This document shows positions 1-64,000 of a DNA stretch of 64,000 nucleotides, piece by piece. How positions within the stretch are numbered: the first letter of the stretch is position 1; every line of letters begins with the position of its first letter. The notes beneath the pieces are model-generated. The model searched no databases and was not told the DNA's origin. It saw only the letters and a program-made list of their open reading frames with translations. The position numbers and the translations under genes were made by a program. Location of the stretch: assembly GCF_001563265.1 (NCBI RefSeq), contig NZ_CP005083.1:1615001-1679000 (forward strand), given 5' to 3'. Origin of the DNA: Sphingobium sp. TKS (lineage in GTDB: Bacteria > Pseudomonadota > Alphaproteobacteria > Sphingomonadales > Sphingomonadaceae).

Positions 1-903
1 CACGCCCTTGTCCCGCGCCAGACGGATCGCGCCCGCCAGCAGCGGATTATCCGGCCCCACCAGACTGACCGTCACCACGCTGGCCCCACGCGCCGCCATC
101 CATCCGAGCGCCCGCGCTATCGCAAAGGCGCCGCCGCCAGCCGGATCGTCGCCATAGACATCGGCCACCAGCAGCGGCACGCCAGGCGCTGCGCCGCGCA
201 CGCTGCCCGCCCCGCTGATGAGCGACGCCACCGCTGTCCCATGGGAGCTGGCGCGGGGAGCGCCACGGGCAAAGCCCTGTTGCTCGACCGGGCCGCTTAG
301 CGCCGGGTGGCGCGCTACGCCTCCATCGATCAGTCCCGCTGCCTTGCCCCGCACCGGACCAGCTTCCGCAAGCGCGGGAGCCGTCATTCCGATCGAGGGA
401 CCGCTGGGGAAATAGAGATTGTCGGCGCTGGCCTGCGCTTCGGGGGCGATCGACCGCACCTGTTTCAATGCGCGGGACAGGCTGCGGCCCTGCGGCACGA
501 TCAGGCGGGCAATGCTGAGGTCGAGCCCCTCAATCGCCGCATTTTCGACCCCATAGCCCGCTGTGCGCAGCGCCTCGATGCTTTTCACTCCCGCGCCGGT
601 CAGCAATATGACGCCCCGCCGTGCCGGTTCGCGCCGGTCGTCCAGTTCCACCGAGTCCGCATGTCGCCGCAGCAGATCATCGATCCGCGCCGCTCGCACC
701 GCCACCAGCCGGTCTGCCAGACGAGCAGGCGACAGCCGGTCCAGGCCGGACTGGTCCAGCGTTCCTTCCACCCGGTTCAGCACATTGGGCACGATGCCGC
801 CCACCTGCCCCAGCGCGTTGCCGGAGGAAGAGAGCAATTGAGCCTGTGCGCCGGGCGCGGTCAGCAGTAGACCGGCGACGATCCATGGTCGTGCGAATTT
901 CAT
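1..903 (-). CDS. S8 (subtilisin-like) serine peptidase, exported, 3' part outside window
   Basis: An uninterrupted reading frame runs from an ATG at 903 to the window edge, giving 301 residues without a stop. Residues 1-22 form a signal peptide ending in AQA. The catalytic Asp lies in GLIDGG (about D194) and the catalytic His in SSHGTAVASL (about H221), the usual order for S8 proteases; the catalytic Ser would lie beyond the edge. The roughly 170 residues before the Asp may be a propeptide or accessory region. The gene is divergent from an ECF sigma/anti-sigma pair. Family assignment is firm; the substrate is unknown. It could be a client of the type II secretion system 10 kb away, but that is only inference. 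Confidence 0.85.
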   Translation of the reverse strand, partial: MKFARPWIVAGLLLTAPGAQAQLLSSSGNALGQVGGIVPNVLNRVEGTLDQSGLDRLSPARLADRLVAVRAARIDDLLRRHADSVELDDRREPARRGVILLTGAGVKSIEALRTAGYGVENAAIEGLDLSIARLIVPQGRSLSRALKQVRSIAPEAQASADNLYFPSGPSIGMTAPALAEAGPVRGKAAGLIDGGVARHPALSGPVEQQGFARGAPRASSHGTAVASLISGAGSVRGAAPGVPLLVADVYGDDPAGGGAFAIARALGWMAARGASVVTVSLVGPDNPLLAGAIRLARDKGV

Positions 904-990
904 CTCGACCTCTCTACCACCGGCGCGTCCCGTCCTTTCGCTCTCAAAATGATTCATCGCGAAAAAATTTCCGATACAAGATCCATCTTC

Positions 991-1026
991 AGGGATGAAA
1001 CGGCGGGCGACGCTCGTTTCATCCCT
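991..1026. promoter_or_regulatory. Perfect 12-bp inverted repeat upstream of sigma factor gene
   Basis: AGGGATGAAACG at 991-1002 is exactly repeated in inverted orientation at 1015-1026, around a 12-bp spacer. It lies between the divergent S8 protease and ECF sigma genes, 22 bp before the preferred sigma start. GAAAC and CGTT elements resemble ECF promoter halves, but their 13-bp gap is shorter than usual, so an operator is more likely than a promoter. Function is inferred from symmetry and position only. Confidence 0.4.
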
Positions 1027-1048
1027 GACGGACAGAAATGGAGACCGG

Positions 1049-1537
1049 ATGTCGTTCGAAAGCGATCTGTTGGCGATCCTGCCCCGGCTGCGGCGCTTTG
1101 CCGCCAGCCTGTCGCGGGACCGCGCCGATGCGGACGATCTCTGTCAGGCGGCGCTGGAAAAGGCGCTCAAGGCACGCGATCAATGGCAGCCGGGGACGAG
1201 ACTGGATAGCTGGATGTATCGGATCATGCGCAATCTCTGGATCGATGAGGGCCGCTCGCGCCAGCGCGCCGCCCGGACTTTCGCGCCGGAAGAAGCGGGA
1301 GAGCATGTCGGCCATGCGGGTGACCGCGATATGGAGGCGCATGTCATGCTGTCCGATGTGGATCGCGCCATGCATGCCTTGCCCGACGAGCAGCGGGAGG
1401 CGATCGCGCTCGTGCTGGTCGAGGGGCTGTCCTACAAGGAAGCGGCTGATGTGCTGGGCGTTCCCATGGGGACGCTGACGTCGCGGCTGGTGCGTGGGCG
1501 CGGGGCGCTGATCGAACTGCTGGGGGAAGCGGCATGA
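1049..1537 (+). CDS. ECF-type RNA polymerase sigma factor
   Basis: This 162-residue protein has the two-domain layout of sigma-70 family ECF factors. Region 2 spans roughly residues 12-75 (DADDLCQAALEKAL, then DSWMYRIMRNLWIDEGRSR). Region 4 spans roughly 105-155 (LPDEQREAIALVLVEGLSY, with a helix-turn-helix at EAADVLGVPMGTLTSRL). The ATG at 1049 is preferred: it follows GGAGACC and gives the usual MSFESDLLAILPRLRRF start, whereas the in-frame ATG at 995 lies inside the inverted repeat. It overlaps the anti-sigma gene by four bases, so the two are translationally coupled. Confidence 0.88.
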   Translation: MSFESDLLAILPRLRRFAASLSRDRADADDLCQAALEKALKARDQWQPGTRLDSWMYRIMRNLWIDEGRSRQRAARTFAPEEAGEHVGHAGDRDMEAHVMLSDVDRAMHALPDEQREAIALVLVEGLSYKEAADVLGVPMGTLTSRLVRGRGALIELLGEAA

Positions 1538-2229
1538 CCGACATCGATGAAGCCATGTTGATCGCCTGGGTCGATGGCGAACTGGACGAAGTCACGCGGC
1601 GGCGCGTCGATCGCGCCGTGGCGGAGGATCCGGCCCTGGCCGAGCGGCTGGAGATGCACCGTCGCTTGCGGGAGCGGCTGTCGGGCCATTATGCCCCGGT
1701 GGAGGCGGAGCCGGTGCCTGCCGGACTGCGAGCGCTGCTGGAGGGGAATGAGAAGGTCGTCCCGCTCGTTCGTCCTACGGCCCCGCGCTGGCGTCATTGG
1801 GGAACAGGCGGCGCCATTGCCGCGAGCCTCCTGCTGGGTCTGGGAATTGGGCATTTGTCGGGCGGGCCCGAAGGGCCGGTCGCGGTCGAGAAGGGCGCCA
1901 TGGTCGCCAGGGGCGAACTGGCGTCAGCGCTCGAAACCCAACTCGCTTCCGCGCAGGAGGACGCGCCGATCCACATCGGTCTCAGCTTCCGGCGCAAGGG
2001 GGGCGGCTGGTGCCGCAGCTTCGAAGGGCAGGCAGTTTCGGGCGTCGCCTGTCGCGAGGGGGAAGGCTGGCAAGTGCAACAACTTGTGCCGGGTGCTGGG
2101 CAGCAGACGGCCTATCGTCAGGCATCCTCGGGCGATGCGCGTATCATGGCGACGGTCGATGCGTTGATCGATGGCGCCCCGCTCGACGCCGCGCAGGAGA
2201 AGGCGGCAAAGGACAAGAAATGGCGTTAG
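1534..2229 (+). CDS. Membrane-bound anti-sigma factor
   Basis: The 231-residue product begins with a short cytoplasmic domain typical of anti-sigma factors (LIAWVDGELDEVTRRRVDRA, then an ALAERLEMHRRLRERL helix). One membrane segment follows at about residues 92-108 and then a periplasmic domain of about 120 residues. Its ATG overlaps the stop codon of the sigma gene (ATGA), which indicates the cognate regulator. The classical Cys-rich zinc motif is absent from the N-terminal domain. The periplasmic part has two Cys residues but no family I recognise. Confidence 0.82.
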   Translation: MTDIDEAMLIAWVDGELDEVTRRRVDRAVAEDPALAERLEMHRRLRERLSGHYAPVEAEPVPAGLRALLEGNEKVVPLVRPTAPRWRHWGTGGAIAASLLLGLGIGHLSGGPEGPVAVEKGAMVARGELASALETQLASAQEDAPIHIGLSFRRKGGGWCRSFEGQAVSGVACREGEGWQVQQLVPGAGQQTAYRQASSGDARIMATVDALIDGAPLDAAQEKAAKDKKWR

Positions 2230-2272
2230 AATAGCGGCTGCTTTTGGGTGGATTTCGGCCCTTACCATAGTC

Positions 2273-2360
2273 GTCATTCCCGCGAAGGCGGGAATCCATC
2301 TCTTGAACTAACCGCTTGATGCCACGTTGGGAGATGGATTCCCACCTTCGCGGGAATGAC
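2273..2360. repeat. 88-bp palindromic repeat element, copy 1
   Basis: The element starts GTCATTCCCGCGAAGGCGGG and ends with its near-perfect complement, around a centre containing CCGCTTGATGC. Each arm is itself a hairpin with a GAAG or CTTC loop. A second copy with the same centre lies at 41813-41899, and single related hairpins lie at 17305 and 58795. Architecture fits the REP/BIME class of intergenic palindromes. It sits just after the anti-sigma gene and could end or stabilise that transcript. Confidence 0.8.
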
Positions 2361-2583
2361 GGAAGCAGATAGTCCCCTATTGGCCATTTTCAGACCCTCC
2401 TTCCCATCATCCGATCCTGAACGTGGAGGACTGGCTAAGGATCATGCGTTGCCCAATGGCTACGGAATCCAAAAAAAACATCCTATTCCGCCGACGGGGC
2501 AGGATTGCACCTGTCCTATTCCGCGCCAACGGGTCTATCCGGCATCCCTCTTTGAAACGTCCGACATATCGCGTGACCACGCA

Positions 2584-2611
2584 TACGCGCGCGCAGGCAC
2601 GCGCGCGCGTA
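2584..2611. repeat. Alternating CG perfect inverted repeat in gene-free stretch
   Basis: TACGCGCGCGC (2584-2594) and its exact complement (2601-2611) flank AGGCAC. The arms are alternating purine-pyrimidine. The repeat lies about 35 bp downstream of the stop of the minus-strand NRDE gene and has no T-run. The rest of 2361-2646 holds no convincing gene, only two direct copies of CCTATTCCGC 33 bp apart. Confidence 0.45.
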
Positions 2612-2646
2612 CACCGTGAACTTCGGCGTGAAATGGTCGGTTGTCG

Positions 2647-3399
2647 TTATTTCTCCGCCGCAGGCCATGCGAAGGGGAAGCTGCTCTCTCCCGTTTGCGT
2701 ACCCTCCGGATCGAAGCGGCGTTCGGTGATGGTTCCATGGCCTTGCGCGTCGATAGCGATGATCGTGCTGCAGAGGGTGCCATAAGCCGGATTGCGGATG
2801 AAGATGGGGGAGATCAGGGCTTCGGCGGGAACGTCGGAGGGGCTGTCGGGAGCGATACCCGCGTGGGGCAGGCTTTCCAGGCGGAGGGCATCGAACAGCG
2901 TCAGGGGATCAACGGCCTCAGCCATCAACCAGTCGAGCAGGGCCGATTTAAGCGCCAGCGTCTTGGGCCAGGGCGCGTCGAGCGTGCCGTTGGAGAGGCC
3001 GTAGAGGCCGGGGGTGAGTTCAGTCCGCAAGGGGGCGGGGCGATTGGTAAGGAAATGGGCCCGATTCCGGTCGAGCAGGATGAGGTTGAAGGGATTGAAA
3101 TCCTCCAGCGCAACAGCTTCGCGGCCTGCCAGAAGATCCGTCACCAGCGCGCCGCGAGAGGCGCGATCGGGGCGGGGGTCGCCATAGCCGCGCAAATTGG
3201 TGACGATAGCGGCGCGGCCTTGCTCCGACACGCCCAGCCAGGTTCCACCCGAAAGCAGGTCGCGGCCCGCGATCAGATGGTTCGGCGGCTCCCAGCGGGC
3301 GAGCGGTGCGGCGGGACGGGCGTGCAGTTCGTCGCGATTGCCGATCAGGATCAGCCGCCAGCGCGGATGTGCTTTCCACGCCATTGCCATGATGCACAT
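2647..3399 (-). CDS. NRDE family protein (TANGO2-like)
   Basis: The 250-residue protein starts MCIMAMAWKAHPRW and carries GNRDELHARP at about residues 20-29, the hallmark that names the NRDE family, whose eukaryotic member is TANGO2. The family has a conserved second-residue Cys and its biochemical role is unsettled. The start is supported by AGGAGG upstream of the ATG at 3399. Length and colinearity look normal. The gene is divergent from the tmRNA gene, with only about 60 bp between its start and the mature tmRNA. Confidence 0.88.
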   Translation of the reverse strand: MCIMAMAWKAHPRWRLILIGNRDELHARPAAPLARWEPPNHLIAGRDLLSGGTWLGVSEQGRAAIVTNLRGYGDPRPDRASRGALVTDLLAGREAVALEDFNPFNLILLDRNRAHFLTNRPAPLRTELTPGLYGLSNGTLDAPWPKTLALKSALLDWLMAEAVDPLTLFDALRLESLPHAGIAPDSPSDVPAEALISPIFIRNPAYGTLCSTIIAIDAQGHGTITERRFDPEGTQTGESSFPFAWPAAEK

Positions 3400-3426
3400 G
3401 CCTTCATCCTCCTGATCTGCGACGGC

Positions 3427-3457
3427 TTGATAAACCGTCCGCGCCTCTCCATATAGG
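3427..3457 (+). promoter_or_regulatory. Probable sigma-70 promoter of tmRNA
   Basis: TTGATA at 3427-3432 is followed after 17 bp by CATATA (3450-3455), overlapping TATAGG. This places transcription start close to the first paired bases of the acceptor piece at about 3462. The motif also overlaps a GACGG/CCGTC inverted repeat. Confidence 0.5.
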
Positions 3458-3461
3458 CCCG

Positions 3462-3805
3462 TGCCGGGTTCGCCCGGCTATGGTGATAAATCGTGTCGTG
3501 CAATAGGCGCAGCGGACCCGGGGGCGGTACCCGGCGGCTCCACCACATATCCCGGCTTTGCGCGGGGTGTTTGACGGGGCCGAACTAGGATCGACGTGTG
3601 TTGAAAAGCGATATTTTCACCCGGCCTGAGTACGCCGTAAAAAGGTTCAAAACACGTAAGTGCCAACGATAACGAGGCTCTTGCTCTTGCTGCGTAATTG
3701 ATGGCCTCACGGCCGGACATTACTCAAAAAGAACGCGGTTGAACCCACCGGGCAACAGAAGGGAATTCAGCGGCCTCCGGAGGGGCCGGGCAACAGAACC
3801 CTCCG
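3462..3805 (+). ncRNA. ssrA: Circularly permuted two-piece tmRNA
   Basis: tmRNA rescues stalled ribosomes and adds a degradation tag. The acceptor piece comes first and ends with an encoded CCA at 3543-3545. After a 30-bp intervening segment the coding piece starts GGGGCCG at 3576. GGGGCCG pairs with CGGCTCC before ACCA, giving a seven-pair acceptor stem with the G3-U70 wobble needed for alanylation. The tag frame at 3662-3697 reads ANDNEALALAA then TAA. Downstream, two direct copies of CCGGGCAACAGAA (3748 and 3786) lie in the region expected to fold as pseudoknots. Permuted order is the known alphaproteobacterial arrangement. The 5' and 3' ends are approximate. Confidence 0.9.
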
Positions 3806-3837
3806 GACCTTCAGACATTGTTCGGATTTCGCGGCGC

Positions 3838-3868
3838 GGGCGCTCAATGGGCCTCATGCGCCCTTTTT
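3838..3868 (+). terminator. Intrinsic terminator of tmRNA
   Basis: GGGCGC (3838-3843) pairs with GCGCCC (3858-3863) and is followed by five T residues. It ends the tmRNA precursor. The following 190 bp up to the next gene are unusually AT-rich and show no other gene. Confidence 0.6.
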
Positions 3869-4058
3869 GCGATTCGAATCGAGCATCGGATAACCTGTTC
3901 ATTCGATTACATTTTTATGACACTATTGCGTAAAATTTGTAAGTCATTGTTTTAAAATAAGTAAAAATCCTTTTTTAGCCTTTGTTCGTATCTTGTCCCC
4001 ATGTCATCAAAGTGAAATACTCATCGCTATTATAGAAAGTTTTTTTGGGAGAATCGGG

Positions 4059-4442
4059 ATGAAGATGGTGGCTGCGACTTTCGGTCTGGCGCTGCTTGCG
4101 TTTTCGCCGGCCGTGGCTTTCGCGGCACCTGACGAGGTGGTCGTCGTTGGGGTGCCTGATGGCCACTTGGCCGCGGGCGCTCTGGTATCGGGCGATTATG
4201 CCCATGCTGCGCAGCGGTTGGCAGTCGTGCGTCCCGACGCAGCCAACGATCCCGCGCGGCTTATCAATCTGGGTAACGCCTATGCCGGCATGGGCAAGAT
4301 GAAGGCAGCGCGCGCGGCCTATAAGGCGGCCCGTTTCGCGCCGGATTCACTGCTGGTCACGGCCGATGGCAATGAGTCCTCCTCGCGGGATATCGCGCGG
4401 CGGGCGATGGGCCGTCTGGAAGCGCAATACGCCATGCGCTGA
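4059..4442 (+). CDS. Small exported TPR-like protein
   Basis: The 127-residue product starts at the ATG at 4059, preceded by GGGAG; an in-frame upstream ATG at 3993 lacks a good ribosome site. Residues 1-23 form a signal peptide ending FAA. The remainder has helical tetratricopeptide-like pattern (ARLINLGNAYAGMGKMKAAR, then AAYKAARFAPDS). It is therefore periplasmic or secreted. It sits directly before the Pho-box-controlled lipoprotein and TonB receptor, but has its own upstream region. Function is unknown; a scaffold role for the neighbouring envelope proteins is speculation. Confidence 0.75.
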   Translation: MKMVAATFGLALLAFSPAVAFAAPDEVVVVGVPDGHLAAGALVSGDYAHAAQRLAVVRPDAANDPARLINLGNAYAGMGKMKAARAAYKAARFAPDSLLVTADGNESSSRDIARRAMGRLEAQYAMR

Positions 4443-4474
4443 AACTGCATGGCGAAGCCCTGGGTGCAGGGAGA

Positions 4475-4507
4475 GGGGGCGTCATCCCAGCATAGGGGTG
4501 GCGCCCC
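4475..4507 (+). terminator. Hairpin after TPR gene, possible terminator
   Basis: GGGGC at 4476-4480 pairs with GCCCC at 4503-4507 with partial inner pairing. The hairpin lies 30 bp after the TPR stop. There is only a weak T-run (CTTTATG), so termination is tentative. Confidence 0.35.
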
Positions 4508-4550
4508 TGCTTTATGTTACGCGCCATGCTCTGTCGCAAAAATGAAATAA

Positions 4551-4568
4551 CTGTCTTTAAACTGTCAT
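4551..4568 (+). promoter_or_regulatory. Pho box (PhoB operator) upstream of lipoprotein-TonB receptor genes
   Basis: CTGTCTT at 4551-4557 and CTGTCAT at 4562-4568 are separated by TAAA, matching the PhoB consensus of two 7-bp CTGTCAT repeats with a 4-bp AT-rich spacer. A further CTGTCAT lies at 4606-4612, exactly 44 bp (four 11-bp units) after the second repeat. The site is about 155 bp upstream of the lipoprotein start. PhoB control is inferred from the match; phoB itself is not in the window. Confidence 0.75.
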
Positions 4569-4723
4569 TTTAAAGACGCCATTTCGTCACTAAATCAAAA
4601 TCATGCTGTCATGCGCGCGTCCTAGCTGCCCCCTCTGAGGGCGACAGGGGGCGTTGTCCGATTCGAGTTCCCCTTGCGCTCCGCATCCCATCACAAGCCG
4701 GCCTGGGCCGGAGCGGAGACGAC

Positions 4724-6316
4724 ATGGCCAAGATTAACCGTTTTCAAACGATCCTGATGGCGGGCTGCGCCTGCGCGGCGCTGAGCGCTTGCGGCGCCGA
4801 CGACATCGCTTCGCCCGGTGAGGGCACGATCGTCCTGCCGACGCCCACCCCCACGCCGACTCCGACCCCCACGCCGACGCCTACACCGACGGCGGTGACG
4901 CCGGCTTCGGGTTGCCCGACGATCGCCGGTTCCGACCAGTTGCAGGATCTGGGCACCATCACCGATGGCAGCAACACCTGGCGGAACTGCGGCTTCCCGG
5001 CCCGCTTCAACAGCACGACGGCGATCGCCAAGACCACGGGCGTTATCTACTCGCTGCCCGGCCGCGTCGATGTCGGTACTGACCAGGGCGCCGCGAGCAC
5101 CGGCACCAACGTCACCCTGTCGATCGATCCGGGCGTCGTGGTCTTCGCCAGCACCGGCAACGCCTATCTGGCGGTCAATCGCGGCAACAAGATCAACGCC
5201 GTCGGCACCGCCGCCAGCCCGATCGTCTTCACCAGCCGCGAAAACGTGACCGGCGCCGCGACCGACCAGTCGTCGGGCCAGTGGGGCGGCATCGTGCTGC
5301 TCGGCCGCGCGAAGATCACCGATTGCGACGCACCGGCCGCCGCGCCGGGCACCACCGCCTGTACACGTGACACCGAAGGCACCAGCAACGCCATTTTCGG
5401 CGGCGCGGACGATGCCGACAACTCCGGCCGCCTGAGCTATATCCAGATCCGCTATTCCGGCTTCGTGCTGGCGAACGGCAAGGAATTGCAGGGTCTGACC
5501 CCCTCGGGCGTCGGCACCGGCACGCAGATCGACCATATCCAGGTCCACAACAGCTCCGACGACGGTATCGAGGTCTTCGGCGGTTCGACCCATATGAAAT
5601 ATCTGGTTCTGACCGGCAACGAGGACGACAATCTCGACACCGACGTGGGCTTCCGCGGTACGGCTCAGTTCATCATCTCGATCCAGCGCGCCAACGCCAA
5701 TATCGGTGACACCTTCACCGAGACGGACTCCAACCCGATTGCCGGCGCGGCCAGCAATGCGAGCGAGGACGCGTTGCCCCGCCAATATCTGAAGGTGGCC
5801 AACTTCACCCATATCCAGCGGTCGAACACCGGCGACGATGGCGCGGCCATGATGCTGCGCGGCGGCGCCGACCTCGCCATGGTGAACGGCATCATCGTCA
5901 GCCCCGACCAGAGCTGCCTGCGCATCAACAGCGCGTCGACCGTGCGGGATGCCGATCCGGCGCTGCAGGACGCCGGCAAGCCGCGCTACCTGTCGGTGGT
6001 GATGCAGTGCAACGCCACGCCGTTCAAGGGCACCGGCGGCGCGGACGTGGCGCTGGTCCAGTCGATCTTCACGACCGATCCGAACAGCAGCTTCAGCTAC
6101 ACGCCGTCGCTGACCAGCCTGTTCATCAACGGCGCGACCGAAACCGCCCGCACCGCGATCGACCCCAAGACGATCGACAGCAACTTCACCACCACCAACT
6201 ATATTGGCGCGGTGAAGGACAGCAACGACACCTGGTATGCCGGCTGGACCTGCAACTCGGTGACGGCGAGCTTCGGCAGCACCAGCAAGAACTGCACGGC
6301 CATTCCGACCACCTGA
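4724..6316 (+). CDS. Surface lipoprotein with Pro-Thr linker, beta-helix-like
   Basis: The 530-residue precursor has a lipoprotein signal with lipobox LSAC (lipidated Cys about residue 23). A (Pro-Thr)n linker follows at about residues 40-57, then a long domain with repeated WGGIVLLGRA, NAIFGGADDADNSG, LSYIQIRYSGF and SSDDGIEVFGG-type motifs. These resemble right-handed parallel beta-helix proteins that are usually paired with outer-membrane receptors. A Pho box lies upstream and a TonB-dependent receptor follows 89 bp downstream. By analogy with the phosphate-starvation lipoprotein ElpS of Caulobacter, encoded beside a type II secretion cluster, it may be a functional counterpart; homology to ElpS could not be tested here. 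Confidence 0.72.
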   Translation: MAKINRFQTILMAGCACAALSACGADDIASPGEGTIVLPTPTPTPTPTPTPTPTPTAVTPASGCPTIAGSDQLQDLGTITDGSNTWRNCGFPARFNSTTAIAKTTGVIYSLPGRVDVGTDQGAASTGTNVTLSIDPGVVVFASTGNAYLAVNRGNKINAVGTAASPIVFTSRENVTGAATDQSSGQWGGIVLLGRAKITDCDAPAAAPGTTACTRDTEGTSNAIFGGADDADNSGRLSYIQIRYSGFVLANGKELQGLTPSGVGTGTQIDHIQVHNSSDDGIEVFGGSTHMKYLVLTGNEDDNLDTDVGFRGTAQFIISIQRANANIGDTFTETDSNPIAGAASNASEDALPRQYLKVANFTHIQRSNTGDDGAAMMLRGGADLAMVNGIIVSPDQSCLRINSASTVRDADPALQDAGKPRYLSVVMQCNATPFKGTGGADVALVQSIFTTDPNSSFSYTPSLTSLFINGATETARTAIDPKTIDSNFTTTNYIGAVKDSNDTWYAGWTCNSVTASFGSTSKNCTAIPTT

Positions 6317-6405
6317 TCGGTTCCTGACCTCAACAGGGGCGGGGAAGCGTGCATCCGGCGCTTCCCCGCCTTCTTTGCACTGAATTTCCTTTGGGGGACA
6401 TTTTC

Positions 6406-9090
6406 ATGTCACAGCCGCTGAACATGGCGCGCCTGCTCCTGATTTCCACCGCGCTGGTCGCGCCTGCGGCCATGGCCCAGAACGCTGCGCCCACGCCGCC
6501 TGTCACCTCCGGCACGCCCACGCAATCCGAGGAAGAAGATGCGCAGGCCGGCCGGATCGACGTTTCCATCCCCGGTTCCGACATCATCGTCACCGGCCGC
6601 CGCACCAGCAATGTGTCGCAGGCAGCGCCGCAGGTGGTGAACGTGCTGTCCGCCGCCGACATCAAGCGCACGGGCGAGGGCGATATCGCTGGTTCGCTCC
6701 AGCGCGTGACCGGCCTTTCGGTCGTGTCGGGCGGCTATGTCTATGTGCGCGGCCTTGGCGACCGCTATTCGCTGGCGCTGCTCAACGGTTCGCCGCTGCC
6801 CAGCCCCGAACCGCTGAAGCGTGTCGTGCCGCTCGACATCTTCCCGACCAGCGTCATCGCCTCGACCCTGGTGCAGAAGAGCTATTCGGCCAACTTCCCC
6901 GGCGAATTCGGCGGCGGCGTCATCAACCTCACCACCAAGGCGATTCCGGTAGAGAGCTATCTGGAACTGAGCGTCGGCAGCTCGGCCAATACGGAGACGT
7001 CGGGTCAGCTCGGCTATACCTATTATGGCGCCAAGTCGGACTGGACCGGCTTCGACGACAGTTCCCGCGACGTGCCGCCGCTGCTGGCGGAGGCGTTCAA
7101 GAGCGGCGTGCCCTTCTCGAACATTCCGCGTGGCGACCTGCAGGCGATCTCGATGCAGTTCCTGAACGCCAAGACCTCCGTGTTGCAGCGGACCAACAGC
7201 CTGCCGTTCAATTTCTCCGGGTCGCTGAACGGCGGCACCTCCTTCGACGTTGGCAGCGACGGGCGCATGGGCTTGTTGCTGACCGCCTCCTACAGCAACA
7301 AGTGGCGGACGCGCGAAACGCTCCAGCAAGCATCGACCGACCTCAGCCAGGCGCCCGGCAAGACCGGCACGCAGGTCAACACGGACAATGAGATCACCGT
7401 AAACGCGCTGTTCGGCGTCGGGCTGGAACTGGGCGAGCAGAAGATTCGCTGGACCAATGTCTATATCCGCGACACGCTGAAGCGCGGCGCGCTTTCGCTC
7501 GGCCAGAATAATGGCGAGATCGAGGGCGCGGATTATATGAAGCAGAACACCGCCTGGTATGAACGGCAGTTGATCGACACGCAGTTGGTCGGTGAGTTCA
7601 AGCTGGGCGATGCCCTGAGCCTGGACATGCGCGGCGGCTATGCCAATTCGCAGCGCGAGGCGCCCTATGAGCGCGAGTTCGAATATGTGCGGACCAACCG
7701 CCCCCTTGCCATCGATCCGGTGGGGGATCGCTTCATCAACGCGCTCAACCGCCAGCGGGGCGACGCGTCGATCACCTTCAGCGATCTGACCGAGGATCTG
7801 TGGTCGGCGGGCGCTGACCTCAGCTACAAATTCTCGCCTGCCTTGACGCTGACGGCGGGCTATGCCTTTAGCGATACGAAGCGCAGTTCGTCCCGCTATG
7901 AACTGCATTTCGATGCGACCAACCTGCCGATCGGGGCGCAGCAGATGCGGCCCGACTATCTTCTGTCGGACGCCGCGATCCAGCTTTACGATATGACGCT
8001 GCTCGATTTCTCGGGCAATTATCCGGTCTATGACGCCGCGCTGCGCGTTCATGCCGGCTATGGCCAGGTGAAGGCGGAGCTGGTGCCGGGCGTCACCGTT
8101 GATGCGGGTGTGCGCTATGAAAAGGGCAAGCAGTCGGTCACGGGCATCGACGTCTACAATACGGGCGTGACGCCGGTGAACAAGATCGACAAGAGCTACT
8201 GGCTGCCCGCCGCGACAGTGACGTTCGAAGCGGCCAAGGGTCTTCAGTTCCGCATCAGCGGGTCGAAGACCATCGCCCGCCCGCAGTTCCGCGAACTGAT
8301 CGCGCAACCCTATATCGACACGGAATCCAACCGCTTCTATCGCGGCAACCCGTTCCTGCAGGACAGCATATTGTGGAATGCCGAAGCGCGGGCCGAATGG
8401 TATATGGGGCGCGACGAGCGGCTGACGCTGGCGGGTTTCTGGAAGAAGATCGACAATCCGATCGAAACCTACACCACGATCAACGACAAATATGACGTGA
8501 CCACCAGCTTCGCCAATGCGCCCGAAGCGACACTGTATGGCGCGGAGATCGAGGCGCAGAAATATCTGCCGCTGGACGGCTGGTCGGATGCCGCCTTCTT
8601 CCAGAGCCGCCGGATCGTGCTGATCGGCAACTATACCTATACCCAGTCGAAGCTGAAGGTCAGCGACGGCGACACCACCATTCCCTATAGCTACACCACC
8701 GGCGCGCTACCGGCGGCATCGGACTATTTCCAGGATGGCGTGCCGCTGACCGGGCAGTCGGATCATCTGGTGAACTTCCAGATCGGTCTGGAGGATACCG
8801 ACAGGCTGTCGCAGCAGACGCTGTTGCTGACCTATGCCAGCCCACGCGTGACCAGTCGTGGGCCGAACCTTCAGCCCGACATCAAGGAAAAGCCGGGCCT
8901 GACCCTTGATTTCGTGGCGCGTCAGGCGGTGAAACTGCCGGGCGGGATCAACAGCGAGTTCAAGTTCGAGGCCCGCAACATCACCGGCCGGAAATTCCAG
9001 GAGTTTCAGGAACTGGACGGCAACAAGGTGTTCTATAACCGGTATAAGATCGGCACGACCATAGCCGCCTCACTGACGGTCGCTTTCTAG
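6406..9090 (+). CDS. TonB-dependent outer-membrane receptor
   Basis: The 894-residue product starts at the ATG at 6406, preceded by GGGGGAC. A signal peptide ends at about residue 24 (AMAQ). A TonB-box-like DIIVTGRR and a plug domain follow (NVLSAADIKRTGEGDIAGSL, VYVRGLGDRYSLALLNGSPL), then a long beta-barrel ending in the C-terminal Phe typical of outer-membrane proteins (SLTVAF). It lies in the same orientation as the lipoprotein and probably shares its Pho-controlled transcript. This suggests uptake of a phosphorus-containing ligand or cooperation with the lipoprotein; the ligand cannot be read from sequence. Confidence 0.88.
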   Translation: MSQPLNMARLLLISTALVAPAAMAQNAAPTPPVTSGTPTQSEEEDAQAGRIDVSIPGSDIIVTGRRTSNVSQAAPQVVNVLSAADIKRTGEGDIAGSLQRVTGLSVVSGGYVYVRGLGDRYSLALLNGSPLPSPEPLKRVVPLDIFPTSVIASTLVQKSYSANFPGEFGGGVINLTTKAIPVESYLELSVGSSANTETSGQLGYTYYGAKSDWTGFDDSSRDVPPLLAEAFKSGVPFSNIPRGDLQAISMQFLNAKTSVLQRTNSLPFNFSGSLNGGTSFDVGSDGRMGLLLTASYSNKWRTRETLQQASTDLSQAPGKTGTQVNTDNEITVNALFGVGLELGEQKIRWTNVYIRDTLKRGALSLGQNNGEIEGADYMKQNTAWYERQLIDTQLVGEFKLGDALSLDMRGGYANSQREAPYEREFEYVRTNRPLAIDPVGDRFINALNRQRGDASITFSDLTEDLWSAGADLSYKFSPALTLTAGYAFSDTKRSSSRYELHFDATNLPIGAQQMRPDYLLSDAAIQLYDMTLLDFSGNYPVYDAALRVHAGYGQVKAELVPGVTVDAGVRYEKGKQSVTGIDVYNTGVTPVNKIDKSYWLPAATVTFEAAKGLQFRISGSKTIARPQFRELIAQPYIDTESNRFYRGNPFLQDSILWNAEARAEWYMGRDERLTLAGFWKKIDNPIETYTTINDKYDVTTSFANAPEATLYGAEIEAQKYLPLDGWSDAAFFQSRRIVLIGNYTYTQSKLKVSDGDTTIPYSYTTGALPAASDYFQDGVPLTGQSDHLVNFQIGLEDTDRLSQQTLLLTYASPRVTSRGPNLQPDIKEKPGLTLDFVARQAVKLPGGINSEFKFEARNITGRKFQEFQELDGNKVFYNRYKIGTTIAASLTVAF

Positions 9091-9120
9091 GCGTAGTTCT
9101 TACTTCGCTCCCAAGGCATC

Positions 9121-9155
9121 GAACGGCCGATCCGCGTCTGGCGGGTCGGCCGTTC
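9121..9155 (+). terminator. Hairpin after TonB receptor
   Basis: GAACGGCCGA (9121-9130) pairs perfectly with TCGGCCGTTC (9146-9155). It lies 30 bp after the receptor stop and probably ends or attenuates the transcript, although the T-run is poor (TGATTCT). Confidence 0.5.
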
Positions 9156-9246
9156 TGATTCTGGAACGATTCGCCTGCGCAACCGGTTCATGGTAAAGGC
9201 TCCGCTCCATCGGTCATGACCATGGAGTGCGCGGAGGCGGCGGCGC

Positions 9247-10686
9247 GTGAAACGGGAAGTCGAACTGAAGCTGGAACTGGCGCCTGACGCGGCGGACGCG
9301 TTCGGACTGTTGGCTTTTCTTCCGGCGGACAGCGACGTGGCGCATTTGCACGCGATCTATTTCGACACAGCCGATCGGGATCTGGCGGGGCGTGGGATGA
9401 GCCTTCGCATCCGGCGGGCGGACGGTGCACGGGTCCAGACGGTCAAGGATGACGGGAAAGGCGGGGCGGGGTTGTTCGCCCGAGCGGAGTGGGAAATGCC
9501 GGTCGCGGACGACGTGCCCGTTCTGGATGCGCGCACGCCGGTCGCCGCGCTGCTGGGGGAGGCAGTGCATGCCATCGAACCGGCCTTTCATGTCGATGTC
9601 GAACGGCGCAGATGGATCGTCGAGCAGGATGGGGCTGTCATCGAACTGGTGCTCGACCGGGGGCAGGCCAGCGCGGGGGACCGGCAGGCGGCGATTTGTG
9701 AGGTCGAGCTGGAATTGAAATCGGGCGCGCCGGATGCCCTCTTCCTCCTGGCGCGGCGGATCGATGCCGAAATTCCGGTGCGGCCCGGCGTGCTGACCAA
9801 GGCCGAAAGAGGATATCGGCTGCGCGATGCGGTCGCCGCCTCCGTCAAGGCGGAGCCGGTGGCGCTGGACCCATCGATGACGGCGGAGGAGGCATTTTCA
9901 CGGATCGCCGGAAGCTGTCTGCGCCATTATCGGCTGAACGAGGCGCTGCTGCTCGATCATTATGACGCCAGGGCGCTGCATCAGGCGCGGGTGGCGGTCC
10001 GGCGTCTGCGGTCGGCCCTTTGGCTGTTCAGGCCGATGCTGGAGGAGGCGGACGTTGCGCGCTTTCAGGGCGAGTTGAAATGGTTGGCGGCCATGCTGGG
10101 CGAGGCGCGCAATCTGGATGTCCTGGCGGATCGGGCGGAGGAGGGCGATCTGCGCGACCGGCTGGATGCCGCGCGGACAGAAGCGCATGGCCGGGTCAGG
10201 CAATGGCTTGAATCGGCGCGGGTGCGGACGTTGCTGATCGATCTGGTCGAATGGCTGACATTGGGGATGGGACAGGCTGAGGGCGAGCGCGCTGAGCCGG
10301 CCGTGGACTTCGCCGCGCGCCGGTTGCAGCGGCTGCACAAGCGGATCGCGAAGCAGGGCGCGCATCTTGCGAAGCTGACCGACGAGGCGCGTCATGAAGT
10401 GCGCAAGGATGCGAAGAAGCTGCGATATGCCTCCGAATTTTTCGCCGGGCTATTCGCGGGTAGGAGACAGCGGCGGCGGCAGGCGAAGTTCATCGCTGCG
10501 TTGGAGGAGGTGCAGACAGGTCTGGGCGAACTGAACGATCTGGTCGCAGCGCCGGGGCTGTTGGCGCATTATGGGCTGAACGGCGAGCACGGGATGCAGG
10601 CCCGGCCGAAGAAGAAGCGCAAGCTGATTGCCGAGGCGGCCGACGCTCATGAGCAATTGGTGGAGGCTCCGCGTTTCTGGCGCTGA
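9247..10686 (+). CDS. CYTH-CHAD domain protein (inorganic triphosphatase / polyphosphate-associated)
   Basis: The 479-residue protein starts at a GTG. Residues 1-200 form a CYTH domain with the metal-triphosphate ExExK signature (EVELK at residues 4-8) and alternating acidic and basic strands. Residues about 215-470 form a CHAD domain (LHQARVAVRRLRSALWLF, then HEVRKDAKKLRYASEFF), an all-helical basic module known to bind polyphosphate. CYTH-CHAD fusions include the E. coli triphosphatase YgiF. It follows the Pho-box lipoprotein/receptor pair and precedes the Pho-box type II secretion operon, consistent with polyphosphate metabolism. Confidence 0.88.
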   Translation: MKREVELKLELAPDAADAFGLLAFLPADSDVAHLHAIYFDTADRDLAGRGMSLRIRRADGARVQTVKDDGKGGAGLFARAEWEMPVADDVPVLDARTPVAALLGEAVHAIEPAFHVDVERRRWIVEQDGAVIELVLDRGQASAGDRQAAICEVELELKSGAPDALFLLARRIDAEIPVRPGVLTKAERGYRLRDAVAASVKAEPVALDPSMTAEEAFSRIAGSCLRHYRLNEALLLDHYDARALHQARVAVRRLRSALWLFRPMLEEADVARFQGELKWLAAMLGEARNLDVLADRAEEGDLRDRLDAARTEAHGRVRQWLESARVRTLLIDLVEWLTLGMGQAEGERAEPAVDFAARRLQRLHKRIAKQGAHLAKLTDEARHEVRKDAKKLRYASEFFAGLFAGRRQRRRQAKFIAALEEVQTGLGELNDLVAAPGLLAHYGLNGEHGMQARPKKKRKLIAEAADAHEQLVEAPRFWR

Positions 10687-10688
10687 AT

Positions 10689-11393
10689 TCAGGTCCAGCG
10701 CCGTTCGCGATACCATTTGGTGATGACATGCTTGACGCCGCTGCGGACCTTCATGCCGTGATGAATGCTGGCGGAATTATATTCGCCCGGACCTAGCCGG
10801 TTGTTCCAGGCGAGCAGCTTGCCGGTTTCGGGCTGCACCGTCTTGCCGATCTTGACGAAGCGGGTTGCGCCGCCTGCCGCCGGTTCATTGAGATAGACCA
10901 TCAGCGTCCAGGTGCGGTTGCCCGCGACCGTGCAAAAGCGTTCGAAATCGGAGCCTTTTGGTTCGAAATAGTCGGTATGCGCCTTGAATTCCTGGCCCAC
11001 GGCATAGCGCTGGCCCTGGATCGGTTCGCCATGCGCGGGATCGATGCCTGCAAAGGCCGCCAGTTTCGCGTCGATCGTCGCGACGAACGGATCGGCGGCG
11101 TCCAGGTCGCATGTCTCGCTGGTGCGGAAATATCCGTCGCCATTGGCGTCCGCGATAGTGGAAGGGCGCCTGTGAGCGTCGATCCGTTCGATCAGCTTCG
11201 CGCATTCCTCCGCCGAGAGGAAATTGCGCTGAATGAACAGGGTGAGATCGCGGTTGGGGACGCGCTGGCGCGGGGATGGGCGGCGATCCAGGCCGGATCG
11301 GCGTCCGGGGCGGATGGAGGGGGGCTGTTGGCCATCATGGGTCCAGGATGCGGAAACTGCGCCCGTTGCTATCGCTGGCCGCGCGAAATGCAA
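10689..11393 (-). CDS. 2OG-Fe(II) oxygenase, prolyl 4-hydroxylase-like; probable N-terminal frameshift
   Basis: The C-terminal 185 residues form a prolyl-4-hydroxylase-type double-stranded beta-helix. The iron ligands are seen in HTDYF and in HHGMKVRSGVKHVITKWY, whose Lys would bind 2-oxoglutarate. The open frame begins at 11393, but its first 45 or so residues are low-complexity and Arg-rich. A natural-looking start, MMANSPPPSAPDADPAWIAA, lies in another frame from 11338 and would join the conserved RVPNRDLTLF if one base were restored near 11266. I judge this a single-base deletion or a sequence error. It converges on the CYTH-CHAD gene with 2 bp between stops. Confidence 0.75.
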   Translation of the reverse strand: MHFARPAIATGAVSASWTHDGQQPPSIRPGRRSGLDRRPSPRQRVPNRDLTLFIQRNFLSAEECAKLIERIDAHRRPSTIADANGDGYFRTSETCDLDAADPFVATIDAKLAAFAGIDPAHGEPIQGQRYAVGQEFKAHTDYFEPKGSDFERFCTVAGNRTWTLMVYLNEPAAGGATRFVKIGKTVQPETGKLLAWNNRLGPGEYNSASIHHGMKVRSGVKHVITKWYRERRWT

Positions 11394-11417
11394 GCACCGT
11401 CGTTTCCGGCGTTGCGA

Positions 11418-11446
11418 TTGTCATTAAAGCGTCACAATAGTGTCAT
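11418..11446 (+). promoter_or_regulatory. Tandem Pho box upstream of type II secretion operon
   Basis: Three 7-bp half-sites, TTGTCAT (11418), GCGTCAC (11429) and GTGTCAT (11440), lie exactly 11 bp apart with AT-rich 4-bp spacers TAAA and AATA. This matches the geometry of PhoB operators. A TAAAAC (11454-11459) downstream could act as the -10 element. The gspC start is about 60 bp further on. Individual half-sites deviate from CTGTCAT at one to three positions. Confidence 0.65.
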
Positions 11447-11504
11447 CCGGCAGTAAAACCAATTTTCTAGCAGGCGCAGATATCAAGGGGGATGAACGAC
11501 GCGC

Positions 11505-12335
11505 ATGCGTGTGGCTTTTGGCGACAATATCCGGACTATGAGCGGGCGGCTGCGGCCCATCGACTGGTTGTCGCTGGTCGAGAAGCTGCTGCTGGGTTTT
11601 CTGGCGTTGCAATGTGCGGCGCTGGTCTGGGCGGTGCTGACGCCCGCCGGCAGCTTCGGCCCGTGGGAAGGGCGTCAGGCGCGCTTCCTGTCCGTCGCGG
11701 AGCGGCAGGCGCTGTTTTCTGGCTTCGACCCTTTTTATCGCGGCGGCCCGCAGCAGGCCGGCGGGGGCGTCGTGACCTCTCTGGCGCTGACGGTTTACGG
11801 CATTCGGTTGAACGAAGGGTCCGGGCTGGGTTCGGCCATCGTCGCCGGGCCGGACGGGGTGCAGAACAGCTTTGCCGTGGGCGAGGAGATCATGCCCGGA
11901 GTGGTGCTGAAGGCCGTGGCCTTCGATCATATCACCATCGATCGCGGCGGGGCGGAGGAGCAGGTGTTCCTCGACCAGTCGCAGCCCGCGCCGACCGCCA
12001 TACCGGACGGTGGAGCGCCCGCGGGCTCGCTGCCCTCGGCGGTGGTGGGGATGGACAATCCGACCGCCGACATATTGAAGCGCGACGTCGGCTACACCCC
12101 CCGGATGCAGAATGGGCGCGTCACCGGCCTTATCCTGACCGCCAAGGGGCCGGGTTTCCAGCAGGCCGGTTTCCAGCCCGGCGACATCGTCACCCAGGTC
12201 GACGGCCAGCCGGTCGGATCGGTGAGCGATCTTCAGGCGTTGCAAGGCAAGATCATGCCGGGCGCGCGTATTTCCCTGACGGTGGAGCGCGGCGCTGCCA
12301 CGTCTTCGGTCAATCTGACACTGCAAGGCCAATGA
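11505..12335 (+). CDS. gspC: Type II secretion inner-membrane protein GspC
   Basis: GspC links the inner-membrane platform to the secretin. The 276-residue product has a short cytoplasmic tail, a membrane helix at about residues 25-50 (LLLGFLALQCAALVWAVLTP), a homology region and a C-terminal PDZ domain (GFQQAGFQPGDIVTQVDGQP). It is the first gene of the operon, directly after the tandem Pho box. An ATG 33 bp downstream (11538) is an alternative start. Its stop overlaps the gspD start (ATGA). Confidence 0.88.
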   Translation: MRVAFGDNIRTMSGRLRPIDWLSLVEKLLLGFLALQCAALVWAVLTPAGSFGPWEGRQARFLSVAERQALFSGFDPFYRGGPQQAGGGVVTSLALTVYGIRLNEGSGLGSAIVAGPDGVQNSFAVGEEIMPGVVLKAVAFDHITIDRGGAEEQVFLDQSQPAPTAIPDGGAPAGSLPSAVVGMDNPTADILKRDVGYTPRMQNGRVTGLILTAKGPGFQQAGFQPGDIVTQVDGQPVGSVSDLQALQGKIMPGARISLTVERGAATSSVNLTLQGQ

Positions 12336-14518
12336 CCAGAAAATTGCTTCTTTCCGCCGCCATGGCCCTCGCTCTGGCGGCTCCCATCGCATCGCCGGTC
12401 ATGGCGCAGCAGACGCTGAACGTGCGCGATGCCGATATCCGGGCCTTCATCCAGGACGCGGCGCGGGTGACGGGGCGGACCTTCATCATCGACAATCGCG
12501 TGGCGGGGAAGGTGTCGGTCGTGACTGATCGGCCCCTGTCGCGGTCCGAATATTTCGAGATTTTCCTGTCGACCTTGCGCGCCAATGGGCTGGTGGCGGT
12601 TCCGGCGCCGGGCGGAGCCTATCGGATTCAGTCGGCGGATGGCGCGGCGGGACAGCCTAGCGCCGTCGGGCGGGCGGCCAATCGAAACCAGTTCGTGACG
12701 GAGGTGTTCCGGTTACGCTCCATCGATGCGGCGAGCGCGCTGGAAACGCTGCGGCCGCTGGTCAGCAAGGACGGATCGGTGACCGCGAACCGGGCCGGAA
12801 ACAGCGTGGTCGTGGCGGATTATGCCGACAATATTGGACGTATCCGGCAGGTGATTGCGCGGATCGACCGGGATACGGCCTCGACCACCACGGTCGTGCT
12901 GAAAAATGCCGGGGCGCGGGAAATTGCGACCTCTTTGCAGGCTCTGGTGATGACGGGTGGAGAGGGGGCGGCGAAGCCCGCGACCATCGTGCCGATCGAT
13001 AGCAGCAATGCCGTCGCGATCCGGGGCGACGCCGGGACGGTAGCGCGGCTGGCGCAGATGGCGCGGGAGCTTGACCGGCAGGCGGCAAGCGGGACCGAGA
13101 TCCGGGTTTATTGGCTGGAACATGCCGATGCCGAAAAGCTTTTGCCGGTGTTGCAGCAGCTTGTCGGGCAATCGACCAGTTCGGCGGTGATGTCTTCAAC
13201 GCCGGCGGCGGGAGGGGCGCCTTCGGCAGTGCCCGCTGCCGCTTCGTCGGTGGTGGCGAGTGCAGGTGGGGCTGGCGGGAGCGGAATTTCAACCCGTGGC
13301 CCAGCGATCGTGACGCGCTATGAGGGCGCCAATGCGATCATCGTCGCCGCCAATAGCGACGTGCAGCGGATGCTGGGCGAGACGATCCGCCAGATCGACA
13401 CGCGGCGCGAGCAAGTGCTGGTGGAGGCGATCATCGTCGAGATCAGTGATGCCGCCGCCAAGAAGCTGGGCGTGCAATTCCTGATCGGCAGCACCAAGAC
13501 GGGCTTTGCTGCGACCAATTATTCCAATGCCTCGCCCAATATCCTGACGCTGGCGGGAGCGATTGCGGCCGACAGGCTGGGCGAGACGACGACGACCGTC
13601 GTGGCGCCGGACGGTACCCGGACGGAGACGAGGACGCGGGAAAATGGCGACCTTGCCAATACGCTGCAACAGGCGGCGGTCGACAGCCTGATGAATGCGA
13701 CGGGCGGCTTTGGCGGGGTAGCGACCTCGCTGGGCAGGAACGGGATTTTCGGGGCGATCATCAATGCGGTGAAATCCGATACCGACAGCAATATCCTGTC
13801 CACGCCTTCGGTGATGACGCTGGATAACCAGAAGGCGTCCATCCTGGTCGGCCAGCAGGTGCCGGTCACGACGGGCGAGGCGCTTTCCCAGAATTTCGAC
13901 AACCAGTTCCGCACCGTCCAGCGGCAGGATGTCGGCATCAAGCTGGAGGTGAAGCCCCAGATCAACACCGGCGGCGCGATCAAGCTGTTTCTGAAGCAGG
14001 AAGTGTCGAGCGTCGCCGGGCCGGTTTCCAACGGCAACAGCGACCTCATCATCAACAAGCGCGAGATCGAGACGACCGTGACGGTCGATGATGGCGAGAT
14101 ATTGGCGCTGGGCGGCCTGCTGGACGACAATGAGCGCAAGACGATCGAGCGGATTCCGCTGCTGAGCGACATTCCCGGCATTGGCGAGCTGTTCAAGTCG
14201 CGCAGCAAGAGCCGGACGAAGACGAACCTCATGGTCTTCATCCGGCCTACCATATTGCGCTCCAAGGAAGACGCGCAAAAGCTGACGCAGCAGCGCTACG
14301 GCTATATTCGCGGCATGCAGTTGCAGCGCAATCCGGATCAGGAGCCGAGCATCGATGAGCTGGTGCGCGACTATATGGGCGCGACGCCGCCCGCCGCCAC
14401 GCCGCAACCGGGCGATGCGGTGGTGCAGCCGCCGGCCGAAATCATCGAGCCGACCGCCCGCCAATCGAGCGGCGTCGTGCGTCCGCTCGAACGCCCTGCA
14501 GGCGGAGAGAAACGGTGA
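12332..14518 (+). CDS. gspD: Type II secretion secretin GspD
   Basis: This 728-residue protein forms the outer-membrane channel. A signal peptide ends at about residue 26 (VMAQ). An N0 domain (LNVRDADIRAFIQDAARVTG) and repeated N1-N3 domains follow (VFRLRSIDAASALETLRPLV, TRYEGANAIIVAANSD). The secretin core shows VPVTTGEALSQNFDNQFRTV, the VGIKLEVKPQIN strand, ILALGGLLDD and IPGIGELFKS. A Ser/Gly/Ala-rich linker at about 285-325 lies inside N3, as in many GspD. The ATG at 12332 overlaps the gspC stop. Confidence 0.95.
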   Translation: MTRKLLLSAAMALALAAPIASPVMAQQTLNVRDADIRAFIQDAARVTGRTFIIDNRVAGKVSVVTDRPLSRSEYFEIFLSTLRANGLVAVPAPGGAYRIQSADGAAGQPSAVGRAANRNQFVTEVFRLRSIDAASALETLRPLVSKDGSVTANRAGNSVVVADYADNIGRIRQVIARIDRDTASTTTVVLKNAGAREIATSLQALVMTGGEGAAKPATIVPIDSSNAVAIRGDAGTVARLAQMARELDRQAASGTEIRVYWLEHADAEKLLPVLQQLVGQSTSSAVMSSTPAAGGAPSAVPAAASSVVASAGGAGGSGISTRGPAIVTRYEGANAIIVAANSDVQRMLGETIRQIDTRREQVLVEAIIVEISDAAAKKLGVQFLIGSTKTGFAATNYSNASPNILTLAGAIAADRLGETTTTVVAPDGTRTETRTRENGDLANTLQQAAVDSLMNATGGFGGVATSLGRNGIFGAIINAVKSDTDSNILSTPSVMTLDNQKASILVGQQVPVTTGEALSQNFDNQFRTVQRQDVGIKLEVKPQINTGGAIKLFLKQEVSSVAGPVSNGNSDLIINKREIETTVTVDDGEILALGGLLDDNERKTIERIPLLSDIPGIGELFKSRSKSRTKTNLMVFIRPTILRSKEDAQKLTQQRYGYIRGMQLQRNPDQEPSIDELVRDYMGATPPAATPQPGDAVVQPPAEIIEPTARQSSGVVRPLERPAGGEKR

Positions 14519-16062
14519 TTGAAGCAGCCGGACAAGAGCCTGATCCCATTCCCCCGCATATGGCGCCGCGTGCGGTCGACATACCCTATGTCTTTGCGCG
14601 CAAGCATGGCGTCGTCATGCTGCCGCTGGAGGGAGAACGGCTGACCATCGCGGTACGCGAGGGCAGCGATCCGCGCGTGCTGCTGGAAGTGCGGCGGCAT
14701 CTGGCGCGCAGCTTCGATGTCCGTTTCGTAGATGCGCCGCAATTCGACCGGCATCTGTCGGATCATTATGCGATGGAGGGCAGCGCCGCCGCCATGGCGG
14801 GTTCGCTCGATGTGGGAGCGGATGAACTGGACATTCTCGCCGCCGATATTCCGACCGCCGACGATCTGCTCGACAGCGCCGACGATGCGCCCGCGATTCG
14901 CCTGATCAACGGTATCATTGCCGAGGCGGCGCGGCAGGGCGTGTCGGATATTCATATCGAGCCCTATGAGACGGGCCTGATCGTGCGGATGCGCGTCGAT
15001 GGAGTGTTGCGTGAGACGCTGCGCATGCCGCCGCATGTCGCGCCGGTCGTCGTCAGCCGCATCAAGGTCATGGCGCGGCTCGATATTGCCGAGCGGCGCG
15101 TGCCGCAGGATGGGCGGATCGGGCTGACCCTGGGCGGCAAACTGCTCGACGTGCGCGTGTCGACATTGCCGAGCCGGGCGGGAGAGCGGGTGGTGTTGCG
15201 CATTCTCGACAAGGAGAATGCGGGCATGAACCTTGACCTGCTGGGCATGACGGGCGCTCCGGACCGGATTTTCCGGGAAGGTTTGCAGGAGCCCAATGGC
15301 ATCATTCTCGTCACCGGGCCTACGGGGTCGGGCAAGACGACGACGCTTTATGCAGGGCTGCGGCAGCTCAATGACGGGACGCGCAATATCCTGACCGTCG
15401 AGGATCCGGTCGAATATGCGATCGAGGGCGTCGGGCAGACACAGGTGAATGCCAAGGTCGGGCTGACCTTCGCGGCAGGGTTGCGGGCGATTTTGCGGCA
15501 GGATCCCGATGTGGTGATGGTGGGCGAAATCCGCGATCGCGAGACGGCGGAGATCGCCGTGCAGGCTTCGCTGACGGGACATCTGGTGCTTTCGACCGTG
15601 CATACCAACGATGCCGTGGGCGCGATCACCCGGATGCGCGACATGCGGGTGGAACCGTTTCTGCTGGCCTCGACCCTGCGCGCGGTCATTGCGCAGCGGC
15701 TGGTGCGGCGGCTCTGTCAGCATTGCCGGGAGCCGGTGCAGGCGGACAAGTCGGCCAGCGCTTTGCTGGGCTTCGATCCCGGCACGATCATCTACCGGGC
15801 GCGTGGGTGTGAGGAGTGCAATGGCTCCGGGTACAAAGGCCGGATCGGCGTGTTCGAGGCGATCCGGGTGGATGATACCATCCGGCGGCTGATCAATGAC
15901 GGCGGCGATGAATCGCTGATCGCGCGCCATGCTTTCCTGAATGCGCCCAATCTGGGATCGGCGGCGCGGGCTTTGGTGCGCGACGGGCAGACCACGGCGG
16001 AGGAGGCCATCCGTGTGTCGCGGCGCGATGCGGCGGAGGCGGAAACCATCGCTGATGGCTGA
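14515..16062 (+). CDS. gspE: Type II secretion ATPase GspE
   Basis: GspE is the cytoplasmic ATPase powering pseudopilus assembly. The 515-residue protein starts at a GTG overlapping the gspD stop. It shows Walker A GPTGSGKTTT at about residues 267-276, an Asp box, Walker B-like DPDVVMVGEIRDRETAEIA and the His box TGHLVLSTVHTNDA. The tetracysteine zinc element is present (CQHC, then CEEC). The N-terminal domain is shorter than in gammaproteobacterial members. Confidence 0.95.
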   Translation: MIEAAGQEPDPIPPHMAPRAVDIPYVFARKHGVVMLPLEGERLTIAVREGSDPRVLLEVRRHLARSFDVRFVDAPQFDRHLSDHYAMEGSAAAMAGSLDVGADELDILAADIPTADDLLDSADDAPAIRLINGIIAEAARQGVSDIHIEPYETGLIVRMRVDGVLRETLRMPPHVAPVVVSRIKVMARLDIAERRVPQDGRIGLTLGGKLLDVRVSTLPSRAGERVVLRILDKENAGMNLDLLGMTGAPDRIFREGLQEPNGIILVTGPTGSGKTTTLYAGLRQLNDGTRNILTVEDPVEYAIEGVGQTQVNAKVGLTFAAGLRAILRQDPDVVMVGEIRDRETAEIAVQASLTGHLVLSTVHTNDAVGAITRMRDMRVEPFLLASTLRAVIAQRLVRRLCQHCREPVQADKSASALLGFDPGTIIYRARGCEECNGSGYKGRIGVFEAIRVDDTIRRLINDGGDESLIARHAFLNAPNLGSAARALVRDGQTTAEEAIRVSRRDAAEAETIADG

Positions 16063-17272
16063 GTTCGATTATATTGCGATCGACCCCGCGGGGAAGGAGC
16101 GCTTGGGGCGGGTCAAGGCCGACACGATGGATGATGCCCGTGCCCGGCTGGATGCGCGCAAGCTGTTCATCGTCCGGATTGAGCCGGGAGCAGTCGAGCG
16201 GGCGCGCAAGCGGACGGGGTTGTCGCTGCGATCGCCGCGCCTGTCGGCCAAGGAACTGACGCTCTTCACGAGGCAGCTTTCGACGCTGATCCAGGTCAGC
16301 CCGCTGGAGGAAGCGCTGCGCACCATCGGGCGGCAGAGCGAGCAGGCGCATGTGCGCGCCATCGTCGCCAAGGTGCATTCGGGCGTGCTGGAAGGGCGAC
16401 GGCTGGCGGATGCGCTGGGCGCGGAACCAAAAAGCTTTCCGCCGCTCTATCGCGCGATGGTTTCGGCGGGTGAAAGTTCAGGCAGCCTGCCGACGATCAT
16501 GGAGCGGTTGTCGGATTTGATGGAACGGCAGGCGGTGATCCGGTCCAAGGTGCTGACCGCCATTGCCTATCCCAGCGTGCTGGCGGCCTTTGCGGTATGC
16601 GTGGTCGCGGCGCTGATGATCTTCGTCGTGCCCAAGGTGGTTGAGCAGTTCGATACGGTCGGGCAGCAATTGCCGTTGCTGACGCGGATGGTGATGGGGA
16701 TTTCGGCCTTTCTTGCCGGTTACTGGTGGCTGTTGCTGATCCTGACCGGGTTGGCGGGTTTGGGCTTCTGGCGGGCGTTGAAGGTCGAGAATTTTCGCTA
16801 TCGCTTTGATTCCATGCTGCTGCGTCTGCCGCTGTTGGGGCGGCTGATCCGGGATCTTCACGCGGCGCGGATGGCGCGGACGCTCTCGACCATGGTCGCC
16901 AGTCGCTTGCCGCTGATGGAGGGGCTGTCGCTGACCACCCAGACCGTCCACAACAGGGTGCTGCGTCAGGCTTCGGAGGAGATTGTCGAGGCCATTCGCG
17001 GCGGTGGCAGCCTGTCAGCGGCTTTGCGGCGAGGGGGGGTGTTTCCGCCGCTGCTGGTCTATCTGGCGGCGAGCGGGGAGAGCGCGGGGCGGCTGGATAC
17101 CATGCTGGAGCGGGCGGCGGATTATCTGGAGCGGGAATTCGACAGCTTCACCTCCACCGCGCTCGCCCTGCTGGAGCCGGTCATCATCATTTTGATGGGC
17201 GGAATCGTCGCCGTCATCATCCTGTCCATCCTGCTGCCCATCCTGCAATTGCAGAGCCTTACCGGGGCCTGA
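16055..17272 (+). CDS. gspF: Type II secretion inner-membrane platform protein GspF
   Basis: The 405-residue polytopic protein has two repeated GspF cytoplasmic domains (LTLFTRQLSTLIQVSPLEEA, then ARTLSTMVASRLPLMEGLSL) and three membrane segments at about 170-192, 220-242 and 375-400. It forms the platform that GspE acts on. The ATG at 16055 overlaps the end of gspE by eight bases, so translation is coupled. Confidence 0.94.
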   Translation: MAEFDYIAIDPAGKERLGRVKADTMDDARARLDARKLFIVRIEPGAVERARKRTGLSLRSPRLSAKELTLFTRQLSTLIQVSPLEEALRTIGRQSEQAHVRAIVAKVHSGVLEGRRLADALGAEPKSFPPLYRAMVSAGESSGSLPTIMERLSDLMERQAVIRSKVLTAIAYPSVLAAFAVCVVAALMIFVVPKVVEQFDTVGQQLPLLTRMVMGISAFLAGYWWLLLILTGLAGLGFWRALKVENFRYRFDSMLLRLPLLGRLIRDLHAARMARTLSTMVASRLPLMEGLSLTTQTVHNRVLRQASEEIVEAIRGGGSLSAALRRGGVFPPLLVYLAASGESAGRLDTMLERAADYLEREFDSFTSTALALLEPVIIILMGGIVAVIILSILLPILQLQSLTGA

Positions 17273-17282
17273 AGGAGTGTTT

Positions 17283-17756
17283 ATGCGTAAATTCCTCTCT
17301 CTCCGTCATTCCCGCCTTCGCGGGGATGACGAAAATGATGGAGAAAGTGGCTTCACCCTTGTCGAACTGATGGTCGTCATCGTCATCATCGGCCTGTTGG
17401 CGACGATCGTGGCGATCAACGTCATCCCGGCGACCGATACGGCGCGGGTCGAGAAGGCCAAGGCCGACATCGCCACCATCGAGCAGGCGCTGGAGCAATA
17501 TCGGCTGGATAATCTGACCTATCCGGCGGGGACCGATGGCTTGCCGGCGTTGATCAGCCCGCCCGCTTCACTCGCCCAGCCGCAGCGTTACCGGCGCGGA
17601 GGCTATATCAAGAAGCTGCCGAACGATCCCTGGGGCCGCCCCTATATTTATGCGGTGCCGGGGCGGAAGGGCGCGTTCGACATCAGTTCGCTGGGCGCGG
17701 ATGGCCAGCCAGGCGGCGAGAATGAGAATGCCGACATCTATTCCAGCGAGCTTTGA
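17283..17756 (+). CDS. gspG: Major pseudopilin GspG with repeat-derived leader
   Basis: GspG is the main pseudopilus subunit. The mature part begins FTLVELMVVIVIIGLL after the cleaved Gly and carries the family's C-terminal DPWGRPY and YSSE regions. The leader is unusually long, about 22 residues, because the start region contains a 26-bp palindrome of the REP-like family (17305-17330) translated as RHSRLRGDD. The ATG at 17283 follows AAGGAG with good spacing; a GTG at 17277 is possible. Prepilin peptidase GspO would cut at GESG/FTLVE. Confidence 0.93.
   Translation: MRKFLSLRHSRLRGDDENDGESGFTLVELMVVIVIIGLLATIVAINVIPATDTARVEKAKADIATIEQALEQYRLDNLTYPAGTDGLPALISPPASLAQPQRYRRGGYIKKLPNDPWGRPYIYAVPGRKGAFDISSLGADGQPGGENENADIYSSEL
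17305..17330. repeat. REP-like palindrome inside gspG leader
   Basis: GTCATTCCCGC and GCGGGGATGAC flank a CTTC loop, giving an 11-bp stem with one G-T wobble. The same sequence forms the arms of the 88-bp elements at 2273 and 41813. Here it is in frame within the pseudopilin leader, 22 bp after the start codon. Confidence 0.8.
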
Positions 17757-17781
17757 TCGCTCGCCGTCAGGATTGAAGTCC

Positions 17782-17874
17782 TTGAGGCGATCCGCCGAAC
17801 ACGGCTTCGGGCCTTTGAGACGTTCCGCCGAACACGGCTTCGAGTCTTTGAGACGCTTCGCCGAACACGGCTTC
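17782..17874 (+). repeat. 33-bp tandem repeat, nearly three copies, in gspH leader
   Basis: The core GCCGAACACGGCTTC recurs at 17794, 17827 and 17860, with exact 33-bp spacing, so the frame is kept. Each unit also contains the imperfect palindrome GCCGAACACGGC. The unit resembles no coding motif of pseudopilins and looks like a repeat that expanded inside the leader. Confidence 0.85.
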
Positions 17875-18297
17875 ACGTTGATCGAGCTGATGGTCGTACT
17901 GACGATCATCGGCTTCATTTCGGCTGCGGTCGTGCTCGCCATGCCCGATCCGCGTGGCCGGGTGATCGAGGATGCCGACCGCTTCGCCGCGCGTGTTGCC
18001 GCCGCGCGCGACGAAGCGGTCGTCACTGCGCGCCCTATGGGGGTGTGGGTTTCGGCTTCGGGTTATGGTTTCCAGCGCCGCGATGGCGCGCAATGGGTGC
18101 CGCTGGAGGACAAACCCTTCGTCACCGCCAACTGGAAAGCGGGAACGCGGGCTCTGGTCGGCAAGGATGGGCGACAACAGATCGGTTTTGACGGCACGGG
18201 CCTGCCGACCGATCCGATGACGGTGACGTTGGCGCGTGATGGCGAGCGGGTATCGGTGACGGTCGATATGGCCGGGAAGGTGGCTGTCGGTGGGTAA
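17782..18297 (+). CDS. gspH: Minor pseudopilin GspH with triplicated leader
   Basis: GspH is a minor pseudopilin; the mature part begins FTLIELMVVLTIIGF and ends in a beta-rich GspH domain. The N-terminus carries three 11-residue tandem units, LRRSAEHGF, LRRSAEHGF and LRRFAEHGF, the last running into the true cleavage site G/FTLIE. Each unit starts with TTG. I choose TTG at 17782 because AGGA precedes it by 9 bp. TTG at 17773 or 17848, or ATG at 17650 (overlapping gspG), are alternatives. No ATG or GTG lies close to the mature domain. Confidence 0.82.
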   Translation: MRRSAEHGFGPLRRSAEHGFESLRRFAEHGFTLIELMVVLTIIGFISAAVVLAMPDPRGRVIEDADRFAARVAAARDEAVVTARPMGVWVSASGYGFQRRDGAQWVPLEDKPFVTANWKAGTRALVGKDGRQQIGFDGTGLPTDPMTVTLARDGERVSVTVDMAGKVAVGG

Positions 18298-18652
18298 GCG
18301 CGCCAACGGCTTTACGCTTCTGGAGATGCTCGTCGCGCTGGCGGTGTTCAGCCTTGCCGCGCTGGCGCTGGTGCGCTTGCAGGGGGTGACGCTCCACACG
18401 GCGGCGGACCTCGACAGCAAGGCCATGGGGCAGATCGTTGCCCGCAATCTGATGGTCGAGTTGCAGACCGATCCCGCGCCGCCTTCGCTCGGCAGCGAGG
18501 AGGGCGAGGTCGACAATGGCGGGCGGCGCTGGCACTGGACGCGTGAGGTCAAGGTGACCGATGACAAGCGGCTGTTGCAGGTTAATCTGGCGGTAGATGG
18601 GCAGGCGGGATCCTCGCCGGTCGTGCTGAGTTTTGTGCGGGTGGTGCAGTGA
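18290..18652 (+). CDS. gspI: Minor pseudopilin GspI
   Basis: The 120-residue protein starts at a GTG overlapping the gspH end. It has a normal short leader (MGKRANG) and the prepilin motif G/FTLLEMLVALAVFSLAALAL. GspI is the core of the GspI-J-K tip complex. The C-terminal part has alternating strands (HWTREVKVTDDKRLLQVNLA) expected for the family. Confidence 0.9.
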   Translation: MGKRANGFTLLEMLVALAVFSLAALALVRLQGVTLHTAADLDSKAMGQIVARNLMVELQTDPAPPSLGSEEGEVDNGGRRWHWTREVKVTDDKRLLQVNLAVDGQAGSSPVVLSFVRVVQ

Positions 18653-19290
18653 TGCGCACATTCGCTCATGATGGGGCTGGCTTTACGCTGATCGAACTGC
18701 TGGTTGCGCTCATGATCTTCGCCATGTTGGCGGCGGCGGGCGTGCTGCTGCTCGGCAACAGCGTGTCGGCGCAGGCGCAGATCAAGCTGCGACTGGACGA
18801 TATGGCGGCGGTGCAGCGGGCGGGCGGCGCTCTGGCCGCCGATCTGGGGCAGGCGGTGCCACGCATCAGCCGCACCGAGGCGGGGACGCTCGCGCCAGCC
18901 TTCTGGTCGCATCGGGAGGGCGAGAGCGTCCCCCTGCTTCAATTCGTGCGCGGTGGCTGGGACAATCTGGGCGATCTGCCGCGCCCTTCCTTGCAGAAGG
19001 TCGAATATTGGGTGCGGCAAGGGCGGCTGGAGCGGCGGACCTATGCGCAGGTCGATGGCGCGGCGGGAGATGAACCGGCGGCGCTGCTGGATCATGTCGA
19101 AAATGTCGCGCTGCGCTTTCGCGATGCCAAGGGCGATTGGCGAGACGATTGGGCGCCGACCCAGCCCGACCTGATGCCGCGCGCCGTGGAGATGATGGTG
19201 ACGCGGACGGGCGAGCCGCCGGTGACTTTGCGCTTTCTGGTCGGGCCGGGTCCGGTGGAGAAGCTGGAAGGGGAGGCCGTCGGTGGCTGA
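18652..19290 (+). CDS. gspJ: Minor pseudopilin GspJ
   Basis: The 212-residue protein has a leader of about 10 residues and the prepilin motif G/FTLIELLVALMIFAMLAAAG, followed by a large globular domain of GspJ length. The ATG at 18652 overlaps the gspI stop; a GTG at 18649 immediately upstream is also in frame. It forms part of the pseudopilus tip with GspI and GspK. Confidence 0.9.
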   Translation: MRTFAHDGAGFTLIELLVALMIFAMLAAAGVLLLGNSVSAQAQIKLRLDDMAAVQRAGGALAADLGQAVPRISRTEAGTLAPAFWSHREGESVPLLQFVRGGWDNLGDLPRPSLQKVEYWVRQGRLERRTYAQVDGAAGDEPAALLDHVENVALRFRDAKGDWRDDWAPTQPDLMPRAVEMMVTRTGEPPVTLRFLVGPGPVEKLEGEAVGG

Positions 19291-20272
19291 TCCCCGGAAA
19301 GCGAGCGAGCGCGGCGTGGCGTTGCTGACGGTGCTGCTGCTGGTGGCGGTGATGGCGGTGGTCGCAGCGACCGCGCTGGAGCGGCTGGCGCTGGCGACGC
19401 GGATGACGGGCAATGGCGGCGCGGTCGATCAGGCGCGCGCCTTTGCCGATGCCGGAGCGGAGATTGCGCGCCTGCGGATCGGTGATCTGGTGGCGGCCAA
19501 TCCGGGCAAGACGACGCTGGCCGGGAACTGGATGGGGACGCCTCAGGCGATCGCCGTGCCGGGTGGGATGGCGACGGCGCGGGTGACGGACGGCGGCAAT
19601 TGCTTCAACCTCAACAGCGTGGTCGCTGGCGAGAATGAGGCCGATCTGAAGGTCCGGCCCGTGGGGGTGTCGCAGTTCCAGGCGCTTTTGCAGGCGCTGG
19701 GCGTGGATGCGCGGCAGGCGCAGGTGGCGGCGGCTTCGCTGGCCGACTGGATCGATACCGACAGCGTGCCCCAGCCGGGCGGGGCGGAGGATGAGACCTA
19801 TGCGCGGGCGGCGCGGCCCTATCGCACGGCGAACCGCTTCATGGTCGATCCCAGCGAGTTACGGGCGGTGAACGGGGTGACGCCAGCGATCTACGATCTG
19901 GCGCGGCCCTGGGTGTGCGCGCTGCCGACGGCGGATTTGTCGCCTATCAATATCAACACCTTGCTGCCCAATCAGGCGCCGCTCTTCGCCATGCTGATGC
20001 AGGGACAGCTCAGCGTCCCGCAGGCGCGGCAATTGCTGGCGCAGAGGCCTGCGGAGGGATACGGCAGTACGGTGGCGTTCTGGGCCGTGCCCGCGCTGGC
20101 AGGGTTGAGCCCGCTGGAAGAAGTGGCGAACCAGGTCAAATTGACGACGGGATTTTTCGGAGTGGAAGTGTCGGTGGATGTTGGGGGGACGCAGGTGGTC
20201 GAACGGGCGCTGATCGATGCGCGGCAAAGTCCGGCTACGCTGATACGCCGCAATTGGGGGGCCGGCGCGTGA
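19283..20272 (+). CDS. gspK: Minor pseudopilin GspK
   Basis: The 329-residue product is the large tip pseudopilin. It has a short leader with G/VALLTVLLLVAVMAVVAA and lacks Glu at +5, as usual for GspK. Domain features are DWIDTDSVPQPGGAEDETYA, a metal-binding-like loop, and ININTLLPNQAPL, a SAM-like helix-hairpin motif. It starts with GTG and overlaps gspJ by eight bases. Confidence 0.92.
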   Translation: MADPRKASERGVALLTVLLLVAVMAVVAATALERLALATRMTGNGGAVDQARAFADAGAEIARLRIGDLVAANPGKTTLAGNWMGTPQAIAVPGGMATARVTDGGNCFNLNSVVAGENEADLKVRPVGVSQFQALLQALGVDARQAQVAAASLADWIDTDSVPQPGGAEDETYARAARPYRTANRFMVDPSELRAVNGVTPAIYDLARPWVCALPTADLSPININTLLPNQAPLFAMLMQGQLSVPQARQLLAQRPAEGYGSTVAFWAVPALAGLSPLEEVANQVKLTTGFFGVEVSVDVGGTQVVERALIDARQSPATLIRRNWGAGA

Positions 20273-21387
20273 ACCAGGCCGAAGGATTGATCGTGACGCT
20301 GGCCGGGGAGCCGGGGGGCGCGCCGCTGTGGATGCGGGTAGCGAACGGCGCCGTGGTGCAGACAGGCGAGGGAGCGAACTGGCTGGCGGCCTGCGGGCTG
20401 GCGGCGCTGCCGGACGACATGACGGTGATGCTGGTGCCGCCGGCCGCGTTGGTGACGCTGCATGAAGGGCATTATCCCGATCTGCCTGTGCGGCAGGGAC
20501 GGGCGGCGGCGCGGCTGGCGGCATTGGCGAAGGGGATCGTGCCCTCCGATCAGCTTTTCGCGGCCGCCAATGAGAATGACGATCCGGCAAGGCCGCATCT
20601 GGTCGCCGTAGCGGCGCGGGCCGATATGCAGCATTGGCTGCTCTGGGCGCAGCATCATGGGCTGGACCCCGATATCATCGTCCCTGCGCCGCTGCTGCTG
20701 CCGGAGTCGCAGCATGGCTTCCTGCGCGGGATCATTGGCGGCGCGCCGGTGCTGCGCGGTATGGATATGGCACTGGCCGGCGATCTGGCGCTGCCGGAGC
20801 TGATCGGTGATGCGGTGGTGCGGGATGTGCCGCATGAGCAGATCGATGCGCGGGCGATTGCTGCGCTGCACGCGCCGCCGCTGGACCTGAGGCAGGGTGA
20901 TTTCGCGAAAAGGGTGCGCCGGTCGTTCGACAAGCGGACGCTGGCACGGATCGTGCTGTGGAGCGGGTTGATCCTTCTGGTAAGCCTGTTGATCGCGCTG
21001 GTTGGCCTGACGAAGCAGCATTTCGCGGCGAGCGGGCTGGATGCGGAAAGCCTGGCGCTGGCGCGGCAGGTGGTGCCCGGCGCGACCGAACTGATTCAGG
21101 CGGAGGCCGAGATGGACCGCCAGCTCGCCGCTCGCGGCGCGGGAGGCTATGCCTTCACCGCGCCGGTCGCGGCGGTGCTGAACGCGATGCAGGATGTGCC
21201 GGGGGTGTCGCTCACTGCTCTGTCCCGTGATCCGGACGGCATGGTCCGGGCGACGCTAGCGGCGGCGAAGATGGATGACATCAACAGCGTGTTGCTGGCT
21301 TTGCAGGCGGCGGGCTTCACGATCACGGCGACGCCGTCGCAAGACCCCGGCGGGCGAATGCTGGCTGACATTACGGTGCGATCATGA
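20269..21387 (+). CDS. gspL: Type II secretion assembly protein GspL
   Basis: The 372-residue protein starts at GTG 20269, overlapping the gspK stop. It has an actin-like cytoplasmic domain (LPDDMTVMLVPPAALVTLHE, VALHAPPLDLRQGDFA-type end), a single membrane helix at about residues 225-245 (IVLWSGLILLVSLLIALVGL) and a ferredoxin-like periplasmic domain. GspL connects GspE to the platform and partners GspM, the next gene. Confidence 0.88.
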   Translation: MNQAEGLIVTLAGEPGGAPLWMRVANGAVVQTGEGANWLAACGLAALPDDMTVMLVPPAALVTLHEGHYPDLPVRQGRAAARLAALAKGIVPSDQLFAAANENDDPARPHLVAVAARADMQHWLLWAQHHGLDPDIIVPAPLLLPESQHGFLRGIIGGAPVLRGMDMALAGDLALPELIGDAVVRDVPHEQIDARAIAALHAPPLDLRQGDFAKRVRRSFDKRTLARIVLWSGLILLVSLLIALVGLTKQHFAASGLDAESLALARQVVPGATELIQAEAEMDRQLAARGAGGYAFTAPVAAVLNAMQDVPGVSLTALSRDPDGMVRATLAAAKMDDINSVLLALQAAGFTITATPSQDPGGRMLADITVRS

Positions 21388-21872
21388 TGGAACGTCTGAA
21401 AGTGCTCTGGGGCGAGCGATCCCCGCGCGAGCAGTGGATGCTGGGCGTGATGTTCGGGTTGCTGGCGGTGGTGATCCTGTGGCTGGGGGTGTTTCTTCCG
21501 CTCGATGCGGCGCAGCGTTCGGCCCGTGATGCGCTGCGCGAGGCGACTGATCGCAACGCGGTGATCCGGGCCAGGGTGAAGCTGTTGAAATCCTTGCCGC
21601 GTGCAGCCGGAATCGCGGATACGGGCGTGCCGCTGGATCAGTTCATCGGGCAGAGCGCGGGCGAGGCCGGGCTGACGCTGGAACGCGCGCAGGCGCAGGG
21701 GGCGGATCGGCTGGACATGGCGATCGCTTCGGTGCGCCCGGTGGCGCTGTTTTCCTGGCTGGCAGCGCTGGAGGCGCAGGGCGTGAGGGTCGAAACGATG
21801 AGCGCGCGGCCATCACCGACGGCGGGCAGCGTGTCGGTGCAGGCGGTGCTGGTGCGGGGCGGCGGGCAATGA
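21384..21872 (+). CDS. gspM: Type II secretion protein GspM
   Basis: The 162-residue protein has a short cytoplasmic N-terminus (WGERSPREQWML), one membrane helix at about residues 19-37 and a periplasmic ferredoxin-like domain. This matches GspM in size and position. It overlaps gspL and gspN by four bases each. Confidence 0.88.
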   Translation: MMERLKVLWGERSPREQWMLGVMFGLLAVVILWLGVFLPLDAAQRSARDALREATDRNAVIRARVKLLKSLPRAAGIADTGVPLDQFIGQSAGEAGLTLERAQAQGADRLDMAIASVRPVALFSWLAALEAQGVRVETMSARPSPTAGSVSVQAVLVRGGGQ

Positions 21873-22591
21873 TGGGTTTGTCGCTCTCGCGCCGGATACG
21901 CATGGCTTTAATCCTGCTCTTTGCCCTGGGCTTCATCCTTTTCCTGCCGATGCGGATTGCGCTTGGCATGGCCGGGCTGGAGCGATTGGGCGTCGCTGCG
22001 CGGGAAGTGCAGGGTACGGTGTGGAGCGGCGGGATCGACCGGCTGATGTTGGGGACGACTTCGCTGGGTTCGGTTCATGCCGGCTTGTCGCCTGTTTCCT
22101 TGCTGGTTGGACGGGCCCGGCTCGATATCTGGCGGCGCAACGGCGCGGCTGATGATGTGGCGGGCGCACTGACGGTCGGCTTGGGGCGGATCGGCATCGA
22201 TGACATGACGGGCGCGGTGCCGCTGGGACGGACATTCGCGCCGCTGCCGGTGAACAGCTTCGTCATGGAAGATGTGTCGGCCTGGTTTTCCGGCGATCGT
22301 TGCGGCCATGCGGAGGGGCGGGTGCGAGCGCAGATGGCGGGGCAATTTCCGGGGCTTAATCTGTCGCAGGGTCTTTCGGGCGTGGTGAGTTGCGATGGCG
22401 ATGCGCTCCTGCTGCCATTGGTGAGCCAGTCGGGGTTGGAGAAGGTCAATCTGCGCATCTGGCGCTCCGGCCGCTATGTGGCGGAAATGCGGGTGGAGAC
22501 GGCGGACACGACCTTGGGAGACGCTCTGGCCAAGGCAGGTTTTGTCGAAGGCGGCGGCGTGCGCGTGCTGAAGGTCGAAGGGACGCTGTGA
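21869..22591 (+). CDS. gspN: Type II secretion protein GspN
   Basis: The 240-residue protein has an N-terminal membrane anchor (LILLFALGFILFLPMRIALG) and a periplasmic domain with AREVQGTVWSGGIDRLMLG, characteristic of GspN. GspN is an accessory component not present in all systems. The gene overlaps both neighbours by four bases. Confidence 0.88.
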   Translation: MMGLSLSRRIRMALILLFALGFILFLPMRIALGMAGLERLGVAAREVQGTVWSGGIDRLMLGTTSLGSVHAGLSPVSLLVGRARLDIWRRNGAADDVAGALTVGLGRIGIDDMTGAVPLGRTFAPLPVNSFVMEDVSAWFSGDRCGHAEGRVRAQMAGQFPGLNLSQGLSGVVSCDGDALLLPLVSQSGLEKVNLRIWRSGRYVAEMRVETADTTLGDALAKAGFVEGGGVRVLKVEGTL

Positions 22592-23349
22592 TCCAGGCCT
22601 TTCCCGCCCTGCTGGGCGGCATTGCGGGAGCCATTGCCGGGAGCTTCCTGGCCACGCTCATCCTGCGCTGGCCGCGGGGCCGCGGGATCACGCATGGCCG
22701 GTCGGCCTGCGACGAGTGCGGGCGGGTCTTGGGTGTGATCGACCTTGTTCCCATGGTGAGCGCGCTCGTGCAGCGGGGGCGCTGCCGGACCTGCGGCGCG
22801 CCGATCGATCCGCTGCATGGGCGGGTGGAGGCGGGGTGCGCGATCATCGGTGCGCTTGCCCTGGGCTTTTCGCCTGAGCTTGGCGGGATGGGATGGGCGT
22901 TGCTCGGCTGGCTGTTGCTGACGCTGGCGGTGCTGGACAAGCGGCATTTCTGGCTGCCCGATGCGCTGACCTTGCCGCTGGCGTTTCTGGGCTTCACCAT
23001 CGGGCTTTGGACCACCGGGGCGACGATGGGGGATAGGGCGATTGGCGCTATGGTCGGTTATCTGGCGCTGTTGCTCGTCGCGCTTGGCTATCGGCGGTTG
23101 CGGGGGCGTGAAGGGCTGGGGTTGGGAGACGCCAAGCTGCTGGGCGCGCTGGGCGCCTGGTTCGGTTGGCAGGCCTTGCCTTTCATTCTGTTGCTGGCGG
23201 CAAGTCTGGGGCTGCTGGCGGTCCTGGCGGCAATGGCGGTGGGCCGGACGGTCGATGGCGCAACGCGGGTACCTCTAGGGACTTTTCTGGCCGCAGCGGC
23301 CATTCCGGGCTGGTGGCTTTCGGTGCTGGCCACCGGGGCAGGAGCCTGA
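22588..23349 (+). CDS. gspO: Prepilin peptidase / N-methyltransferase GspO (A24)
   Basis: GspO cleaves and methylates the pseudopilins. The 253-residue polytopic protein starts at a GTG overlapping gspN. It has the cytoplasmic zinc region with two Cys pairs (CDECGRVL and CRTCGAPI). The catalytic Asp residues are in TLAVLDKRHFWLPDAL and GLGLGDAKLLGALGAW. It closes the thirteen-gene operon gspC to gspO; a trailing pilD-type peptidase inside the operon means the locus can be self-sufficient. Confidence 0.92.
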   Translation: MIQAFPALLGGIAGAIAGSFLATLILRWPRGRGITHGRSACDECGRVLGVIDLVPMVSALVQRGRCRTCGAPIDPLHGRVEAGCAIIGALALGFSPELGGMGWALLGWLLLTLAVLDKRHFWLPDALTLPLAFLGFTIGLWTTGATMGDRAIGAMVGYLALLLVALGYRRLRGREGLGLGDAKLLGALGAWFGWQALPFILLLAASLGLLAVLAAMAVGRTVDGATRVPLGTFLAAAAIPGWWLSVLATGAGA

Positions 23350-23386
23350 CCCGCGCAGAGAATTTTCATGATGCGGTGAAACCCCG

Positions 23387-23415
23387 TTGACCCATAAGCC
23401 TGCTCTGCTTATAGC
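23387..23415 (+). promoter_or_regulatory. Sigma-70 promoter of tRNA-Met
   Basis: TTGACC (23387-23392) and TATAGC (23410-23415) are separated by the ideal 17 bp. The predicted transcript begins about 35 bp before the mature tRNA. Confidence 0.6.
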
Positions 23416-23456
23416 GCCGCCTCACCGCAGGGCGCCGCCCGGCGGGATGCCCATGG

Positions 23457-23533
23457 GGCGGAGTAGCTCAGCTGGTTAGAGCAGCGGAATCATAATCCGC
23501 GTGTCGGGGGTTCAAGTCCCTCCTCCGCTACCA
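23457..23533 (+). tRNA. tRNA-Met (CAT), elongator
   Basis: A 77-nt cloverleaf begins GGCGGAG, paired with CTCCGCT with a G-T at position 1-72. D-loop GCTCAGCTGGTTAGAGC, anticodon loop with CAT, T-arm GGGGGTTCAAGTCCC and an encoded CCA are all present. The paired 1-72 end rules out the initiator. Elongator Met is preferred over Ile2 from overall similarity. Confidence 0.9.
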
Positions 23534-23655
23534 TTTTCTTCTCATAAATCAGCCGCTTGCGACTTATTCGTTGCCTTGGCATCTGTTTGCGCTGCGAAAA
23601 ATATGTGTAAGCCCCGTTAACCCGCTATTTTTTGGGCTTGCAATCCCTCGCGTGC

Positions 23656-23681
23656 GTTGCACTAATGTTGCAATGCACAAC
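23656..23681 (+). promoter_or_regulatory. TGCA-rich palindromic region before Anbu operon
   Basis: The 177-bp gap between tRNA-Met and the ATP-grasp gene contains GTTGCACTAATG followed directly by TTGCAATGCACAAC, i.e. overlapping TTGCA/TGCAA inverted repeats. A TTGCAA (23638) and TAATGT (23663) pair about 19 bp apart could be the promoter. A related palindrome recurs upstream of the nitrate operon and after ettA. Confidence 0.35.
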
Positions 23682-23710
23682 CAGCCTTGGGCTGAGGGAG
23701 GATCGACACT

Positions 23711-25120
23711 TTGCCCTTCCACGAAATGTTTGAGCCGGATGGTTCGATACGCCCCTGCTATGCGGAAGTGCAGAATTGGGTGGAGCGGACCGGCATTGCC
23801 GGGCTCAATCGTCGGATGGATGAGGCGGAGGCGATCTTCCGGCGCATCGGCATCACCTTCGCGGTCTATGGCGAGGGAGGCGATCCGGAACGGCTGATCC
23901 CCTTCGACCTGTTGCCGCGCATTTTCACCGGGCAGGAATGGCGCGTTCTGGACAAGGGCATCCGCCAGCGGGCGCGGGCGCTGAACGCCTTTCTGCATGA
24001 CGTCTATCATCGCGGGGAGATTGTGAAGGCGGGGATCATGCCCGCCGACATCATCTACCAGAACAGCGCCTATCTGGCGGAAATGGCCGATTTCACCCCG
24101 CCGGGGAAGGTCTACAGCCATATCGTCGGCATCGATATCGTCCGCACCGGGCCGACAAGGTTCGAGGTGCTGGAGGATAATTGCCGTACCCCCTCCGGCG
24201 TGTCCTATATGCTGGAAAATCGCGAGATCATGACGCGCATGTTCCCCGAGCTGTTCGCGCAGGGAATTGTCGCGCCGGTCGACGATTATCCGGCGGAATT
24301 GCTCAAAAGCCTGAAGGAAGTCGCGCCGCCCGCTTGCAAGGGCGATCCGGTGGTGGTCGTGCTGACGCCGGGGTCGCTCAACAGCGCTTATTATGAGCAT
24401 AGCTTCCTGGCCGACCTGATGGGCGTGGAACTGGTCGAGCCAGCCGATCTGTTTGTCGACAATGACCGGGTGTGGATGAAGACCACGCTTGGGCCGAAGG
24501 CGGTGGACGTCATCTACCGGCGCATCGATGACGAATATATCGATCCGCTGGTGTTTCGGCCAGACAGCCTGCTGGGCGTGCCGGGCATTTTCAACGTCTA
24601 TCGCAATGGCGGGGTGACGCTGGCTTCCGCGCCGGGATCGGGGATAGCGGACGACAAGGCCGTGTACATTTATGTGCCGGAGATGATCCGCTTCTATCTG
24701 GGCGAGCAGCCGATCCTGGACAATATCCAGACCTGGCAATGCGGCAAGCCCGATGAATGCGCCTATGTGCTGGAAAATCTGCACGATCTGGTGGCCAAGG
24801 AGGTTCATGGGTCGGGCGGTTACGGCATGCTGATCGGGCCGAAATCGACCAAGGATGAGATCGCTGCCTATGCCGATCGGATCAGGGCCAATCCCGCCGA
24901 GTTCATTGCCCAGCCGACATTGGACCTGTCGACCGTGCCGACGCTGGGACCGGCGGCGGTGGTCGGGCGGCATGCGGATTTCCGGCCCTATTGCCTGGTA
25001 GGCAAGCAGATCAGGCTGGTGCCGGGAGGCCTCACCCGCGTGGCGCTGACCGAGGGGTCGCTGGTGGTGAACTCCAGCCAGGGTGGCGGGGTCAAGGATA
25101 CGTGGGTTTTGCAGGATTGA
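23711..25120 (+). CDS. Circularly permuted ATP-grasp protein (type 2 family)
   Basis: The 469-residue protein belongs to the DUF404/DUF407 circularly permuted ATP-grasp family. Typical segments are FHEMFEPDGSIRP, NAFLHDVYHRGEIV, RFEVLEDNCRTPSGVSYMLE, GSGGYGMLIGPKST and the terminal VNSSQGGGVKDTWVL. It is expected to make an amide or ester bond using ATP; the product is unknown. A TTG start at 23711 is preceded by GGGAGG. It heads the conserved set ATP-grasp, alpha-E, transglutaminase, Anbu peptidase, whose co-occurrence suggests peptide synthesis and turnover. Confidence 0.9.
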   Translation: MPFHEMFEPDGSIRPCYAEVQNWVERTGIAGLNRRMDEAEAIFRRIGITFAVYGEGGDPERLIPFDLLPRIFTGQEWRVLDKGIRQRARALNAFLHDVYHRGEIVKAGIMPADIIYQNSAYLAEMADFTPPGKVYSHIVGIDIVRTGPTRFEVLEDNCRTPSGVSYMLENREIMTRMFPELFAQGIVAPVDDYPAELLKSLKEVAPPACKGDPVVVVLTPGSLNSAYYEHSFLADLMGVELVEPADLFVDNDRVWMKTTLGPKAVDVIYRRIDDEYIDPLVFRPDSLLGVPGIFNVYRNGGVTLASAPGSGIADDKAVYIYVPEMIRFYLGEQPILDNIQTWQCGKPDECAYVLENLHDLVAKEVHGSGGYGMLIGPKSTKDEIAAYADRIRANPAEFIAQPTLDLSTVPTLGPAAVVGRHADFRPYCLVGKQIRLVPGGLTRVALTEGSLVVNSSQGGGVKDTWVLQD

Positions 25121-25150
25121 TGATGGTGGAGTTGAACCTTTTCTTTCCCC

Positions 25151-25229
25151 GTCATCCCAGCGAAAGCTGGGATCTCGTGAGGCTATGCCGTGTCTTGTCG
25201 CCTGCGATCCCAGCTTTCGCTGGGATGAC
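25151..25229. repeat. Paired inverted repeat between ATP-grasp and alpha-E genes
   Basis: GTCATCCCAGCGAAAGCTGG (25151 on) and its exact complement ending at 25229 form a perfect 24-bp inverted repeat around a 31-bp centre; each arm is also a hairpin. It resembles the 88-bp elements but uses the CCCAGC variant. It separates two genes that are expected to be co-transcribed. Confidence 0.8.
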
Positions 25230-25256
25230 GGGAAAAGGGGGAGGAGTGGTGCCCCC

Positions 25257-26189
25257 ATGCTGAGCCGGACCGCTGAAAATCTCTTCTGGATGGCCCGCTA
25301 TATGGAACGGGCCGAGGCTACGGCGCGCCTGCTGACCATGGGCCAGCGCATGGCGATCCTGCCGGGCGCGCATCATCGCGACGAGTGGCGATCGGTGGTG
25401 CGGGCGACGGGGGCGCTCAATCATTTCCCCGAAGGCGCGCAGGTGACGGAGAGCGACGCCATCGCCTTCCTGATGCTCGACCTCGACAATCCCTCCTCCA
25501 TCCGGTCCTGTTTGCTCAAGGCGCGGGCCAATGCCAAGTCGGCGCGCACCATGCTGACGCAGGACATGTGGGAGGCGCTGAACGAAGGCTGGCGCAAGCT
25601 CGACAGCTATGATGTGGCGGAGGCGCGGCAGCAGCTTCCGGCGCTGATCGACTGGGTGAAGACGCGGGTGATGACCTTTCGCGGTGCGGCCCATTCGGGG
25701 CAGTTGCGCAATGAAGGGCATGATTTCCTGCGCACGGGGTCGGCGCTGGAGCGGGCGCAGATGACGCTCCGCCTCCTGGACGTCAAATATTATGTGCTGC
25801 TGCCTGAGACGGAGGTGGTGGGCGGCAATCGCGATCATTATCAGTGGACGTCGGTGCTCTATGCGCTGTCGGGCGCGCGGGCCTTTCACCATATTTATGG
25901 CGGCACCTATACACCCTGGCAGATCACGGATTTCCTGGTGCTGAACCGGCTGTTCCCGCGCAGTATCGCTTATTGCTACGACCAGCTTGCCTATCGGCTG
26001 AACCGGCTGGCGGGATGGCATGATGCGCGCGCCGCCTGCCATGATACCGTGCGGGAGATGGTGGCGGATCTGGAGAAACTCGACAGCGGCGAGATTTTCA
26101 GGGCCGGCCTGCATGAGACGGTGCAGAACGGCCTGATGAGCACCAACCGGCTGGGTGTGGAGATCGCCCAGGCCTATCATTTCGGCTGA
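25257..26189 (+). CDS. Alpha-E domain protein
   Basis: The 310-residue, almost all-helical protein starts MLSRTAENLFWMARYMERAE, the signature of the alpha-E family, which is nearly always encoded next to circularly permuted ATP-grasp proteins. The ATG at 25257 follows GGGGGAGGAG. The enzyme or scaffold role is not established. It is 67 bp beyond the end of the repeat element and 12 bp before the transglutaminase gene. Confidence 0.9.
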   Translation: MLSRTAENLFWMARYMERAEATARLLTMGQRMAILPGAHHRDEWRSVVRATGALNHFPEGAQVTESDAIAFLMLDLDNPSSIRSCLLKARANAKSARTMLTQDMWEALNEGWRKLDSYDVAEARQQLPALIDWVKTRVMTFRGAAHSGQLRNEGHDFLRTGSALERAQMTLRLLDVKYYVLLPETEVVGGNRDHYQWTSVLYALSGARAFHHIYGGTYTPWQITDFLVLNRLFPRSIAYCYDQLAYRLNRLAGWHDARAACHDTVREMVADLEKLDSGEIFRAGLHETVQNGLMSTNRLGVEIAQAYHFG

Positions 26190-26201
26190 GGGGAGGACGC
26201 G

Positions 26202-27071
26202 GTGAAACTGCTCGTCCGTCATCAGACGACCTACCGCTATGAGGCTGCGGCGGGGCGGGTGGCGATGCGGCTGAAGCTGATGCCGGTCGATACGCCCGCG
26301 CAGAAGGTGCTGGACTGGCAGGTCAGCGTCAATGGCGAGCCGCTGACCAGCTTTCGTCCCAACAGCTATGGCGAGATGGAGGCGATTTGGGTTCGGCACG
26401 ACCGGATGGACAATGCCGTGATCGTCGCGGAAGGGCTGGTCGAGACGCGGGAAAGCCACGGCGTGCTGGGCTGGCTGGGTGGCCGGGTGAATCCGGGCTA
26501 TTTCCTGCGGGAGACGCGACTGACCAAGGCATCCGAGGGGATCAGGGCGATGGCCCTGGCCTTGCCTGATGACGATGGGCCGCTGGCACGGCTCCATGCG
26601 TTGTCGGCGGCGGTGAGCGATGCCGTGGCCTATCGCGCGGGCGTGACGACAGCCAGCACCACGGCGGCGGAGGCATTCGCGTTGGGGGCGGGGGTTTGTC
26701 AGGACCATGCGCAGGTCTTCATCGCCGGGGCACGGGTCTTGGGGATTCCTGCGCGTTACGTATCTGGTTATCTGCTGGCCGATGATGGCGATGTGCTGCA
26801 CGAAACCCATGGCTGGGCGGAGGCGTTGGTGCCGGAACTGGGTTGGGTGGGGTTCGATCCGTCCAACCGGGTCTGCGTGACGGAGCGCTATCTGCGGATC
26901 GCCTGCGGGCTGGACGCTGATGAGGCTGCCCCGATTCGGGGCTCCGTGACGGTGGCGGGCGATATCTGGATTGACGCGGACGTCCGGATCGCGCAGGCGG
27001 AGGAAGGGGTGGAAGAGCGGCAACTGCAACGGCAGCAACAACAAAGCACGCAAACCACCGCGCAGGATTGA
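26202..27071 (+). CDS. Transglutaminase-like protein
   Basis: The 289-residue protein has an N-terminal beta domain of the bacterial transglutaminase type (HQTTYRYEAAAGRVAMRLKL) and the catalytic core: Cys166 in GAGVCQDHAQVF, His in ETHGWAEALV and Asp in VGFDPSNRVCV. Such proteins can act as peptidases or amidases. It starts at a GTG. The C-terminal tail after residue 270 is Gln-rich and probably disordered. Confidence 0.9.
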   Translation: MKLLVRHQTTYRYEAAAGRVAMRLKLMPVDTPAQKVLDWQVSVNGEPLTSFRPNSYGEMEAIWVRHDRMDNAVIVAEGLVETRESHGVLGWLGGRVNPGYFLRETRLTKASEGIRAMALALPDDDGPLARLHALSAAVSDAVAYRAGVTTASTTAAEAFALGAGVCQDHAQVFIAGARVLGIPARYVSGYLLADDGDVLHETHGWAEALVPELGWVGFDPSNRVCVTERYLRIACGLDADEAAPIRGSVTVAGDIWIDADVRIAQAEEGVEERQLQRQQQQSTQTTAQD

Positions 27072-27095
27072 ACAAATACGGGAGCCCGGTGGGCG

Positions 27096-27833
27096 ATGAC
27101 CTATTGTGTGGCGGTGCGTGTCGACCAGGGGCTGGTCATGCTGTCCGATACCCGTACCAATGCGGGGATGGATAATATCGCCCGCTTCCGCAAGAGCTTC
27201 ACCTACAGCGTGCCGGGCGAGCGGGCGATCACCATGATGTGTTCGGGCAATCTGTCGATCACCCAGGGGGTGAAGGCGATGCTGGGCCGCGCGATCAAGG
27301 ATGCAGCGCTCGATCCGGAGGTGGAGACGATCCTGAACTGTCCCACCATGCACCGCGTCGCGCAGATCGTGGGAGAGGCGATGTGCACCATGCAGGGCCG
27401 CTATCGCAGCACGATCGAGATGCAGGGGGCGGCGGCGGATGCCTCCATCCTGATTGCGGGGCAGCGCAAGGGCGGGAAGCCGCGGCTTTACCTCATCTAT
27501 TCGGCGGGCAATTTCATCGAGGCGACCGAGGATACGCCTTTCTTCCAAATCGGTGAGCATAAATATGGCAAGCCGATCCTGGACCGCATCATCAAGCGCG
27601 AAACCAGTCTGGAGGATGCGACCAAGGCGGTGCTGGTGTCGATGGACTCGACGCTGCGGTCGAACCTGTCGGTGGGGATGCCTCTGGACCTGACGGTGAT
27701 CGAGCACGACAGGTTCGACTTCCGTGTGCGGACGCGGATCGAGGCCGATAATGAGGAGTTCCAGCTCCTCTCGCATAGCTGGTCGGCGGCGCTGCGGAAG
27801 GGGTTCGAGGATTTGCCCAACGTCATCGACTAG
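27096..27833 (+). CDS. Anbu-type proteasome-like peptidase
   Basis: The 245-residue protein begins MTYCVAVRVDQG, so Met removal exposes Thr1, the Ntn-hydrolase nucleophile. Asp in SDTRTN becomes residue 17 and Lys in RFRK about 32, the other catalytic positions. The sequence matches the Anbu family of bacterial proteasome homologues, which form open helical rings. It is the fourth gene of the ATP-grasp/alpha-E/transglutaminase set, the context that defines Anbu operons. Confidence 0.9.
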   Translation: MTYCVAVRVDQGLVMLSDTRTNAGMDNIARFRKSFTYSVPGERAITMMCSGNLSITQGVKAMLGRAIKDAALDPEVETILNCPTMHRVAQIVGEAMCTMQGRYRSTIEMQGAAADASILIAGQRKGGKPRLYLIYSAGNFIEATEDTPFFQIGEHKYGKPILDRIIKRETSLEDATKAVLVSMDSTLRSNLSVGMPLDLTVIEHDRFDFRVRTRIEADNEEFQLLSHSWSAALRKGFEDLPNVID

Positions 27834-27951
27834 ATTGGCTGCGACGGTCTGATCGTTCAGCTTCTCACCCTTCAAGCAAATCCATGACTTGCGTGCGTGC
27901 CCGCGCAGCCTATCTCATCCCGACACACGAATCGCAGCCGGAAAGACGTTC

Positions 27952-28914
27952 ATGACCGCAACCCATTCGACTCGCATGCTGATCCTTGGTTCCGGCCCAG
28001 CGGGCCTGTCCGCCGCCATTTACGGCGCGCGCGCGGGTCTGGCGCCGATCGTGGTGCAGGGCATGCAGCCGGGCGGGCAACTCACCATCACCACCGATGT
28101 CGAAAATTATCCGGGCTTCCGCGACGTCATCCAGGGGCCGTGGCTGATGGAGCAGATGCAGGCGCAGGCCGAGCATGTTGGCGCGCAGATGATGTACGAC
28201 CAGATTGTGGACGTGGACCTTTCCGAGCGGCCTTTCCGGCTGAAGGGAGACAGCGGCACGCTTTATTATGCCGACAGCTTGGTGATCGCGACCGGAGCGC
28301 AGGCCAAGTGGCTGGGCGCCGAGGGCGAGCAGCTTTTGCAGGGCAAGGGCGTTTCGGCCTGCGCAACCTGCGACGGCTTCTTCTATCGCGGCAAGAAGGT
28401 GGTGGTGATCGGCGGCGGCAATACCGCTGTCGAGGAGGCGCTTTATCTCACCAACCACAGTCATGACGTCACGCTGATCCATCGCCGCGATTCGCTGCGG
28501 GCGGAGAAGATTTTGCAGCAGCGCCTGTTCGCACATCCGAACATCAAGGTGCTGTGGAACCAGGCGATAGAGCGCTTTGTCGGCGGCGGCAGTCCGGAAG
28601 GGCTGGTGGGGGTCGACCTGATCGACACGGTGACCGGCCATAAATCGCATATCGAGACGGATGGCGCTTTCGTCGCCATCGGCCATCAGCCCGCGACGGA
28701 ACTGTTCGTCGACAAGCTGCCGATGGACGAGGGTTATTTGCTGGTCGAGAAGGGCACCACAAAGACCGCCATTCCTGGCGTGTTCGCGGCGGGCGACGTC
28801 AGCGACAAGGTCTACCGACAGGCGGTGACGGCGGCCGGCATGGGCTGCATGGCGGCGCTGGACGTGGAGAAGTTCCTGGCCGAAGCGGACTTCGAGGCGG
28901 TCGCTGCGGAGTAA
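27952..28914 (+). CDS. trxB: Thioredoxin reductase (NADPH)
   Basis: TrxB reduces thioredoxin with NADPH. The 320-residue flavoprotein has the FAD motif GSGPAGLSAAIYGARAG at about residues 14-30, the redox pair CATC (Cys137, Cys140), the NADPH motif VVVIGGGNTAVEEAL and the C-terminal FAD motif GVFAAGDVSD. The ATG at 27952 is preferred to the in-frame start at 27889. Length is normal. Confidence 0.96.
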   Translation: MTATHSTRMLILGSGPAGLSAAIYGARAGLAPIVVQGMQPGGQLTITTDVENYPGFRDVIQGPWLMEQMQAQAEHVGAQMMYDQIVDVDLSERPFRLKGDSGTLYYADSLVIATGAQAKWLGAEGEQLLQGKGVSACATCDGFFYRGKKVVVIGGGNTAVEEALYLTNHSHDVTLIHRRDSLRAEKILQQRLFAHPNIKVLWNQAIERFVGGGSPEGLVGVDLIDTVTGHKSHIETDGAFVAIGHQPATELFVDKLPMDEGYLLVEKGTTKTAIPGVFAAGDVSDKVYRQAVTAAGMGCMAALDVEKFLAEADFEAVAAE

Positions 28915-28955
28915 GGCGGGTTTTCTTCCAGCCGTAAATGGCTATCCCAAGATGT

Positions 28956-28976
28956 CCCCTCCCGCAGGAGGAGGGG
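28956..28976. terminator. Hairpin between convergent trxB and Lrp genes
   Basis: CCCCTCC (28956-28962) pairs with GGAGGGG (28970-28976) in the 67-bp gap between convergent genes. No T-run is present, so any terminator role is weakly supported. Confidence 0.3.
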
Positions 28977-28981
28977 GCGGC

Positions 28982-29455
28982 TCAAACCGGCAGGGGCACG
29001 CCTGGCAGGTTCTTCGACATCCGGATGGTGAGGGATGTCTTCACGCTCACCACATTGGGGGCAGGCGTCAGTTTCGACGTCAGGAATTGCTGGAAGCTCT
29101 GAAGATCCTTCGCCACCACCTTCAGGATGAAGTCGATTTCGCCGTTCAGCATATAGCATTCCCTGACTTCGGGCAGGGTGGCGATATGATCTTCGAACGC
29201 CTTGAGGTCCGCTTCGGCCTGGCTTTTCAGGCTGACCATGGCGAACACCGTGATCGTGTAGCCCAGCATCGATGGGTTCACCACGGCGTGATAGGAATTG
29301 ATGGCGCCGTTTTCCTCCAATGCGCGGACACGGCGCAGGCAGGGGGGAGCCGTCAGGCCCACCTTGCGGGCCAGCTCCACATTAGTCATCCTGCCGTCGC
29401 CCTGCAATTCGCCCAGGATCTGGAGGTCGATATCGTCAATATTGGGGCCGGCCAT
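28982..29455 (-). CDS. Lrp/AsnC family transcriptional regulator
   Basis: The 157-residue protein has an N-terminal winged helix-turn-helix (DDIDLQILGELQGDGRMTNV, ELARKVGLTAPPCLRRVRAL) and a C-terminal RAM/AsnC effector domain (PEVRECYMLNGEIDFILKVV). This is the standard Lrp layout and size. It is divergent from the histidine kinase gene, with a 17-bp palindrome in the gap that could be its own operator. The amino-acid effector is unknown. Confidence 0.93.
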   Translation of the reverse strand: MAGPNIDDIDLQILGELQGDGRMTNVELARKVGLTAPPCLRRVRALEENGAINSYHAVVNPSMLGYTITVFAMVSLKSQAEADLKAFEDHIATLPEVRECYMLNGEIDFILKVVAKDLQSFQQFLTSKLTPAPNVVSVKTSLTIRMSKNLPGVPLPV

Positions 29456-29508
29456 TATTCCGCTTATTTCCTTGCCTGTTAATATGGCGTTATCATAATA
29501 ATATTTCA

Positions 29509-29525
29509 GGACAATGCAATTGTCC
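29509..29525. promoter_or_regulatory. Palindrome in lrp-histidine kinase gap
   Basis: GGACAAT and ATTGTCC flank GCA, a perfect 7-bp inverted repeat 54 bp upstream of the Lrp start, in an AT-rich stretch. Position and symmetry suggest an Lrp-family autoregulatory site. Confidence 0.4.
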
Positions 29526-29658
29526 CACTATGCGACGTTCGCATAAGAACCCATTTGTGGCCCTTCCCCTTTACGCCGCGAAGCATTATCCCTGTGTAAC
29601 GATCTTTCCGGTTAATGGTTTTTCCGCGCCGCGCCGGGGCCGGAAATGGGGAATTTGG

Positions 29659-31365
29659 GTGCGCTTCAACGATCTCATGCAGACGGTTCTCGCCGCGGAA
29701 GGCCGAAGTGGTCTTGGCGCCGTGACGCTGTGGCGGCAATGCGTGGATCTGCTGGCGCAAAATGACCGGCATGACAGGTCCATCATGTCCGCTGCCGAAC
29801 GCGCTGCGCTGCTGGAACGGCTGAACGGACTGCTGCCGAAACTGTCGGAAACGCAGCGGATCGCGACTGTCGTTGAACTGGGCGGGCGGCTGCGTTCGCC
29901 CGCGCTGGTCGAATTCTTCGCCAACGACCGTCCGGCCATCACGGCTGCGGCCATGTCCCGCGCGCGCCTGTCCGATGCGGCCTGGGTGGAGATGTTGCCG
30001 CGCTTGACGCCGACCGCACGCGGGGTGCTGCGGTCGCGGCGTGACCTCGGGACGGCGACACTGCAAGGGCTGGAGGCTTTTGGCGCGACCGATCTGGTAC
30101 TGACCAGCGATGTCGCGGCCGAGCAGGAAGACATGCTGCTGACCGAGGCGATGATCGTCCATGCCGATCCGCCGGCCGACCTGCCGCAAAGCGAACCTGC
30201 CGAGGAAGAAGCGGAGGACCAGAGCCAAATCCGCAATCTGGTCGATCGGATCGCGCGCTTCACCAGCACGCGTCGGACAGGCGAAGCGGAAGAGGCTCAA
30301 CCTCGCGCTGATATGGTGGGACCGCGCGCCTTCGCCTTTGAAACCGATGCGGCGGGCACCATCGTCTGGATCGACCAGGGGCCACGGGCGGCGCTGATCG
30401 GGCTGGCGCTCAATGAAACCGCGCTGGAGGGCGGCAGCGGTCCCGATGGCCATGTCGCGGGCGCCTTCATGCGGCGCAGCGGTTTCCAGAGCGGCCGCTA
30501 CACGATCGCCGGCGGCACGATGGCGGGCGAATGGCGCATGTCGGCCACGCCCTTTTTCGATCCGCGCTCAGGCCGGTTTCAGGGTTATCGCGGGCAGGCC
30601 CGGCGGCCTTATCTGCATGAGGTCGCTGCCGAGCCGCGGGCGGAGCCGGTCTCGATCGCGGGACTGTCCGCCGATTCCATCCGGCAACTGGTGCATGAAT
30701 TGCGCACGCCGCTGAACGCGATATTGGGTTTTGCCGAGATCATCGAACAGGAGCTGTTCGGTCCGGCGGGGCATGAATATCGGGACATGGCGGGCAAGAT
30801 CGCGGTGGATGCGCGGCATTTGCTGACGGCCTTCGACGATCTGGACCTGGCGGCACGCGTGTCGAGAGGCGAGGGCAGCGACGCGCCGCGCGCGGTCGAT
30901 CCGGCGCTGCTGGTGACGCAGGTTTCGGCGCGCTTCCGCGAGCAGGGCGATGGCGCGCAAATCGACATCGCCATGGCGCGTGGCCTGCCGATGGTGCGAA
31001 TCGACCCGGTGCAGGGCGAACGGATGGTTCAGCATCTGTTGCGCACGCTGATTTCCGTGGCGCCTGCGGGTGAGGCGTTGACCGGGGCTTGCTGGTATCA
31101 GCCTGACGGCGCGGATGGGCGGGTCGTGCTGGCGGTCGATCGGCCGTCCTCTTTGGCGGGGATGGAAGAGGATCGGCTGCTCGATCCCGGCTATATGCCG
31201 GATGGCAATTGGGCGGACGGTCCGTTGCTGGGGCTCGGCTTTTCCTTGCGGTTGATCCGCAGCCTGGCCGCGGGATGCGGCGGCGCGCTGGAGATCGAGC
31301 CGGGGCGCTTTCTGCTCGCCGTGCCCGCAATCGCTGAAACCGGGGATGCGGTCGGCAGCGCCTGA
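29659..31365 (+). CDS. Atypical sensor histidine kinase
   Basis: The 568-residue form starts at GTG 29659 (RFNDLMQTVLAAEGRSG); an ATG at 29530 would add 43 unlikely residues. Residues 40-170 form helical repeats resembling the DUF2336 type. The middle looks PAS-like, and the HisKA dimerisation helix has VHELRTPLNAILGFAE with the phospho-acceptor at about His346. The ATPase domain is degenerate: the N-box Asn is not evident in MVQHLLRTLIS and the G1 DxGxG is replaced by DRPSSLAG. A glycine-rich GLGFSLRLIRSLA remains. There is no membrane segment and no adjacent response regulator. Confidence 0.78.
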   Translation: MRFNDLMQTVLAAEGRSGLGAVTLWRQCVDLLAQNDRHDRSIMSAAERAALLERLNGLLPKLSETQRIATVVELGGRLRSPALVEFFANDRPAITAAAMSRARLSDAAWVEMLPRLTPTARGVLRSRRDLGTATLQGLEAFGATDLVLTSDVAAEQEDMLLTEAMIVHADPPADLPQSEPAEEEAEDQSQIRNLVDRIARFTSTRRTGEAEEAQPRADMVGPRAFAFETDAAGTIVWIDQGPRAALIGLALNETALEGGSGPDGHVAGAFMRRSGFQSGRYTIAGGTMAGEWRMSATPFFDPRSGRFQGYRGQARRPYLHEVAAEPRAEPVSIAGLSADSIRQLVHELRTPLNAILGFAEIIEQELFGPAGHEYRDMAGKIAVDARHLLTAFDDLDLAARVSRGEGSDAPRAVDPALLVTQVSARFREQGDGAQIDIAMARGLPMVRIDPVQGERMVQHLLRTLISVAPAGEALTGACWYQPDGADGRVVLAVDRPSSLAGMEEDRLLDPGYMPDGNWADGPLLGLGFSLRLIRSLAAGCGGALEIEPGRFLLAVPAIAETGDAVGSA

Positions 31366-31415
31366 CTTGGGTCAGGGAAACCCTATCGCAACCAAATCCG
31401 GATAGCGATGGCGGA

Positions 31416-32453
31416 ATGACCATGCTTTCCCATGACGGCAGCCTGCTCCGCGCGCCTGCGGCAGAGGACAGGATCACGTTCGACCCGGCCTTCGGCACGC
31501 GCTTCATGCTGTTCGTAGATACGGAGGAGGAGTTCGACTGGAGCGCGCCCTTCCGCCGGACAGGGCATGGCGTGACGGCGCTTGGCGGCATGGCGCGGGG
31601 GCAAGCCTATTTCGCGGCAGCCGACGTCAAGCCCGTCTATGTGACCGATTATCCGGTGGTCGAAAGCGATGCGGCGGCGGAGATGATGGGCCGCTGGCTG
31701 GCCGACGGCGCGGCGGACATCGGCGCGCATCTCCATCCCTGGGTCAATCCGCCCCATGTCGAGGAAGTGTCGGCGGCCAACAGCTATGTCGGCTTTCTAT
31801 CGGAAGCGGTGGAACAGGCCAAGCTGGAGGCGTTGTGCCAGCGGATCGCGGAACGTTTCGGCAGGCGGCCGATCGCTTATCGGGCGGGACGCTATGGCGT
31901 GGGGCCGAACAGCGCGCGCTTGCTGGAGGAGGCCGGGTTCCGGCTCGACAGTTCGGTGCGCAGCCGCTTCGATTATAGCGGGCAATATGGACCGGATTTT
32001 CAGGGCTTGCCGCAATATCCCTATTGGGCGGGGCCGACGCGTAGCCTGGTGGAACTGCCCTTGTCGACCGCCTTTACCGGCTTGCTGCGCGGGGGCGGGG
32101 AGCGGCTTTACCGGGCAGCGCAGCGCATGGGGCCAGTGGCCGGCGCATTGGCGCGGGCGCGGGTGTTGAGCCGGATACCGCTGACGCCCGAGGGGATAAC
32201 TACGCGCGAGGCGATCGTTGCGATCGACGCGTTGATCGAGGAGGGGGCGCCCGTGTTGAATTTCAGCTTCCATTCTCCCACGCTGGAGCCAGGCCACACG
32301 CCCTATGTTCGGGATGATGCCGATCGGACCGCCTTCTATCGCTGGTGGGATACGGTGTTGAATCATCTGGACCGGCGGAACGTTCGGCCTGCGACGCTCG
32401 ATCAATTACTTGGCGCAGTGCAGGTGCGCGGACGGGCTTGCCAAGCGGCTTGA
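31416..32453 (+). CDS. Polysaccharide deacetylase family protein (WalW-like)
   Basis: The 345-residue protein has a NodB-like barrel: TRFMLFVDTEEEFDWSAPF at the first strand, metal-binding candidates in GAHLHPWVNPP, RAGRYGVGPNSARLLEEAGF, and FSFHSPTLEPGHTPYV near the end. The single-residue metal ligands differ somewhat from classical NodB. It is encoded 50 bp after the kinase gene in the same direction and may be co-expressed. Substrate is unknown. Confidence 0.8.
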   Translation: MTMLSHDGSLLRAPAAEDRITFDPAFGTRFMLFVDTEEEFDWSAPFRRTGHGVTALGGMARGQAYFAAADVKPVYVTDYPVVESDAAAEMMGRWLADGAADIGAHLHPWVNPPHVEEVSAANSYVGFLSEAVEQAKLEALCQRIAERFGRRPIAYRAGRYGVGPNSARLLEEAGFRLDSSVRSRFDYSGQYGPDFQGLPQYPYWAGPTRSLVELPLSTAFTGLLRGGGERLYRAAQRMGPVAGALARARVLSRIPLTPEGITTREAIVAIDALIEEGAPVLNFSFHSPTLEPGHTPYVRDDADRTAFYRWWDTVLNHLDRRNVRPATLDQLLGAVQVRGRACQAA

Positions 32454-32480
32454 TGCTGCCTATCCGGGCAAAACAAGGTG

Positions 32481-32556
32481 GGGCCTGTAGCTCAATGGTT
32501 AGAGCTGGCCGCTCATAACGGCTAGGTTGCGGGTTCGAGTCCTGCCGGGCCCACCA
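32481..32556 (+). tRNA. tRNA with CAT anticodon (Ile2 or Met)
   Basis: A 76-nt cloverleaf has acceptor GGGCCTG/CGGGCCC, anticodon stem GCCG/CGGC-type around CTCATAA (anticodon CAT), T-arm GCGGGTTCGAGTCCTGC and an encoded CCA. The stem resembles tRNA-Ile2, whose CAT is modified to lysidine, more than elongator Met. The other CAT tRNA of the window, at 23457, looks like Met. The Ile2 assignment is tentative. Confidence 0.85.
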
Positions 32557-32654
32557 ATTTCCTTTCCTCTTCCCAATCAGGCTGCACATCAGATTCTGCA
32601 TGATAGTGCACGGTTCGTGCTTGACTTTTGCAAATGCAGAAAAGCGGTGAGCAG

Positions 32655-32670
32655 TTGCATTTTGTGCAAC
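32655..32670. promoter_or_regulatory. TTGCA palindrome upstream of nitrate operon leader
   Basis: TTGCA and TGCAA flank five bases at 32655-32669, followed by GCAAAA/TTTTGC. The region between tRNA and the leader hairpins (32557-32719) also contains a TTGACT (32630) that might be a -35 element. It is the likely promoter region of the transport operon. Confidence 0.35.
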
Positions 32671-32719
32671 GCAAAAATTTTGCTTGCGACTCGGACGAAT
32701 CGGTGACAGCTTCCTATCT

Positions 32720-32813
32720 GTCGAAGCAGGGGCGCTTCGACGCTTAGGTTGAACCGGCCGATGACGGCAAAGGTTCGATCCAGGTCTTCAAAAGACCGCA
32801 TGGCAATGACGCC
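32720..32813 (+). promoter_or_regulatory. Putative ANTAR (NasT-type) antitermination leader
   Basis: Hairpin P1 is perfect: GTCGAAGC (32720-32727), hexaloop AGGGGC, GCTTCGAC (32734-32741). A second short hairpin has GGC (32802-32804), hexaloop AATGAC and GCC (32811-32813). Both loops have A at position 1 and G at position 4, the recognition rule for ANTAR-domain antiterminators. The 3' side of the second hairpin is the 5' arm of the following terminator, so the two structures exclude each other. The P1-P2 distance is longer than usual and other hairpins lie between. Confidence 0.55.
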
Positions 32814-32854
32814 GCCCGGACAGGTTTTACGACCTTCGTCCCGGCGGCTTTTTT
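32811..32854 (+). terminator. Leader terminator before nitrate-type transporter
   Basis: GCCGCCCGGAC (32811-32821) pairs at 10 of 11 positions with GTCCCGGCGGC (32838-32848), with an inner AGGT/ACCT stem, followed by six T residues. It lies 138 bp before the first gene, so it must be read through for expression: an attenuator. Confidence 0.75.
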
Positions 32855-32991
32855 ATTTGGTTTTTCGCTGGCGGCATGGGTGCTGCCGGGCGGCTCTCTA
32901 CATCGATTTTCGTGCGCTGGGCAGGCTTCCGGCGATGGCTGGTTGTGCATGTTGCGCAGCGGTGGTGATTAACAAGGAAGGATTTTGGGGA

Positions 32992-34272
32992 ATGGCACAG
33001 GGGGATAATCCAGGCGACGTCAGCCGGCGTGGATTGCTCAAGACGAGCGGTACGGCGGCGCTGTTCGCTGCGGTGCAGCAGGCCTTTCCGTCGGGCGCAT
33101 TCGCGCAGGGCGCTGGGCCGGAAGTGACCGGAGCCAAGCTGGGTTTCATCGCGCTGACCGACGCAGCGCCGCTGATCATCGCCAAGGAACTGGGCTTCTT
33201 CGCGAAATATGGCATGCCCGACGTGCAGGTGGCGAAGCAGGCGAGCTGGGGCGCGACGCGCGACAATCTGGTGCTGGGCAGCGGCGGTGGCGGCATCGAT
33301 GGTGCGCATATCCTGACGCCCATGCCCTATCTGCTGACGCTGGGCGCGATCGGTAAGGCCACGCCGATGAGCATTCTCGCCCGCCTCAACGTCAACGGCC
33401 AGGCGATTTCCGTTTCCAAGGAATATCTGGGAGCCAAGGCCGATCTCAACGCCGGCAAGATGAAGGGCGTGATCGCTCAACGCAAGGCGGCGGGCAAGAA
33501 GATCACCATGGCCATGACCTTCCCCGGCGGCACGCATGACATGTGGCTGCGTTACTGGCTGGCGGCCGGCGGGATCGATCCGGACAAGGATGTGGAGCTG
33601 ATCACCGTGCCGCCGCCGCAGATGGTCGCGAACATGAAGGCCGACACCATGGACGCCTTCTGCGTGGGCGAGCCGTGGAATGACCAGCTCGTCGCGCAGC
33701 AGCTTGGTTACACCGCCGTTTCCACTGGCCAGATGTGGATGAACCACCCCGAAAAGAGCTTCGCGATGCGCTCCGACTGGGTGGCGAAATATCCCAAAGC
33801 GGCACAGGCGATCACGGCGGCGATCATCGAGGCGCAGCGCTGGGCCGACAATCCGGGCAACATCACCCGGCTGGCGGGCACGATTTCGGGCCGCGACTAT
33901 CTGAAATGCCCGATCACCGACATTGCCGACCGTCTGCAGGGCAATTTCAACATGGGCGACGGGCGGAAATTCCCGAACGCGGCCTTCAAGATGAAGTTCT
34001 TCGCGGGCTATGCGTCCTTCCCCTACAAGAGCCATGACCTCTGGTTCCTTACCGAGAACCAGCGCTGGGGCAAGCTGCCCATGACGCTCGATACCAAGGG
34101 CACGATCGCCAAGGTCAACCGCTCCGACATCTGGCGCAAGGCGGCCGCGATGCTGGGCGGCAAGGGGCCGGCCAGCGACAGCCGCGGCGTCGAGAAATTC
34201 TTCGACGGCAAGACCTTCGATCCTGCCAATCCCAAGGCTTATCTCGCCAGCCTGGCGATCAAGCGGGTCTGA
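32992..34272 (+). CDS. nrtA: Nitrate-type ABC transporter substrate-binding protein
   Basis: The 426-residue protein belongs to the NrtA/CmpA family of nitrate, nitrite or bicarbonate receptors. The N-terminus has a twin-arginine-like signal, SRRGLLKTSGTAALFA, with a cleavage site after AFAQ. Family motifs are LGFIALTDAAPLIIAKELGF, FPGGTHDMWLRYWLAAGGID, DAFCVGEPWNDQLVAQQLGY and ISGRDYLKCP. The ATG at 32992 follows AAGGAAGGATTTTGGGG. The antitermination leader and gene order favour nitrate. No nitrate reductase gene is visible in the window. Confidence 0.85.
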   Translation: MAQGDNPGDVSRRGLLKTSGTAALFAAVQQAFPSGAFAQGAGPEVTGAKLGFIALTDAAPLIIAKELGFFAKYGMPDVQVAKQASWGATRDNLVLGSGGGGIDGAHILTPMPYLLTLGAIGKATPMSILARLNVNGQAISVSKEYLGAKADLNAGKMKGVIAQRKAAGKKITMAMTFPGGTHDMWLRYWLAAGGIDPDKDVELITVPPPQMVANMKADTMDAFCVGEPWNDQLVAQQLGYTAVSTGQMWMNHPEKSFAMRSDWVAKYPKAAQAITAAIIEAQRWADNPGNITRLAGTISGRDYLKCPITDIADRLQGNFNMGDGRKFPNAAFKMKFFAGYASFPYKSHDLWFLTENQRWGKLPMTLDTKGTIAKVNRSDIWRKAAAMLGGKGPASDSRGVEKFFDGKTFDPANPKAYLASLAIKRV

Positions 34273-35267
34273 TGAGCAAGGAGACGAGCATGGCGTCGCC
34301 ATCGCACAGCAACGGCAGGACAGGCGGCAAGACAAGCGGACCGTCGGCTTCGGCCGGCGGTGCCACCGCTACCGAATTGGGGGTGATCGTGCCCTATCCC
34401 GAAGAGGCCATTGCCCGGCGCAGTTTCGAGCCGGTCGCCGTACCCGTGCATCCGCTCATCCGGGGTGCGCGATCGATGGTGGCGAACGCGCTGCCGACCA
34501 TGGTGATGATCGCCGCGCTGCTTGCCTTCTGGCAATTGCTTTGCGGATCGCCGGACGCGACTTTCCCCAGCCCGCTCAAGGTCTGGCAGGAAAGCCATGA
34601 GGTCATCATCCATCCGTTCAAGGGTGTGGAAATCGGCCTTACCCATTTCAGCATCCAGGACGGCGGCGATGTCGGCATTGCCGGGCATGTGCTGACCAGC
34701 CTTAGCCGCGTTTTGATCGGCTACAGCATCGCGGCGGTGATCGGGGTGGCGCTGGGCATATTGATCGGACAGAGCGTCTTTGCCTTCCGCGCGCTCGATC
34801 CGCTGTTCCAGGTGTTGCGGACCGTGCCGCCGCTGGCCTGGCTGCCGATCAGTCTGGCGATCTTCCAGCAGGCGCAGCCGTCCGCGATCTTCCTGATCTT
34901 CATCACCGCGATCTGGCCGATCATATTGAACACGGCGGCGGGCGTGCAGACCCTCCCGACCGCTTATCGCAATGTCGCCAAGGTGCTGGCGCTCAATCCC
35001 TTCGAATATTTCGTGCGGATCATGTTGCCCGCGACCGTGCCGCACATGTTCACCGGGCTGCGCATCGGCGTCGGCATGAGCTGGCTCGCCATCGTCGCCG
35101 CCGAAATGGTGCAGGGCGGCACCGGCGTCGGCTTCTTCATCTGGGACAGCTATAACAGCTCGCTGCTGACCGACACCATCGTCGCGCTGATCTGGATCGG
35201 CATGGTGGGTTTCACGCTGGACCGTATCGTCGCCTTTGCAGGCCGCATCATCGGCCGCGCCGGCTGA
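34272..35267 (+). CDS. nrtB: Nitrate-type ABC transporter permease
   Basis: The 331-residue permease overlaps the nrtA stop by one base. About 60 polar residues precede six membrane segments, beginning at about residue 75 (TMVMIAALLAFWQLL). The EAA-type loop reads NVAKVLALNPFEYFVRIMLP. Family features WLPISLAIFQ and AAEMVQGGTGVGFFIWD match NrtB/SsuC permeases. It forms the channel with the binding protein and the ATPase. Confidence 0.88.
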   Translation: MSKETSMASPSHSNGRTGGKTSGPSASAGGATATELGVIVPYPEEAIARRSFEPVAVPVHPLIRGARSMVANALPTMVMIAALLAFWQLLCGSPDATFPSPLKVWQESHEVIIHPFKGVEIGLTHFSIQDGGDVGIAGHVLTSLSRVLIGYSIAAVIGVALGILIGQSVFAFRALDPLFQVLRTVPPLAWLPISLAIFQQAQPSAIFLIFITAIWPIILNTAAGVQTLPTAYRNVAKVLALNPFEYFVRIMLPATVPHMFTGLRIGVGMSWLAIVAAEMVQGGTGVGFFIWDSYNSSLLTDTIVALIWIGMVGFTLDRIVAFAGRIIGRAG

Positions 35268-35284
35268 AAAGGGGAGGCAGGACC

Positions 35285-36088
35285 ATGAAACAGCGCAGCT
35301 ATCTCGCGCTTGAAGGCATCACCGTCGAATTCCCGACCAAGGCAGGGCGCTTCTGTGCGCTCGACGGGATCGATCTGGAAGTCGAAAAGGGGCAGTTCGT
35401 GGCGCTGATCGGCCATTCTGGCTGCGGCAAATCGACCCTGCTCAATGCCGTGGCGGGGTTGGTCAAGCCGACCCGCGGCGCCATCTTCCTCGACGGGCAG
35501 GTGGTGGATGCGCCGGGGCCGGACCGGGCGGTGGTTTTTCAGGACCATAGCCTGCTGCCCTGGCTGACGGTGGAAGAGAATGTGCGCCTTGCGGTCGACA
35601 AGACGGCGGGGGGCAAGAACAAGGCCGAGCGCAAGGATTGGGTCATGCACAATCTGGAACTGGTCCAGATGACCCATGCCGCGGGCAAGCGCCCCGGCGA
35701 ACTGTCCGGCGGCATGAAGCAGCGCGTCGGGATCGCCCGCGCCATTGCAATGAACCCGCGCGTTCTGCTGATGGACGAGCCTTTCGGAGCGCTCGATGCG
35801 CTGACGCGGGCGGCGCTTCAGGATGTGGTGATGGATCTGCAGGCGCGGCTCAACAACACCGTGCTGATGATCACCCATGATGTCGATGAAGCGGTGTTGC
35901 TGGCCGATCGGGTCGTCATGATGACCAACGGCCCGGCGGCGCGGATCGGAGAGGATCGGGCCGTATCGCTGGCGCGGCCCCGGAACCGGCTGGAGGCCAT
36001 CGATACGGTTGAATATGCCGAGGCGCGCTCCGCCGTCATACATTTCCTGCACGAGCGCTACCGCAATCCGGCGACGCTCGCCGCCTGA
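35285..36088 (+). CDS. nrtD: Nitrate-type ABC transporter ATP-binding protein
   Basis: The 267-residue protein has Walker A GHSGCGKSTL, Q-loop VFQDHSLLPWLTV, signature LSGGMKQRVGIARAI, Walker B VLLMDEPFGALDA and the H-loop ITHDVDEAV. It matches NrtD-type ATPases in length and in the C-terminal RPRNRLEAIDTVEYAEAR region. It follows the permease by 17 bp. Substrate is inferred from the operon. Confidence 0.9.
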   Translation: MKQRSYLALEGITVEFPTKAGRFCALDGIDLEVEKGQFVALIGHSGCGKSTLLNAVAGLVKPTRGAIFLDGQVVDAPGPDRAVVFQDHSLLPWLTVEENVRLAVDKTAGGKNKAERKDWVMHNLELVQMTHAAGKRPGELSGGMKQRVGIARAIAMNPRVLLMDEPFGALDALTRAALQDVVMDLQARLNNTVLMITHDVDEAVLLADRVVMMTNGPAARIGEDRAVSLARPRNRLEAIDTVEYAEARSAVIHFLHERYRNPATLAA

Positions 36089-36156
36089 AAATCAAGAAAA
36101 TCGAGAGGATGCCCTGAAAGGCCCAAAGAGCCATCGGGAGCAATGAAGGGGGATTT

Positions 36157-37440
36157 ATGCGTAGAGTTTGTTTCTTGTTGTCGGCTTCGGCCCCAATAAT
36201 GGGGTTGTCCGCGATCGCGGCACCGGCGCTGGCGCAGGACGTGGTGTTCAAGCCGATCGTCGAAGCGCGGCTGCGTTACGAGACGGTCGATCAGGCCGGC
36301 CCGGCGCCTCTCACCAGCAGCCGCGACGCTGAAGCGGTGACGATGCGGGTGCGCGCGGGTGGCGAAATTTCCAAGGGGCCATGGGCTTTCCTGGCGGAAG
36401 CGGAAGGCACTCTGGCGATCAACGAGGATTATAATAGCGGCGTCAATGGGAAGACGCTCTATCCGATCGTCGCTGATCCGGAAAATGTCGAGGCTAATCG
36501 GGTGCAGATCCAGTATCGCACCAAGCCTCTGATCGTGACCGTCGGACGCCAGCGGATCAATCTGGACGATCAGCGTTTTGTCGGATCGGTCGCATGGCGG
36601 CAGAATGAACAGACTTTCGATGCGGTGCGCGTCGAATATATGGGCGTGAAGAACCTCAAGGTCGACGTCACCTATGCGATTTCGGCGCGGACCATCTGGG
36701 GCATTGACGGCGGCAAGTTCGGATCGACCAACCGGCCGACGAACATCGACGGCGACAATGTCTTCGCCAATGTCTCCTACAAGACGAAGCTGGGGACGCT
36801 GACCGGCTTTGCCTATCTGGTGGACGAGGATGAAGCCGTCGTCGCGCTGCGGCGGAACAGCAGCCAGACCTATGGCGCGCGTTTCATGGGCGCCGTGCCG
36901 TTCACGAAGAAGGTGAAGCTCAGCTACCTCGCCAGCTATGCGCGGCAGAGCGACTATGCGACCAATCCGGTCGATTATTCGGCGGACTATGTCAGCGCGG
37001 AACTGGGGCTGGACGTCGCTGCCTTCAAGCTGACGGGCGGCTATGAACTGTTGGGGTCAGATGCGGGTGCGACCGGGATTGCGGGTGGTTTCGCTTTCCA
37101 GACGCCTTTTGCGACGCTGCACAAGTTCAATGGCTGGGCCGACAAGTTCCTGACCACGCCGGGCACGGGCATTCAGGACTATTATGCCGGGATCGCCTAT
37201 ACCGTGCCGAAGCTGGGCAAGGCCGGGCCGCTGGTGGCGTCCTTCACCTATCATCACTTCAGCAGCGACCGGCTGTCGATCCATTATGGCGATGAATATA
37301 ATGCGCAGGTCACGATGAAGCTGAACAAGCATCTGAGCGCGCTCGTCAAATATGCCGATTATGATCGTAAGGGGATCGCCAGCTACACCGGCGATGCCGA
37401 CACCAAGAAATTCTGGGCGCAGATCGATTACGCGCTCTGA
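36157..37440 (+). CDS. Outer-membrane porin of alginate-export type
   Basis: The 427-residue precursor has a signal peptide ending ALAQ at about residue 27 and then an amphipathic beta-barrel of alginate-export/porin type (VGRQRINLDDQRFVGSVAWR, FDAVRVEYMGVKNLKVDVTY, LGLDVAAFKLTGGYELLG). It lies 68 bp after the ATPase gene and is probably the outer-membrane path for the same anion. Porins of this type are commonly attached to nitrate ABC operons in this group. No TonB box is present. Confidence 0.8.
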   Translation: MRRVCFLLSASAPIMGLSAIAAPALAQDVVFKPIVEARLRYETVDQAGPAPLTSSRDAEAVTMRVRAGGEISKGPWAFLAEAEGTLAINEDYNSGVNGKTLYPIVADPENVEANRVQIQYRTKPLIVTVGRQRINLDDQRFVGSVAWRQNEQTFDAVRVEYMGVKNLKVDVTYAISARTIWGIDGGKFGSTNRPTNIDGDNVFANVSYKTKLGTLTGFAYLVDEDEAVVALRRNSSQTYGARFMGAVPFTKKVKLSYLASYARQSDYATNPVDYSADYVSAELGLDVAAFKLTGGYELLGSDAGATGIAGGFAFQTPFATLHKFNGWADKFLTTPGTGIQDYYAGIAYTVPKLGKAGPLVASFTYHHFSSDRLSIHYGDEYNAQVTMKLNKHLSALVKYADYDRKGIASYTGDADTKKFWAQIDYAL

Positions 37441-37445
37441 GTTGT

Positions 37446-37516
37446 AACGGCGGGGCGACGCCGCCGTTGTCTGGGGCGCCATCGCTGCCGGGTCTTGGAA
37501 GGACCGGCCGCGATGG
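37446..37516 (+). terminator. Two strong hairpins after porin gene
   Basis: AACGGCGG (37446-37453) pairs with CCGCCGTT (37461-37468) five bases after the stop. A longer hairpin pairs CCATCGC (37479-37485) with GCGATGG (37510-37516) and continues with an inner GCCGG/CCGGC stem. Neither has a T-run. They may protect or end the operon mRNA or belong to a separate structured RNA. Confidence 0.4.
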
Positions 37517-37567
37517 TGTTCTGACTATGTGAGGGCTGCGCTTCGTTCGAAATTGCGCCCAATGAAG

Positions 37568-37606
37568 AAGCCGCTGCGCCCGCAAGTCGAGCGCCGCGGC
37601 TTTTTT
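37568..37606 (+). terminator. Intrinsic terminator in porin-small protein gap
   Basis: AAGCCGC (37568-37574) pairs with GCGGCTT (37596-37602) and is followed by a six-T tract. An 8-bp outer pair, CGCCCAAT (37557) with ATTGGGCG (37607), would extend past the T-run and could compete with termination. Confidence 0.6.
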
Positions 37607-37720
37607 ATTGGGCGTGATGCATGGGGGGGCAGACAGGCAGCCGCAACCGATGAAATCGCGGAACATCTGCGCAGCTTCGGCAGTTGAATATGCGAGAGAA
37701 TTAAAAGAGGATCGAGTCAG

Positions 37721-37798
37721 ATGGGCAAAGGCATCTTGCTATGGCTGTTGGGCGTGCCCATCCCCGTCATCATCATTCTTTGGCTGCTGTTTCACTGA
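37721..37798 (+). CDS. 25-residue single-span membrane protein
   Basis: An ATG at 37721, preceded by AAAAGAGG about 10 bp upstream, opens a 25-codon frame: MGKGILLWLLGVP, then IPVIIILWLLFH and stop. The peptide is one hydrophobic helix with a Pro kink and a Lys near the N-terminus. Similar tiny GILLWLLG-type proteins are familiar in proteobacteria, but I know of no assigned function. It lies downstream of an intrinsic terminator and so probably has its own promoter. Confidence 0.6.
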   Translation: MGKGILLWLLGVPIPVIIILWLLFH

Positions 37799-37851
37799 TA
37801 TGTGAAAGCCCGGCGTTCCATACCAAGCAAGCGGAAAACCATCGGGAAGGG

Positions 37852-37928
<77 letters not shown>

Positions 37929-38008
37929 GCGCTCGCGGGCCTTAGCGGTGAAGCATGCGGCCCGTCAATCTCGCTTTTGACCCTTATGCCGTTGCCAGCA
38001 TAGAAAAA

Positions 38009-38036
38009 GGGCGGATCGTACCAAGACGATCCGCCC
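38009..38036 (-). terminator. Terminator of small lipoprotein gene
   Basis: GGGCGGATCGT and ACGATCCGCCC form a perfect 11-bp stem around ACCAAG. On the minus strand it is followed by a T-run (complement of GAAAAA), 27 bp after the stop of the lipoprotein gene. Confidence 0.85.
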
Positions 38037-38062
38037 TTTCGAAAATCTCGCTGAAGCGAAGA

Positions 38063-38275
38063 TTACTTGGCGTTCGCGGCGTTGCCAGCGACGTTTGCAG
38101 CGTTCGCAGCGTTGTCGGCAGCGTTAGCAGCGTTGTCAGCAGCGTTAGCAGCGTTCTCGACGACGTTCTCAACAACAGCGTTCGAAGCGTTCGCGGTCTC
38201 GTTAGCCGGCTTCTCACCGCAAGCGGCGAGGGCCAGCAGGCCGGCCGAAGCGAAAACAACAGCGATCTTCTTCAT
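38063..38275 (-). CDS. Small Asn/Ala heptad-repeat lipoprotein
   Basis: The 70-residue precursor starts MKKIAVVFASAGLLALAACG, with lipobox LAAC, so the mature protein is a lipoprotein of about 52 residues. It is nearly all Ala, Asn, Asp, Glu and Val, with exact heptads NAANAAD repeated and a C-terminal Lys (NAANAK). The pattern suggests an alanine-rich coiled coil resembling Braun's lipoprotein Lpp in design: N-terminal lipid, heptad helix, terminal Lys. There is no evidence of homology. An upstream in-frame ATG at 38296 is less likely. Confidence 0.8.
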   Translation of the reverse strand: MKKIAVVFASAGLLALAACGEKPANETANASNAVVENVVENAANAADNAANAADNAANAANVAGNAANAK

Positions 38276-38431
38276 TGTGTACGGCTCCCATAGCATTTTG
38301 CCGCGTCAGACACGTTAAATTCGTGACCTACGCGAGCGACCCGCATTAACGTGTGCGCTGCACAAATCAATGCTTTTCTGCGTCGGTGAAGCGACAGAAT
38401 CACGCGACAGGGTGTTGTCTACAATAAAAGT

Positions 38432-39808
38432 TCAGTTACTGCCTAGCGATTCTGGCGCATTTGCGATTTCGTAAAGTGCAACTGCCCAGGCGGCGACATT
38501 CTGTTGAAGCTGTGCCGGATCGATCTTGTCCAACGTATCGTCGGGCGTGTGATGAATGTCGAAATAGCGGGTGCCGTCCTGCTGGAGATCAATTACCGGA
38601 ACGCCCGCCTTCACCAGCGGTTCGATGTCGGAACCTCCGCCAGCGGGCAAACGACTGGCGCCGATGCCGAGCGGCGCCAGCCCAGCCGTGATCCGCCGGG
38701 CGAGAGCGTCTTGCCCCTGCGGCAGCTTGAAGTCGACGCGCCAGACGCGGTCTGCGCCAAAATCCGATTCCATCACCATGGCGTGGGCTTCTTTTCCATG
38801 AGCGTCGAAATAGGCGCGGCCGCCATTGCCGCCCACTTCCTCCGCACCCGCCATCAGCAGGCGGATGGTGCGGCGGGGCGTCCCGGCCTTGGCAGCCTGC
38901 AGCGCGGCGGCCGCCACGATGCCGCAGCCCGCGCCGTCGTCGATCGCGCCCGTGCCCTGGTCCCAACTGTCGAGATGGCAGGCGGCGACGACAACGCCCG
39001 CCTGCGGATCGCTGCCGGGGATTTCCGCGACGACGTTGCCCGAGGGATGGTCCTTCAGCATTTTCGAGGTGAGCGTCAGGTGAAGCCGCACCGGCAGACC
39101 GCGCGAGACCATGCGGGCGAGTTGTTCGGCATCAGGCACGCTGAGCGCGGCGGCGGGAATGGGTTTGACGCCATCGGCCCACATCTGGACGCCCGTATGG
39201 GGCTGGCGATGATTGTCCGTGCCGATGGAGCGGATCACTATGGCGATGGCGCCCTTTTTCGAGGCGATGCTTGGCCCCTGGCGGCGGGTGGCGCCGAAAT
39301 AGCCATAGGAGCTGCCGTCCTGGGTCGGGTGCATGGCGTGGCTGACGAAGGCGATCTTGCCTTTTAGGCTCCCTTCGGGTGCGGCTTCAAGGTCGGCAAG
39401 GGCAGGAAAATAGACGATTTCGCCTTCGATCCCCTTGTCCGAAGTGGAAGCGCTGTTGCCCAGCGCGGCGAGGACCAGATTTTGCGGGAAGGGCGAGATC
39501 ACGCGGGCTTCTTCATGGCCACGCAGCCAGACGGGCATGGTGTAGGGTTCGGCACGGACGTTGGAGAAGCCCAGGCTTTTGAGTTTTGCCACGGCCCAGT
39601 CCCGCGCGCGGGCTTCCTGTGGCGTGCCTGCGGGGCGGGGCCCTATTTCGGTCGTGAGGCCTTCGGTGAAATCCATCGCGACCCCGTCCGTCAGGGCGGA
39701 CGCGCGAATCGCGTCCACACCGGAAGGCGCGGCGGTGAGAGGAAGGACGGGGGTGAAGATGCTGCCGAAGAGAAGGGCGGCAAGCGTGCCCGATCGGATT
39801 TTCTGCAT
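38432..39808 (-). CDS. Exported M28-family metallopeptidase
   Basis: The 458-residue protein starts MQKIRSGTLAALLFGS with a signal peptide ending LTAA; the ATG at 39844 adds 12 residues and is less likely. A PA-like insert domain (EGEIVYFPALADLEAAPEGS, KGKIAFVSHAM) is followed by the M28 zinc core: ACHLDSWDQGTGAIDDGAG, AGAEEVGGNGGRAYF, ESDFGADRV and IHHTPDDTLDKI. It probably acts as an aminopeptidase or carboxypeptidase in the periplasm or outside the cell. It is divergent from ettA. Confidence 0.9.
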   Translation of the reverse strand: MQKIRSGTLAALLFGSIFTPVLPLTAAPSGVDAIRASALTDGVAMDFTEGLTTEIGPRPAGTPQEARARDWAVAKLKSLGFSNVRAEPYTMPVWLRGHEEARVISPFPQNLVLAALGNSASTSDKGIEGEIVYFPALADLEAAPEGSLKGKIAFVSHAMHPTQDGSSYGYFGATRRQGPSIASKKGAIAIVIRSIGTDNHRQPHTGVQMWADGVKPIPAAALSVPDAEQLARMVSRGLPVRLHLTLTSKMLKDHPSGNVVAEIPGSDPQAGVVVAACHLDSWDQGTGAIDDGAGCGIVAAAALQAAKAGTPRRTIRLLMAGAEEVGGNGGRAYFDAHGKEAHAMVMESDFGADRVWRVDFKLPQGQDALARRITAGLAPLGIGASRLPAGGGSDIEPLVKAGVPVIDLQQDGTRYFDIHHTPDDTLDKIDPAQLQQNVAAWAVALYEIANAPESLGSN

Positions 39809-39908
39809 GGGTGAAGGCTTAGCGAGCCATCCCCCATTTGCCAACGCGTTCCGGCTCCGCTAACTCCGCCCCGATTTTAACGTTTGTCCTTTCGGAGCTG
39901 CTTCAGCC

Positions 39909-41594
39909 ATGTCCGCCTCATCGCAATATGCCTTCGTCATGAAAAACATGACCAAGAGCTTCCCCGGCGCCCAGAAACCGGTGCTGAACGGTATCAACCT
40001 GCAATTCTACCGCGGTGCCAAGATCGGCATCGTCGGCCCCAACGGCGCGGGCAAGTCGACGCTGATGAAGATCATGGGCGGCATCGACAAGGATTTCACC
40101 GGGGAAGCCTGGCCGGGCGAGAATATCACGGTCGGCTATCTGCCGCAGGAGCCGCAGCTCGACACCAGCAAGAACGTCCTTGAAAACGTCAAGGACGGCG
40201 CGCGCGAGATCGCGGACAAGATGGACCGCTTCAACGAGATCAGCATGATCATGGCCGACCCGCCGGAGGATGCCGATTTCGACGCGCTCATGGAGGAAAT
40301 GGGCACGTTGCAGGAGCAGATCGACGCGGTCGACGGCTGGACACTCGACAACCAGCTTGAAATCGCGATGGAAGCGCTGCGCTGCCCGCCGTCGGACTGG
40401 TCGGTCGAAAGCCTGTCGGGCGGTGAAAAGCGCCGCATCGCGCTGACCCGGCTGCTGATCCAGAAGCCGGACATCCTGCTGCTCGACGAACCGACCAACC
40501 ATCTTGATGCCGAGAGCGTCGAATGGCTGGAAAACCACCTCAAGGAATATGCGGGCGCGGTGCTGATGATCACCCACGACCGCTATTTCCTCGACAATGT
40601 CGTGGGTTGGATTCTCGAACTCGATCGCGGCAAATATTTTCCCTATGAGGGCAATTATTCGACCTACCTTGAAAAGAAGTCCCAGCGTCTGGAGCAGGAA
40701 TCCCGCGAGGAATCCGGCCGCCAAAAGGCGATCAAGGACGAGCTGGAGTGGATTCGCGCTGGCGTCAAAGGCCGCCAGACCAAGTCTAAGGCGCGTATCA
40801 AGAAGTTCGAGGAACTGGTCGCCGGGCAGGAGAATCGCACGCCGGGCAAGGCGCAGATCGTCATCCAGGTGCCCGAACGTCTCGGCGGCAAGGTGATCGA
40901 GTTCAAGGGCATCAGCAAAGCCTATGGCGACAAGCTGCTGTTCGAGGATCTCTCCTTCCTGTTGCCGCCGGGCGGCATCGTTGGCGTGATCGGGCCGAAC
41001 GGCGCGGGTAAATCCACGCTGTTCCGTATCATCACTGGCCAGGAGACCCCCGATTCGGGTGAGATCGACATCGGTTCGACCGTGCGTCTGGGCTATGTCG
41101 ACCAGAGCCGCGATCATCTCGACCCGACGAAAAATGTCTGGGAAGAGGTTTCGGATGGCCTCGATTATGTGAAGGTCAACGGCCACGACATGTCGACGCG
41201 CGCCTATGTCGGCGCCTTCAACTTCAAGGGGCAGGACCAGCAGAAGAATGTCGGCAAGCTGTCTGGCGGTGAGCGTAATCGCGTCCACATCGCCAAGATG
41301 CTGAAGAAGGGCGGCAACGTGCTGCTGCTCGACGAACCGACCAACGACCTCGACGTCGAAACGCTGGCGGCGCTCGAAGAGGCCATCGAGAATTTCGCCG
41401 GCTGCGCCGTGGTCATCAGCCACGACCGCTTCTTCCTCGATCGTCTGGCGACTCATATCCTGGCCTTCGAAGGCGACAGCCATGTCGAATGGTTCGAGGG
41501 CAATTTCGAAATGTATGAAGAGGACAAACGCCGCCGTCTGGGCGATGCGGCGGACCGTCCGACGCGATTGGCTTACAAGAAGCTGACGCGCTGA
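39909..41594 (+). CDS. ettA: ABC-F translation factor EttA
   Basis: EttA binds the ribosomal E site and gates translation according to energy state. The 561-residue protein has two ABC cassettes: Walker A GPNGAGKSTL twice, signatures SLSGGEKRRIALTRLL and KLSGGERNRVHIAKML, and Walker B DILLLDEPTNHLD and VLLLDEPTNDLD. The linker (KKSQRLEQESREESGRQKAI) and the EttA-type arm insert are present. Length and order match EttA rather than Uup or YheS. Confidence 0.96.
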   Translation: MSASSQYAFVMKNMTKSFPGAQKPVLNGINLQFYRGAKIGIVGPNGAGKSTLMKIMGGIDKDFTGEAWPGENITVGYLPQEPQLDTSKNVLENVKDGAREIADKMDRFNEISMIMADPPEDADFDALMEEMGTLQEQIDAVDGWTLDNQLEIAMEALRCPPSDWSVESLSGGEKRRIALTRLLIQKPDILLLDEPTNHLDAESVEWLENHLKEYAGAVLMITHDRYFLDNVVGWILELDRGKYFPYEGNYSTYLEKKSQRLEQESREESGRQKAIKDELEWIRAGVKGRQTKSKARIKKFEELVAGQENRTPGKAQIVIQVPERLGGKVIEFKGISKAYGDKLLFEDLSFLLPPGGIVGVIGPNGAGKSTLFRIITGQETPDSGEIDIGSTVRLGYVDQSRDHLDPTKNVWEEVSDGLDYVKVNGHDMSTRAYVGAFNFKGQDQQKNVGKLSGGERNRVHIAKMLKKGGNVLLLDEPTNDLDVETLAALEEAIENFAGCAVVISHDRFFLDRLATHILAFEGDSHVEWFEGNFEMYEEDKRRRLGDAADRPTRLAYKKLTR

Positions 41595-41627
41595 TTTTTC
41601 CGGTGCAGTGCGACGGCGTTAATCAGG

Positions 41628-41671
41628 TTGCAATGATTGCAATTCCGGTTTCTCATTTCGCACTTGCGAAA
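41628..41671. promoter_or_regulatory. Two palindromes downstream of ettA
   Basis: TTGCAAT-G-ATTGCAA (41628-41642) and TTTCGCA-CT-TGCGAAA (41656-41671) are both perfect. They lie just before the possible small RNA start, with a TTGCGA (41664) and CATATG (41687) pair 17 bp apart that could be its promoter. Together they look like a regulated promoter. Confidence 0.4.
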
Positions 41672-41694
41672 TAACATGTTGCACTGCATATGGA

Positions 41695-41759
41695 GGAGGC
41701 CTTTCAGGCATCCTCTCCTAAAACTTTCAGGCCGGTCCCATAGGGATCGGCCTTTTTTT
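41695..41759 (+). ncRNA. Candidate small RNA with intrinsic terminator
   Basis: After a possible promoter, the sequence contains a GCCT/AGGC hairpin, a single-stranded CATCCTCTCC stretch able to pair with purine-rich ribosome sites, a repeated CTTTCAGGC, and a strong terminator. It could equally be the 3' untranslated region of ettA. The rest of the 380-bp gap contains only the palindromes and the repeat element. Confidence 0.35.
41729..41759 (+). terminator. Intrinsic terminator downstream of ettA
   Basis: AGGCCGGTCCC (41729-41739) pairs with GGGATCGGCCT (41743-41753), with one G-T pair, around ATA, and runs into seven T residues. Confidence 0.85.
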
Positions 41760-41812
41760 CTTTGCGGAAGTGAATGGCGTGTTTTGGCCATTTGCGGACA
41801 TTTTCGAAGTTC

Positions 41813-41899
41813 GTCATCCCCGCGAAGGCGGTGATCCATCTCCTGACCTACCGCTTGATGCAACGCTGGGAGATGGATTCCCGCCTTCGCGGGAATGAC
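41813..41899. repeat. 88-bp-type palindromic repeat element, copy 2
   Basis: The same arms and centre (CCGCTTGATGC) as the element at 2273-2360, with a few changes, including GGTGATCC in the left arm. It lies between the ettA terminator and the end of the convergent carrier-protein gene. Confidence 0.8.
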
Positions 41900-41976
41900 A
41901 AAATAGGAAGCGTCCGCCTTCCACCCATTCGAGAGAATCTGCGAAAATGCAGAAGCGCGCTTTTAAATCCGGAAAT

Positions 41977-42267
41977 TCAGTTCCCGACCTTAGCCCGCGC
42001 GAAGGCTACCAGCGAACCGAAAGTCTCGAACGTATCGCCATCAATATCCTCATCTTCGATGAGAATAGCGAAACGGTCTTCCATTTCGGTGAGCAGGCCA
42101 GCGACAGCCATGGAATCGAGTTCCGGCAGCGCGCCGAACAGCGGCGTATCCGCCTCGAACGCATCGACCCGGTCCTGGGACAAGGCCAGCACATCGCGCA
42201 GCAGCGCGCGCATCATTGTTTCGATATCCATTGCCCGGTCGACCGGTTGTATATTGTCCGCCCGCAT
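41977..42267 (-). CDS. Acyl carrier protein of the exosortase-A locus
   Basis: The 96-residue helical protein has the phosphopantetheine site DSMAV at Ser52 and the usual four-helix pattern (TMMRALLRDVL, MAVAGLLTEMEDRF, DTFETFGSLVAFAR). It is encoded 28 bp after the acyltransferase gene and divergent from the acyl-CoA ligase of the XrtA locus, where dedicated carrier proteins occur. The ATG at 42267 has AGGTAGG upstream; an internal ATG at 42231 is possible. Its cargo is unknown. Confidence 0.85.
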   Translation of the reverse strand: MRADNIQPVDRAMDIETMMRALLRDVLALSQDRVDAFEADTPLFGALPELDSMAVAGLLTEMEDRFAILIEDEDIDGDTFETFGSLVAFARAKVGN

Positions 42268-42295
42268 GATGGGCGCCTACCTAATCGTTCCGCCG

Positions 42296-43303
42296 CTAAC
42301 CTACAAGCGCGGAAATGGCCGTGCGCGCGGCGGGGAGCCAGATGGAGGCGCGCCGGGGGTTGAAGAAATCGAGCCGGTAGAGCGTTTCCCGCTGCTCCAT
42401 CCAGTCGGTCTTGTAGCCATTGTCGCCGGTGCCATAGTCGATCGTCGCGACATGATCGCGGTCGATGGCATGGGCGAACATGGCATGGCTGAGCAGGCTG
42501 CCGGGTGAGGCGCCGTCGAAGGCCTGATCATGGGCCAGCTTGTGGATCAGCGCGGCGCCGTTTTCCACGGTCCAGAGTTGAGTCGCCACCGGCTGATCCT
42601 CCAGCCTTGCGAAACCCAGGCGGAGCGTGCCGGCGGCGCTTTCCCGGGCGGCAAGGGCGTGGAGGAAGGATAGGTTCGCTTCAGGCTGTTTCCAGCTTCG
42701 GTTATGGACGGCGACATAATCGCGCCACAGCGCATCGGTCAGCCGGTCCGCGATGCTGAGGGTGAAGCGGCTGGCGCGGCTTTTGCGCGTGATCAGCGTG
42801 CGCAGGCGGCCGGGTCTTTGCGCCCAATAATCCTCGAAAGTCCGGCCGTTCAGATGCAATATATGCCGTCCACCCATCGGCCGCCGGACGCTGAACCAGC
42901 CTGCGCGGCGGAAGGCGTCGAGCAGCAGGCCGGATGTCTCCGTCACCGGATAGAGGCCGATCTGGGCGCTGTCCTTCAGCAGATGCTGGGCGATGACTTC
43001 GATCAGGCGGCGGCGGACGGTCCAGTCGGTCGGGCCGAGGAAGATCGGCGTCCAGTCGAAGCTGTACCAGTTGGCAATCGCGCTCAGCCGTCCGGATTTG
43101 GGGGAGAGGAGGAATAGCCATGCCTGATGCTGCCCTTCCAACGCCTGGAAGATGCGGACATTGGTGGCGGGGAAGCAATGGGCGTGGAGCGATTCGAACC
43201 AGTCGATGCGGTCGAACAGCGATGGGGTGGAGGCGCGGTCGAGCGCAGTCCCGAGCGCTTGGCGCGCTTGTGTGACGCTGCGATATTCCCTTGCGACCAG
43301 CAA
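42296..43303 (-). CDS. GNAT/FemAB-like acyltransferase
   Basis: The 335-residue protein has the two-lobed GNAT fold of the BcsL/FemAB type found in polysaccharide loci. Recognisable parts are FPATNVRIFQALEGQ, RRPMGGRHILHLNGRTFEDY, RLRTLITRKSRA and LAHDQAFDGASPGSLLSHAM. It is expected to transfer an acyl or aminoacyl group. Its partner could be the adjacent carrier protein. The 49-bp gap to the divergent ligase gene must hold both promoters. Confidence 0.78.
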   Translation of the reverse strand: MLVAREYRSVTQARQALGTALDRASTPSLFDRIDWFESLHAHCFPATNVRIFQALEGQHQAWLFLLSPKSGRLSAIANWYSFDWTPIFLGPTDWTVRRRLIEVIAQHLLKDSAQIGLYPVTETSGLLLDAFRRAGWFSVRRPMGGRHILHLNGRTFEDYWAQRPGRLRTLITRKSRASRFTLSIADRLTDALWRDYVAVHNRSWKQPEANLSFLHALAARESAAGTLRLGFARLEDQPVATQLWTVENGAALIHKLAHDQAFDGASPGSLLSHAMFAHAIDRDHVATIDYGTGDNGYKTDWMEQRETLYRLDFFNPRRASIWLPAARTAISALVG

Positions 43304-43352
43304 ACCACTATCTCCACGGCGACAGCATGGCGTTTAGGAAAAAAGTCTGGAG

Positions 43353-44906
43353 ATGGAGTTAAGCGATCCCCCAAAGCCGGTAACCGGACCGATGACGGTC
43401 GACGGCGCGGAAGTGCGGCCGATCGATCATCTGCTGCTGCGCGGCGATCCGGCGCGGCCGGCGCTGGACGGCCGATCGGGCAAGCAGACCTATGCCGAGC
43501 TGGAAGTGACGCTGGGCAGGCTGGCGGCATGGCTGGCGGGGTTTGGGCTGGAAAAGGGCGCGCGAGTCGCGAGCTGGATCGCCAAGGGGCCGGTGGCGGC
43601 GCTGATGCCGCTCGCCGCGCCGCGGGCGGGACTGGTGCATGTGCCGGTCAATCCGCTGCTCAAGCACGCGCAGGTGGCGCATATATTGGCCGACAGCGGC
43701 GCGTCGCTGCTGATCGGAACGGCGAGTCGGCTGACGACTCTGGGGGCGGGCGACGTGCCCGTGGGGTGCCGCCTGCACCGGGAGGACGATGCGGCATGCG
43801 CGATGAGCGGCGGCGAGGCGCTGGAGCCTTCCGACGCCGGATCGGATGACTTGGCGGCGATCCTCTATACCAGCGGCTCCACCGGGCGGCCCAAGGGGGT
43901 GATGCTGGGCCATGGCAATTTGTGGCTCGGTGCCGTGGCGGTCGCGGATTATCTGAAGCTGACGGCGGAAGACCGGACACTCTGCGTGCTGCCCTTCAGC
44001 TTCGATTATGGGCAGAATCAGTTGCTTTCCACCTGGTTCGCCGGAGGCTGCGTCTATCCGCTCGATTATCTGACGCCGCGCGATGTGGTGAAGTCGGTCG
44101 ACCGGCGGGATATCACCACGCTGGCAGGCGTGCCGCCGCTCTGGGTGCAACTCGCTGAACTGGATTGGCCGGAGGAGGTGGCGGCGAAGCTCAGGCGGCT
44201 TACCAATAGCGGGGGGGCGCTGACCCGGCCTCTCGTGGCGAAATTGCGGGCCCTGTTTCCGCTGGCGGACCTCTATCCCATGTATGGGCTGACCGAGGCC
44301 TTCCGCTCGACCTATTTGCCGCCCGCGCTGGTGGACAGCCATCCCGACAGCATGGGATCGGCCATTCCCCATGCGGAGATATTGGTGGTGCGGCCCGACG
44401 GCAGCGTTGCGGGCGATGACGAGCCGGGCGAGCTGGTGCATTGCGGGCCGCTGGTGGCGCAGGGCTATTGGCGGGACGAAGCGCGTACGGCGGAGCGGTT
44501 CAAGCCGGCTCCCGCAGCGTCGCGCTATGGCGGCATGGCGGTATGGTCGGGCGATACGGTGCGGCGGGACGGCCAAGGCTTGCTTTATTTCGTTGGGCGC
44601 GACGATGCGATGATCAAGTCGGCGGGCAATCGCATCAGTCCGACCGAGATCGAGGAAGCCGCCGTCGCTGTCGAGGGTGTGGCCGAAGCGGTGGCGCTGG
44701 GCGTCAAGGATGAGCGATTGGGGCAGGCGGTGTTGTTGCTGTTGCGTAGCGCTTCGCCCGAACTAAAGGGCGAAGTTGAAGCGCGGCTCAAGGCTGAGCT
44801 GCCCAATTTCATGCAACCGCGCGAGATCGTCATGCTGTCCGAATTTCCCCGCAATCCCAATGGCAAGATCGACCGCGTGGCGCTGGCGAAGGAGTATGCC
44901 GCATGA
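43353..44906 (+). CDS. Acyl-CoA ligase (AMP-forming), exosortase A system-associated
   Basis: The 517-residue adenylate-forming enzyme has the AMP signature LYTSGSTGRPKGVML, YGLTEAFRSTYLP, the GDTVRRDGQGLLYFVGRDD core and the catalytic C-terminal Lys in NPNGKIDRVAL. The XrtA-associated subfamily always sits with a PLP decarboxylase, here the next gene, overlapping by four bases. The substrate is unknown; loading of the nearby carrier protein is likely. An internal ATG at 43392 is an alternative start. Confidence 0.9.
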   Translation: MELSDPPKPVTGPMTVDGAEVRPIDHLLLRGDPARPALDGRSGKQTYAELEVTLGRLAAWLAGFGLEKGARVASWIAKGPVAALMPLAAPRAGLVHVPVNPLLKHAQVAHILADSGASLLIGTASRLTTLGAGDVPVGCRLHREDDAACAMSGGEALEPSDAGSDDLAAILYTSGSTGRPKGVMLGHGNLWLGAVAVADYLKLTAEDRTLCVLPFSFDYGQNQLLSTWFAGGCVYPLDYLTPRDVVKSVDRRDITTLAGVPPLWVQLAELDWPEEVAAKLRRLTNSGGALTRPLVAKLRALFPLADLYPMYGLTEAFRSTYLPPALVDSHPDSMGSAIPHAEILVVRPDGSVAGDDEPGELVHCGPLVAQGYWRDEARTAERFKPAPAASRYGGMAVWSGDTVRRDGQGLLYFVGRDDAMIKSAGNRISPTEIEEAAVAVEGVAEAVALGVKDERLGQAVLLLLRSASPELKGEVEARLKAELPNFMQPREIVMLSEFPRNPNGKIDRVALAKEYAA

Positions 44907-46135
44907 AGCCGTTGGGACCGATCCCGCCCTTTTTCGAGGGCGAGGAGGGCATGTTGCTGATTGGCGGCAGCGGCGCGGCGAGCCTGGTCGATGAAGCGGG
45001 CGATACGCCGCTGTTCGTCTATGACATGGGGATCGTGGAGAGGCAGGTGCGCGCTTTTCGCGACGCCATGCCGTCTGCGTTGGCGCTCCATTATGCGGTG
45101 AAGGCGAATCCTTATGCGCCCTTGCTGGAGCGGATGGCGAAGCTGGTCGATGGCTTCGATGTGGCGTCGGGCGGGGAACTGGCGCGGGCGCTGGAAGCGG
45201 GAATGAGCGCCGCGCATATCAGCTTTGCCGGGCCGGGGAAGCGCGACGATGAATTGCTTGTCGCGATCGACAGCGGTGCGACGATCAACCTGGAATCGGA
45301 AGGCGAGGCGCGGCGGGCTATCGCGCTGGGCGAGCGGCGCGGGAAGACGCCGAAGCTGGCGGTGCGGGTGAATCCGGATTTCGACCTGAAAGGCTCCGGC
45401 ATGCGCATGGGCGGCGGCGCCAAGCCCTTTGGCGTGGATGCGGAGCGGGCGGCGGATCTGGCGCGCTGGGTGATCGGGGCAGGGGCGGACTGGCGGGGAT
45501 GGCATATCTTTGCCGGGAGTCAGGCTTTGGGTGCGGAAGCGTTGATCGAGACGCAGGCGGCGACCATCGGCCTTGCGACGCGCTTGTCCGAGGGGGTGGG
45601 CGTGACGCCGCCGCTGGTCAATCTGGGCGGGGGCTTCGGCATTCCCTATTTTCCGGGTGATGAGCGGCTGGATATTCGGCCCATCGGGGATGCGCTGGCT
45701 ATGCTGCTCGACCGGCGGGAAGATATTCTGAAGGGCAGCGAGTTCGCCATGGAACTGGGCCGCTGGCTGGTGGGTGAGGCGGGAGTCTATCTGACCCGCG
45801 TGGTCGATGTGAAGAAAAGCCAGGGTGAAACCTTCGTCGTGGTCGACGGCGGGCTGCATCACCAATTGGCGGCCAGCGGCAATTTCGGCACGGTGGTCCG
45901 GCGCAACTATCCCATCGCCGTCGCCAACCGATTTGGAGAGTCGCCTGCGGAGGAAGCCGTGACGGTTGTCGGGTGCCTTTGCACCCCGATCGACAAGCTG
46001 GGGGACAAGGTCGCGCTGCCGCCCGTGGAGGAGGGCGACCTGATCGCGATCTTCCTGGCGGGGGCCTATGGCGCCTCTGCCAGCCCTGCCGCTTTTCTTG
46101 GTCATCCAAGTCCTCAAGAGCTTCTACTTGGCTGA
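44903..46135 (+). CDS. PLP-dependent decarboxylase, exosortase A system-associated
   Basis: The 410-residue enzyme belongs to the DapDC/ornithine decarboxylase fold III group. The PLP Lys is K67 in HYAVKANPY, with FDVASGGELARAL, GKRDDELLVAIDSGA, VNLGGGFGIPYFPG and CTPIDKLGD near the second active-site Cys. It would produce an amine or D-amino acid derivative for the polysaccharide or the ligase. Overlap with the ligase gene shows translational coupling. Confidence 0.9.
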   Translation: MKPLGPIPPFFEGEEGMLLIGGSGAASLVDEAGDTPLFVYDMGIVERQVRAFRDAMPSALALHYAVKANPYAPLLERMAKLVDGFDVASGGELARALEAGMSAAHISFAGPGKRDDELLVAIDSGATINLESEGEARRAIALGERRGKTPKLAVRVNPDFDLKGSGMRMGGGAKPFGVDAERAADLARWVIGAGADWRGWHIFAGSQALGAEALIETQAATIGLATRLSEGVGVTPPLVNLGGGFGIPYFPGDERLDIRPIGDALAMLLDRREDILKGSEFAMELGRWLVGEAGVYLTRVVDVKKSQGETFVVVDGGLHHQLAASGNFGTVVRRNYPIAVANRFGESPAEEAVTVVGCLCTPIDKLGDKVALPPVEEGDLIAIFLAGAYGASASPAAFLGHPSPQELLLG

Positions 46136-46177
46136 TTTGCCAATAACTTAACTCCTAACGGTATCTTTACCCTTTGC

Positions 46178-46223
46178 GGGCAAGAAGGCGGTCAAAGCCC
46201 GTGCTTGACGGCCCGCCTTGCCC
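46178..46223 (+). promoter_or_regulatory. Long leader hairpin before polysaccharide export gene
   Basis: GGGCAAG AA GGCGG at 46178-46191 pairs with CCGCCTTGCCC at 46213-46223, leaving an AA bulge, with an inner TCAA/TTGA stem. The hairpin occupies the 135-bp gap before the export lipoprotein gene and has no T-run. The AT-rich 46136-46172 upstream may be the promoter of the downstream genes. Confidence 0.4.
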
Positions 46224-46270
46224 CCTTGGCGGCCCTTTGCGCGCGGCAAGCAAGCAAGAGGGTGAAGATC

Positions 46271-46927
46271 ATGCGTTTCGTGTCGGTTTCCAGGGCGTTG
46301 ATCGGCGCATCGCTGCCTGCTGTGGCTCTGTCGGCCATATTCCTGACAGGCTGTGCCGCGGGCGGTGGGCAGCAATTGCCGTCCGCGTCCTTCGTTTCGA
46401 CCCAGGAGGGGCCGGGCGAGGAATATGTGATCGGGCCGCTGGACGACCTCACCATCTTCGTGTGGCGCAACCCCGATCTCGGCGCGAAGGTTCAGGTGCG
46501 GCCCGACGGGCGCATCACCACGCCGCTGATTTCGGACATGTCCGCCGTCGGCAAGACGCCCAAGCAACTGGCCGATGACCTGAAGGTCGCGCTGTCCAAA
46601 TATATCGAAAATCCGCTGGTGTCGGTGATCGTCAACAATTTCTCCGGCACGTTCAGCCAGCAGGTGCGGATCGTCGGCGCGACGGAAAAGCCGGCCTCGA
46701 TCCCCTATCGCGCGAACATGACGCTGCTGGATGCGATGATCTCCGTCGGCGGCCTCAGCGAATATGCGGCGGGGAACAAGGCGCGGCTGGTGCGCTTCAA
46801 CCGCGAAACGGCCAAGCAGCAGGAATATCAGCTCCGCATCGGGGATTTGCTGAAGCGCGGGGACAGCAAGGCGAACGTCATGCTGGCGCCCGGCGACGTC
46901 ATCATCATTCCCGAAAGCATGTTCTGA
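46271..46927 (+). CDS. Polysaccharide export lipoprotein (OPX family), XrtA system
   Basis: The 218-residue precursor starts at ATG 46271 with GAGGGTGAAG upstream and has the lipobox LTGC. A polysaccharide-export (Poly_export) domain follows (YVIGPLDDLTIFVWRNPDLG, VRPDGRITTPLI), then a SLBB-type domain (RIVGATEKPASIPYRANMTL) and APGDVIIIPESMF at the end. It forms the outer-membrane-side exit for the exopolysaccharide. Confidence 0.92.
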   Translation: MRFVSVSRALIGASLPAVALSAIFLTGCAAGGGQQLPSASFVSTQEGPGEEYVIGPLDDLTIFVWRNPDLGAKVQVRPDGRITTPLISDMSAVGKTPKQLADDLKVALSKYIENPLVSVIVNNFSGTFSQQVRIVGATEKPASIPYRANMTLLDAMISVGGLSEYAAGNKARLVRFNRETAKQQEYQLRIGDLLKRGDSKANVMLAPGDVIIIPESMF

Positions 46928-46928
46928 C

Positions 46929-48440
46929 ATGGCGGCGATCGTCGACGAACTGCTGGTCGTCCTGCATGGCATCTGGACCCGGCGCTGGCTGGCGCTGGGC
47001 GTCGCCTGGGGCGTGTGCCTGCTCGGCTGGCTGGGCGTGGCGCTCATCCCCAACAGCTATGAGTCCAGGGCGCGGGTCTATGTGAACACCCAGTCGCTGC
47101 TGGAGGACAAGGTGGGCATCACCCAGGTCCAGTCGCAGCAGGATCTGGACCGCGTGCGCCAGACGCTGGCCAGCACGGCCAATCTGGAGCGAGTGGTCAG
47201 GGAAACCGACCTGAGCCAAACCGTCGACGGTCCGCGCGACATGGCGGCGAAGATCACCAAGTTGCGCGAAGGCATTACCGTGGTCGCGCAGCTCGACCCC
47301 AGCATGATCGACATCAGCGCGACATCGGCGTACTCCGGCCTGTCGGACGGGGCCAATGCGCGCATATCGCAGCAGATCGTGCAGAAGCTGGTCGACATCT
47401 TCCAGGAAACCAACCTGTCGTCCGACAAGGTCGAGACGAAGCAGAGCCTGGCCTTTCTCGACCAGCAACTTGCCGAGCGGGGCAAGCAGCTTGCCACCGC
47501 CGAACAGCGCCGCGTCGAATTCGAACAGCGCTATGCCGGGATGCTGCCGGGTGCGGGATCGATCGGCCAGCGCATGGATGCGGCGCGGTCGGAGATCAAT
47601 TCCATCGATTCGCAGCTTGTGCAGGCGCAGAGCGCGCTGGCGGCGATGAACGGGCAGTTGGCGGGTACGCCGCCGACCTTGCCGGGCATGGGCGCTTCGG
47701 GCGGGCCTTTGGCGCTGTCGCAGGCGCAGGCCGACCTTGCCTCCATGCGGGCGCGGGGCTTTACCAGCAGCCATCCGGACGTGATCGCGGCGCAGCGGCA
47801 GGTCGACCTGCTGCGCGGTCAGGGCAATGGCGGGGCGGGCAGCACCCCCAATCCGGCCTATCTCTCGATCAGGTCGATGCAGGCCGAGCGCGCCGCGACC
47901 GTGCAGGGACTTTCCGCACGGAAGGCGCAGTTGCAGGCGGATCTCAATGCCATGGCCTCGCGCCAGACGGATGAGCCGGGCCTTGCCGCAGAGCAGGAGC
48001 GGCTCGACCGCGACTATCAGGTGCTCAAGACGCAATATGACAAGATGCTTGGCGACCGCGAGGAAATCCGCCTGCGGGGCGATGTGAAGAGCGAGACGGG
48101 GTCGGTCCAGTTCCGCGTGATCAATCCGCCCAGCCTGCCCACAGCACCGGCCGCGCCCAATCGGCCGTTGTTGTTGCTGGCTGTGCTGATCGTCGGGATC
48201 GGCGCGGGCGTCGGGACGGCCTTCGCCATGGCGCAGCTCAAGGGCGGTTTCCCCAATGCGGCGCGGCTGGAGAAGGCGCTGGGCGTGCCGGTGATCGGAT
48301 CGATCAGCCAGACCGTCAGCGCGGCGCAGGTCGCGTTGGAGAAGCAGCGGCTGAAATGGTTTGCGGGGGCCAGCGGTGCATTGGCGGCATTGTGCCTGCT
48401 GCTGGTCGTCATCGAATTTATCCAGCGCGGGCTGGCCTGA
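46929..48440 (+). CDS. Polysaccharide chain-length determinant (Wzz-like), XrtA system
   Basis: The 503-residue protein has membrane segments at about residues 17-35 and 395-420, enclosing a Wzz domain (PNSYESRARVYVNTQSLLED) and long coiled coils (QQLAERGKQLATAEQRRVEF, LAAEQERLDRDYQVLKTQYD). It sets chain length and works with the tyrosine kinase encoded next. It follows the export gene with no gap. Confidence 0.92.
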   Translation: MAAIVDELLVVLHGIWTRRWLALGVAWGVCLLGWLGVALIPNSYESRARVYVNTQSLLEDKVGITQVQSQQDLDRVRQTLASTANLERVVRETDLSQTVDGPRDMAAKITKLREGITVVAQLDPSMIDISATSAYSGLSDGANARISQQIVQKLVDIFQETNLSSDKVETKQSLAFLDQQLAERGKQLATAEQRRVEFEQRYAGMLPGAGSIGQRMDAARSEINSIDSQLVQAQSALAAMNGQLAGTPPTLPGMGASGGPLALSQAQADLASMRARGFTSSHPDVIAAQRQVDLLRGQGNGGAGSTPNPAYLSIRSMQAERAATVQGLSARKAQLQADLNAMASRQTDEPGLAAEQERLDRDYQVLKTQYDKMLGDREEIRLRGDVKSETGSVQFRVINPPSLPTAPAAPNRPLLLLAVLIVGIGAGVGTAFAMAQLKGGFPNAARLEKALGVPVIGSISQTVSAAQVALEKQRLKWFAGASGALAALCLLLVVIEFIQRGLA

Positions 48441-48453
48441 AGGGGGACGGACG

Positions 48454-49374
48454 ATGAATAAGCACAAGTCCCTGTCCGGCGGCTCGCTGATCGAGCGGGC
48501 GACCGAGATTTACGATTTCAGCGCGGCTTTGCGTGGGCGCGCTGCGCCTGCGGTGGAAGTGCCGCAGGATGAAGCGGTCGTTGAGGTTGCTCAGCCTGCG
48601 CCGGTTGCCGTCGAGGTGCCGGAACCCGGCTATCGCGCGCCGGACTGGACCGGGCCGGTGCAGCCGATCGACCGGATCGCGTTGGTCGAGGCGGGCTATT
48701 TGCTGCCCGATGGCCCGGTCACTGCGATGAGCGAGGAATTCCGGCTGTTGAAGCGCGATCTGCTCGCGGAGCTGGCGGGCAATGCACGGGGCAACCGGGT
48801 TCTGATCTGCTCGGCCCATAGCGGCGAGGGCAAGAGCTTTTGCGCGATCAACCTGGCGCTCAGCCTGGCGGCGGAGAAGGAGCGGGAAATCCTGCTGGTC
48901 GACGCCGATTTCGGCAAGCCGGGGATTCCGGCAGCTCTGGGGCTGACGGCCGGGGCGGGGCTGATGGATGCGCTGGCCGATCCGGCGATTGCCATAGAGG
49001 ACTGCGTGTTGCGCACGGACATTCCGTCGCTTTCGGTGCTTCCTGCTGGTCAACGCAGCAACAATGACACTGAATATCTTGCGTCGGCGCGGACGGAGAT
49101 GTTGCTCAATCGGCTGACCGAAGGGCGGCCCGACCGCATCATCCTGTTCGATTCGCCGCCTCTGCTGGCGGCTTCTCCTGCGGCGGTGCTGGCGAGCCAT
49201 GCTGCCGTCGCTCTGCTGGTGGTGCGGGCAGACCGGACCACCGAGAGTGCGCTGCGCGATGCGGCGGGACTGCTGAAGGGCGCGTCCAAGGTGAAGCTGC
49301 TGCTGAACGGCGTGCGCTTTTCGACCGGGGGGCGACGCTTCGGCAGCTACTATGGGCAGGGGAATGCGGGGTGA
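48454..49374 (+). CDS. Tyrosine autokinase (BY-kinase), XrtA system
   Basis: The 306-residue cytoplasmic kinase starts at ATG 48454 after GGGGGACGG. It has Walker A SAHSGEGKSFCAINLALSL, Walker A' ILLVDADFGKPG and Walker B IILFDSPPLLAASP. The C-terminus ends with a short tyrosine pair (SYYGQG) rather than a long cluster. It regulates polymerisation through the chain-length protein. Confidence 0.9.
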   Translation: MNKHKSLSGGSLIERATEIYDFSAALRGRAAPAVEVPQDEAVVEVAQPAPVAVEVPEPGYRAPDWTGPVQPIDRIALVEAGYLLPDGPVTAMSEEFRLLKRDLLAELAGNARGNRVLICSAHSGEGKSFCAINLALSLAAEKEREILLVDADFGKPGIPAALGLTAGAGLMDALADPAIAIEDCVLRTDIPSLSVLPAGQRSNNDTEYLASARTEMLLNRLTEGRPDRIILFDSPPLLAASPAAVLASHAAVALLVVRADRTTESALRDAAGLLKGASKVKLLLNGVRFSTGGRRFGSYYGQGNAG

Positions 49375-50960
49375 CGATCTCTCGCTTCTCCCTTGTTCTT
49401 GCGGGGATCGCTTTGACCTCGCCTGCCTTTGCGCGGGACGAGCGGCGCAAGGTCGACGTCACGCCCTATCTCGGTATCGATCAGGTCGTGGTCGCGCCGA
49501 TCAAGGGCGGCGGCGACGTGCTGACCTATACCAATGTCACCGCAGGCGTGACGGCCAGCGTGCAGACGCGCCGCATGGAAGCGTCGGCGGACCTGCAATA
49601 TGCGCACAGCTTCGGCTGGGGCGATGACCTTAGCGATCAGGATATCATCAGCGGCATCGTCAGCGGGCAATATAGCGTTGCGCGCGGATTGACGCTGAAT
49701 GCGGGTGGCCTTGCGACGCGGGTGCGGACCGATGGGCTGTCGGGCGCTTCGGTGCGCAACGATGGCTATAGCAGCCAGGTTTATGCTGCTTATGTCGGGC
49801 CGTCCTATATGACGCGGCTCGGTGATCTGGATATCAGCGCCTCCTATCGGCTCGGCTATGCGCGGGTGGAGGATGATCTTAGTCTGTCCGCTCCGGGCGC
49901 GCCGCAGGGGGGGGGATTTGCCGATTCGACGACGCACGATCTGATGGGTTCCGTCGGTGTCGGACCCGGCGTGTGGATGCCGCTCGGCCTTGTCGCCAGC
50001 GCGGGCTACAGCCGGGAGGATGCGAGCCAGCTCGACCAGCGGTTCGAGGACAAATGGGGCCGGATCGACGCGACGCTGCCGGTTTCGCCCACGGTCGCGC
50101 TGATCGGCGGCGTCGGCTATGAGAATATGAAGATCAGCCAGCGTTCGCCCTTGCTCGATGGCAATGGCGTGCCGGTGATCTCTTCTAGCGGCCGCTATGT
50201 CACCGATGAAAGTTCGCCGCGCCAGCTCATCTATGATTTCGACGACATCATCTGGGACGTCGGCGTGCTCTGGCGGCCGAGTCACCGCACCTCGCTGACC
50301 GCGCGGGTGGGCGAGCGCTATGGCGGCATGACCTATTCGGGCAGCTTCATCTGGCAGGGGCGCAACAAGTCCTTCGCTCTGGTGGTGTTCGACGGGATCG
50401 ATAGCTTCGGACGGGTCATCACCTCCGATGTGGCGGCGCTGTCGGGCAGCAACCTCAATCTGGTGCGCAATCCCTTTACCGGCGACTTCACCGGCTGCGC
50501 TTTCTCCACAACCGGCGGCGGGCAGTGCTTCAACGATGCGCTGGCGGGCATAACGGGCGCCAATTTCCGCTATCGCGGCGTCGCGGCGCAATTTGCGGCG
50601 GAGCGCGGGCCGTGGGGCATGGGGATCGGCCTTGGCTATTCGCAGCGCAAGTTCGTGACGCCATCGGGTGAGACGGTGTTCGTGCGCGGGACCAAGGACC
50701 AGAATTGGTACGGCAATGCCTCGCTTACTTATCGCGTGGACAGCCAGTCGAGCATCGATACGGCGGTCTATGCCAATTATTTCGATGCCAGCGGCAATCG
50801 TCTGGACGTGCTGAATCTGGGCGCCTTCACCAGCTATTACCGGCTCGTCACGCGCAATCTTCAGGCGTCGGCCTCGCTCGGCATCGACAGTGCCAAGGCG
50901 GATCAGCTGGATGCCGTCATCAATGCCATGGGTCAGCTTGGCCTGCGCTATACATTTTAA
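49371..50960 (+). CDS. XrtA-associated outer-membrane beta-barrel protein
   Basis: The 529-residue precursor has a signal peptide ending PAFA and then many amphipathic strands (VDVTPYLGIDQVVVAPI, SSQVYAAYVGPSYMTRLG, ISASYRLGYARVEDD). It ends in the outer-membrane motif LGLRYTF. It matches the TIGR03016-type PEP-CTERM-associated outer-membrane proteins in size, strand pattern and neighbours. It overlaps the kinase gene by four bases. The exact role, perhaps as secretion pore, is unproven. Confidence 0.85.
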   Translation: MTISRFSLVLAGIALTSPAFARDERRKVDVTPYLGIDQVVVAPIKGGGDVLTYTNVTAGVTASVQTRRMEASADLQYAHSFGWGDDLSDQDIISGIVSGQYSVARGLTLNAGGLATRVRTDGLSGASVRNDGYSSQVYAAYVGPSYMTRLGDLDISASYRLGYARVEDDLSLSAPGAPQGGGFADSTTHDLMGSVGVGPGVWMPLGLVASAGYSREDASQLDQRFEDKWGRIDATLPVSPTVALIGGVGYENMKISQRSPLLDGNGVPVISSSGRYVTDESSPRQLIYDFDDIIWDVGVLWRPSHRTSLTARVGERYGGMTYSGSFIWQGRNKSFALVVFDGIDSFGRVITSDVAALSGSNLNLVRNPFTGDFTGCAFSTTGGGQCFNDALAGITGANFRYRGVAAQFAAERGPWGMGIGLGYSQRKFVTPSGETVFVRGTKDQNWYGNASLTYRVDSQSSIDTAVYANYFDASGNRLDVLNLGAFTSYYRLVTRNLQASASLGIDSAKADQLDAVINAMGQLGLRYTF

Positions 50961-50990
50961 GCAAATGCCCGATCGGGTGGAGAATTAGGC

Positions 50991-52217
50991 ATGTACGATC
51001 AGTTCTACGGATTGCAGGGACGCCCGTTCCAGCTAACGCCGGACCCGCATTTCTATTTCGAGAGCGCGACCCATCGCAAGGCGCTGTCCTACCTCGGCTA
51101 TGGTCTGGCGCAAGGGGAGGGCTTCATCGTCATCACCGGCGATATCGGCGCGGGCAAGACCACGCTGGTCGGGCACCTGATGAACACCATCGATCCCTCG
51201 CGGCTGACGGCGGTAAAGATCGTCTCGACCCAGGTGGAGGGCGACGACATGCTGCGCCTTGCCGCGCAGAGCTTTGGCCTTGCGGTGGATGCCATGCCCA
51301 AGGCGCAGATTTTGCGTCAGATCGAGGGCTATCTGCACACGCAGGCGCGGGCGGGGCGGCGGTCGCTGCTGATCGTGGACGAGGCGCAGAATCTGCCGAT
51401 TTCCGCGATCGAGGAATTGCGGATGCTCTCCAACTTCCAATTGGGCGGGCAGTCGCTGTTGCAGATTTTCCTGCTGGGCCAGCCGGAGTTTCGCGATCTG
51501 CTGAAGTCGCCGGAACTGGAACAGCTTCGCCAGCGCGTGATCGCCACCCATCATCTTGATCCGATGATGCGGCGCGAAGTCGAGCCTTATATCCTCCATC
51601 GTCTGTCGCTGGTCGGCTGGAAGGGCGATCCGCAGTTCACGCCGGAGGCCTTCGCCGCCATCTATGCCGCGACGGGCGGCGTGCCGCGCCGGATCAACGT
51701 GTTGGTGAGCCGCGTGCTGCTGCTGGGCGCGCTGGACCAGCTTTCGGTGATCGATGGCGAGGTGGTCTATGCGGTCGTGGCCGATATGGGCGCGGACGCC
51801 GATGTGACGCCCGAGCCGATGGCGCATAGCGTGCTGGATGAGGCGGAGGAACTGGTCGAGGCGCCTGAAATCGCGCCCGCTCCGATTGTGTCGGATGAAG
51901 TTGCCGCGCTGCGGGCTGAGGTCGAAGCGCTGCGCGCTGCGCGGACGGAGCCGGCGATCAGCCTGCTGGATGAGATCGCTTCGCTTCAGGCGGAAATCGA
52001 GACGCTGCGGGCGGAGAATGATTTTGCCCGCGCCGCGCCGAGCGTCGATCCCGAAGCGCTCAAGGACTGCTTCACCCTGATCGAGGAAAGGCTCTCCACG
52101 CTGGAGTTCCGCGTGACCGAGCAGGATACCGCGCTGCGCCGGGTATTGACGCTGCTGGTCGAGTGGGTCGAGCGCGAGGAACGGATGGGCGACGCGCAGC
52201 ACAGCGCCGCCGCCTGA
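50991..52217 (+). CDS. XrtA-associated ATPase (ExeA-like AAA)
   Basis: The 408-residue protein starts MYDQFYGLQGRPFQLTPDP, the hallmark of ExeA-type ATPases, with Walker A GDIGAGKTTL, Walker B LLIVDEAQNLP and sensor LLGQPEF. Residues 270-400 form a coiled coil (DEVAALRAEVEALRAARTE, ASLQAEIETLRAEND). In XrtA loci this protein always follows the outer-membrane protein. It may assemble it in the cell wall, by analogy with ExeA. Confidence 0.9.
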   Translation: MYDQFYGLQGRPFQLTPDPHFYFESATHRKALSYLGYGLAQGEGFIVITGDIGAGKTTLVGHLMNTIDPSRLTAVKIVSTQVEGDDMLRLAAQSFGLAVDAMPKAQILRQIEGYLHTQARAGRRSLLIVDEAQNLPISAIEELRMLSNFQLGGQSLLQIFLLGQPEFRDLLKSPELEQLRQRVIATHHLDPMMRREVEPYILHRLSLVGWKGDPQFTPEAFAAIYAATGGVPRRINVLVSRVLLLGALDQLSVIDGEVVYAVVADMGADADVTPEPMAHSVLDEAEELVEAPEIAPAPIVSDEVAALRAEVEALRAARTEPAISLLDEIASLQAEIETLRAENDFARAAPSVDPEALKDCFTLIEERLSTLEFRVTEQDTALRRVLTLLVEWVEREERMGDAQHSAAA

Positions 52218-52224
52218 TCGGGTC

Positions 52225-53070
52225 ATGCTGAACGCCCTGTCGGTCGATGTCGAGGACTGGTTCCAGGTCGGCGCGTTCGAGCGCACGATCCGGCGCGAGG
52301 ATTGGGCGGGCCTGACCCACCGCGTCGAGCGCAACACCGACGAAGTGCTGGCGCTGTTCGATGAGGCCGGAGTCAAGGCGACCTTCTTCACTTTGGGCTG
52401 GGTGGCGGAGCGTTACCCGGCGCTGATGCGGCGGATCGTCGAGGCGGGGCATGAGGTGGCGAGCCACGGTTATGACCATGCGCGGGTGTTCACCTTCGAC
52501 GGGGCGCAATTCCGCGCCGATCTGCGACGGTCGCGGGCGATATTGGAGGATGCGAGCGGGCAGGCGGTGACCGGCTATCGCGCGCCGAGCTTTTCCATCG
52601 ACCGGCGCGTGCCCTGGGCGCATGAGGTGCTGGCCGAGGAAGGCTATGCCTATAGCAGCAGCGTCGCGCCGATCCGGCACGACCATTATGGCTGGCCCGA
52701 AAGCCCGCGCTTCGCCTGGAAGCCGGTGGCGGGATCGCCGCTGGTGGAACTGCCGGTGACGACGGCCAAGCTGGCTGGGCGGACTCTGGCGGCGGGGGGA
52801 GGCGGGTTTTTCCGGCTGCTGCCTTACGGCTTTTCGCGCTGGGCGATCCGGCAGGTGAATGGGCGCGACCAGCGGCCCGCGATCATTTATTTCCATCCGT
52901 GGGAGATCGATCCCGACCAACCGCGTGTGGAGGGCGCGCCGCTGCGGTCGCGCTTTCGTCATTACACCAATCTCTCGGTCATGGCCGACAAGCTGCGCCG
53001 CCTGACGCGCGATTTTTCCTGGGGCCGTGTGGACGCGCTGGCTGCGCAGGAAGCGGAGCGGGCGGCATGA
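52225..53070 (+). CDS. XrtA system polysaccharide deacetylase
   Basis: The 281-residue protein is a NodB-family deacetylase with LSVDVEDWFQV (catalytic Asp and metal Asp), EVASHGYDHARV (metal His pair), TGYRAPSFSIDRR and the C-terminal DUF3473-like IIYFHPWEIDPDQPRVEG. It removes acetyl groups from the exopolysaccharide. It lies 7 bp after the ATPase gene. Confidence 0.92.
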   Translation: MLNALSVDVEDWFQVGAFERTIRREDWAGLTHRVERNTDEVLALFDEAGVKATFFTLGWVAERYPALMRRIVEAGHEVASHGYDHARVFTFDGAQFRADLRRSRAILEDASGQAVTGYRAPSFSIDRRVPWAHEVLAEEGYAYSSSVAPIRHDHYGWPESPRFAWKPVAGSPLVELPVTTAKLAGRTLAAGGGGFFRLLPYGFSRWAIRQVNGRDQRPAIIYFHPWEIDPDQPRVEGAPLRSRFRHYTNLSVMADKLRRLTRDFSWGRVDALAAQEAERAA

Positions 53071-54128
53071 AGACGGGGGAAGTTCTCGTCACGGCTCTGG
53101 ACCTTGCCGATCCGGTTCAACGGGAGGCGGCGGATGCGTTTGTCATGGCGCATCCGGAGGGGACGCCCTTTCATCGCCCGGCCTGGTTGTTGGGTGTCGA
53201 GCGGGGGACAGGCAATCGCGCGCATATGCTGTCTGCGGTGGCGCCTTCGGGGCAGATCGTAGGCTTGCTGCCGCTGCATCATGTGAAGAGTGCGCTCTTT
53301 GGACAGGCTTTGGTGTCGGCGGGTTTTGCCGTCGATGGCGGGATTCTCGCGAGCGATCCGGGGGTGGTGTCCGCACTGGCCGCAGCCTGCGAGGGTGTGG
53401 CGCGGGATGGCAGCATTTCTTCGGTCGAGCTGCGCGGCGGGCCGGTGCCGGGCGAGGGTTGGGCTTTGCATGAGGGGAGCCATCTCGGCTTTTCGCGGCC
53501 GATTGCGAGCGACGATGAGGCGGAATTGCTGGCCGTGCCGCGCAAGCATCGCGCCGAATTGCGCAAGGCTCTGGCGAATGACGCGCTGCGGGTCGAGATC
53601 GGGCGGGAGGCGCGGCACCTGAAGGCGCATTATCGCGTCTATTCGGAAAGCGTGCGCAATCTCGGCACGCCGGTTTTTCCGGCGCGGCTGTTCCGCGAAG
53701 TGCTGGCAGCCTTTGGCGAGGATGCCGACATATTGGTGGTTTTGGAGGGCGATCGGCCGGTTTCGGCGGTGCTCACTCTCTATCATCAGGGGCGGGTGAT
53801 GCCTTTCTGGGGCGGCGGGGTCGCGGATGCGCGGCGGCTGCGGTCCAATGAACTGATGTATTACCGGCTGATGAGTCATGGCCGGGATCGGGGGATGCGT
53901 GTCTTCGATTTCGGCCGGTCCAAGACGGGCAGCGGGCAGGCGGCGTGGAAGAAGAGCTTCGGCTTCGATCCTATGCCGCTTTCCTATCATAGCTGGTCAG
54001 CGACCGGCGAGCGGCGGGACATCAATCCCAACAGCCCGCAATATCAGCGGCGGATCGAGCTATGGAAAAAGCTGCCCTTGCCGGTCGCAAATTGGGTCGG
54101 GCCGTTCATTGCGCGGGGGCTGGGGTGA
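53067..54128 (+). CDS. FemAB-like XrtA/PEP-CTERM-associated protein
   Basis: The 353-residue protein starts at ATG 53067, overlapping the deacetylase stop, and has two GNAT-like lobes (THP-type start ADAFVMAHPEGTPFHRPAWL, PRKHRAELRKALAND, PFWGGGVADARRLRSNELMY, GQAAWKKSFGFDP). FemAB relatives transfer aminoacyl groups from tRNA; in XrtA loci the acceptor is unknown. It is the second such transferase in the locus. Confidence 0.88.
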   Translation: MKTGEVLVTALDLADPVQREAADAFVMAHPEGTPFHRPAWLLGVERGTGNRAHMLSAVAPSGQIVGLLPLHHVKSALFGQALVSAGFAVDGGILASDPGVVSALAAACEGVARDGSISSVELRGGPVPGEGWALHEGSHLGFSRPIASDDEAELLAVPRKHRAELRKALANDALRVEIGREARHLKAHYRVYSESVRNLGTPVFPARLFREVLAAFGEDADILVVLEGDRPVSAVLTLYHQGRVMPFWGGGVADARRLRSNELMYYRLMSHGRDRGMRVFDFGRSKTGSGQAAWKKSFGFDPMPLSYHSWSATGERRDINPNSPQYQRRIELWKKLPLPVANWVGPFIARGLG

Positions 54129-55354
54129 CGGGGGAGATCCTCTTTCTCTGCCACCGCATTCCCTTTCCGCCGGATCGGGGGGACAAGATCCGCTCCTATC
54201 ATCTGTTGGAGCGGATGGCGCAGATCGCGCCTGTCCATGTCGGCTGTTTTGCCGACGATGATCGGGATATCGGGTTTGCGCCCGACATGGCGAAGATGAC
54301 GGCCAGCCAGTGCGTGCTGATGCGGGACCGTTCGCGGGCGGTGGCGGGGCTGAAAGGGTTAGCGACGGGGCAATCGCTGCTGGTGTCGCTGTTCGATCAT
54401 CCCGGGTTACATCGCTGGGTAGCCAAGGTGCTGGCGGAGCGGCCCGTCAAGGCGGTTGTCACTTATTCCGCACAAATGGCGCATTTCGTGCCGGTGCTGC
54501 CGGACGGCGTGCGTTTCGTGATGGATTTCGTGGACTTCGATTCGGCCAAATATGCCGCTTATGGTGCGCAGGGGTCTGGCCCGATGGCCTGGATCAACCG
54601 GCGCGAGGCGCGGCTGTTGTTCGATTTCGAACGAAAGGTGGCGGAACGCGCCGACCTTTGCGCCTTCGTGAGCGAGGCGGAGGCGGCCCTGTTCCGGCAG
54701 GCAAGTGGTCTCGGACCGGATCGCATTGTTGGCATCGATAATGGCGTGGCGCTGGATTATTTCGATCCGGCGGCGGATTTTCCTTCGGTGGAGCGCCGGG
54801 GTGGGCCGTTGCTCGTCTTCACCGGGCAAATGGATTATCGCCCCAATATCGAGGCCGTCGAAAGCTTCGCGCGCGAGACGCTGCCCGCCATCCGCGACAA
54901 ATGTCCGGAGGCGACCTTCGCGATCGTCGGCCGCAATCCCACCAGGCCGGTTCAGGCTTTGGCTGCGCTGCCAGGCGTGATCGTGACCGGGGCCGTGCCC
55001 GATGTGCGCGGCTGGCTGGCGGCGGCGGATGTCGTCGTGGCGCCGCTGCGGATCGCGCGAGGCATCCAGAACAAGGTGCTGGAGGCGATGGCGATGGCGC
55101 GGCCTGTGGTTGTTTCGCCCCAAGCCGCCGAAGGGATCGATGCGCTGGATGAGGAGCATCTCCTGATCGCCGCCGATCCTGCGCAGGAGGCTGCCAAGAT
55201 CGTCGCATTGCTGTCGGACAGGGATCGCGCCGAACGTCTCGGTCGGGTTGCGCGGATGCGGATGGAGGAGCGCTATCGCTGGTCCGCGACGCTGGCCAAG
55301 CTGCCGGACATGCTGTTCGGATCACCGCCGACCGTCGACATGAGGGCTGCATGA
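54125..55354 (+). CDS. XrtA-associated glycosyltransferase
   Basis: The 409-residue GT-B enzyme (TIGR03087 type) begins with GTG at 54125: GEILFLCHRIPFPPDRGDKI. The C-terminal donor domain shows LLVFTGQMDYRPNIEAVESF, VGRNPTRPVQALA, VPDVRGWLAAADVVVAPLRI and NKVLEAMAMARPVV. It adds a sugar during repeat-unit assembly. It overlaps both neighbours by four bases. Confidence 0.9.
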   Translation: MTGEILFLCHRIPFPPDRGDKIRSYHLLERMAQIAPVHVGCFADDDRDIGFAPDMAKMTASQCVLMRDRSRAVAGLKGLATGQSLLVSLFDHPGLHRWVAKVLAERPVKAVVTYSAQMAHFVPVLPDGVRFVMDFVDFDSAKYAAYGAQGSGPMAWINRREARLLFDFERKVAERADLCAFVSEAEAALFRQASGLGPDRIVGIDNGVALDYFDPAADFPSVERRGGPLLVFTGQMDYRPNIEAVESFARETLPAIRDKCPEATFAIVGRNPTRPVQALAALPGVIVTGAVPDVRGWLAAADVVVAPLRIARGIQNKVLEAMAMARPVVVSPQAAEGIDALDEEHLLIAADPAQEAAKIVALLSDRDRAERLGRVARMRMEERYRWSATLAKLPDMLFGSPPTVDMRAA

Positions 55355-56877
55355 TCGATCGCGTCTTGCGGCTGGGGCCAGCCGAATCCGGACTGGCAGG
55401 CTGGCGCGGTCATCTGACGGCGCTTGCCATTATCGCCTTCACAATCCTCGCTTTGTTTCATCGCGATGTGCTGGGCATGATGGCGATCTGGTGGACCGCC
55501 TCCACCTATGGCCATTGCCTGTTCATTCCGATTCTGGTCGCATGGCTGGTGCAGCAGCGCTTGTCGGGTCTTCGCCAATTGCGGCCGACGGCATGGGCGC
55601 CGGGGCTGCTCTGGCTGTCGCTGGGAGCCTTTGCCTGGATGCTGGGCGCAGCTGCCGGGGTGGCGGTTGTGCGTCATGGCGCGCTGATCCTGATGCTTCA
55701 GGGAACGGTGGTCGCATTGCTCGGTCCGGCCGTGTCGCGGGCGCTTCTCTTTCCCCTATTCTACGCCTTTTTCATGGTGCCCCTCGGTGAGGAAATCGTC
55801 GCGCCCTTGCAGTTGGCGACGGCGCATATCAGCATGGTGCTGCTTGGCCTGACCGGCGTTCCCGCGCAGATGCAGGGCATCTTCATCACTACGCCCGGCG
55901 GCTATTTCGAGGTGGCGGAAGCCTGTTCCGGTGCCAAGTTCGTGATCGCCATGACGGCCTATGGCTTGCTGGTCTGTAATGTCTGCTTCAGCAGTTGGAA
56001 ACGGCGGATCGCCTTCATGGCCGGAGCGCTTTCGCTGTCGATCCTGGCCAATGGGGTGCGGGCGTTCGCCACGATCTTCATCGCGGAGGTGACGACGATC
56101 GATGCGGCGGCGGGCTTCGACCATGTCGTCTATGGATGGGTGTTCTTTGCCGTCATTATGACGCTGGTCATGGCCACGGCCTGGCCCTTTTTCGACCGTA
56201 AGCCGGGCGATTCCTGGTTCGATTCCGATCGCTTGCGGCAAAGGGGAGGATCGGCCACGGGGGCGATTGCGGGCGGTGCATTGGCGATCATCGTCGCGGC
56301 GCCGCTGTGGCTGGCTGCAAGTGCTGCGACGGGAAAGCTGCTGCCCGGCGCGCCCGCCATGCCGCAGGTGAAGGGTTGGGTTCAGACGGATGAAGCATCG
56401 CTCCATCCCTGGCGTCCGCGCTTCGACGGCGCCGACTATCTGGCGATGGGGCGCTACCGCAATGCAAAAGGGCAGGTCGTCGACCTCGCCATCGCTACCT
56501 TCGACCGGCAGGATGAAGGCCGCGAACTGGTCGGCTTCGCGCAGGGGGCGGCCGATCCCGGCGGCGACTGGACGTGGTCGCAACCCGCGTCGGCCCCCGT
56601 CAATGCGCGGGGCGAGCAGATCACCGGCCCCGGTCGCGTGGTGCGCCATGTGGTGAGCTTCTATGTCGTTGGAAATGGTAATCCCACCGGCAGCGGGCAT
56701 CTCGTGAAGTTGGAAACGATGAAGGCCCGTCTGCTGGGCGGCGACCAGCGTGCTGCCGCTATTTTGGTCTCGGCGGAGGAACGGGAAGGGGGCTCATCCG
56801 ATGCCGCGATCACCGCTTTTCTCCATGATCTGGGCAATGTGAAGGATTTGGCTGACCGCAGCCTCGGAACCCGCTAA
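55351..56877 (+). CDS. xrtA: Exosortase A fused to EpsI domain
   Basis: Residues 1-300 are a polytopic exosortase with the catalytic triad Cys192 (EACSG), Arg237 (NGVRAF) and His258 (DHVVYGW), which cuts PEP-CTERM sorting signals. After a membrane segment at about 310-325, residues 330-508 form a periplasmic EpsI domain (GWVQTDEASLHPWRPRFDGA, YVVGNGNPTGSGHLVKLETM), which is a separate protein in some species. Both halves look intact. A fused XrtA-EpsI is common in sphingomonads. Confidence 0.92.
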   Translation: MIDRVLRLGPAESGLAGWRGHLTALAIIAFTILALFHRDVLGMMAIWWTASTYGHCLFIPILVAWLVQQRLSGLRQLRPTAWAPGLLWLSLGAFAWMLGAAAGVAVVRHGALILMLQGTVVALLGPAVSRALLFPLFYAFFMVPLGEEIVAPLQLATAHISMVLLGLTGVPAQMQGIFITTPGGYFEVAEACSGAKFVIAMTAYGLLVCNVCFSSWKRRIAFMAGALSLSILANGVRAFATIFIAEVTTIDAAAGFDHVVYGWVFFAVIMTLVMATAWPFFDRKPGDSWFDSDRLRQRGGSATGAIAGGALAIIVAAPLWLAASAATGKLLPGAPAMPQVKGWVQTDEASLHPWRPRFDGADYLAMGRYRNAKGQVVDLAIATFDRQDEGRELVGFAQGAADPGGDWTWSQPASAPVNARGEQITGPGRVVRHVVSFYVVGNGNPTGSGHLVKLETMKARLLGGDQRAAAILVSAEEREGGSSDAAITAFLHDLGNVKDLADRSLGTR

Positions 56878-56887
56878 GACCCTTCGC

Positions 56888-58783
56888 ATGTGCGGAATAG
56901 CGGGCATCTTCCACCTTGAAACGGCCAAGCCGGTCGATCCGGCGCGGGTCGGGCTGATGCTGGACGCCATGCCGTGGCGCGGGCCGGATGACAGCGGCAT
57001 CTGGACCGCGCCGGGCGTGGGGCTGGGGCATTTGCGCCTGTCGATCATCGATCTCAGCAGCGGCGCGCAGCCGATGCTGACCGAGGATGAGAGTCTCGCC
57101 GTCGTCTTCAACGGTGAAATCTATAATTTCATGGAGGTCCGCGCGGAGCTGGAGGCCAAAGGCCATATCTTCCGCACGCATAGCGACACGGAAGTCATCC
57201 TCCACGGCTATCGTCAATGGGGCGAGGCCTGTGTCGAAAAGTTCAACGGCATGTTCGCCTTCGCCCTGTTCGATGCGCGGGCGCAGTCGCTCTGGCTGGT
57301 GCGCGACCGATTGGGCGTGAAGCCGCTCCATTATGCGCTGCTGTCGGACGGCAGCCTGATCTTCGGGTCGGAATTGAAGAGCCTGCTCGCCCATCCATTG
57401 CTGCGGCGCGCGCCGGACCTGTCGGCGGTCGAGGACTATCTCGCTTACGGTTACGTGCCCGACGATGCCTGCATGGTCGCGGGCGTGCGCAAGCTGGGGG
57501 CGGCGGAGACTCTGCGCATCGTGCGCGGGCGTCCCTTGCCGCAGCCGCAGCGCTATTGGGATGTGAGCTTTGCCGACCGTAGCAAGGCATCTCCGCAAGC
57601 GCTGGAGGAGGAACTGGTCGCGCTGATGCGGCAGGCGGTGCGATCCCGCATGGTGGCGGACGTGCCGCTTGGCGCATTCCTGTCAGGCGGGGTGGACAGC
57701 AGCAGCGTGGTCGCGCTGATGGCCGAGGCATCGAAACAGGCGGTCAAGACCTGCACCATCGGCTTCGATGTCAAGGAACTGGACGAAACCGCCTATGCCG
57801 ATCGGATCGCGCGGCGCTTCGCCACCGATCATCGCTCGCGGATCGTATCGCCTGACGATTATGGGCTGATCGATACGCTTGCTGCTCATTTCGACGAGCC
57901 TTTTGCCGATGCCTCAGCTCTGCCGACCTACCGGGTGTGCGAATTGGCGCGGGAGCAGGTCACGGTCGCGCTTTCGGGAGACGGCGCGGATGAGGCCTTT
58001 GCGGGCTATAGGCGGCATCGCTTCCAGATGCAGGGGGAGCGGTTGCGCGGACTGATCCCGGCTTCGGTGCGTCAGCCCTTGTTCGGGACGCTGGGGCGCT
58101 ATTATCCCAAGGCCGATTGGGCGCCGCGGGCGTTGCGAGCGAAGTCGACCTTGCTCGAACTGGCGGGGGAGGGCGGGGAAGCCTATGCCGCCTCGGTCGG
58201 GGTGACGCCGCATGCCTTGCGGCAGAAGCTGTTCAGCCAGGATATGAAGACGCGGCTTGGCGCCTATCGGGCGGAGGACCGTTACATCAAGGCCATGGGG
58301 GAGGCGCCTGCCCGCGACCCGCTGGACCGGGCGCAATATGCCGACATCCGCATCTGGCTGCCCGGCGACATCCTGACCAAGACCGACCGGATGAGCATGG
58401 CCGTCAGCCTGGAAGCGCGAGAGCCGCTGCTCGACCACCGGCTGGTCGAATTCGCCGCGCGCTTGCCGGTCGCCCAGCGGATCAGGGGCAATAGCGGCAA
58501 ATATCTCATGAAGAAGGCGATGGAGCCTTATCTGCCGCAGGATATTCTCTACCGGTCGAAAATGGGCTTCGTGACGCCGATCAGCGCCTGGTTTCGGGGG
58601 CCGCTCGCCGGGGAGGCGACGGCGATCGCCGGAGGATCGGCGCTGGCGAAGACGGGCTGGTTCGATACCCGGATGCTGGGCAAGGTCGCGGCGGATCACA
58701 AGGCCGGGCTGGCCGATCACGGCCGGCTGCTTTGGCAGTTGCTGATGTTGGACAAGGCTTTGGGAAGGCTGTTTGCCCTTTGA
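56888..58783 (+). CDS. Asparagine-synthase-like amidotransferase, XrtA system
   Basis: The 631-residue protein starts MCGIAGIF, so Cys2 is the glutaminase nucleophile; the N-terminal Ntn domain has WRGPDDSGIW and NGEIYNF. The synthase domain has the PP-loop SGGVDSSSVVALMA, TIGFDVKELDE and the KTDRMSMAVSLEAREPLLDH motif. Members of this XrtA subfamily probably amidate a sugar acid of the polysaccharide rather than free Asp. Confidence 0.92.
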   Translation: MCGIAGIFHLETAKPVDPARVGLMLDAMPWRGPDDSGIWTAPGVGLGHLRLSIIDLSSGAQPMLTEDESLAVVFNGEIYNFMEVRAELEAKGHIFRTHSDTEVILHGYRQWGEACVEKFNGMFAFALFDARAQSLWLVRDRLGVKPLHYALLSDGSLIFGSELKSLLAHPLLRRAPDLSAVEDYLAYGYVPDDACMVAGVRKLGAAETLRIVRGRPLPQPQRYWDVSFADRSKASPQALEEELVALMRQAVRSRMVADVPLGAFLSGGVDSSSVVALMAEASKQAVKTCTIGFDVKELDETAYADRIARRFATDHRSRIVSPDDYGLIDTLAAHFDEPFADASALPTYRVCELAREQVTVALSGDGADEAFAGYRRHRFQMQGERLRGLIPASVRQPLFGTLGRYYPKADWAPRALRAKSTLLELAGEGGEAYAASVGVTPHALRQKLFSQDMKTRLGAYRAEDRYIKAMGEAPARDPLDRAQYADIRIWLPGDILTKTDRMSMAVSLEAREPLLDHRLVEFAARLPVAQRIRGNSGKYLMKKAMEPYLPQDILYRSKMGFVTPISAWFRGPLAGEATAIAGGSALAKTGWFDTRMLGKVAADHKAGLADHGRLLWQLLMLDKALGRLFAL

Positions 58784-58794
58784 TCCGGCTTATA

Positions 58795-58820
58795 CGTGCT
58801 CCTGCCTTCGCAGGAGCACG
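58795..58820. repeat. REP-like palindrome after amidotransferase gene
   Basis: CGTGCTCCTGC and GCAGGAGCACG flank CTTC, a perfect 11-bp stem. The loop matches that of the gspG-leader palindrome, suggesting one repeat family with variable stem sequence. It lies 11 bp after the amidotransferase stop. Confidence 0.7.
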
Positions 58821-58895
58821 ATGGATTTCAACCTTGAAAGCTGTTCCAAGGGGTGCCAACGGAGCGGACACGCTAAAGCTGATCAGGGTCCATAG

Positions 58896-60245
58896 GTGAC
58901 AGTCTCCAAGGAAATATTGCGGGTGCGCCTGTACCTGCTGTGTCTGCTGGGGGACATGGCGGGGCTTTTCCTGTCCTTTCTGCTGGCCAATCTGCTGGTG
59001 TTGGGCGCGTTTTCCGGCGAGCCGGGCAAGCCCCACGGTCTCGTCATGTTCGCGATGATCGCGCCGCTCTACGTGCTGCTGGGGATACAGGGCGGCGCCT
59101 ATGGCATCCACATGCTGGAGGATCTGCGGCGCGGCATCTTCCGGAGCCTTCTGGCCCTGGCGCAGGCGGCGATGCTGATGCTGCTGATCGTCTATCTGGG
59201 CAAGATTGCGGAGCAGCTTTCGCGCCTGACGTTCGTCGTGGGTCTCGGCTTTTCGGCGGTCAGCGTTGCTGTGGTGCGGCTGGCCATCGACCGCCTGGGC
59301 GCTCTGCTATTGGGCGAGGTGCCGCATCTGACCGTCGTGATCATGGATGGCGTGGCGATCGACACCGGCCCGCATATGCATGTGATCGAGTCCGCCGTAG
59401 CTGGTTTGCATCCCAAGGGGCATGATGCTGACATGGCCGCGCGTCTCGCCGCCGCCGTGGGCATGGCGGAGCGCGTGATCGTCGCCTGTCCGATGGAGCG
59501 GATGAGCGACTGGTCGGTGGCGCTGAAGTCGCTCTCCGCACGGGGCGAGATCGTCGTGCCGGAACTGCTGCGCTTCGCCCCGGCGCGAGTGGACGAGTTT
59601 GACGGCCAGCCCACGATCATCGTGGCGGGCGGGCCTTTCCAGTTCCGCGATCGGCTGATCAAGCGCTTCTTCGACATTGTGGTGGCGACGGCGGCGACCA
59701 TCGCTTTGTCGCCGGTGTTGATTGCGGCGGCGCTGGCGGTGAAGCTGACCAGTCCCGGCCCGATCATCTTCCGCCAGCCGCGCATCGGCCGCGATGCCCG
59801 GCCGTTCAGCATCTACAAATTCCGATCGATGCGCACCGATGCCAGCGACCGCAAGGCCGATAAGCTGACTGCGCGCGACGATGACCGGGTGACGGCGGTG
59901 GGCCGCTTCCTGCGCAAGACCAGCATCGATGAATTGCCGCAACTCTTCAACGTGTTGCGCGGCGACATGAGCATCGTCGGCCCGCGTCCCCATGCCGCCG
60001 CCGCCAAGGCGGGGGACAGCCTCTATTGGGAGGTCGACGATCGCTATTGGGAGCGGCATTGCATCAAGCCGGGCATGACCGGCCTTGCGCAGGTGCGCGG
60101 GCATCGCGGATCGACCGATCATCATCAGGATTTGATCGACCGCCTCCAGTCGGACCTTGAATATGTGACCAAATGGTCGATCTGGCGCGACCTGCGCATC
60201 ATCGTGGCGACGATCGGCGTGCTGGTGCATCACAAGGCCTATTGA
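58896..60245 (+). CDS. Undecaprenyl-phosphate sugar phosphotransferase (priming)
   Basis: The 449-residue enzyme starts repeat-unit synthesis by moving a sugar phosphate to undecaprenyl phosphate. Four N-terminal membrane segments (about residues 10-125), a CoA-binding-like domain and a fifth helix ([20 protein letters not shown]) precede the bacterial sugar transferase core: [46 protein letters not shown] and [10 protein letters not shown]. It starts at a GTG. Confidence 0.93.
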
Positions 60246-61378
60246 TGAACGCGATCGATCTTGTCGCTGCGCTGGTTTTGCTGCTGTCGCTGGTGGCGGT
60301 AGCGTGGCCGTTTCTCCTTTATCCGCTGATCCTGCGGGCCTTGCCGACGCGGCTGGAACGGCCCGTGGCGGGGCCGACGCCTTCTGCGTCGCTGTTGTTC
60401 TGCGCCTATAATGAGGCGGCAGCGATGCCGGAAAAGCTCGCCAATCTGGCGATGTTGAAGGCGCGTCATCCGGGCCTTGAAATCCTCGCCTTCGACGATG
60501 GTTCGTCGGACGAGACGGCAGCGCTGATCACGGCGCAGGGTGATCTGGTGACGCTGCTGCGCGGGCCGGGGCGCAGCGGCAAGGCGCATGGCATGAAGCT
60601 GCTAGCGGCGCGGGCGAAGGGCGACGTGCTGATCTTCACCGACGCCAATGTGATGCTGGATGCGGACGCGATCGACAATTTGCTGGCGCGCTATGCCGAC
60701 CCGGAGATCGGCGGCGTGCTGGGTTCGCTGCATTATATGGGCGATGGCGAGAGCGCGACGGCCTCGGTCGGTTCGCTCTACTGGCGGATCGAGGAACGGT
60801 TGAAGGACGAGGAATCGCGCACCGGCAATGTGCTGGGGGCGGATGGATCGATCTTTTCGATCCGGCGGGCGCTCTATCCCGAATTTCCCGATAGTGTGCT
60901 CGACGACCTGACCGTTTCCATGGCGGTGGTCTTTGCGGGCAAGCGGCTGGTGAAGGCGAAGAATGTGATTGCCCGCGAGCGATTGGTCGCGGCGCGGGGC
61001 GATGAATATCGCCGCAAGGTCCGGATCGCCGCCCGCGCCTGGCACACGCACAGCCATTTGCGGCCGCAACTACGGCGCATGGGTACGCTGGACCGCTTCA
61101 AATATGCCTCGCGTAAGATCGTGCGCTGGTTCGGCGGCCTCTTCATCCTGACGGGGATTATCGCGGCGGGGACGCTGACGATGCGGTTTTCTCCGACGCT
61201 CTATATGATCGGCGGATTGACCGGCGTGTTCATCCTCTGGCGCGGCTTGCGCTCCAGGGGCGGCCCGTTCGCGGCGGTGGTGGATATCGTGATCGCCTAT
61301 TTCGCGACCTTGCAGGGCGTCGTGAAAGCGATGAGCGGCCGCACCGTCACCATCTGGAATCCGGCCAAGTCGCGCTGA
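60245..61378 (+). CDS. Family 2 glycosyltransferase, membrane-bound
   Basis: The 377-residue protein has a membrane helix at residues 5-25, a GT-A domain (ASLLFCAYNEAAAMPEKLAN, LEILAFDDGSSDETAAL, FTDANVMLDADAIDNL and the acceptor motif GADGSIFSIRR) and C-terminal membrane helices (LFILTGIIAAGTLTM). Its ATG overlaps the last base of the preceding stop. It probably extends the polysaccharide. Confidence 0.9.
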   Translation: MNAIDLVAALVLLLSLVAVAWPFLLYPLILRALPTRLERPVAGPTPSASLLFCAYNEAAAMPEKLANLAMLKARHPGLEILAFDDGSSDETAALITAQGDLVTLLRGPGRSGKAHGMKLLAARAKGDVLIFTDANVMLDADAIDNLLARYADPEIGGVLGSLHYMGDGESATASVGSLYWRIEERLKDEESRTGNVLGADGSIFSIRRALYPEFPDSVLDDLTVSMAVVFAGKRLVKAKNVIARERLVAARGDEYRRKVRIAARAWHTHSHLRPQLRRMGTLDRFKYASRKIVRWFGGLFILTGIIAAGTLTMRFSPTLYMIGGLTGVFILWRGLRSRGGPFAAVVDIVIAYFATLQGVVKAMSGRTVTIWNPAKSR

Positions 61379-61439
61379 TCCCTCTCGCCAAAGCGGCGGC
61401 ATATTGTATAGGCGACCTACCCTTTAGCGGAGCCAAGGC

Positions 61440-62183
61440 GTGATTACTTACCAGCGGGTGGCGAAAGCCGCCGGCAAGCATCTGACCCGGACCATGCTGG
61501 CTGTGCGCAAGGCGCTGGGCGCGCGTGCGAACCGGGGTTGCCCCGCCTGCGGGCAGGCGGTGGTGGGATTCTTCCGCTATGGCGACAATGCCGAATGGGG
61601 CTGCCCGAACTGCGGCGCTTCCCCACGCGAGCGGCTGATGAACCATCTGATCGCGGGCGATGTGCTGACGGTGCCAGGGCAGGGCGCGGTGCTGCATATG
61701 GCGCCCAATGAAGCCAGCCTCGTGCGCCGCTTTTCCGTTGCCGCCGATTATACGCCCGCCGATCTCGATCCGGGCCGCTACCATGTGCCGAACATGCGGC
61801 GCGTCGACCTCATGGCGCTCAATGACAGCGAACGCTACGACCTGTTCTATGCCAGCCATGTGATGGAGCATGTGCCGGACGATCATGCCGTGTTGCGTAA
61901 CATCCATGGCGCGTTGAAGCCGGGCGGTGAGGCCTGGCTGATCGTGCCGCTGTGGGAGAAGCCGACCGAGGACGGCAGTTTCGACATTCCCCCACGCGAA
62001 CGCGAGCGGCGCTTCGGCCAGTGGGATCATGTGCGCCAATATGGTTTGGACTTTGCGGACCGCATCCGCGCGGCCGGCTTTGAACTGGAAGAGATCGACG
62101 CGAGCGGGATCGATGCCGATACGCGGCATTATTATGCGCTGGACGACCGCCTGTTCCGCGCCCGCAAGCCTGTGCGAGCCTGA
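61440..62183 (+). CDS. Class I SAM-dependent methyltransferase with zinc-finger start
   Basis: The 247-residue protein begins at a GTG. Two Cys pairs (CPACG and CPNCG, about 35 and 60) form a zinc-ribbon-like element. A methyltransferase core follows (VLHMAPNEASLVRR, DLFYASHVMEHVPDDHAVLR, HGALKPGGEAWLIVPLW). The glycine-rich SAM loop is atypical. It may methylate a sugar or cap the polysaccharide. It is 61 bp after the glycosyltransferase, with a TATTGTATAGG in the gap. Confidence 0.85.
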   Translation: MITYQRVAKAAGKHLTRTMLAVRKALGARANRGCPACGQAVVGFFRYGDNAEWGCPNCGASPRERLMNHLIAGDVLTVPGQGAVLHMAPNEASLVRRFSVAADYTPADLDPGRYHVPNMRRVDLMALNDSERYDLFYASHVMEHVPDDHAVLRNIHGALKPGGEAWLIVPLWEKPTEDGSFDIPPRERERRFGQWDHVRQYGLDFADRIRAAGFELEEIDASGIDADTRHYYALDDRLFRARKPVRA

Positions 62184-62188
62184 TCCCG

Positions 62189-63508
62189 GTGAGCGAACCG
62201 CTCGGCAGGGCGCTCGCCCGGATGGAGGCTTCGGCCCGCATCCTTGCCCTTGTCAAGCTCGCAAATGTCGGGCTGACGCTGATCTGGGGCTTTGCCGTCA
62301 CCTATGTGTTTGTGCGCGCCCTCCCGCTGCGCGAGTTCCAGTCCTTCCTGCTGCTGGTGGCGTTCGGCAATTTCACCATTTCCGCTGAGTTCGGCCTGAC
62401 CAGCATCATCTATGCGCGGCTGCGGCGGCATTGGCTTGGGCTGGGACAGGATGATGCAGGCGGCTTCCGGCTGGAAGAAATGGGGGTGCTGTTCCTGTTC
62501 CTTGGCCTGCTGATCGTCGGCGGCTTTGCGATCCTGTCGGTCGCGCTCGCTCTGGGTGGGCTGCATAGCGGCATGCCGCTGCTGTTCCTGCTGTTCTTCC
62601 TCTCCGCCTGTCTCAACCTGCCCGCGCTGCTGGCCAAAAGGGCGTTGGCGGCGGTGGACGGCAATTTCCTTTGGGAAGCGCTCGACTGCCTGCGCCGGGT
62701 GATGACGATCGCGCTGCTGCTGTTCATCCTGCAAGGGCTGGACCCGCGCCTGTCGGTGGCCTTGCAGCTTTGCGTGAGCATCGCAGTGATCGGCTATGCC
62801 ATAGCACTGGTGCATGGGCGCCTGGGTATGGAGGTCCGGCACTGGCTGTCCTTCCGCGTCGGTGGAGGCCATGTCCGCGCCAATTATCTGCGTGACATCG
62901 GGGCTTCGGCGGCGTTCACCATTTCCGAAATCCTGGCCTATAACGCGCCATATTTTACGATCGCCGCCGCCACTCATGATGCGCGGCCGATGCTGATCTT
63001 CGACTTTTTCTTCAAGATGTCGCGCTCGCTTTCAATGCTCGTCCGGGCGACCGTGGAGGCGGCCTTGCCCCGGATCACGCGGGCCTTTCACGCGGGCGAC
63101 AGGGCGCGGTTGCGCCAGTTGGTGGGGCGGGCGCTGGGCGTTGCCCTGTTCTTTGCGCTCGGCGCTTCGGGCGCCTTACTTCTGTTTGGGGAGTGGCTGT
63201 TCGCCAAGCTGTTCGATGGCCGCGCAGTGATCGACCGCATCGATCTGTTGCTGATCGGCGGTGCGTTGCTGGCGCTCGCGGTGATCTGCGTGTCGGTCTA
63301 TGTGCAGGGCGCTTTGGGCCGGTTTACCCTGTTGCTGGGGCGGTCGCTGCCTTTTCTCGCCGGTTCGTTGCTCAGTGTGCCGCCGGCAAGGATTTTCGCG
63401 CCGGAGCGGTTCGATCTGCTGTTCCTGATCCTCTATACGCTGACCCTGTTCGTGACGGCCGCCATTCATGGCGCTTCCCTCCGCCAATTGGTGGGCAGGC
63501 GCGGATGA
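62189..63508 (+). CDS. Polysaccharide flippase (Wzx-like)
   Basis: The 439-residue polytopic protein starts at a GTG 5 bp after the methyltransferase and has about 12 hydrophobic segments (LIWGFAVTYVFVRALPL, LFLFLGLLIVGGFAILSVAL, VALFFALGASGALLLFGEWL). This is the pattern of the MOP/MATE-type lipid-linked oligosaccharide flippases. It moves repeat units across the inner membrane. It overlaps the next gene by four bases. Confidence 0.83.
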   Translation: MSEPLGRALARMEASARILALVKLANVGLTLIWGFAVTYVFVRALPLREFQSFLLLVAFGNFTISAEFGLTSIIYARLRRHWLGLGQDDAGGFRLEEMGVLFLFLGLLIVGGFAILSVALALGGLHSGMPLLFLLFFLSACLNLPALLAKRALAAVDGNFLWEALDCLRRVMTIALLLFILQGLDPRLSVALQLCVSIAVIGYAIALVHGRLGMEVRHWLSFRVGGGHVRANYLRDIGASAAFTISEILAYNAPYFTIAAATHDARPMLIFDFFFKMSRSLSMLVRATVEAALPRITRAFHAGDRARLRQLVGRALGVALFFALGASGALLLFGEWLFAKLFDGRAVIDRIDLLLIGGALLALAVICVSVYVQGALGRFTLLLGRSLPFLAGSLLSVPPARIFAPERFDLLFLILYTLTLFVTAAIHGASLRQLVGRRG

Positions 63509-64000
63509 ACGTCGCCCTGAAAGTTGCGATGTGCGATCCATCGCTGTTTACCGGGCGCTATGACGACAGCCTCTGCGCGGCGATGGCGGCGGAGGGGATG
63601 GACGTGACCCTGCTTGGCCGCCCCAAGCGCGTGACCGATGCGATCGTGCCGCAGGGCTATCGCTATGATGCGCGCTTCTTCCGCCGGAGCGAAGCGCTGC
63701 GCGGGCGGATCGGGGAAGGGCGGGCCTTCCGTCTGCTGAAGGCGGCTGAATATGGGCTGAGTTGTGCCCTGGGCGATCTCGGCATTCTGGGCGATGCCGA
63801 TGTCGCGCATATGCAATGGCTTCCGCTGGCGCCTGCCGACCGGGTCATGCTGAAGCGGTTGAAGGACAGGACGGCGCTGGTCCATACGGTCCATAATGCC
63901 GATGCCTATCATGCCGATGCTGGGGTGCAGGGTAGGGGCTATCGCGACTTGCTCGATATGTTCGACGCGCTGATCGTTCATGGCGAGACGACCCGCTTGG
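63505..64000 (+). CDS. Glycosyltransferase, 3' part outside window
   Basis: The frame is open to the window end, giving 165 residues. The N-terminus resembles GT-B enzymes: VALKVAMCDPSLFTGRYDDS, AAEGMDVTLLGRPKR, ADVAHMQWLPLAPADRV, ALVHTVHNADAYHA and FDALIVHGETTR. The donor domain is not in view, so the family number cannot be given. It overlaps the flippase stop (ATGA). Confidence 0.8.
   Translation, partial: MNVALKVAMCDPSLFTGRYDDSLCAAMAAEGMDVTLLGRPKRVTDAIVPQGYRYDARFFRRSEALRGRIGEGRAFRLLKAAEYGLSCALGDLGILGDADVAHMQWLPLAPADRVMLKRLKDRTALVHTVHNADAYHADAGVQGRGYRDLLDMFDALIVHGETTRL

Follow-up and report, generated by a model that had tools for sequence, protein, structure and literature searches.

A probable sphingomonad version of the Caulobacter ElpS-TonB receptor-type II secretion system, with conserved Pho boxes, in Sphingobium sp. 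TKS

The stretch of 64,000 nucleotides analyzed here from Sphingobium sp. TKS (the window) carries a locus that is probably the sphingomonad version of the already known Caulobacter elpS-TonB receptor-type II secretion system (T2SS), with predicted control by PhoB. The idea of such a linkage in sphingomonads is not new, as the available part of Le Blastier 2010 (PMC2996285) describes it in Caulobacter and also names Sphingomonas alaskensis. New here are a prolyl 4-hydroxylase (P4H) homologue beside gspC and its co-occurrence with X-Pro linkers. The features of the locus are the following.

Left edge of the window: S8 protease fragment (PF00082, 27 bits)
3906-3923, minus: Pho-box pair A of the TPR promoter region, GTGTCATAAAAATGTAAT, in reverse orientation (PWM 22.3)
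4001-4018, plus: Pho-box pair B of the same promoter region (PWM 16.9; alignment of 35 relatives and the window)
4059-4442, plus: small TPR protein, putatively exported as judged by eye (weak TPR models, below cut-off)
4551-4568, plus: Pho-box pair C, before the lipoprotein gene (PWM 22.3; upstream sites also in relatives)
4724-6316, plus: ElpS-type lipoprotein (PF28492-type), predicted right-handed beta-helix, predicted surface display (sequence, family, fold)
4835-4888, plus: X-Pro linker codons, LP(TP)8, behind the lipid anchor (sequence, linker table)
6406-9090, plus: TonB-dependent receptor (TBDR), presumed partner of the lipoprotein (PF00593 and Plug; adjacency)
9247-10686, plus: CYTH-CHAD protein, a neighbour judged to be outside the system (profile match)
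10689-11338, minus: P4H (2OG-Fe) homologue, divergent from gspC (PF13640)
11418-11446, plus: Pho box D, before gspC, three repeats 11 bp apart, TTGTCAT-GCGTCAC-GTGTCAT (PWM 18.6 and 17.5)
11505-12335, plus: gspC (PF11356)
12332-14518, plus: gspD, secretin (TIGR02517, 587 bits)
14515-16062, plus: gspE, ATPase (TIGR02533)
16055-17272, plus: gspF (TIGR02120, scored on the longer ORF 15941-17272)
17277-22591, plus: gspG, H, I, J, K, L, M and N (profile matches)
22588-23349, plus: gspO, prepilin peptidase (PF01478 and PF06750)

The lipoprotein/TonB receptor pair (4724-9090) and the adjacent T2SS (11505-23349) are thus present as the first-pass annotation had stated, the latter with a complete core set of gspC, D, E, F, G, H, I, J, K, L, M, N and the prepilin peptidase gspO. 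GspH scored 78.2 for a profile cut-off of 80, and GspC was above the Pfam T2SSC cut-off and below that of NCBIfam. The promoter of the TPR gene and the gene at 10689-11338 had been overlooked.

The PWM used for Pho boxes was built by hand, together with the background frequencies and cut-offs, on the model of E. coli and alphaproteobacterial Pho boxes. A search of the window for CTGTCATN4CTGTCAT, the unweighted consensus, at 3 mismatches gave 4 sites for 3.25 expected, which is the chance level; the tests relied on instead were genome-wide counts, the PWM and conservation. Over the whole 6.23-Mb genome, the 4551 site was the sole match with at most 1 mismatch, and 27 sites were found with at most 2 mismatches against 8 for a reversed control, many of the weaker sites being inside ORFs. 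Pair A was one of 6 exact genome-wide matches to a relaxed pattern. The same scans also matched a PstS-like gene, the gene of a phosphate-selective porin (PF07396), and that of a phytase (PF02333) adjoining a gene that resembles a TBDR by eye; the presence of these genes among the matches supports the motif. Support from the upstream regions of PstS-like genes in 30 Sphingobium loci was mixed: one locus (L133) matched the 14-position consensus at 13 positions at best, the remaining 29 at 8-10, and none of 41 genomes contained a PstS-like protein above the TIGR02136 cut-off.

Five sites of the window reached a PWM score of at least 14, all of them within 3906-11446, those at 11418 and 11429 overlapping. 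At the same threshold, sites were present upstream of gspC in 65 of 67 relatives (62 if only sites pointing to gspC are counted), upstream of the TPR gene in all 35, and upstream of the lipoprotein gene in 39 of 71 (59 at a score of at least 12). Control upstream regions gave 0/80 for the TBDR, 0/63 for gspD, 0/62 for gspE and 0/50 for gspF (0/255 together), 0/18 for TANGO2 and 2/19 for CYTH-CHAD. Among 80 loci, 147 of the 153 sites scoring at least 16 were located in the 65 kb upstream of the lipoprotein, gspC, TPR and P4H genes, and 6 in the other 1.41 Mb. Of the Sphingomonas loci, gspC was within reach in five (L088, L102, L105, L106, L108), and all five lacked a site of at least 14 pointing to gspC, three of them having one on the opposite strand; in the Caulobacteraceae sample, only 5 of 18 readable lipoprotein upstream regions reached 14. 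Judged by their sequences, the Pho boxes of the locus are real, as they cluster at 3906-11446, recur in relatives and are absent before the TBDR and gspD-F. This applies to both sites reported by the first-pass annotation, at 4551 and 11418, and also to the TPR gene, a third gene with a Pho promoter that occurs in 27 of 27 Sphingobium-like full loci. When 35 Sphingobium-type relatives are aligned, pair A is kept, L055 having diverged, and a TAT-rich, -10-like stretch after pair B is conserved.

The lipoprotein has an LSAC lipobox, a predicted lipidated Cys23 and, further on, a nine-fold X-Pro linker. Its identity is 43% (465 aa aligned) with a lipoprotein of Caulobacter endophyticus that has an LAGC lipobox, and 39% with one from Brevundimonas, where the gene order is lipoprotein-TBDR-gspC...G; these Caulobacteraceae homologues align along most of its length. 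The parallel with ElpS drawn in the first-pass annotation therefore holds, by way of Caulobacter congeners and together with the conservation of the Pho boxes. Foldseek alone gave 0 matches with E <0.001 and VIA realignment gave beta-helices, which informs on the type of fold and not on enzymatic function. No solved structure was related by sequence to the lipoprotein, two matches being at chance level.

According to the available part of PMC2996285, ElpS is induced by low phosphate, anchored at the surface, and released in a manner dependent on the T2SS and on a protease; ElpS preparations had no alkaline phosphatase activity. The Caulobacter locus (elpS (cc0170)-cc0171-gspC-N/O) and ours share a lipoprotein of the same family, an adjacent TonB receptor, a complete adjacent T2SS and a link to phosphate, which in ours is predicted from the Pho boxes (PMC2996285, PMC11208175, as far as available). 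In contrast to C. crescentus, the Sphingobium locus has its own Pho boxes before gspC and the TPR gene, as read on the Sphingobium side alone, and CYTH-CHAD and P4H genes are inserted ahead of gspC. Its lipoprotein linker is rich in Thr and Pro, whereas those of the Caulobacter-type homologues examined are Gly- or Asn/Pro-rich. The ElpS paper described the cc0171 receptor as constitutive and called T2SS production constitutive, gspE and gspL being only 1.7-fold up in poor medium, which in the part available fits poorly with a common PhoB switch (PMC2996285); a 2024 study lists, in its accessible part, the Caulobacter T2SS within the PhoB regulon (PMC11208175). By published description, the low-phosphate-induced proteins FI, FII and FIII of Flavobacterium johnsoniae, two of which are encoded beside TBDTs (PUSIII/PUSIV), are also alike in ElpS homology and in a polygalacturonase-like model, but the gene order differs and the available part of that report describes no link with a T2SS (PMC8115612). 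The part of PMC9123166 at hand contains nothing on an ElpS-type system.

We propose that, under phosphate limitation, PhoB-P would act at three promoter regions, those of the TPR gene, the lipoprotein-TBDR pair and gspC-O. The lipoprotein, a polysaccharide-binding-type beta-helix on a flexible X-Pro linker, would be displayed at the cell surface, and together with the TonB receptor would most likely hold and import ligands that bear phosphorus or are generated by phosphatases. The T2SS would export hydrolases and a protease able to release the lipoprotein.

The T2SS and the pair could also be separate neighbours, each with its own Pho box because both scavenge phosphate, without any T2SS-dependent release of the lipoprotein. 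Their distinct Pho promoters are consistent with this reading. The lipoprotein and TBDR genes were adjacent in 80 of 80 loci, and gspC/D were near the pair in 47 of 52 loci with full flanks and not in the other 5; in ten Sphingobium-type loci the T2SS is on the other side of the pair in reversed orientation, and surface display of ElpS in Caulobacter did not require the T2SS (PMC2996285, part available). Nevertheless, the linkage was found again in Sphingobium, Sphingopyxis, Sphingomonas and Brevundimonas, and deletion of the Caulobacter T2SS stopped ElpS release (same source, same part). Separate systems appear to us clearly less probable than not, without being far-fetched. A wider module, in which the S8 protease releases the lipoprotein and CYTH-CHAD ensures polyphosphate storage, is very improbable despite physical proximity and the two CYTH-CHAD upstream regions that reach 14 in relatives, since S8, ECF and anti-sigma matches were absent from 52/52 full loci (tblastn, E <= 1e-8, at least 30% of the query), CYTH-CHAD is found in 18 of 27 Sphingobium-like and 0 of 25 other loci, neither gene is preceded by a Pho site of at least 14 in the window, and the S8 gene is divergent from an ECF-sigma/anti-sigma-like pair. 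Both genes were rejected as parts of the module, and from the integrated secretion, capture and storage system suggested by the first-pass annotation we retain the ElpS-type secretion and lipoprotein parallel, the storage function being unsupported.

The P4H homologue, whose frame is broken near 11270, close to its 5' end, in strain TKS, resembles collagen-type bacterial and algal P4Hs (PDB 3itq/5hv0 and 2jig; E 4.4e-20 and 1.5e-9). The alignment with 3itq (E 4.4e-20) includes the HxD, distal H and K residues of the 2OG-Fe domain, K being the one that binds 2OG. Unlike those enzymes, it would act on X-Pro surface linkers, a newly proposed substrate. A shared Pho box was present in 31 of 36 P4H genes beside gspC, and none of 20 orthologues (from 50 non-adjacent ones) had a site of at least 14, so P4H was rejected as a Pho-regulon gene. 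It is probably a general enzyme, and of the two genes that share the box in the window, gspC is the likelier target.

For the linkers, 85 genomes had the lipoprotein, and one copy was taken where there were several. A first count covered 78, seven failing the lipobox pattern, of which six were read by eye and added (G338 was left out); G378, counted at first, was missing from the tree, which gave a final sample of 83. P4H orthologues were defined by a cut-off of at least 56%, picked after viewing the matches listed, and at least 50% was run in parallel. Among the matches listed, an alternating X-Pro linker was present in 62 of 65 sphingomonad genomes with the orthologue and in 6 of 18 without it. 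Across a set of 119 genomes, the orthologue also went with (Thr-Pro)n tracts, among the matches listed.

In plants and green algae, prolines of cell-wall proteins are hydroxylated. The co-occurrence in sequence suggests that P4H probably hydroxylates X-Pro tracts such as the lipoprotein linker. More broadly and more tentatively, at a little under even chances, sphingomonads may hydroxylate the (Thr/Ser/Ala-Pro)n linkers of exported proteins by this collagen-type P4H, the PhoB-controlled ElpS-type lipoprotein being one substrate, and so tune linker stiffness or protection from the releasing protease. That the association only reflects common descent or base composition, with no enzyme-substrate relation, is less probable than not, without being remote. 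It would agree with the counter-examples, one genome (G436) having a long TP linker and no orthologue among the matches listed, and two (G343, G404) an orthologue with a poly-Pro-like linker; among genomes lacking the orthologue, 8 of 47 had at least 5 TP matches, and among those with it, 5 of 72 had none; genome-wide paired tests on TP tracts gave p of 0.06-0.07 at thresholds of at least 2 and 3, some pairs being opposite. However, about 7.5 of 12 independent pairs changed in the same direction for the linker and 0 in the opposite one (median paired p 0.016, 0.031 and 0.008 for runs of at least 3, 4 and 5), and (Lys/Glu-Pro)n control tracts in the 119 genomes had no association with P4H (p 0.28; paired p 1). 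Among the openly licensed papers listed, no connection of P4H with the T2SS or with lipoprotein linkers was evident, nor this P4H in Sphingomonas.

Our data carry the ElpS/T2SS phosphate system, studied by experiment in Caulobacter, over to sphingomonads, and the cis-regulatory evidence for this is directly testable. Also, the presence of P4H predicts X-Pro-rich linkers and points to a candidate bacterial protein modification which, if true, would help to explain why the linkers are of the Thr-Pro kind in some sphingomonads and of the poly-Pro or Gly kind in others.

The region described runs from a protease fragment at its left end to a complete type II secretion system (T2SS). It is Sphingobium DNA, the nearest named relatives of its lipoprotein being from Sphingobium sp. 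15-1 (97%) and S. chungbukense (96%).

Gene content of the region
Left end: S8 protease fragment and an ECF sigma/anti-sigma-like pair
Between the S8/ECF pair and the tmRNA: TANGO2
Between TANGO2 and the TPR gene: tmRNA
4059-4442: small TPR protein, predicted to be exported
4724-6316: lipoprotein
6406-9090: TonB receptor (TBDR)
9247-10686: CYTH-CHAD protein
10689-11338, minus strand: 2OG-Fe oxygenase, a prolyl 4-hydroxylase (P4H) homologue
11505-23349: gspC to gspO (T2SS)

Searched within the single window, the plain Pho consensus was uninformative. Over the 6.23-Mb genome, the site at 4551 was its sole match at up to one mismatch, and up to two mismatches gave 27 sites vs. 8 for the reversed pattern, many of the weaker ones inside ORFs. 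A relaxed pattern returned 28 sites at up to one mismatch (11 for the control) and six positions without mismatch, three of them in the lipoprotein/T2SS cluster, one upstream of a PstS-like gene, one upstream of a phosphate-selective porin and one unassigned. With a hand-set position weight matrix (PWM), the five window sites scoring at least 14 (two overlapping) were all located within 3906-11446. Between the tmRNA and the TPR gene, two Pho-box pairs in opposite orientation, about 95 bp apart (3906-4018), are well kept among Sphingobium relatives. Elsewhere in this genome (contig C1), the product of a phytase gene near 773,500 (L006; PF02333, beta-propeller type) begins like a lipoprotein; the gene shares a Pho-box-like site (PWM 17.2) with a divergent TBDR-like gene and is a candidate for membership of the same regulon or for a T2SS client. 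Also on C1, near 3,950,900 (L169), a strong Pho-box-like site (PWM 24.2) lies 45 bp upstream of an ORF whose product has CBS and MCP-signalling domains.

The promoters of relatives were examined in 80 named loci, the best 80 of 459 confirmed. Because these loci are kin the counts are not independent: a site of at least 14 was found at 65/67 gspC promoters (62/67 if it must point toward gspC), at all 35 TPR-gene promoters and, more weakly, at 39/71 lipoprotein promoters (59/71 at 12 or more). None of the 273 regions upstream of TBDR, gspD, gspE, gspF and TANGO2 reached 14, and a single TBDR reached 12. The best site outscored all 50 dinucleotide shuffles at 62/67 gspC and 56/71 lipoprotein promoters, and the gspC promoters of Sphingopyxis and Sphingobium carry the same repeat within clearly differing flanks. 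Among the Sphingomonas loci, gspC was in reach in five (L088, L102, L105, L106, L108); none of these had a site of at least 14 pointing toward gspC, and three had one on the opposite strand. Lipoprotein upstreams reached 14 in 20/23 readable loci of a wider family sample (L176-L204; 6/29 left out as unreadable) and in 5/18 of the Caulobacteraceae sample (2/20 left out). The gene cluster and the Pho boxes that the first-pass annotation placed before the lipoprotein/TBDR pair and gspC are confirmed.

The lipoprotein adjoins a TonB receptor in 80/80 loci. By tblastn (E <= 1e-8, at least 30% of the query), the 52 loci with full flanks contained gspC/D in 47 cases, the 2OG gene in 29, the TPR gene in 27 and CYTH-CHAD in 18, and the S8 protease, ECF and anti-sigma genes in none. 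TPR and CYTH-CHAD were present in 27/27 and 18/27 Sphingobium-like loci, respectively, and each in 0/25 of the others; the TPR gene is also linked to the lipoprotein in two further genera of the family (L146, L147; 36-37% identity). The S8 protease and CYTH-CHAD had both been proposed as parts of the module, which on present evidence is wrong. In ten Sphingobium-type loci (L035-L037, L039, L041, L043, L053, L054, L057, L060), the T2SS cluster flanks the lipoprotein on its opposite side and is reversed in orientation, yet Pho boxes are retained in the divergent gspC/P4H region.

The 2OG gene product matches the prolyl 4-hydroxylases 3itq (E 4.4e-20), 7zsc (P4H alpha-2, 5.8e-16) and 2jig (1.5e-9), from Bacillus, human and Chlamydomonas, respectively, and its HxD, distal H and K line up with those of 3itq. 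As no signal peptide was seen by eye, the putative modification would need to come before export. In the window, the P4H-like gene (10689-11393, minus strand) has a frame break near 11270: the N-terminal segment conserved in relatives and the catalytic domain do not share a frame, whereas L030-L032 are intact. The TTG-started ORF is therefore likely not to have the true start, and this strain may have an inactive P4H, unless the assembly is in error. Away from the lipoprotein/T2SS locus, 0/20 P4H genes examined (of 50) had a Pho box, which rules out P4H as a Pho gene.

The window lipoprotein has the linker LP(TP)8. Among the matches listed, at least 65 of the 85 Sphingomonadaceae lipoprotein genomes have a P4H orthologue at least 56% identical (a threshold picked after the hit list was seen), within 12 kb of the lipoprotein in 15 of those 65. 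Among these matches, alternating X-Pro linkers (run of at least 3) occurred in 62/65 genomes with the orthologue vs. 6/18 without, where linkers were mostly poly-Pro, Asn-Pro-Thr, Gly or other; exceptions include G436, G343 and G404. In a tree built from the beta-helix domain without the linker (441 columns in the first build), 12 independent pairs differed in P4H; the linker followed P4H in about 7.5 of them, ran against it in 0 and did not change in about 4.5 (sign test, median p 0.016, range 0.004-0.06; 0.031 and 0.008 at run thresholds 4 and 5). An orthologue cut-off of at least 50% left 10 pairs (median p 0.016, 0.031 and 0.031 at successive thresholds). Genome-wide, coding (Pro-Thr)3-Pro matches, counted with overlap so that long tracts are overweighted, had a median of 9 in 72 orthologue genomes, compared with 0 in the 47 genomes lacking it (Mann-Whitney p 2e-9, ancestry ignored). 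The paired test gave p 0.008 at 5 or more matches and 0.06-0.07 at 2 and 3 or more, with a few pairs reversed; control (Pro-Lys/Glu)n tracts were not associated with the orthologue (p 0.28; paired p 1). Caulobacteraceae-sample linkers were mainly of Gly, Ser or Asn/Thr-Pro type, and 17/60 genomes had a P4H-like match, just one as close as 44%.

A sequence search found no solved structure related to the lipoprotein. AlphaFold models it as a right-handed parallel beta-helix (pTM 0.81), in agreement with the polygalacturonase-like model published for the Flavobacterium relatives FI/FII/FIII (PMC8115612). In L143 (G150:C3), this helix is tandemly doubled in a single 965-residue frame beside TBDR and T2SS; judging from length alone, some Hyphomonas/Rhodospirillaceae proteins of 823-837 aa may share the doubling. 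The lipoprotein family was present in 85/119 family-level genomes (two weak matches removed), 9/289 class-level genomes (own genome counted, one match weak) and 21/60 Caulobacteraceae-sample genomes (one weak).

According to PMC2996285, the Caulobacter order is elpS-cc0171-gspC, an arrangement conserved in Sphingomonas alaskensis, Hyphomonas and Xanthomonas; ElpS is induced at low phosphate, anchored at the cell surface, and released in a manner requiring T2SS and a protease. The parallel drawn with ElpS was right: a Caulobacter endophyticus lipoprotein is 43% identical to ours across 465 aa, and a Brevundimonas locus has the order lipoprotein-TBDR-gspC...G. Kinship with ElpS (CC0170) is thus drawn by way of Caulobacteraceae homologues and common synteny. 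PMC2996285 terms Caulobacter T2SS production, and likewise cc0171, constitutive, which weighs against a simple common switch; PMC11208175 places the T2SS in the PhoB regulon. Given this published work, the core idea of the first-pass annotation is sound and already in print, and the window locus adds a new member to the ElpS/T2SS system.
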